From the IMG/VR virus record IMGVR_UViG_3300032288_005075, positions 1 through 22,820 of that record: 22,820 bases of DNA; one strand, 5' to 3'. Below the pieces are notes generated by a model that had not been told where the DNA came from, made no database searches, and saw only the letters and a list, made by a program, of their open reading frames with translations. Every line of letters begins with the position of its first letter. Within the stretch, counting starts at the first letter, position 1. Positions 1-22,820 of the stretch are shown piece by piece. This stretch comes from a virus. The translations under genes and the position numbers were made by a program.

Positions 1-522
1 ACTCCAAGTGTATCAACCACTCCATCAATTACACCAAGTAATTCAATCACTCCGAGTAATTCAATCACTCCAAGTAATTCAATCACACCAAGTAATTCAA
101 TAACTCCAAGTAGAAGTACAACACCATCAATAACACCATCGAATTCTATTACTCCGAGTAATTCAATAACTCCAAGTAATTCAATTACTCCAAGTAATTC
201 CATCACTCCAAGTGTATCACGAACTCCATCCATCACTCCATCAAATTCAATCACACCAAGTAATTCTATTACTCCAAGTAATAGTATCACTCCAAGTGTA
301 TCACGAACTCCATCTATTACACCAAGTAATTCAATTACACCATCAAATTCAATAACTCCAAGTGTATCTCGAACTCCATCCATTACTCCAAGTAATTCAA
401 TAACTCCAAGTAATTCAATCACTCCAAGTAATAGTATTACTCCGAGTGTATCACGAACTCCATCAATTACACCAAGTAATTCAATAACTCCAAGCAATAC
501 TATTACACCATCCATCACACCT
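1..522 (+). repeat. Tandem 18-bp coding repeat (ITPSNS) with 66/84-bp higher-order units
   Basis: An 18-base unit (ACT CCA AGT AAT TCA ATC and synonyms) is repeated in tandem in frame. A variant unit with GTA TCA CGA ACT CCA recurs with GTA at 214, 298, 364 and 448, so the larger units are 84, 66 and 84 bp (28, 22 and 28 residues). They differ by one hexapeptide, as expected from gain or loss of single units. Confidence 0.93.
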
Positions 523-591
523 AGCGCATCTACCGTAGCAGTTGATACACTAATTTTTGCGAGATGGATAACCAACAATCAGGTTTTTTAA
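1..591 (+). CDS. Thr-Pro-Ser repeat protein, 3' end (5' truncated by window)
   Basis: Frame 1 is open from the first base to a TAA at 589-591, giving 196 residues with no start in the window. About 175 residues are a low-complexity array of the hexapeptide ITPSNS, interrupted by units beginning VSRTPSITPS. The array ends at a short unique tail (STVAVDTLIFARW and a few more residues). There are no cysteines and almost no charge, apart from the Arg of the VSRTP units. Codons for the same residues vary freely (ACT/ACA, CCA/CCG, AGT/TCA/TCT), so the protein repeat appears to be under selection rather than being a fresh DNA duplication. Its place just upstream of sheath and tube genes suggests a virion surface or fibre-like stalk, but that is inference. 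The family cannot be named because the N-terminus is missing. Confidence 0.85.
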   Translation, partial: TPSVSTTPSITPSNSITPSNSITPSNSITPSNSITPSRSTTPSITPSNSITPSNSITPSNSITPSNSITPSVSRTPSITPSNSITPSNSITPSNSITPSVSRTPSITPSNSITPSNSITPSVSRTPSITPSNSITPSNSITPSNSITPSVSRTPSITPSNSITPSNTITPSITPSASTVAVDTLIFARWITNNQVF

Positions 592-654
592 AAAAAGAAT
601 GGAAAATTTTGAAAAATAAGAATATTTTAGTATATAAACATTAAACTAAACACT

Positions 655-903
655 ATGGAAACAAAACAATTAACTCAAGAAGAATTGCAACAAATATCTT
701 CATTAAGAGAACAATTCAGAGATGCATATGCCAATATTGGATTATTAGTTATGAGACTTAAAGAATTGGAAACAGAAAAAGAATTAGCAGAAAATAGAAT
801 TAAAGAATTGAGTGATGATGAGTTATCTTTATATGAAAAACTAAAATCTACATACGGAGAAGGTACAATAGATTTAACCACGGGAGAATTCAAACAAAAT
901 TAA
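655..903 (+). CDS. Small coiled-coil protein, unknown function
   Basis: An 82-residue acidic protein. Residues 8-65 are rich in Glu, Leu and Lys with heptad-like spacing, typical of a two-helix coiled coil somewhat like a prefoldin or small chaperone. The last 15 residues (TIDLTTGEFKQ) look like a short beta tail. No catalytic motif is visible. The start ATG at 655 has an A-rich leader and no Shine-Dalgarno, like its neighbours. It lies between the repeat protein and the tail sheath gene, so a role in virion assembly is possible but unproven. The opposite-strand ORF here is a shadow. Confidence 0.75.
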   Translation: METKQLTQEELQQISSLREQFRDAYANIGLLVMRLKELETEKELAENRIKELSDDELSLYEKLKSTYGEGTIDLTTGEFKQN

Positions 904-935
904 TAGTACACTTATTTTTTGGTGAAACTATTCTA

Positions 936-943
936 TATTTATA
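936..943 (+). promoter_or_regulatory. Promoter-like element TATTTATA before the sheath gene
   Basis: TATTTATA followed by TGTAACTGAAA. The same extension (AGTAACTAAAA) follows the copy at 3276. It ends 27 nt before the sheath ATG at 971. It is probably the core of a phage promoter; no transcript data are available. Confidence 0.55.
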
Positions 944-970
944 TGTAACTGAAAATAAATTCAAACAACT

Positions 971-3259
971 ATGGCAACAGAAAAAATCGTATCACCTGGT
1001 GTATTCACAAGAGAAAATGACCTCTCGTATTTACCTACAGGTATAGCTCAAATTGGTGCAGCAATCGTAGGCCCTACAGAATATGGCCCCGCTTTCTTAC
1101 CAAAAATAGTTACAACTCAACAAGAATATGAGCAAGTATTTGGTCTTCCAACCGATTACTATACAGGATACGCAGCTCAGAACTACCTTAGAGAGGCTGG
1201 TTCTTTGACAGTTGTCAGAGTTGGTGGTATAGGTGGATATAGTTTGGGTGGTGGTTTAGTAGTGGAGGCATCATCAGGTTCTGCTAGTACTAAGCAGATT
1301 GTTGCAGTTTTAGCACCATCTTCCTCAAGAAGTACCTCAATAGCTTTATTTGGTGGTACTGACCTTGGAAGTGGTTCTTTTGGTGTATCCCAAAGTGGTG
1401 CAACCGTAGCAACAGCAAGTATTCTATTATCATCAACCGCATCTGTAGATGATGTGTTTGGAACTAATCCTTTCTTTGGTAAAGGTGCGTACGCCTATCT
1501 ATACTTTGATACTACAACAATTACTGGTAGTTTATTATATAATGTTAATCCGGCTCATATCACGGTAAGTTTAGCTCCGCTAGATACTTATGGTGGAAAT
1601 ACTGCACCTCAGAATTTTACTGATGATGCAACTTATGCTTCAACACCATGGATACAATCTCAACAATATGCAGGTTCAAGATATAACTTATTTAAAGTAC
1701 ATACTCTATCTGACGGTATTACTGAAAATAGAAGATTTAAAGTACAAATTTCAAATGTAAAGATTTCCGATGGAGAGACTTATGGAACATTTACTTTGAC
1801 TCTTCGTTCTTATGATGATACCGATAGAAGAAAAACTATTCTTGAAACATATTCAGGATTAGATATGAACCCTGATTCTCCTAACTTTATTGCTAGAAGA
1901 ATTGGTGATAAACAAACAACTATTGATTCACTTGGTAAAATAACCGAAACAGGTAACTATGGTAATATATCTAAGTATATTAGAATAGAGGTTGCAACCG
2001 AAGGTACATATCCTTTAACTGCAATTCCTATAGCTAACGCTGCTTATCAATTACCTATTAATTTTGGAACAAATGGTGGTTTATTGCAAGCCGTAAGATT
2101 TGTTACCTCATCTGCAAGTTCTTCAATTTTCCCAAGTGGATTTGATTTTACAAACGATAACAACATATACTACTTAGCTCCTATTCCTGCAAACGCTGGC
2201 ACAGGTGCTAATACATCCTTTGGATTGGATACTACCGTTGCGTTATCATTTAATGATAATAGTGCAACTGAGGTACAAAAAAGAAACTTTGTTGTGGCAT
2301 TCCAAGAGGGATTTGATGGATTGAATCCCACTACACCAAAATACAAAGGTGCAGATATTACGGCAACTAATACACAAGGATTTAATTGTTCAACTTCAAC
2401 ATCATCTGGTTCTGTAGCGTATGCAAGAGCATTCGATGCACTATCTAACCCTGATGAATTTGATGTCAACTTATTATCAACTCCTGGTATTATTCGCTCA
2501 CTACATCCTTCTGTTACTACAGATGCGATTGATACTTGTGAAGGAAGAGAAGATGTATTCTACATTGCTGATTTTACAACTGCCACAGCTACCGTAGCAG
2601 ATGCAGTTAACCAAGCAGATGCAGTAGATACCAACTACGCAGCAACCTACTATCCTTGGGTTAAGACAATTGATACTAACACCAACAAGTTAGTTACAAT
2701 TCCTCCATCGGTATTGATGCCGGCTGTGTACGCACAGAACGACAGATTAGGTGCTGAATGGTTTGCTCCCGCTGGTCTTAACAGAGGTGGTATCCCTGGC
2801 GCTTTATCAGTAGTTAATCGTCTAACTCAAGCTGAGAGAGACACCCTATACGAAGGAAAGGTTAACCCTATCGCAGCATTCCCTGGTCAAGGTATCTCCG
2901 CTTTCGGACAGAAAACTTTACAAGATAAAGCAAGTGCATTAGATAGAATCAATGTAAGAAGATTACTTATCAACTTGAAAAAGTTTGTAGCATCTACTTC
3001 ACGATTCTTAGTGTTTGAACAAAATACTGCAACTACAAGACAAAGATTCTTGACAACTGTTAATCCATATTTGGAGGCAGTTCAACAAAGACAAGGCTTG
3101 TACGCTTTCAGAGTGGTTATGGATGAAACTAACAATACTGCAGATGTAATAGATAGAAATATCCTTGCCGGAGCTATCTACATCCAACCTGCTAAGACCG
3201 CTGAATTCATTATCATTGATTTCAATGTTCTTCCTACAGGTGCTACATTTAATGTATAA
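971..3259 (+). CDS. 18: Contractile tail sheath protein (gp18-like)
   Basis: This is the contractile sheath subunit that surrounds the tail tube and shortens on infection. The 762-residue product begins with the classic sheath N-terminus (SPGVFTRENDLS at about 8-19, followed by the TAQIGAAIVGP-type strand). Its C-terminal sheath domain starts near residue 593 (GAEWFAPAGLNRGG). That domain continues through NPIAAFPGQG, the RINVRRL helix, TTRQRFLTTVNPYL and a final GAIYIQPAKTAEFIIIDF strand that in relatives interlocks neighbouring subunits. It is about 100 residues longer than T4 gp18. The extra length is in the Ser/Thr-rich, variable middle (roughly 100-480), probably outward-facing protrusion domains. 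The start follows the promoter-like element and an A-rich leader. The tube gene follows after 46 nt. Confidence 0.96.
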   Translation: MATEKIVSPGVFTRENDLSYLPTGIAQIGAAIVGPTEYGPAFLPKIVTTQQEYEQVFGLPTDYYTGYAAQNYLREAGSLTVVRVGGIGGYSLGGGLVVEASSGSASTKQIVAVLAPSSSRSTSIALFGGTDLGSGSFGVSQSGATVATASILLSSTASVDDVFGTNPFFGKGAYAYLYFDTTTITGSLLYNVNPAHITVSLAPLDTYGGNTAPQNFTDDATYASTPWIQSQQYAGSRYNLFKVHTLSDGITENRRFKVQISNVKISDGETYGTFTLTLRSYDDTDRRKTILETYSGLDMNPDSPNFIARRIGDKQTTIDSLGKITETGNYGNISKYIRIEVATEGTYPLTAIPIANAAYQLPINFGTNGGLLQAVRFVTSSASSSIFPSGFDFTNDNNIYYLAPIPANAGTGANTSFGLDTTVALSFNDNSATEVQKRNFVVAFQEGFDGLNPTTPKYKGADITATNTQGFNCSTSTSSGSVAYARAFDALSNPDEFDVNLLSTPGIIRSLHPSVTTDAIDTCEGREDVFYIADFTTATATVADAVNQADAVDTNYAATYYPWVKTIDTNTNKLVTIPPSVLMPAVYAQNDRLGAEWFAPAGLNRGGIPGALSVVNRLTQAERDTLYEGKVNPIAAFPGQGISAFGQKTLQDKASALDRINVRRLLINLKKFVASTSRFLVFEQNTATTRQRFLTTVNPYLEAVQQRQGLYAFRVVMDETNNTADVIDRNILAGAIYIQPAKTAEFIIIDFNVLPTGATFNV

Positions 3260-3275
3260 AAAGTTAGAAACTAAG

Positions 3276-3283
3276 TATTTATA
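3276..3283 (+). promoter_or_regulatory. Promoter-like element TATTTATA before the tail tube gene
   Basis: TATTTATA followed by AGTAACTAAAA, closely matching the copy before the sheath gene. It ends exactly 22 nt before the ATG at 3306. It would let the abundant tube protein be transcribed separately from the sheath. Confidence 0.6.
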
Positions 3284-3305
3284 AGTAACTAAAACCGAAA
3301 AGACA

Positions 3306-3797
3306 ATGGCAGAAGTATTAGAGTTTAACGATATGTTCTATACGAACTTTGAACCAAAGGTAAAGAACCGCTTTATCTTTGAGATTGATGGTATCCCTTC
3401 TTATATCTGTAAAGCAGGTAAGAGACCTTCTATTAAGTTTGAGGTTATTACAATGGAACACATTAACTTAAAAAGAAAGTTAAAAGGAAAGGGTGAGTGG
3501 GAAGATATCACGGTAACTCTATATGACCCCATCGTTCCTTCAGGTGCGCAAGCAGTAATGGAATGGGTTCGTTTATCACATGAATCCCTAACAGGTAGAG
3601 ATGGATACGCAGAATTCTACAAGAAAGATGTAAACCTTTATATGTTAGGCCCTGTAGGTGATAAGATTGAACAATGGACTTTGAAAGGTGCATTTATCAC
3701 ACAAGCAACTTTTGGTGATTTAGATTGGGCTACTGCGGCTGAAGCAAGTACGATTGAAATCACACTTGCAATGGATTACGCAATTCTTGAGTACTAA
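3306..3797 (+). CDS. 19: Tail tube protein (gp19-like)
   Basis: This is the subunit of the inner tail tube through which DNA passes. The 163-residue length equals that of T4 gp19. The fold is recognisable from the order NRFIFEIDGIPSYICKAG (residues 21-38), the KRKLKGKGEWEDITVTLYDP hairpin (about 57-76), the alpha-helical stretch around AQAVMEWVRLSHE, and the C-terminal strands ending EASTIEITLAMDYAILEY. Position directly behind the sheath gene is the usual T4-type order. It has its own promoter-like element upstream and a strong terminator right behind, fitting high, independently set expression. The call is firm. Confidence 0.95.
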   Translation: MAEVLEFNDMFYTNFEPKVKNRFIFEIDGIPSYICKAGKRPSIKFEVITMEHINLKRKLKGKGEWEDITVTLYDPIVPSGAQAVMEWVRLSHESLTGRDGYAEFYKKDVNLYMLGPVGDKIEQWTLKGAFITQATFGDLDWATAAEASTIEITLAMDYAILEY

Positions 3798-3817
3798 TAT
3801 CAAATTGATGATAAAAC

Positions 3818-3848
3818 AAAACCCCGTTGGAAACAATGGGGTTTTTTT
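3818..3848 (+). terminator. Rho-independent terminator after the tube gene
   Basis: A 12-bp stem (3818-3829 pairing with 3834-3845, one G-U pair) carries a GAAA tetraloop and is followed by seven T's (3842-3848). It lies 21 nt after the tube stop codon and is the strongest terminator in the window. Confidence 0.93.
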
Positions 3849-3872
3849 ATTTCTAATTTTTCTATTATTATA

Positions 3873-3880
3873 TACTTATA
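3873..3880 (+). promoter_or_regulatory. Promoter-like element TACTTATA before the gp26-like gene
   Basis: TACTTATATATG here is identical over 12 bases to 15451-15462. The core ends 22 nt before the ATG at 3903, the same spacing as at 3276 and 4943. It directly follows the terminator at 3818-3848, forming a terminator-promoter boundary. The ATG at 3882 overlaps the element. Confidence 0.55.
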
Positions 3881-3902
3881 TATGAACACTAAAACAAATG
3901 TT

Positions 3903-4703
3903 ATGAGCGAATCAATAGTAGAGTATCAAGTACCCACACCAAAACAAGATAACGGGTACGATTTCCCAACCGAAGTTATTAGCTTACCATCTGAAGGTAA
4001 ACTTTACCCCGAAAATCATCCATTAGCAAAAGGAACGGTAACGATTAAGTACATGACAGCAAAGGAAGAAGATATCCTTGCATCCCAAAACCTTATTAAG
4101 AAGGGGGTTGTAATGGATAAACTTTTAGAAAGTCTTGTAATTGGTGTACCACTTGATGATATAATGGTAGGTGATAAAAATGCTATATTTTTAGCAGCTA
4201 GAATCTTAGGTTATGGTGCAGCATATGATGTAGAAGTTACTGACCCATTTAGTGGAATGAGACAAAAAGTAAGTATAGACTTATCAAAAGTACAAACCAA
4301 AGATGTTGATTTTAGTAAGTTAAACCGAAAGAATGTTTATGAATTTGAATTACCTTTATCAAAGAAGAAAATCAAATTCAAAATGTTGACACACAAAGAT
4401 GAAAAAGAGATAACTGAAGAAATTCAAGCAATGGAAAAACTAAACAAGGGAGCAAACCCCTCTGATGTTACCACGCGTTTGAGAAAGATGATTATTGAAG
4501 TAGATGGTAAAACAGAAAGATCATATATAAACAAATGGATAAATAATGAATTTTTGGCAAGAGATACCAAAGCGTTTAGGGCGCATATTAAAGAAATAAC
4601 ACCTGATATGGATTTACGCTTTAACTTTGTATCCGAAATAACCGGTGAATCGGAGGCACTGGATATTCCATTTGGTATTAGCTTTTTTTACCCTACCGCC
4701 TAA
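3903..4703 (+). CDS. Baseplate/tail assembly protein, gp26-like N-terminal part
   Basis: It resembles the T4 gp26-type baseplate protein family. There is an N-terminal PTEVISLPSEGKLYP segment, then GTVTIKYMTAKEEDIL, a helical core, a YDVEVTDPFSG strand, and a C-terminal region ending LDIPFGISFFYPTA. The start at 3903 (MSESIVEY) is preferred over ATG 3882 because 3882 lies inside the promoter-like element, whereas 3903 gives the 22-nt spacing seen elsewhere. The 3903 start yields 266 residues and the 3882 start 273. The protein stops just where relatives, as I recall them, continue into a conserved VYxMPI...FY segment. That segment is found here in the +1 frame (see 4645-4908). The N-terminal assignment is moderately sure; function is inferred from the family. 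Confidence 0.75.
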   Translation: MSESIVEYQVPTPKQDNGYDFPTEVISLPSEGKLYPENHPLAKGTVTIKYMTAKEEDILASQNLIKKGVVMDKLLESLVIGVPLDDIMVGDKNAIFLAARILGYGAAYDVEVTDPFSGMRQKVSIDLSKVQTKDVDFSKLNRKNVYEFELPLSKKKIKFKMLTHKDEKEITEEIQAMEKLNKGANPSDVTTRLRKMIIEVDGKTERSYINKWINNEFLARDTKAFRAHIKEITPDMDLRFNFVSEITGESEALDIPFGISFFYPTA

Positions 4704-4908
4704 TTATTCAGTTCAATTACATGAACAAATTTGGTCTCTTTGCCATCATGGCAATGGGTTTACTTGGAAAGATGTTTATTTCATGCCAATTCACTGGAGG
4801 AGATTCTACTTTCAAAAATTAGTGGAATTTAAGACAAAAGAAAAGGAAGAAATGGATAAGGTTAACCGAAAAGGTGCGGCAAAACCACCGAAGGTTAAAT
4901 TTAGATAA
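4645..4908 (+). CDS. +1-frame C-terminal baseplate segment (gp26/gp51-like), possibly made by frameshift
   Basis: The +1 frame opens with a GTG at 4645 and ends at TAA 4906. It overlaps the preceding gene by 59 nt. The part beyond the overlap (from about 4703) is clearly protein-like: LHEQIWSLCHHGNGFTW, then DVYFMPIHWRRFYFQKLVEF, then a Lys/Glu-rich tail. The VY-MPI-x-R-FY pattern belongs to small T4-type baseplate assembly proteins. The GTG has no ribosome-binding site, and the overlapped residues (NRRHWIFHLVLAFF) look like out-of-frame translation. A frame change near the T7 run at 4683-4689 would instead fuse this segment to the gp26-like protein. Separate initiation or a sequencing error in the T run cannot be excluded. 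Confidence 0.7.
   Translation: MNRRHWIFHLVLAFFTLPPNYSVQLHEQIWSLCHHGNGFTWKDVYFMPIHWRRFYFQKLVEFKTKEKEEMDKVNRKGAAKPPKVKFR
4683..4689 (+). other. T7 run at the junction of the two baseplate frames (candidate frameshift/slippage site)
   Basis: Seven T's in the context AGC TTT TTT TAC (frame 0) are the obvious slip site inside the overlap of the gp26-like and +1-frame ORFs. Skipping one T joins GISFF to TLPPNYSVQL. Frame 0 stops only 12 nt later, at 4701. Confidence 0.45.
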
Positions 4909-4934
4909 GGGGGTATTTACTCCCTTATTTTTTT
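4905..4934 (+). terminator. Rho-independent terminator overlapping the baseplate stop codon
   Basis: The 9-bp stem 4905-4913 with 4920-4928 (one G-T pair, loop TATTTA) is followed by a T run to 4934. The stop codon at 4906-4908 lies inside the left arm. A promoter-like element follows 8 nt later. Confidence 0.85.
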
Positions 4935-4942
4935 ATTGGTGA

Positions 4943-4950
4943 TATTTATA
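4943..4950 (+). promoter_or_regulatory. Promoter-like element TATTTATA before the 72-residue gene
   Basis: TATTTATA ends exactly 22 nt before the ATG at 4973 and follows the terminator at 4905-4934. It probably starts the long transcript through the tape-measure and baseplate genes. Confidence 0.6.
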
Positions 4951-4972
4951 GATATAGTAAACCATATTTAAA

Positions 4973-5191
4973 ATGAAAAAGAAATCACTTAAAACTGAAG
5001 GATTATTTTCACTGGTAGATAAATTCATGTCAAGTTTTTTTGATGCCTTGAAAAAAGGTGCGGAAGATCAAGTGATACAACAGGCTAGAAAAGCAAAACT
5101 ACCCCCTGAAGCTATTGCTCATATGGAAAAAATGAAAAAACAAAGAGAACAATTTCGTAATACAATGATTAACGCAGTAGGAAGGCGTTAA
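4973..5191 (+). CDS. Small basic helical protein, unknown
   Basis: A 72-residue, lysine- and arginine-rich protein that is almost wholly helical: an amphipathic stretch SLVDKFMSSFFDALKKG (about 13-29), then a PPEAIAHMEKMKKQREQF helix. It has no recognisable family motif. It is the first gene behind a promoter-like element at perfect spacing and lies 18 nt before the tape-measure gene. That position, occupied by tail assembly chaperones or tape-measure partners in many phages, suggests an assembly role, but only by context. Confidence 0.75.
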   Translation: MKKKSLKTEGLFSLVDKFMSSFFDALKKGAEDQVIQQARKAKLPPEAIAHMEKMKKQREQFRNTMINAVGRR

Positions 5192-5209
5192 TACTAATCT
5201 CAATAAGAA

Positions 5210-8200
5210 ATGGCTGGGGCAAATTTAGAAACACCGGAACAATTAGAAAATCTAAGAAAAGGATATACTCGTGCTAAAGAAATTATAGCCGAGATAACTG
5301 AATTGAGGCGAAGAGGAAATCAATTAACCGAAGAAGAGAGAGCAAAACTAACGGAAATTACAGCTGAGCATAGAAAAATAGTTACAGAACGACACCTCAT
5401 ATTAGCTGATGGTAAATTGATGGCCGCTCAGCAGGCCAAATTTAATTCTAGTATATCGGACACAAATCTTATATATGCAAAACAACGAGGTGAAATTGCA
5501 GGTATAAATAGTATGTATCGGGATTTGGGTAACGCTCAAAATCAATTTCTACAACGAACTCAGCAAAGCCTACAATTTCAAATAAATTCAGCTAATACTA
5601 CATCAGAACAAAGAGAGGCTATTGGAACGATAAGCACTTCATTAACCGAACTGACATCAATACAACAAAGACTTGCTGAATCAGATGGATTAAATTTAGA
5701 ACAACAACAAGCAATTAGAGCTGAATATGAGTCAAAATTAAATACATCACGACTTCAAATTGCAAATGGATTAGCTAATAATACAATAACAAGTGACCAA
5801 GCTAAATTATTAGAGGCAGCTCTTAGAAACCAAGAGGAATCATATATTATAGCAGAAAAATACGCAACTGTATCGAAGGAAACAAAAGATAGAATTCAAT
5901 CTCAGGTTGAGGCATATAATAAAATGAAAAATGCTGCAAGAGGAACATTGGATACAATCCGAATGACTCTTCAGTCACCACAGGCACTTGCCATGGCTGC
6001 AGCTGCCGCAGTTACAAAAATAATGACGGCTGCATTAGATGCAAGTAAAAAAACAGGTGAGTTTTTTAGTGGATACGCATTTTCAACAGGCATCCTTGGA
6101 TTAGCATTTGATGATGCACTAAGTACATCAGGAAAGTTAGCAAAAAATTTAGGAGGAACACGAGAAGTAACTTCAGGATTACAACTTGATATACTTGCAA
6201 TGGGTACTGCATTTGGTGTAGGTGGAGATGCAGCAGCAGATTTGTTTAACCAAGCAGGTAAATTATCTGGGAATACAGGAGCAGTTGCTAAAGATATGAT
6301 GGAAGCAACGGCCGCTACTGCCAGAATGAATGGTGTACTTCCTGCTCAAATGTTAGGTGATATGGCAAAAAATACCGAAGGTATGATGCTATATGCTAAA
6401 GGTTCATTTGACCAATTTACTAAAAATGCCGCAGCTGCCGCCAAGTTGGGTGTAGAGTTATCCGCATTAAATAATATGTCAAAAACACTTCTTGATTTTG
6501 AATCATCAATTGAAAGTGAACTTGAATTAAACGCCATGCTTGGTAAAGAAATAAACCTCAATCGTGCCAGAGAATTAGCATATATGGGTAAGCAAGACCA
6601 AGCAGCTGCAGAAATACTAAGACAAGTTGGTGGTATAAATGAGTTGAGAAAAATGGATGTGTTCCAAATGGAACAATTATCAAAAACAACTGGTTTCTCA
6701 GTTGAACAACTATCACAAATGGTGGCAAATGGTGGTAAACTAAAAGAAGAACTTAGCCCAATAGATAGTATGTTTGACGGAATGAGTGAAACTACTAAAG
6801 GATTAATACTAGCCTTCGGTGGCCCATTGATTGGTGCACTTGCAACGGTAATTGCTATGATGATTGGTGCAAATTCATTAGCAGCTAAAATAGGAAAAAG
6901 TGTGGCAGCCGCGCTTCCAGGTGGAGGGGGAGCAATCGGCGGTGGTGCACCAACAGCATCAGGAGGAACGCCATCTGCACCTACAGGAAATGCACCTGGT
7001 AGCAATGTAATGGGTCCTAATCAACAACAAGGATTAGACCAAACTACACGAGGTTCTAATGCAGCGGGTAAAGGTGGTGGGGGTATAGGAGATAAATTGA
7101 AAGATTTAGCGAAGGGATTAAAAGCTATGGGTAACCCACAAGTTTTATTTGGTGCTCTTAATTTGATACCAACCGGATTGGGATTTCTATTATTAATGCC
7201 AGGTCTTCCCTCACTTTTTTTCTTGAGTAAAATTGATGTTAGTAGAGTAGGTAAGGGATTGAGTGATTTATCCAAAGGATTAAGTAAGATGGCATTACCA
7301 TCCGTATTTGTGGGTTCACTAGCACTTGTTGCAGCTGGTATTGGATTTGGATTACTTACCGTAGGTGTTTTAGGTATGGCAGCAGTTTCTCTATTAGGAA
7401 CTTCAGCAGGTACAGGATTAATTTCGTTAGGAACAGGATTAACCGCCATGTCAGGTGGATTAGTTGGAGCAGCTGCATTATCGGTTGCTGCATTAGGATT
7501 CACTTTGATGACATTAGGAATACCTGGCATGATAGGAATCGCATTATTTGGAACTGCAGCTGGAACAGGGCTAACCGCATTAGGAACAGGATTAACAGCC
7601 TTATCAGGTGGATTAGTTGGAGCAGCTGCATTATCAGTAGCCGCATTAGGATTTGCGTTAATGACAGTGGGATTACCTGGTATGATAGGAGTTGCCTTAT
7701 TGGGAGCACCTGCATCAGCTGGATTAATAGCATTGACCACGGGATTAACAGCATTCGGAGCCGCTGCAGCAACAGGAATTCCTTTCTTAGGTGTTTTATT
7801 GTTGGCCGCATTCGGAGCCGCTTTAATTCCATTAGCGTTTGCACTATCATTAGTTGCTCCATTAGTTACCGCTATTGGTAGTGTGATAGTAAATGTAATA
7901 ACTGCAATCGCACAAGGTATAGCAACAATTGTAGGAAGTCTTGGTCAATTCTTATCAACAATTATACCGATGATGAGTGTAGAAGCAGCCATGGGTGTAT
8001 TAGCTTTTGCTGGTGCATTTGTTGCTTTGGGATTTTCATTGTTTACATTAGGTATATTTGGTAGTGTGGCAATTCCTACTCTATTGGCACTTTCAGTATT
8101 TATGTTGGCATTGGGTGGAGCAGTGGCTATATTAGATTCATCATTTGCTAGTTTATCTACATCGGTATCTACTATAGGAGAAACTTTATCTACTTTGGCA

Positions 8201-8497
8201 TCATCCAGCTTTACACCATTATTTGGATTAGCATCCGCACTTAGTGAATTGGCTAATTCATTATTTTTAGTAGGATTAGCAGGAATATTAGCATTACCCG
8301 TTTTAAATGGTTTGGCAGAAAATCCGTTAATAATTGGAGCAGGTGGAGGTGAAAAGAAAGGTGAAAACGATGAACTATTAAACGAAATAAGAGGATTGCG
8401 TTCAGATTTATTATCAGGTAAAATAGCGGTCTACATGGATGGTGAAAATGTTACAGCTGCAGTAGCAGGAATAAATCAAGGTAATCCATTAACTTAA
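5210..8497 (+). CDS. Tape-measure-like tail protein with tandem hydrophobic repeats
   Basis: A 1095-residue protein. Residues 1-230 are charged and coiled-coil-like. The stretch 255-520 is Ala- and Met-rich and helical. A hydrophobic helix near 525-555 leads to a Gly/Pro/Ala linker at about 565-605. Residues 620-1060 are a run of hydrophobic helices, including five units of about 51 residues. This mix of long coiled coil, membrane-like segments and low-complexity linkers, placed between tail assembly and baseplate genes, is typical of a tape measure (role of T4 gp29). If most of it were extended helix, it would fit a tail longer than T4's. It begins 18 nt after its neighbour with an A-rich leader and no Shine-Dalgarno. 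Two long reverse-strand ORFs inside it are codon-bias shadows. The call rests on architecture, not on a specific motif. Confidence 0.78.
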   Translation: MAGANLETPEQLENLRKGYTRAKEIIAEITELRRRGNQLTEEERAKLTEITAEHRKIVTERHLILADGKLMAAQQAKFNSSISDTNLIYAKQRGEIAGINSMYRDLGNAQNQFLQRTQQSLQFQINSANTTSEQREAIGTISTSLTELTSIQQRLAESDGLNLEQQQAIRAEYESKLNTSRLQIANGLANNTITSDQAKLLEAALRNQEESYIIAEKYATVSKETKDRIQSQVEAYNKMKNAARGTLDTIRMTLQSPQALAMAAAAAVTKIMTAALDASKKTGEFFSGYAFSTGILGLAFDDALSTSGKLAKNLGGTREVTSGLQLDILAMGTAFGVGGDAAADLFNQAGKLSGNTGAVAKDMMEATAATARMNGVLPAQMLGDMAKNTEGMMLYAKGSFDQFTKNAAAAAKLGVELSALNNMSKTLLDFESSIESELELNAMLGKEINLNRARELAYMGKQDQAAAEILRQVGGINELRKMDVFQMEQLSKTTGFSVEQLSQMVANGGKLKEELSPIDSMFDGMSETTKGLILAFGGPLIGALATVIAMMIGANSLAAKIGKSVAAALPGGGGAIGGGAPTASGGTPSAPTGNAPGSNVMGPNQQQGLDQTTRGSNAAGKGGGGIGDKLKDLAKGLKAMGNPQVLFGALNLIPTGLGFLLLMPGLPSLFFLSKIDVSRVGKGLSDLSKGLSKMALPSVFVGSLALVAAGIGFGLLTVGVLGMAAVSLLGTSAGTGLISLGTGLTAMSGGLVGAAALSVAALGFTLMTLGIPGMIGIALFGTAAGTGLTALGTGLTALSGGLVGAAALSVAALGFALMTVGLPGMIGVALLGAPASAGLIALTTGLTAFGAAAATGIPFLGVLLLAAFGAALIPLAFALSLVAPLVTAIGSVIVNVITAIAQGIATIVGSLGQFLSTIIPMMSVEAAMGVLAFAGAFVALGFSLFTLGIFGSVAIPTLLALSVFMLALGGAVAILDSSFASLSTSVSTIGETLSTLASSSFTPLFGLASALSELANSLFLVGLAGILALPVLNGLAENPLIIGAGGGEKKGENDELLNEIRGLRSDLLSGKIAVYMDGENVTAAVAGINQGNPLT
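7409..7714 (+). repeat. Two near-identical 153-bp (51-residue) tandem repeats in the tape-measure gene
   Basis: Residues 734-784 and 785-835 share GTGLxxLGTGLTAxSGGLVGAA and the following ALSVAALGF-x-LMT segment almost unchanged. The DNA offset is exactly 153 nt (for example TTAGGAACAGG at 7427 and 7580). More diverged copies lie before (about 7090-7408) and after (to about 7865), giving roughly five units in all. Confidence 0.88.
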
Positions 8498-8501
8498 TAT
8501 C

Positions 8502-11222
8502 ATGGGAAAGAGTTTGTTAGAATTATTTTATAAAAAAGATGTAAAACAACTTTATCAGTTGGAAAACAATGCCGCTGCAAAAGGAAAAACATTATCATCA
8601 AAATATGATATCCGAAATAGTAAAACAAGACAACCGGTATACTCTGCATCTCCATTAATGAGAGTACCCATGTTTCTTCTTCACAAAATAAGGTTGACCG
8701 GTTCAGAAAGAAAAAGTGAAAATTTAATAGAAAATGAGGTAGCAGGATTAAGAAGTTTACGAGGATTAGCCTCACCAATCATATATGGTTCGGAAATAAT
8801 TAGATTAAAATTACAATCAACTCCTACGGTTGAAAGAATGAAAAACGCTCAAGGTGGAGTTCTACCTGGCGTAACTGCATTTGGACAGGCAATAAAGAAA
8901 ACAAGAGAAGCAGTAAATACATTTTTTGGTTTAGCCGATTATCCTATACCAACGACTATAAGTTATAAGTTGGATCAATTAGGAACTAAAGACCCAACAT
9001 ATGATAGGATGATTAAGTTGGGTGAACTTAAAAATAATTTTGTATCATCTTTTCTTGCAAAAGTTTTAAGAGATAGTGCAGGTGGTGCATCTACAATCCC
9101 AAGACAAGTAGTTGGTAATGCAGTAGCGGCAGCTAAGGCTGGATTAAGAAATAAGATAACGGGTGAAGCCCAAAAAAGTTCAAATGGAGCACTTGCAGTC
9201 AAAGAATTTAAAGTGGGAGATCAAACCTCGGTTATATTATACTCAGAATATGGTAAATATTCAAATGCAGGAAAGCCAGGGGAAGTAACCGTAGGTAAAG
9301 CAGCAAGGAACTTAGAGGGAGATGAATCACCCCAAAGAAGTATTAGATTTCAGTACAAAAACCGAATCAAATTAAACCCTGCATATCCTTCAATAACTGC
9401 AACGGGAAATACTGCTTCTCCTTATTCACGAGATTGGTATAATGCAAAACTTGATAATTTTGATTTAGGTGCATCACCTGATAATGCAGTAAAGTACAAA
9501 TATAACTCAGATAACAAGTTTACTCCAGATAATAGTTACACAGCGAATGATTTTGGATTATTTAGAGGAAAAGCCAATCCTGATATTGATAATGATAGAG
9601 AAAATCTTGATAAATTAGATTGGAGAAAAGATTCAAGATTAAAAAATTATTATGAGTATCAACAATTTAAACAATCGTTAAGAGCTACATACGCAACAAA
9701 TCAATCAAACTATTTTGCTGGATATGGAGTAGCGTTTAAAGCAAATACTTTTGGAATCGGAACAAGTGATGATGAGAATTATCCTCTTTATGATAAACCC
9801 GGTGTATTATACCCTGATTCAAGAAACAATGGGTATATACAAAAATTCTATCCACCTCAAGGTGCAGAAGACCAAGATAAAGATGTTTACACAAAAAACA
9901 CAGCATCTCCTGCAACAAATTGGAATACTGCAACTAATCAACTTGAAACACAAGATTACGCAACAAGTGTAGGAGGAGTAAGGTATGGCACTAAATTTTT
10001 CAGAGATTCTGGTGATGTTATAGTACCAACAAAAGATGGACAGAAAACAATAAATGTAAACTCATTAAGACCACAAAAGTTACCATCACCTGAATCACCA
10101 AATACAGGTAAATATTCGTTTGAAAATCAAGTAAAGAACACAGTCAATGGACCACTAAGTGATACATTAGAAAGAAGAAGAGGATTAGGTACAAAACGAG
10201 ATGTATTAAACCAAACAGGAAGATTTACAAATGAAGAACTTAATCAGGTTAGATATGAAGGTAGAACAATAGATGATGTTGATTTAATTACTATGAAATT
10301 TCAAAGGATGAATGACATGTCTGCAATCATCCTGAGAACAACTATAACGGGATTTAGTGAAACATTTACTCCAGGTTGGGAAGGTAATCAATTTTTAGGT
10401 AATCCCTTTAAATTTTATTCATATACAGGTGTAGAAAGAAAAGTATCGTTAACGGTTAAGTTCTACGCAATGTCACAAATAGAGTTAGTTATGATGTGGA
10501 GAAGACTTGAATATCTTGCACATTTTACATACCCATATGGGTATAGTGATTCCGGTACTATACCATCGTTATTTTACTTTACATTAGGATCAATGTATGT
10601 AAAAAAGCCAGGAATACTTACTTCACTTACATATAATATTGATGATAATCAACAATTGTGGGAAATAGGTGGAACAGGAAAAGCAAAGGTATCGTTTGAT
10701 ACAGAAAAAAATGAGCATAGATATGTTCCTGCATTCGATGGAGTGTTTTATAGAGATTTAAGATTTAAAGAAGATACATTAAGAATAACAGATGTAGAGC
10801 AAGCTTACCCAGATAATCCAGCGGGAAATCAATCTGTTGTGGATATCAGTAGTATAAATATAGATGAGTATAAACTACCAAAATTTGTTAATGCACAATT
10901 AGAAATAACATTCTTAGAAGCACCAGCCGATACTGCTACAAATGTTTATGGATTTGGTAAACCTGCCGCTAGAGGTAGTAATTTCGGTTCAACACCCGGT
11001 TCTTACGCTACATTAGGTGCAGGTAATGGAAAAGCATTTGATAGTGAAGGGTTTAAAGCTGCAACTGAAGAAAGAGCTAAACAAATTGCAACAGAGCAAC
11101 TAAATAAAGAGAAAAAAAAGAAAGATAGTGAAGATGCGTATAGAAAGAAAGAGGCAGACGCTGCAAAAAGAAATTCTACAACATCAACATACTTAGGTAT
11201 GGGAGTTTATACACGAGGATAA
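8502..11222 (+). CDS. Large baseplate/tail-tube-associated structural protein
   Basis: A 906-residue protein lying 4 nt after the tape-measure stop. The N-terminal 140 residues (with SPLMRVPMFLLHKIRLTG) are ordered. Residues 150-560 are hydrophilic and rich in Asn, Asp, Tyr and Lys. Residues about 575-850 form a compact domain with RTTITGFSETFTPGWEG, then a YSYTGVERKVSLTVKFYA strand pair, a WRRLEYLAHFTYP helix and a GILTSLTYNID strand. Similar domains occur in myovirus baseplate or tube-initiator proteins (gp48/gp54 type), and that is my best guess. A Lys/Glu-rich coiled segment (855-895) ends the protein. No enzyme motif is visible. The structural role is fairly sure from context; the exact counterpart is not. 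Confidence 0.75.
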   Translation: MGKSLLELFYKKDVKQLYQLENNAAAKGKTLSSKYDIRNSKTRQPVYSASPLMRVPMFLLHKIRLTGSERKSENLIENEVAGLRSLRGLASPIIYGSEIIRLKLQSTPTVERMKNAQGGVLPGVTAFGQAIKKTREAVNTFFGLADYPIPTTISYKLDQLGTKDPTYDRMIKLGELKNNFVSSFLAKVLRDSAGGASTIPRQVVGNAVAAAKAGLRNKITGEAQKSSNGALAVKEFKVGDQTSVILYSEYGKYSNAGKPGEVTVGKAARNLEGDESPQRSIRFQYKNRIKLNPAYPSITATGNTASPYSRDWYNAKLDNFDLGASPDNAVKYKYNSDNKFTPDNSYTANDFGLFRGKANPDIDNDRENLDKLDWRKDSRLKNYYEYQQFKQSLRATYATNQSNYFAGYGVAFKANTFGIGTSDDENYPLYDKPGVLYPDSRNNGYIQKFYPPQGAEDQDKDVYTKNTASPATNWNTATNQLETQDYATSVGGVRYGTKFFRDSGDVIVPTKDGQKTINVNSLRPQKLPSPESPNTGKYSFENQVKNTVNGPLSDTLERRRGLGTKRDVLNQTGRFTNEELNQVRYEGRTIDDVDLITMKFQRMNDMSAIILRTTITGFSETFTPGWEGNQFLGNPFKFYSYTGVERKVSLTVKFYAMSQIELVMMWRRLEYLAHFTYPYGYSDSGTIPSLFYFTLGSMYVKKPGILTSLTYNIDDNQQLWEIGGTGKAKVSFDTEKNEHRYVPAFDGVFYRDLRFKEDTLRITDVEQAYPDNPAGNQSVVDISSINIDEYKLPKFVNAQLEITFLEAPADTATNVYGFGKPAARGSNFGSTPGSYATLGAGNGKAFDSEGFKAATEERAKQIATEQLNKEKKKKDSEDAYRKKEADAAKRNSTTSTYLGMGVYTRG

Positions 11223-11231
11223 TTTTTTAGT

Positions 11232-11528
11232 ATGATAAAACGATACGATAATCCATCAACCGGCCCCAAAAGATTACCAAATGGACAAACCGTTAGGATA
11301 ATAAAACCATTTCAAAGTATACCAAAATCAGATGATGATATATACATCCGTACAGAAGAGGGTGATAGGCTTGATTTGATAGCTATGGAATTTTATGGTG
11401 ACCCAACTTTATGGTGGATAATTGCAATTGCAAATAACATAAATTCTGCCGATATTGGAGTTAATAGTGGAGTAGAGTTAAGAATACCCAGAGATTTAGA
11501 ATACATAAACTCATTAACACAAATATAG
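11232..11528 (+). CDS. LysM-like baseplate protein (gp53/P2 gpX type)
   Basis: A 98-residue protein. Residues about 40-95 carry the LysM-like pattern of phage tail proteins: EGDRLDLIAMEFYGDPTLWW, then IAIANNI, then a GVELRIP end. In T4 this type of domain is found in baseplate wedge protein gp53, and in P2 in gpX. The domain is thought to stabilise protein-protein contacts in the baseplate rather than to bind peptidoglycan. It lies 9 nt after the large baseplate gene and 3 nt before the hub-like gene, which fits this role. The leader shows no Shine-Dalgarno at usable distance. Confidence 0.85.
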   Translation: MIKRYDNPSTGPKRLPNGQTVRIIKPFQSIPKSDDDIYIRTEEGDRLDLIAMEFYGDPTLWWIIAIANNINSADIGVNSGVELRIPRDLEYINSLTQI

Positions 11529-11531
11529 AAA

Positions 11532-13757
11532 ATGTCAATTTTTCAAAGTGAAGTTTTTCCTTATATTGGAAGAGAATTACAAGCAAGAACGAATACTGCG
11601 GTTGCATCAAAAATGAAACCATGGATATTAGTTCGTTCAAATGTATCACCGGGAAAAGTTTTAGGAACTTTATCATACGGTTCATTTGGACAATCATATG
11701 GGGCAGATTTAAGACCTAACCCACTTATAACCGATTGGTCTATTGATTTTTCATCTAGAGGTACACTACGCAAAGGTACACTAAAAATAAAATGTTTTTC
11801 TGTCTCTCAGTTAGAAGAAATACAAAAATATTTTATGGAACCAGGTATGAGTGTATTTGTACAATGGGGATGGACACAAACCGCTACAACGGGAATGCCA
11901 GTTAGTGCGTTACCATTAGATGCAAATTTTCAAAGAGCATTTTATAGAAATGTTGAAGTTCTTCAGGCATATAGGAATGATAAACTTGGATGCTATGATA
12001 ATATGCTAGGAATTATATCTAAAGCAGAATCATCGGTAAGTGGAAACGAATTTGAAGTTACTTGTAAAATATGTTCGTTAGGTGAATTACTACAAGGGTT
12101 ATCAAGTAAAGGCACTTCATTAGGAAGTGATAATGAAAATGCAACAGAAGGTAAAGTAAAAGGAAAAAGTTTTTATGATAGGGATATAAAGCAGCAAAGG
12201 GTAAGCAAAAATTGGAAAGCAGCCAGCTTTATGGCGTTCTATAATGCATTACCTGATTCATTAAAAGATAACACAACTTATGGTTTATGGAATAGTTCTG
12301 ATATAAAAGGTGGTGAATTTATAAATTATGATGAATCAATTGCAGAAACCGTAAAAGATGAAACACAAGATGAATCTTGGTATGAAATTTTTGAAAATAA
12401 TGATTTTGATTTTTTGGGTAAAAATATAATACCACAAGATGATGAGAGCCCAGTAAGTCCAAACAAATATGTAAAGTTTGATTTTTTAGTAAAATTGTAT
12501 AATAGGATTTGCACAGTCAGAAACGGTCAAAACATTGAAGATATAAATTTTCCGATAGATATTGGAACAAAGGCAAAACCAACAGCAATTTGTGGTGCGT
12601 TTCGTGAAATATACTCACCTGATTCTGCAATCTTCATACCAAATGATAGTGCGCATAATTGGTATGCTAAATTAGAAGCTTATACTATTTTACCCGCGGC
12701 AGGTGGAACAGATGATAGATATGGTTCTGGTATATACGCATCCGCAACTGCAGAATCAGCAAAACCAAATGTAAACTATCCACAATTTTTGGATAATACT
12801 ATTCCAACACTTGACCCATCATATCCTAACGGAAAAATTAGTTTTCCTGATTCAAGGTCAGGACCACCTACGGCAGAGGGTAAACCAATGGACCCATACA
12901 CTTGGGGGTGGATTGGCGATATTTATGTTGAACATGGAGTAGCCATGAGTTTTTTAGAATCGTTTGAAGAAGGTGCTTTAAGTTCACTAACAAATATACT
13001 ACAAGTTATGTCTGATGCAGTTGGAGGATTTTGGTTTTTTCAACCAAAACAAGCAGATTCTGGTGGTGAACGAATTACAATAATGGATTTTGCTCAAAAA
13101 AGTATAGAAAAACCAAACCCCTTAAAATTACAATTATACGGACCAAGTAGTGTATTTTTAGATGCAAGTTTTAATTTTGATATACCAAAAGCATTGGCAT
13201 CTAGAGTAATTATGACAAGATCAACTAAGGGTGAAGTGGAATCATATCCACCCACATATAGCTTGTTTTCTGAAGATGCGCAAGATGAAGTAATAACTGA
13301 AGATTTTTTATCTGCTCAAACATACACCCCACCTGCAGCAGAAACACCACAACCTGGCCCAACTGCGGATGAAAAGAAGAAAGAGGCATGGATAAAAATT
13401 AGAGAGAATAGCCAAATTTTAGTAAGCCCTGAATATAATGGCTCAGGATATATAGATAAATGGTTAGTACCGGGAGTTGGAAATGATTTGCAAGTTTTTA
13501 TGTCTTTTGTTAAAAAGGCTGCTAAAGAAAATAAAACTAGCAATACAGGTTCACCACTACCAATAAAAGTAAATTTTACGGTATTAGGTATTAGTGGATT
13601 TAAGTTTGGTGATTTATTATCCATACAGGGGTTACCTGCAAAGTATAGCAGTCCTAAAACTGGTTACTTTCAAATAATAGAAGTGAAACATAAGGTTGAT
13701 AATTCTAAGTGGACTACTGAGGTTGAAGCACATTTTAGACCATTACCACCTGCATAA
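11532..13757 (+). CDS. Baseplate hub-like protein (gp27/gpD type)
   Basis: A 741-residue protein. The N-terminal part (residues about 60-200) has the beta-rich pattern LITDWSIDFSSRGTLRKGTLKIKC and VFVQWGWTQ, followed by a hub-type FEVTCKICSLGELL strand. The C-terminus (about 680-741) has the pattern LGISGFKFGDLLSIQGLP, then GYFQIIEVKH and WTTEVEAHFRPLP. This ending is familiar from hub proteins that sit below the tube (T4 gp27, P2 gpD-like). The middle (200-600) is long and variable. No lysozyme motif is seen, so a cell-wall enzyme must be elsewhere. The gene begins 3 nt after the LysM-like gene and belongs to the same operon. The hub call is good, but a wedge protein cannot be excluded. Confidence 0.78.
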   Translation: MSIFQSEVFPYIGRELQARTNTAVASKMKPWILVRSNVSPGKVLGTLSYGSFGQSYGADLRPNPLITDWSIDFSSRGTLRKGTLKIKCFSVSQLEEIQKYFMEPGMSVFVQWGWTQTATTGMPVSALPLDANFQRAFYRNVEVLQAYRNDKLGCYDNMLGIISKAESSVSGNEFEVTCKICSLGELLQGLSSKGTSLGSDNENATEGKVKGKSFYDRDIKQQRVSKNWKAASFMAFYNALPDSLKDNTTYGLWNSSDIKGGEFINYDESIAETVKDETQDESWYEIFENNDFDFLGKNIIPQDDESPVSPNKYVKFDFLVKLYNRICTVRNGQNIEDINFPIDIGTKAKPTAICGAFREIYSPDSAIFIPNDSAHNWYAKLEAYTILPAAGGTDDRYGSGIYASATAESAKPNVNYPQFLDNTIPTLDPSYPNGKISFPDSRSGPPTAEGKPMDPYTWGWIGDIYVEHGVAMSFLESFEEGALSSLTNILQVMSDAVGGFWFFQPKQADSGGERITIMDFAQKSIEKPNPLKLQLYGPSSVFLDASFNFDIPKALASRVIMTRSTKGEVESYPPTYSLFSEDAQDEVITEDFLSAQTYTPPAAETPQPGPTADEKKKEAWIKIRENSQILVSPEYNGSGYIDKWLVPGVGNDLQVFMSFVKKAAKENKTSNTGSPLPIKVNFTVLGISGFKFGDLLSIQGLPAKYSSPKTGYFQIIEVKHKVDNSKWTTEVEAHFRPLPPA

Positions 13758-13772
13758 TAACTAACTAAACAA

Positions 13773-14174
13773 ATGAAAGATAGATACATACAATTAGCTG
13801 GTAAAAAAAGAATACAAAATCGTATACCACAGGTGTATTTACCTAATCCAAGTTCGTTTGATTATAAAAGTGGATTGATACGCCGATATTTTATTCAGGC
13901 TAGAGATTTTAAATATTCACCAATATTTGAAGTAACAGAATCAGAGTATGCCAAGATAATAACAACGGATAGTTATTATAAAGGTGTTCAGTTAAATTGG
14001 AGAATAACAGGAGAACTTAGAGATTCTTTTTTTGCCAAAGATGATGGAACACTCATAAGAACAATATCTGCAGTTAATTTTAATCGTATGTCAATAAAAG
14101 AGGCAGCTAAAACAATGCCCGATATTGCACTCTATTTAGTAGATTTAAAGCAATTTTATAAACCATCTGTGTAA
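13773..14174 (+). CDS. Unknown 133-residue protein at the end of the baseplate operon
   Basis: A basic N-terminus (MKDRYIQLAGKKRIQNRIPQVYLP) leads to a mixed alpha/beta body with KSGLIRRYFIQARDF and a WRITGELRDSFF segment, ending in a PDIALYLVDLKQFY helix. No family is recognised. It follows the hub-like gene by 15 nt and is the last gene before the polymerase. It is probably co-transcribed with the baseplate genes, so a small tail or baseplate part is likely by context only. Confidence 0.78.
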   Translation: MKDRYIQLAGKKRIQNRIPQVYLPNPSSFDYKSGLIRRYFIQARDFKYSPIFEVTESEYAKIITTDSYYKGVQLNWRITGELRDSFFAKDDGTLIRTISAVNFNRMSIKEAAKTMPDIALYLVDLKQFYKPSV

Positions 14175-14189
14175 ATTGTAAAATTCAGG

Positions 14190-14202
14190 TTTTATTCGTA
14201 TA
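14190..14202 (+). promoter_or_regulatory. Second promoter-like motif TTTTATTCGTATA before the polymerase gene
   Basis: TTTTATTCGTATA recurs with one change (TTTTATTCCTATA) at 18942-18954. The two sites precede the polymerase gene and the DUF1599-like gene that opens the gp32-uvsX run. The motif lies only 9 nt before the ATG at 14212. With two copies this is tentative. Confidence 0.35.
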
Positions 14203-14211
14203 CTATACCTG

Positions 14212-15450
14212 ATGGTAAAATTTGTTGAGAGTAATCAGGTACTAACTGAATTCTTATCTGAATACAAGGGTAAGGGTAGTATTATTTTTCCAATTTTTCA
14301 GAACCGAACCACACACCCGATACATAACCGATTAGTGATTGTATTGGTTTACATTGGAAAAGATTGTTGGGTATTAGCAAACGAACATAATGATTCACTT
14401 TCTATTAACTTAGATATATTAGAACAAAGTGAAGCCACAAAATGGGTATTTGATACAAAGTGGTTGATTCACAAACTTAAATTATCTAATACTAAAAGTG
14501 TGGATGTCTCATATCATTTAAGTGAACTTAAAACCTACGATTATGCATCATTGTATCACGCATTAACCCAGTTTTACAAAACACCGAATGATTTATCATT
14601 CATTCCTATAACTAAGATAATTGAAAAAGTAAGTGATTTTGTAAACGATAATTTGAAGTATGTAAACGATAGTGTAAGTGGGTTTGATAAGTACAATGAT
14701 TTAGTGTTACCTGCGTTTAATTTAATAGAAGGAAATGGTATACCAACCAAATTTGGAAAAGAGTATTCCTTATATAACAACTTTACAATCACAGGTAGAC
14801 CAACTAACAATTTTGGTGGAGTAAATTATTCTGCACTAAACAAATCAGATGGAAGTAGAGACCACATCGTGAGTGAATTAGGTGAGTTCTACCAATACGA
14901 TTATGATGGGTATCACATACGATTAATCAGTAAATTGATAGGAGAACCGATACCAGAATCATCCGCACACGAATGGTTAGGAAAACAATATTTTGGAAAG
15001 GATGAATTGACCGATGAAGAGTATCAAGTAAGTAAAGCAATAACTTTTCGTCAGTTGTATGGAGGTATTGACCCACACAATTTATCAATGCCATTCTTTG
15101 ATAGAACAAATCAATTTATTAAAACACTATACAATGATTTCTTAGTTAAGGGGTATATACAGACCCGATTTGGGAAACGAATACCGTTTCAAAAAATAGA
15201 AAATCACAATCCCCAAAAGGTATTTAATTATTATCTACAAGCTTTGGAAACCGAAACCAATGTAATGATATTAGGTAGATTAAATGAATTGCTAAAAGGT
15301 AAACGGACAAAGTTAATTCTGTATACATACGATTCATTCCTATTTGATGTTGATGTAGAAGAACTCAATATACTCCCTACAATCGAATCAATTTTACATT
15401 TAATAGCACCTACGGAGGTATCAAAAAATAGTATTTACGGGAAAATCTAA
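14212..15450 (+). CDS. Short, divergent family A DNA polymerase
   Basis: A 412-residue protein with the palm and fingers motifs of DNA polymerase I-type enzymes. Motif A is YDYDGYHIR with Asp230; the Glu usual five residues later is His. Motif B is SKAITFRQLYGG with Lys275, Phe279 and Tyr283 at the usual 4- and 8-residue spacing. A TRFGKRIPF segment matches the T-x-x-GRR region. Motif C is LILYTYDSFLFDV with Asp374, where the usual His-Asp-Glu is Tyr-Asp-Ser. Both metal-binding Asp residues are therefore kept. The N-terminal 140 residues resemble the place of a 3'-5' exonuclease (WVFDTKWLIHKL, KTYDYASLYHAL), but no DxE motif is visible, so proofreading looks absent. The protein is much shorter than Klenow-type enzymes. 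T4 itself uses a family B polymerase. I infer a DNA-synthesising role, main or accessory. Confidence 0.83.
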   Translation: MVKFVESNQVLTEFLSEYKGKGSIIFPIFQNRTTHPIHNRLVIVLVYIGKDCWVLANEHNDSLSINLDILEQSEATKWVFDTKWLIHKLKLSNTKSVDVSYHLSELKTYDYASLYHALTQFYKTPNDLSFIPITKIIEKVSDFVNDNLKYVNDSVSGFDKYNDLVLPAFNLIEGNGIPTKFGKEYSLYNNFTITGRPTNNFGGVNYSALNKSDGSRDHIVSELGEFYQYDYDGYHIRLISKLIGEPIPESSAHEWLGKQYFGKDELTDEEYQVSKAITFRQLYGGIDPHNLSMPFFDRTNQFIKTLYNDFLVKGYIQTRFGKRIPFQKIENHNPQKVFNYYLQALETETNVMILGRLNELLKGKRTKLILYTYDSFLFDVDVEELNILPTIESILHLIAPTEVSKNSIYGKI

Positions 15451-15458
15451 TACTTATA
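15451..15458 (+). promoter_or_regulatory. Promoter-like element TACTTATA after the polymerase gene
   Basis: It starts right after the polymerase stop codon (15448-15450). The 12-mer TACTTATATATG is identical to that at 3873-3884. It ends 29 nt before ATG 15488 and may start a transcript for the two unknown genes that follow. Confidence 0.5.
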
Positions 15459-15487
15459 TATGTACAAAAGTATTAACGACCTCGTAA

Positions 15488-15886
15488 ATGATAAAGACAC
15501 AATTATTATGTACATTCACAACCGAATCAGAGTTGCAGACTGTACTGAAAAATATAAGAGAAACTTATAAGATAGTATATAACTACATTTATATCCTACA
15601 AAACAAAAACATACCATCTGATTTATATATAACCTATAACATAGATGTAGAGTTCAAACCTGATACCCAATTAATTAACACCATTCTTGTTCATAGAAAG
15701 AAGCAATCAAATACCATATATACAATCAATGCCCTAAACCAATTGATTAAGCAGGATAATGGTGGAGTATTGGATTCCAAGTTTAGTGTAGATTGGGAAA
15801 AGTACAAAAATTGCATTATTTTAACCGGAACTGATGGTATAAGACAAATTCCTACAAAGATATTTGAAAAGATACAATTCTCTTAA
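15488..15886 (+). CDS. Unknown 132-residue protein
   Basis: Alternating strands and helices: MIKTQLLCTFTTESELQTVL, a YKIVYNYIYIL strand, a DLYITYNIDVEF strand, a TIYTINALNQLIK helix and a CIILTGTDGIRQIP end. The opening strand plus helix resembles small ferredoxin-like folds, but no known family or active site is recognised. It sits 37 nt after the polymerase gene, behind a promoter-like element, and 3 nt before the 1016-residue gene, so these two are probably translated from one message. Function unknown. Confidence 0.78.
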   Translation: MIKTQLLCTFTTESELQTVLKNIRETYKIVYNYIYILQNKNIPSDLYITYNIDVEFKPDTQLINTILVHRKKQSNTIYTINALNQLIKQDNGGVLDSKFSVDWEKYKNCIILTGTDGIRQIPTKIFEKIQFS

Positions 15887-15889
15887 ATT

Positions 15890-18800
15890 ATGGATATCAA
15901 AAATCTACTAGATGAGTTACTATTAGAGGTATCAATGTATCACCCTATTCCCGATTTGAGTAATAGGGAACACATTCAAACCCTTATCAATATATGTGAA
16001 GAGAGAGGATATAATCAGTTTGTCACTCTAATTAGAGAGGCATTTTTAGATGAAGCAGGCGCTGGTGCTGAGGCAAAAAAGAAGGGATTGATTCATGTTG
16101 GTAAAGGTTTCTATGCCAAAAAGAAAGGTGAAAAACCAATATACAAAACGGTAGATGGTAAACTTACACCTATAAGTAAAGATGAACCTACACCTGATGA
16201 TACAGATAAATCAAAAAAACAACCCGATAAAGAAACTCCATCTTCACAGCAACAAATAAAAGATAAACCACTAACATCTCCATCCAAAGATGCATCAGAT
16301 GATAATGAATCAGATAAAAAAGAACAAGAATTTCAAACCGCAAAAGCTAATCCTGATGCTGTATTGAAAGACCCAAATGTATCTGCTCGCTCAGTAGCAA
16401 TAGCACGCGACCAAAAATCTAAAAATAGTGTACAATCTACACAAGATACTACATCTCAATCCAAAACACAGGGTGAAGAAGAACCGCGTAAGAAGTTAAG
16501 TCCAGCTAAACAAAAAGTTGTTGATAAGGCAGTGTATAATAAACAATTATCGGGCAAGGAATTGGAAATGATAGAAAGTGATACAGATGCAAGAAAACAA
16601 TATGTTGAGGCCAGAATGGAGAATTACAACGAGGAATATACTAACACTCCCGACCCTAAAAAAGAAGAGTTTTTGAGTAACTTTATTGATCAAAGAGCAA
16701 ATGAGGTAAGTGCTAATTATTTAAGACCGGCTGGAACTCCCGCTTCTTCATTCGCAGAAAATAATGGAGCAAGATTAGTCAATCAAATGTTTAATTCACC
16801 GAATCAAATGAGTGAAGATGAGTTGGTTAAGGGCTTATTAAAGCAACCGATTGCAACAGAAATTGACAAAAAAGATCGGGAAAGATGGGCTAGAATAGCC
16901 GTTAGAACAGCAAAAACTGAAGCAGAAGTTTTAAGAACTGACCGAAAATATCGTGCTAAGAATCCACAGAATCCTCCATATCCAAAAGGAGTCATAATGG
17001 ATGGGCAATCAAAAGAAGCAGTGCGTACTCATTTTAAACATTTGTTAGAAAAGGCAAAGAAGGAAGGTAATACTGCAGCCATAAACCATTACACAAAACA
17101 ATTACGATATATTGATGAGATAAAGGAAAGTGATACAGGGGTAATGTATGAAACCGAAGATGGAACTGTAGGATTTAAGCACACATCAAATAAAAGTGGA
17201 TATGCCGACCCACATAACAATACTACTCCTGATCAAGTAGTTAGTGATATGACACAGAGATTACAAGAAAGAGGACTGGCAGGAGAAGATAGCCCAGTTA
17301 TTAAAGCCCAGCAAGATGCAATTGATGAAATTTCAAAAGCAGAGCGTATGTTAACTGATGGGGCACCTGCATGGGCACAGGGAAGAAATGTAACTCCACA
17401 ACAGAACAAAAGAGCTGCAGCAGGTGGAGGAGCATTGTTTGGTAGGTTTCCAATTGGTCAAGGAGCAGATAAAGACTACCTTGAGGAGGCGTTTAAGAAG
17501 AAAAAGAATGGAGAGTACAATAAGGAGGTTACAGAAGCAGCTGCAGCAGCAGGTGTTAAACTTCCATTAGACCCTAACGACCCAAAACTAAAAGAAAAAC
17601 AAATGAAAATAGTCTTTGAATTGTTAAAGAATCCAAAGGCTAGTAAAGGATTTGTAAAAAAGTTAATAAGAAAAATAGGTGAATTACATACTACGCTAGC
17701 TGCTTGCGATTCAACAAAAAATCCCGAAGCATGCAAACTGAAAAAGAAAACAGAATGGGCAAAGTATTGTGGAGCAAAAGTAGAAGATATAGATGAGATA
17801 TTAAAACAAACCGAAGGGTTGGCAGATGTGGGTGCTAACTTTAAAAAATCTGTAGCAGAAGCGCATGATAGAATAGTTTCTTCATATCAAGATGCAGATA
17901 CTGACCATTGTGAAAAAGAAGGCAAACCATGTTATCCAAAAGACCCAACTGCAGATAACGGCCCACACCAACAAGCATATGTTGAAAACTTTATGCACAG
18001 GATGCATTTTGATTCATATATAATGGGAGAAAGAGATGGAGTTAGTTCTCAAAATATCGGAGGAGATGATGTTAAACCTGAGTACTATAGACAATGTTTA
18101 GCAGAATTATCTGGGTATGATGGGGATACTGAATCCGAAGAGGGCAGAAAAGGTTTAGTTCAACACCTAACAAAACGGCTTCGTATATCACCTGGCGGTG
18201 AATCTATTAGTATAGAATCTAAAAAAGAAGGCGAAGAAGCAATTACAATAGGAAAAGATTCATACCGAACTAAAGGTCAATCTAAAGGTGTGTTGGGTGG
18301 GTTGGGTAAATCCATGCAAGAATGTTTAGAGAAAAAAGCTAAGCCTAATAAAAATGAAGGGATTGAAGAGATAACATCATTACCGAAAGAAGTAAAAGAA
18401 AGATTGATTACTCGTTTAAAATCAGAATCAGCTGATACCACTCTTCGTTCATTAGATGAGATGTTTAACACCATCATAAATAGATTATTAAACGAAGAGA
18501 GCACACTAGGCGGATATGAAGCCGATGGTGAACCTCCAACTGGGCATTTACCCGATGGAAAAATCCGAATGATAAACAAAAACAAACCTGAGAATTGGTT
18601 TAAGCAATTAGGGTATACTCAAATAGATAAACCTAAAGCCGATGCAATGCGAGGCAAAGGAAAGCATAAAGATAAAGATAGTCAATTCCGTCAAATAAGT
18701 TATCATGTTCAAAATATGGTACAATCAACACTTAACCCTGCTGAAAAACCAAAAGAAACTAAAAAGTGGGATAAAGTAAAAGGTGATGTTGCCAAACAAA

Positions 18801-18940
18801 TAAGAGGTAAAGGTGAAACTCGTTTTTGGGATTTACAAACTACACCTGAAGGAAAAAAAGCACAGGAAAAGGCTAAAAAGAAAGCAGAAAAAGAACAAAA
18901 GAAGAAACAAAAAATATCTTCTAAAATTTTCAAACCTTAA
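15890..18940 (+). CDS. Large hydrophilic protein, unknown (1016 residues)
   Basis: A helical N-terminus (1-55) is followed by a compact motif at 60-97 with GLIHVGKGFYAKKKG and YKTVDGKL. Then comes a disordered, Lys/Asp/Ser/Gln-rich stretch (about 98-200) and a mainly helical, charged body. Several Cys occur in clusters (Cys606, Cys615, Cys627; Cys674 and Cys681 in CEKEGKPC), with nearby His residues. The end (about 985-1016) is strongly basic, mostly Lys and Glu. No transmembrane segment or catalytic motif is recognised. It could be a virion or injected protein, or a DNA-associated scaffold; the sequence alone does not decide. It is the largest gene on the replication side of the window and begins 3 nt after the preceding stop. 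Confidence 0.85.
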   Translation: MDIKNLLDELLLEVSMYHPIPDLSNREHIQTLINICEERGYNQFVTLIREAFLDEAGAGAEAKKKGLIHVGKGFYAKKKGEKPIYKTVDGKLTPISKDEPTPDDTDKSKKQPDKETPSSQQQIKDKPLTSPSKDASDDNESDKKEQEFQTAKANPDAVLKDPNVSARSVAIARDQKSKNSVQSTQDTTSQSKTQGEEEPRKKLSPAKQKVVDKAVYNKQLSGKELEMIESDTDARKQYVEARMENYNEEYTNTPDPKKEEFLSNFIDQRANEVSANYLRPAGTPASSFAENNGARLVNQMFNSPNQMSEDELVKGLLKQPIATEIDKKDRERWARIAVRTAKTEAEVLRTDRKYRAKNPQNPPYPKGVIMDGQSKEAVRTHFKHLLEKAKKEGNTAAINHYTKQLRYIDEIKESDTGVMYETEDGTVGFKHTSNKSGYADPHNNTTPDQVVSDMTQRLQERGLAGEDSPVIKAQQDAIDEISKAERMLTDGAPAWAQGRNVTPQQNKRAAAGGGALFGRFPIGQGADKDYLEEAFKKKKNGEYNKEVTEAAAAAGVKLPLDPNDPKLKEKQMKIVFELLKNPKASKGFVKKLIRKIGELHTTLAACDSTKNPEACKLKKKTEWAKYCGAKVEDIDEILKQTEGLADVGANFKKSVAEAHDRIVSSYQDADTDHCEKEGKPCYPKDPTADNGPHQQAYVENFMHRMHFDSYIMGERDGVSSQNIGGDDVKPEYYRQCLAELSGYDGDTESEEGRKGLVQHLTKRLRISPGGESISIESKKEGEEAITIGKDSYRTKGQSKGVLGGLGKSMQECLEKKAKPNKNEGIEEITSLPKEVKERLITRLKSESADTTLRSLDEMFNTIINRLLNEESTLGGYEADGEPPTGHLPDGKIRMINKNKPENWFKQLGYTQIDKPKADAMRGKGKHKDKDSQFRQISYHVQNMVQSTLNPAEKPKETKKWDKVKGDVAKQIRGKGETRFWDLQTTPEGKKAQEKAKKKAEKEQKKKQKISSKIFKP

Positions 18941-18941
18941 C

Positions 18942-18954
18942 TTTTATTCCTATA
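18942..18954 (+). promoter_or_regulatory. Second promoter-like motif TTTTATTCCTATA
   Basis: It matches 14190-14202 in 12 of 13 bases and lies 19 nt before the ATG at 18974, in the 33-nt gap after the 1016-residue gene. It may start the DUF1599-like and following replication genes. Confidence 0.35.
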
Positions 18955-18973
18955 TTGGATTAAACAATTCAAT

Positions 18974-19345
18974 ATGGAATCAAAACAACTATCTATTTGG
19001 GATGAAACTTCCCCAATTGTAAAAGAGATTGAAACAAAATACCCCGAAATGACTAACGAATACAAGCGTATTATGTTAGAAGGATACGAAACATTCTGCA
19101 AAAAGCAATCAAACTACGGCCCTGATAATATTGCTGTAGGAACGATCCTCAAAACAGATGATGATATCAAATTATCAATTACAGGTATTTGGTTCAGAAT
19201 GAATGATAAGATACAAAGATTAAAACAACTAGTTATTTTAGGTAAAAAAGATACGGTAAACGAACCCGTAGAAGATACACTACAAGATTTGGGTGTATAT
19301 GCTATTATAGCTCAGATAGTTAAGCGTAAAAAATGGGCAAAATAA
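18974..19345 (+). CDS. DUF1599-like phage protein (nucleotide modification-associated domain)
   Basis: A 123-residue protein with the DUF1599-like pattern: a helix with FCKKQSNYG (41-49), then a GIWFRMNDKIQRLKQL helix (71-86), and finally EPVEDTLQDLGVYAIIA (97-113). The conserved Arg-x-x-Asp-Lys and Asp-x-x-Asp-Leu residues give an acidic, all-alpha arrangement reminiscent of MazG/dUTPase-type nucleotide hydrolases. I recall this family as being linked by context to phage nucleotide metabolism or base modification; its reaction is not established to my knowledge. It lies upstream of the gp32-like gene, consistent with a DNA metabolism role. Confidence 0.72.
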   Translation: MESKQLSIWDETSPIVKEIETKYPEMTNEYKRIMLEGYETFCKKQSNYGPDNIAVGTILKTDDDIKLSITGIWFRMNDKIQRLKQLVILGKKDTVNEPVEDTLQDLGVYAIIAQIVKRKKWAK

Positions 19346-19454
19346 CATTTGGATTATTCAATTTTTTTCACTACCTTAGTAGAGATTTTAGGGTAAAGAG
19401 TATTTATACTTGTAAGCCTTAAAACTTAACAATAAACTTTAAACAATAAAAACT
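19346..19454. other. 109-nt gap and leader of the ssDNA-binding protein gene
   Basis: This is the longest gap between genes in the window. It holds a T7 tract (19362-19368) without a strong stem, a weak 7-bp hairpin (19373-19379 with 19388-19394, two G-T pairs), the promoter-like element at 19401, and a G-poor leader with a near-direct repeat (ACAATAAACT at 19429, ACAATAAAAACT at 19443). Confidence 0.6.
19401..19408 (+). promoter_or_regulatory. Promoter-like element TATTTATA before the gp32-like gene
   Basis: TATTTATA ends 46 nt before the ATG at 19455, giving the longest leader among the six copies. The longer leader may serve translational control of the ssDNA-binding protein. Confidence 0.5.
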
Positions 19455-20327
19455 ATGGCAACAAACCTAGATGCAATCCGTGCACGCCTTAACAAATTGC
19501 AAGGCACACAAAAAGCTTCCGATTCACTTTGGAAACCGACAGTCGGTAAACACCAATTAAGATTGGTCCCCTACAAATTCAGCAAAGATATGCCGTTCAT
19601 TGAGTTGTATTTTCATTACAACATCAATAACAAATCTTATCTTTCCCCTGCTTCATTTGGTAGACCTGACCCTATTATGGAGTTTGCAGAAAAACTCAAG
19701 AGAATGGGTACTAAAGAAGATTACAGGGAAGCAAAGAAACTTGAACCTAAACTCAGAACCTTTGTTCCTGTATTGGTAAGAGGTCAAGAAAATGAAGGTA
19801 TTAAGTTTTGGGGATTCGGTAAGACAGTATATCAAGAACTCCTTGGTTACTTTGCTGACCCTGATTATGGTGACCTTTCACACCCTGTAAATGGTAGGGA
19901 TATTGTAGTTGAGTATGCAGCTCCTACTGATGGTGCTTCATACCCCACAACCACTATTCGTGTAAAACCTAATGCAACTAAAATCGTAGATGATGTTGAA
20001 AAGATGAAGCAATTGATTGAATCACAAAAAGAAATTACTTCTATCTACAAAGAACTGACTTATGATGAATTGAAGGGTATTCTTGAAAATTGGTTGGCAG
20101 GAAACACTACAGATGAAGGTACGAAATCCGTAACTCAAGAAACGGTAGTGGCAAAAACAGAAAAAGCGGTAAGTGATAGTTTTGATTTTGATTCAACTCC
20201 AAGTAACTCTACAGAAGAATTACCATGGGAGGTTGAAACACCAAAAGCAAAACCTTCTACACCAGCACCCAAGACTTCTGCTAAAACCAAAGAGGTAGCA
20301 GATGCATTTGATGAACTCTTCAAATAA
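19455..20327 (+). CDS. 32: Single-stranded DNA-binding protein (gp32-like)
   Basis: A 290-residue protein, close to the 301 of T4 gp32. The N-terminus (MATNLDAIRARLNKLQ) matches the basic cooperativity segment. The OB-fold core runs from WKPTVGKHQLRLVPYKF through ELYFHYNINNKSYLSP, a KFWGFGKTVYQELLGYF helix, a DIVVEYAAP strand and an ATTIRVKP-like strand. The C-terminus (about 225-290) is a flexible tail ending DAFDELFK, the acidic hook that binds replication partners. Unlike T4 gp32 it contains no cysteine at all: where T4 has a His-Cys-Cys-Cys zinc site, this protein reads HYNINNKSYLSPASFGRPDP. It coats ssDNA for replication and recombination and is followed after 12 nt by uvsX. Confidence 0.88.
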   Translation: MATNLDAIRARLNKLQGTQKASDSLWKPTVGKHQLRLVPYKFSKDMPFIELYFHYNINNKSYLSPASFGRPDPIMEFAEKLKRMGTKEDYREAKKLEPKLRTFVPVLVRGQENEGIKFWGFGKTVYQELLGYFADPDYGDLSHPVNGRDIVVEYAAPTDGASYPTTTIRVKPNATKIVDDVEKMKQLIESQKEITSIYKELTYDELKGILENWLAGNTTDEGTKSVTQETVVAKTEKAVSDSFDFDSTPSNSTEELPWEVETPKAKPSTPAPKTSAKTKEVADAFDELFK

Positions 20328-20339
20328 TAAGTTACAATT

Positions 20340-21461
20340 ATGGCAAAAGGAGATTTGGCAGACATCCTATTGGACAGTCTGAATAAGAAAAACAAAGACC
20401 AGAAAATCGCTTTCTATCTTAATGATGATTCCGATGGAGCACCTACGAATGTAAATGGTTGGGTATCTACGGGAGCAGCGATGCTGGATGTGGCAATCTC
20501 CAACCGTCCCTATGGTGGAATACCTGTTGGTAGGATTACCGAACTGACAGGGTTAGAGCAGAGTGGTAAATCATTACTCTCTGCTCACATCTTAGCGGAA
20601 ACGCAAAGACAGGGTGGGGTTGCCGTATTGATTGACACCGAAACCGCAGTCAGTAGAGAATTCTTTGATGCGATTGGTGTTGATGTATCTAAACTTTTGT
20701 ATGTGAATGTTGATACCGTTGAAGACATATTTGAAACGATAGAAACAATCATTGAGAAAGTAAGAGAGAAAGATGCAGAAAAATTAGTTACAATTGTCGT
20801 TGATTCAGTTGCGGCCGCCTCTACTAAAAAAGAGATGGAAGCCGACTACGATAAAGATGGATACGCAACCGATAAAGCAATCATCATCAGTAAAGCGATG
20901 AGAAAGATTACTAACACAATCGGTAGACAAAAAATTGCAGTTATCTTTACCAATCAGTTGAGACAGAAACTTAATGCTATGGCGTTCTCAGACCCATGGA
21001 CAACATCAGGTGGTAAAGCACTTGCATTCCATGCCTCAGTAAGATTGAGGTTGAAGAATGTTGGACAAATTAAGATGAAAGTCAACGGACAAGATAAAGT
21101 AGTTGGTATATCTGTAAGAGCACAAGTAGTTAAGAATCGGTTAGGCCCACCCCTCCGTTCCGCAGATTTTGATATCTTCTTTGATAGAGGTATTGACAAC
21201 TACGGAAGTTGGTTGGGTGTACTGAAAGAAAATAAACTTGTAAAACAAGGTGGTGCGTGGTACGAGTATACTGATACCGAAACGGGTGAAGTTATTAAGT
21301 TTCAATCCAAAGATTGGATTAATCTTATGATTCAAAATGCAGAACTTAGAGACCAAGTTTACAAACAGATTTGTGAAGCAACAATTCTTCAATACAAAAA
21401 AGATACAACCGACATTGATGCAATGGAGGTTGATTCTCAGATACCAAACGAGGTAGAATAA
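20340..21461 (+). CDS. uvsX: UvsX/RecA-family recombinase
   Basis: A 373-residue ATP-dependent strand-exchange protein. Walker A is GLEQSGKS at 71-78. Walker B is TIVVDSVAAAS with Asp155 at the end of the strand. The DNA-binding L2 region is around TNQLRQKL to FSDPWTTSGGKALAFHASVRLRL (about 204-238). The length is near that of T4 UvsX (about 390). The acidic end (DAMEVDSQIPNEVE) is typical of the family. It forms filaments on ssDNA cleared of gp32 and drives recombination-dependent replication and repair. The gp32-like gene lies 12 nt upstream. A terminator follows the stop by 16 nt. Confidence 0.95.
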   Translation: MAKGDLADILLDSLNKKNKDQKIAFYLNDDSDGAPTNVNGWVSTGAAMLDVAISNRPYGGIPVGRITELTGLEQSGKSLLSAHILAETQRQGGVAVLIDTETAVSREFFDAIGVDVSKLLYVNVDTVEDIFETIETIIEKVREKDAEKLVTIVVDSVAAASTKKEMEADYDKDGYATDKAIIISKAMRKITNTIGRQKIAVIFTNQLRQKLNAMAFSDPWTTSGGKALAFHASVRLRLKNVGQIKMKVNGQDKVVGISVRAQVVKNRLGPPLRSADFDIFFDRGIDNYGSWLGVLKENKLVKQGGAWYEYTDTETGEVIKFQSKDWINLMIQNAELRDQVYKQICEATILQYKKDTTDIDAMEVDSQIPNEVE

Positions 21462-21477
21462 ATAAGTTACATTAACA

Positions 21478-21510
21478 ACGAGGGGTCTGTAAAAAGACCC
21501 TCGTTTTTTT
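21478..21510 (+). terminator. Rho-independent terminator after uvsX
   Basis: The stem 21478-21488 with 21495-21504 forms 10 bp with one bulged G, a 6-nt loop and a T run to 21510. It ends only 7 nt before the next ATG (21518), so expression of the exonuclease needs readthrough. Confidence 0.9.
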
Positions 21511-21517
21511 ATTAGGT

Positions 21518-22558
21518 ATGAACAAGAGATACGAAAAAATTTTAAACGAGATAGAGAAAGACCACTCTACTGCTCATCTTCGCAAACGAAATAGCAAAGT
21601 ACTTTTTATTGATGGTCTAAATACATTCTTTCGTTGTTGGAGTACAAATCCTATGATGAATGAAGATGGTGAGCATGTTGGAGGTGTAGTAGGTATGTTA
21701 CGCTCTATTGGTAAAGTTATTCGTGATGAAAATCCAACACGAGTGGTAGTAGTATTTGATGGAAAAGGTGGTTCACAAAAAAGAAGAGAACTTTTTCCAC
21801 AATACAAAGCCGATAGAAAGGTAAAGTTCAGGGTCAATCGTCAATACGAAGGTATGATGAGTCAGGAAGATGAACAAGTATCTCTTAAACGACAATTAAG
21901 TTGGTTGGGTAATATCTTATCTGTATTGCCTGTTACAACTATGATTTATGATAACATAGAGGCAGATGATGTTATAGGATATCTATCCAAACAAATTCTT
22001 AAAGAAAATGAAACTGGTGTAATATTTTCATCTGATAAAGATTTTTTTCAATTAGTTGATGAAAATATTAATGTATGGAATCCACTCAAAAAGAAAAGAA
22101 TGGATATAGATACAATCCGCAAAGATTATGGAATTCATCCCACTAACTTTATTTGGTACAGGGTTTTAGATGGAGATAAAAGTGATAACATAGATGGAAT
22201 AAAAGGATGTGGTCTCAAAACTCTACAAAAGCGTATCCCTGTGTTAGATACCAATAAAAGATTAACAATTGATGAGTTAATGAACATAGCAGATTCCGAA
22301 AAAGATAGCTACAAAATTTTTGAGACCATATTAACAAGTAAAAATCAGATTGATAGAAACTATCAACTTATGCAGTTAGAAAATCCTGATATAAGTGGTC
22401 TTACTAAATTAAAGATTAAGGAAAGATTTGACCAAGAAGATGAACCCATGGATAAAATGAAATTTATAGGGTTAGGCATGAAATACAAAATTCTCCAAAA
22501 TTGGACAGATGTAAATGGATGGTTAAGAGATAGTTTTTCAAATCTTATTTTGAAATAA
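21518..22558 (+). CDS. 5'-3' exonuclease / RNase H (FEN-like, T4 rnh type)
   Basis: A 346-residue enzyme of the 5' nuclease family that removes RNA primers and 5' flaps. Metal-binding acidic residues sit in the expected places: Asp32 in KVLFIDGLN, a VVVVFDGKGG strand with the following RRELFPQYKADR, Glu148/Asp150/Asp151 in IEADDVIGYL, and Asp173/Asp175 in SSDKDFFQL. The helix-3-turn-helix DNA-binding segment with Asp220/Asp223 is in GDKSDNIDGIKGCG. T4 RNase H is of similar length (305). The C-terminal 80 residues are specific to this group. The ATG at 21518 is kept because the next Met lies beyond the active-site Asp32. It stands directly behind a terminator and 25 nt before the helicase gene. 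Confidence 0.92.
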   Translation: MNKRYEKILNEIEKDHSTAHLRKRNSKVLFIDGLNTFFRCWSTNPMMNEDGEHVGGVVGMLRSIGKVIRDENPTRVVVVFDGKGGSQKRRELFPQYKADRKVKFRVNRQYEGMMSQEDEQVSLKRQLSWLGNILSVLPVTTMIYDNIEADDVIGYLSKQILKENETGVIFSSDKDFFQLVDENINVWNPLKKKRMDIDTIRKDYGIHPTNFIWYRVLDGDKSDNIDGIKGCGLKTLQKRIPVLDTNKRLTIDELMNIADSEKDSYKIFETILTSKNQIDRNYQLMQLENPDISGLTKLKIKERFDQEDEPMDKMKFIGLGMKYKILQNWTDVNGWLRDSFSNLILK

Positions 22559-22583
22559 TAAATTATTTTGGTAGATTGATTAG

Positions 22584-22820
22584 ATGAGTGAGCAAATAGA
22601 TAATTTATCAAAGTATGGGCAAGGATATCAAACGAAAGTGGTATCCAATCTTATTACTGATAGAGGATTTTTAGAGCAGGTATCCGATGTACTTGATACT
22701 AAGTATTTTGAATCGGATACTAATAAATGGATAGTACAAAAAACATCTGATTACTTTGGTACATATAAGAATACACCAACTACAGATTTTTTTAAGACAG
22801 AATTACAAAAGTTGGATGAT
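22584..22820 (+). CDS. Replicative DNA helicase, N-terminal part (DnaB/gp41-like; 3' truncated by window)
   Basis: An ORF from ATG 22584 is open to the end of the window, giving 79 residues. The sequence LSKYGQGYQTKVVSNLI, then FLEQVSDVLDTKYF, then IVQKTSDYFGTYKNTPTTDFF fits the helical N-terminal domain of phage replicative helicases of the DnaB/T4 gp41 type, which begin with short helices and an FL-x-x-v-x-d-x-l-x-x-x-yF pattern. The ATPase domain would lie beyond the window, so the call rests on this domain and on context next to gp32, uvsX and rnh homologues. Confidence 0.75.
   Translation, partial: MSEQIDNLSKYGQGYQTKVVSNLITDRGFLEQVSDVLDTKYFESDTNKWIVQKTSDYFGTYKNTPTTDFFKTELQKLDD

Follow-up and report, generated by a model that had tools for sequence, protein, structure and literature searches.

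We consider it likely that TATTTATA is the core of a late promoter in a large group of T4-like Bacteroidota myophages, relatives of Flavobacterium phage immuto, and that this promoter is served by a phage-encoded sigma factor. The original prediction of a phage-specific promoter core finds support in the sense-only placement of the element, its anchoring to start codons, its enrichment in late modules, its single-box form, its conservation in distant phages and the separate class of host-type promoters on early genes. From these sequence features we infer promoter function.

The window, meaning the whole stretch of DNA that was analysed, is a 22.8-kb fragment (22,820 nt) of a virus record with all genes in one direction. 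Its genes encode a tail sheath, a tail tube, a baseplate-hub-like protein, a baseplate wedge, a ssDNA-binding protein, a UvsX-like recombinase, an exonuclease and a DnaB-like helicase. No match to named phages was returned by megablast with the window. Among cultured phages, the nearest that shares this gene order is Flavobacterium phage immuto (L082, MW353175.1; 160 kb), whose sheath protein is 53% identical over the aligned part, and the sheath protein of Microcystis phage Mel-JY01 (L089, PP395634.1), recorded on a cyanobacterium, is 44% identical. A search for sheath relatives in GTDB genomes as a clue to the host found none; the hosts of the immuto-related group are probably Bacteroidota. 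The copies of the element in the window, with the neighboring features, are as follows.

936-943, + strand: TATTTATA, proposed late promoter core of the tail sheath gene, 27 nt to the start codon (971)
971-3259, + strand: tail sheath protein gene (PHROG 23, E 3.6e-67)
3276-3283, + strand: TATTTATA, proposed late promoter core of the tail tube gene, 22 nt to the start codon (3306)
3306-3797, + strand: tail tube protein gene (PHROG 4542, E 4.1e-27)
3818-3852, + strand: terminator-like hairpin behind the tube gene, upstream of the copy at 3873
3873-3880, + strand: variant TACTTATA, proposed late promoter core of the baseplate-hub-like gene 3903-4703, 22 nt to the start
4903-4934, + strand: terminator-like hairpin behind gene 4645-4908, upstream of the copy at 4943
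4943-4950, + strand: TATTTATA, proposed late promoter core of small gene 4973-5191 with large gene 5210-8497 behind it, 22 nt to 4973
15451-15458, + strand: variant TACTTATA, proposed late promoter core of genes 15488-15886 and 15890-18940, 29 nt to 15488
19401-19408, + strand: TATTTATA, proposed late start of the ssDNA-binding protein gene 19455-20327, 46 nt to 19455

TAYTTATA was thus recovered on the + strand at exactly the six positions originally reported, with the distances to the start codons that had been given (22 nt three times, otherwise 27, 29 and 46 nt). Since the spacing ranges from 22 to 46 nt, the distance is a preferred one and not, as had been claimed, a fixed one. Counted over both strands, TAYTTATA is only weakly above chance in the window, with 10 copies against 5.6 expected. 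The signal in the window is therefore the location of the copies, as all six sense copies lie wholly in noncoding gaps, which make up 706 of the 22,820 nt. This agrees with the earlier placement of every copy between genes, and the proposed comparison of gaps with coding parts on both strands thereby showed that sense copies are confined to gaps and are not equally frequent inside genes. Dinucleotide-shuffled gaps are expected to hold 0.37 copies, and six were reached in none of 2000 shuffles. The element is carried by six of the ten gaps of at least 30 nt. Of the four antisense copies, three fall within genes, and the one at 3280 shares bases with the sense copy at 3276. Two copies had been described as following terminators, and those at 3873 and 4943 do lie behind terminator-like hairpins, at 3818-3845 and 4903-4930. 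The extension noted at the sheath and tube copies is likewise present (TGTAACTGAAA and AGTAACTAAAA), and among the relatives only the nearest, L001, retains it at both genes. Two in-frame ATGs occur in the hub-like gene, at 3882 and 3903; the upstream one follows the element by 1 nt and probably does not serve as the start codon.

To follow the element across relatives, 80 related loci were gathered with the sheath protein, of which 34 were inspected for the element and 26 nonredundant loci were counted, with mechanical gene calls in the relatives. In nearly all of the 34 relatives, (A)TATTTATA or the variant TATTTATT was found upstream of both the sheath and the tube gene, and the sequence flanking the element at these genes has diverged. 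The top enriched 8-mers upstream of genes in the 26 loci were ATATTTAT and TATTTATA. Their upstream regions held 86 sense copies versus 7 antisense copies, and sense copies outnumbered antisense copies in 24 of 24 informative loci (p=1e-7). Element density was 6.6 per kb upstream versus 0.065 per kb per coding strand, a difference of about 100-fold. At any gap length the element is anchored to the start codon that follows it, and its distance to the upstream stop codon is not constant. The middle half of the distances spans 21-34 nt in relatives of the window, where gaps are 60-120 nt, and 13-30 nt in the immuto group. The motif built from gaps in the relatives, as had been suggested, consisted of one core, with information solely in A-TATTTAT-A/T and no second box. 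The element is also present in the long relatives G001-G004, G042 and G046, and TATTTATA lies before late genes in the distant phage Mel-JY01. In the commonest marine form, CTATTTAT, a C precedes the core. Marine loci that bear the candidate sigma gene described below contain 41 antisense copies of the element, which counts against the late-promoter reading. The thermophilic phage RM378 was considered as a further promoter case, and the element was not enriched there.

In T4, the late promoter is a single TATA box of 8 bp with no -35 box (PMC2988020; PMC7892883). The original prediction described the element as the reverse complement of the T4 core and hence not that promoter in its known orientation. 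This is literally true, as TATTTATA is the exact reverse complement of TATAAATA; a simpler relation is nevertheless seen in the same orientation, in which the two match at six of eight positions with the central AA replaced by TT. The same-orientation relation is the useful one because the element is sense-oriented. The core in the 26 loci is TATTTATA, and TATAAATA itself was found in only 7 sense copies in their upstream regions. The element thus resembles the T4 late promoter in being a single 8-bp AT box, in the sense orientation before late genes and without a -35 box, and differs from it in the center. Among late promoters of other T4-like phages (KVP40, 44RR, S-PM2 and Aeh1), variants of the T4 box are already known. 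The Aeh1 variant, a/gC at -13/-12 (PMC2988020), alters the first two positions, whereas the element described here alters the center. Our search of the open-access literature found neither a TT-centered late promoter box nor a paper reporting this motif for phages.

The gaps of immuto were compared by module, with late or early status taken from gene annotation. The element was present in 15 of 30 gaps of late modules versus 7 of 75 others (p=1.4e-5). Late immuto genes preceded by it include those for terminase, portal, sheath, tube, hub and tape measure, and the TATTTATA before the annotated tape measure gene was taken as evidence for the copy at 4943 in the window. Against the late-promoter reading, the 7 gaps outside late modules carry the element, and the major capsid gene of immuto is preceded by a short gap without it. 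Other immuto gaps contain a different repeat, AGTTGC...TTCGTATATTTAGGTATCAATAATT, in which the spacing from TTG to TATATTTAGG is exactly 20 nt at 18 sites. In Bacteroidota, sigma-A promoters have a TTG box at -33. As read from the sequence, the layout of the immuto early gaps is that of these promoters. Their -7 box is TAnnTTTG (PMC9723704). In relatives of the window, gaps lacking the element are enriched in the host -7 box TATATTTG, with 7 copies versus 0.32 expected. Early and late genes apparently use different promoters, as in T4, because the element is found in late gaps and the two-box sequence in others. A two-box early promoter, TTG-N20-TATATTTAGGTATCAATAATT, was also noted in about 20 copies before small unknown genes of immuto (L082, ~60955-76215) and in marine loci such as L102, L103 and L129, and TTTAGGTA is strongly enriched in marine relatives. 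Two candidates of the host type were read from the window.

14176-14206, + strand: two-box candidate TTG-N20-TATACTATA before gene 14212-15450, in a gap without TAYTTATA
19349-19379, + strand: host-type two-box candidate (TTTGG ... TACCTTAG) in the gap before the ssDNA-binding protein gene, a possible early start of that gene

The 20-nt spacing of the candidate at 14176-14206 matches that of the immuto early promoters. The gap before the ssDNA-binding protein gene (19346-19454) contains the host-type candidate followed downstream by TATTTATA, which suggests that, with both kinds of promoter, this gene is expressed early as well as late. In G001 and G004, TATTTATA lies at 48 and 46 nt, with a TATATTTG/TATCTTTG box upstream.

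A gp55-like sigma factor had been suggested as the reader of the element, and a candidate gene for it is encoded by complete relatives.

L082:28174-28872: immuto26A_153, an unannotated conserved protein whose N-terminal half is gp55-like and whose C-terminal part is a helical domain

In immuto, a search with the PHROG late sigma family returned a single weak match, gene 153 (E 0.008). The gene-153 family is strongly conserved, with members in at least 600 IMG/VR stretches, and the Mel-JY01 orthologue matches at E 3e-46. When a profile of nine classical gp55 proteins was searched against 868 proteins of seven phages, three gene-153 orthologues ranked 1-3 (E 0.011-0.016; next hit 0.61), and in the reverse search from the gene-153 family cyanophage gp55 ranked first. 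Alignment of the family with gp55 by hhalign was colinear but weak (probability 5.5%, E 0.007). The AlphaFold model of full-length gp153 (pLDDT 79.5) had sigma factors as its best fold matches, with phage sigma-E in the viral library (probability 1.00, E 0.012) and sigma factors at E above 1 in a Foldseek search of the PDB. The N-terminal domain model (pLDDT 85.8) showed a best TM of 0.69 to region 2 of sigma-E, with PDB Foldseek E values above 0.5. Over its whole length the family is similar in fold to two-domain phage sigma factors such as the sigma-E-like protein of Bacillus phage Shanette. It has no significant sequence match to them, however, and its N-terminal half is closest to gp55. 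On the basis of these sequence and model comparisons, the gene-153 family is probably a late sigma factor, and we treat it as a candidate reader of the element. No sigma factor was returned by a PDB sequence search with the gene-153 profile, and neither Pfam Sigma70_r2 in eight records nor PHROG 12791 (sigma for late transcription) in the relatives gave a match. In other T4-like phages gp55 has the gp47/gp46 order beside it; a PHROG scan of the genes flanking gene 153 for this arrangement also found no match, and the C-terminal half of gp153 had no significant match among T4 and cyanophage ORFs, a set without the T4 gene 33 region. A weak match to the family (E 7e-4) was noted in RM378 for Rm378p020 (L172:1222-2016), which lies next to a helicase gene and is a possible sigma factor.

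The sigma gene is absent from the window and from the fragmentary contigs of its nearest relatives. Because this clade is known from fragments, its own sigma gene is assumed from immuto and Mel-JY01. No contig combined the sigma gene with a close match to the UvsX-type gene of the window, and the Mel-JY01 sigma as an IMG/VR query found no relatives. The phages resemble the T4 gp55/gp33/gp45 system in the gp55-like candidate of complete relatives and in host-type promoters on early genes. They differ in that no gp45-type sliding clamp was detected in immuto, G042, G046, Mel-JY01 or RM378, and in that the candidate sigma, at about 230 aa, is longer than T4 gp55 and has a C-terminal domain. The clamp profiles PF02916 and PF09116 found the clamp in T4 and gave no match in the complete or near-complete relatives, a search that a very diverged clamp could escape. 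Immuto is annotated with a family A DNA polymerase. A fused late sigma was stated to be unknown in PMC2988020. It is a tentative possibility, which we regard as somewhat doubtful, that the gene-153 family is a natural fusion of a gp55-like domain 2 with a C-terminal domain, the latter standing in for gp33 or serving as sigma domain 4, and that the family drives clamp-independent late transcription from TATTTATA in very abundant aquatic phages.

Other explanations of the element were weighed against a late promoter. Its exact reverse complementarity to the T4 core could mean that an ordinary T4 late promoter TATAAATA points the opposite way and makes antisense RNA over the preceding gene. This is very improbable, as the element follows the downstream start codon and not the preceding stop codon, the one-directional modules have almost no antisense genes to serve, and T4 itself uses its core in the sense orientation, with 10 copies of TATAAATA versus 2 of TATTTATA before + strand genes. 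There is also a small chance that the element acts at the RNA level as an mRNA leader signal, such as a translation enhancer, a ribosome stand-by site or an endonuclease processing site, with promoters elsewhere. Its usual position 15-40 nt before start codons would suit a leader, as would the lack of Shine-Dalgarno sites in Bacteroidota described in PMC6847099. Nevertheless, the overall spread of 0-65 nt is too wide for a ribosome signal, tightly packed genes within operons lack the element, and it is tied to late modules. It often lies directly behind terminators, a place that calls for a new start: of the 164 sense copies, 28 fall within 70 nt behind a terminator-like hairpin compared with about 2-4% of random positions, an excess that arises partly because both sit in gaps.

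Recognition by the unmodified host holoenzyme, with the element as a shifted or degenerate Bacteroidota -7 box, is similarly improbable. The hosts are probably Bacteroidota, some copies read TATATTTATA, which is compatible with TAnnTTT, and the immuto early motif TATATTTAGG has TATTTA in common with the element. The element and the sigma-A promoter are alike in their AT-rich -7 region, and promoters of the sigma-A type are present on early genes of the same phages. However, the TTG at fixed spacing seen at those early sites is missing from TATTTATA, as is the TAnn part; the TA two bases further upstream is not conserved (A in 42% and T in 38% at position -2), the commonest marine form places a C before the core, and the element is retained in a phage recorded on Microcystis. 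We consider it rather unlikely that the promoter reading is right and the reader is another phage activator or sigma outside the gene-153 family. The gene-153 protein and the motif are linked by co-occurrence only, and the gp55 homology is weak by E-value, which would favor another reader; against it, the three orthologues were the only finds of the gp55 profile in the seven phages, and the fold matches are to sigma factors.

With a late promoter core as the preferred reading, TATTTATA would be a single -10-like box without a -35/-33 box, and transcription would start about 6 nt downstream, as in T4, giving a leader of roughly 10-40 nt. The observed spacing from the element to the start codons would accommodate a start about one helical turn downstream. 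Early genes would be read from ordinary host promoters, TTG-N20-TAnnTTT, and late genes would be switched on by a phage-encoded sigma factor that re-targets the host RNA polymerase core. The best candidate for this factor, the conserved immuto26A_153 family with its N-terminal half resembling gp55 (sigma domain 2), would recognize the element.

If true, this would provide a late-promoter consensus for T4-like Bacteroidota phages, a group common in aquatic metagenomes for which none was found published in the open-access literature, and would allow late genes and operons to be marked in many uncultured genomes. The conserved, unannotated gene 153 is named as a probable late sigma factor, and these phages would offer a natural test of T4-type late transcription without the T4 sliding clamp.
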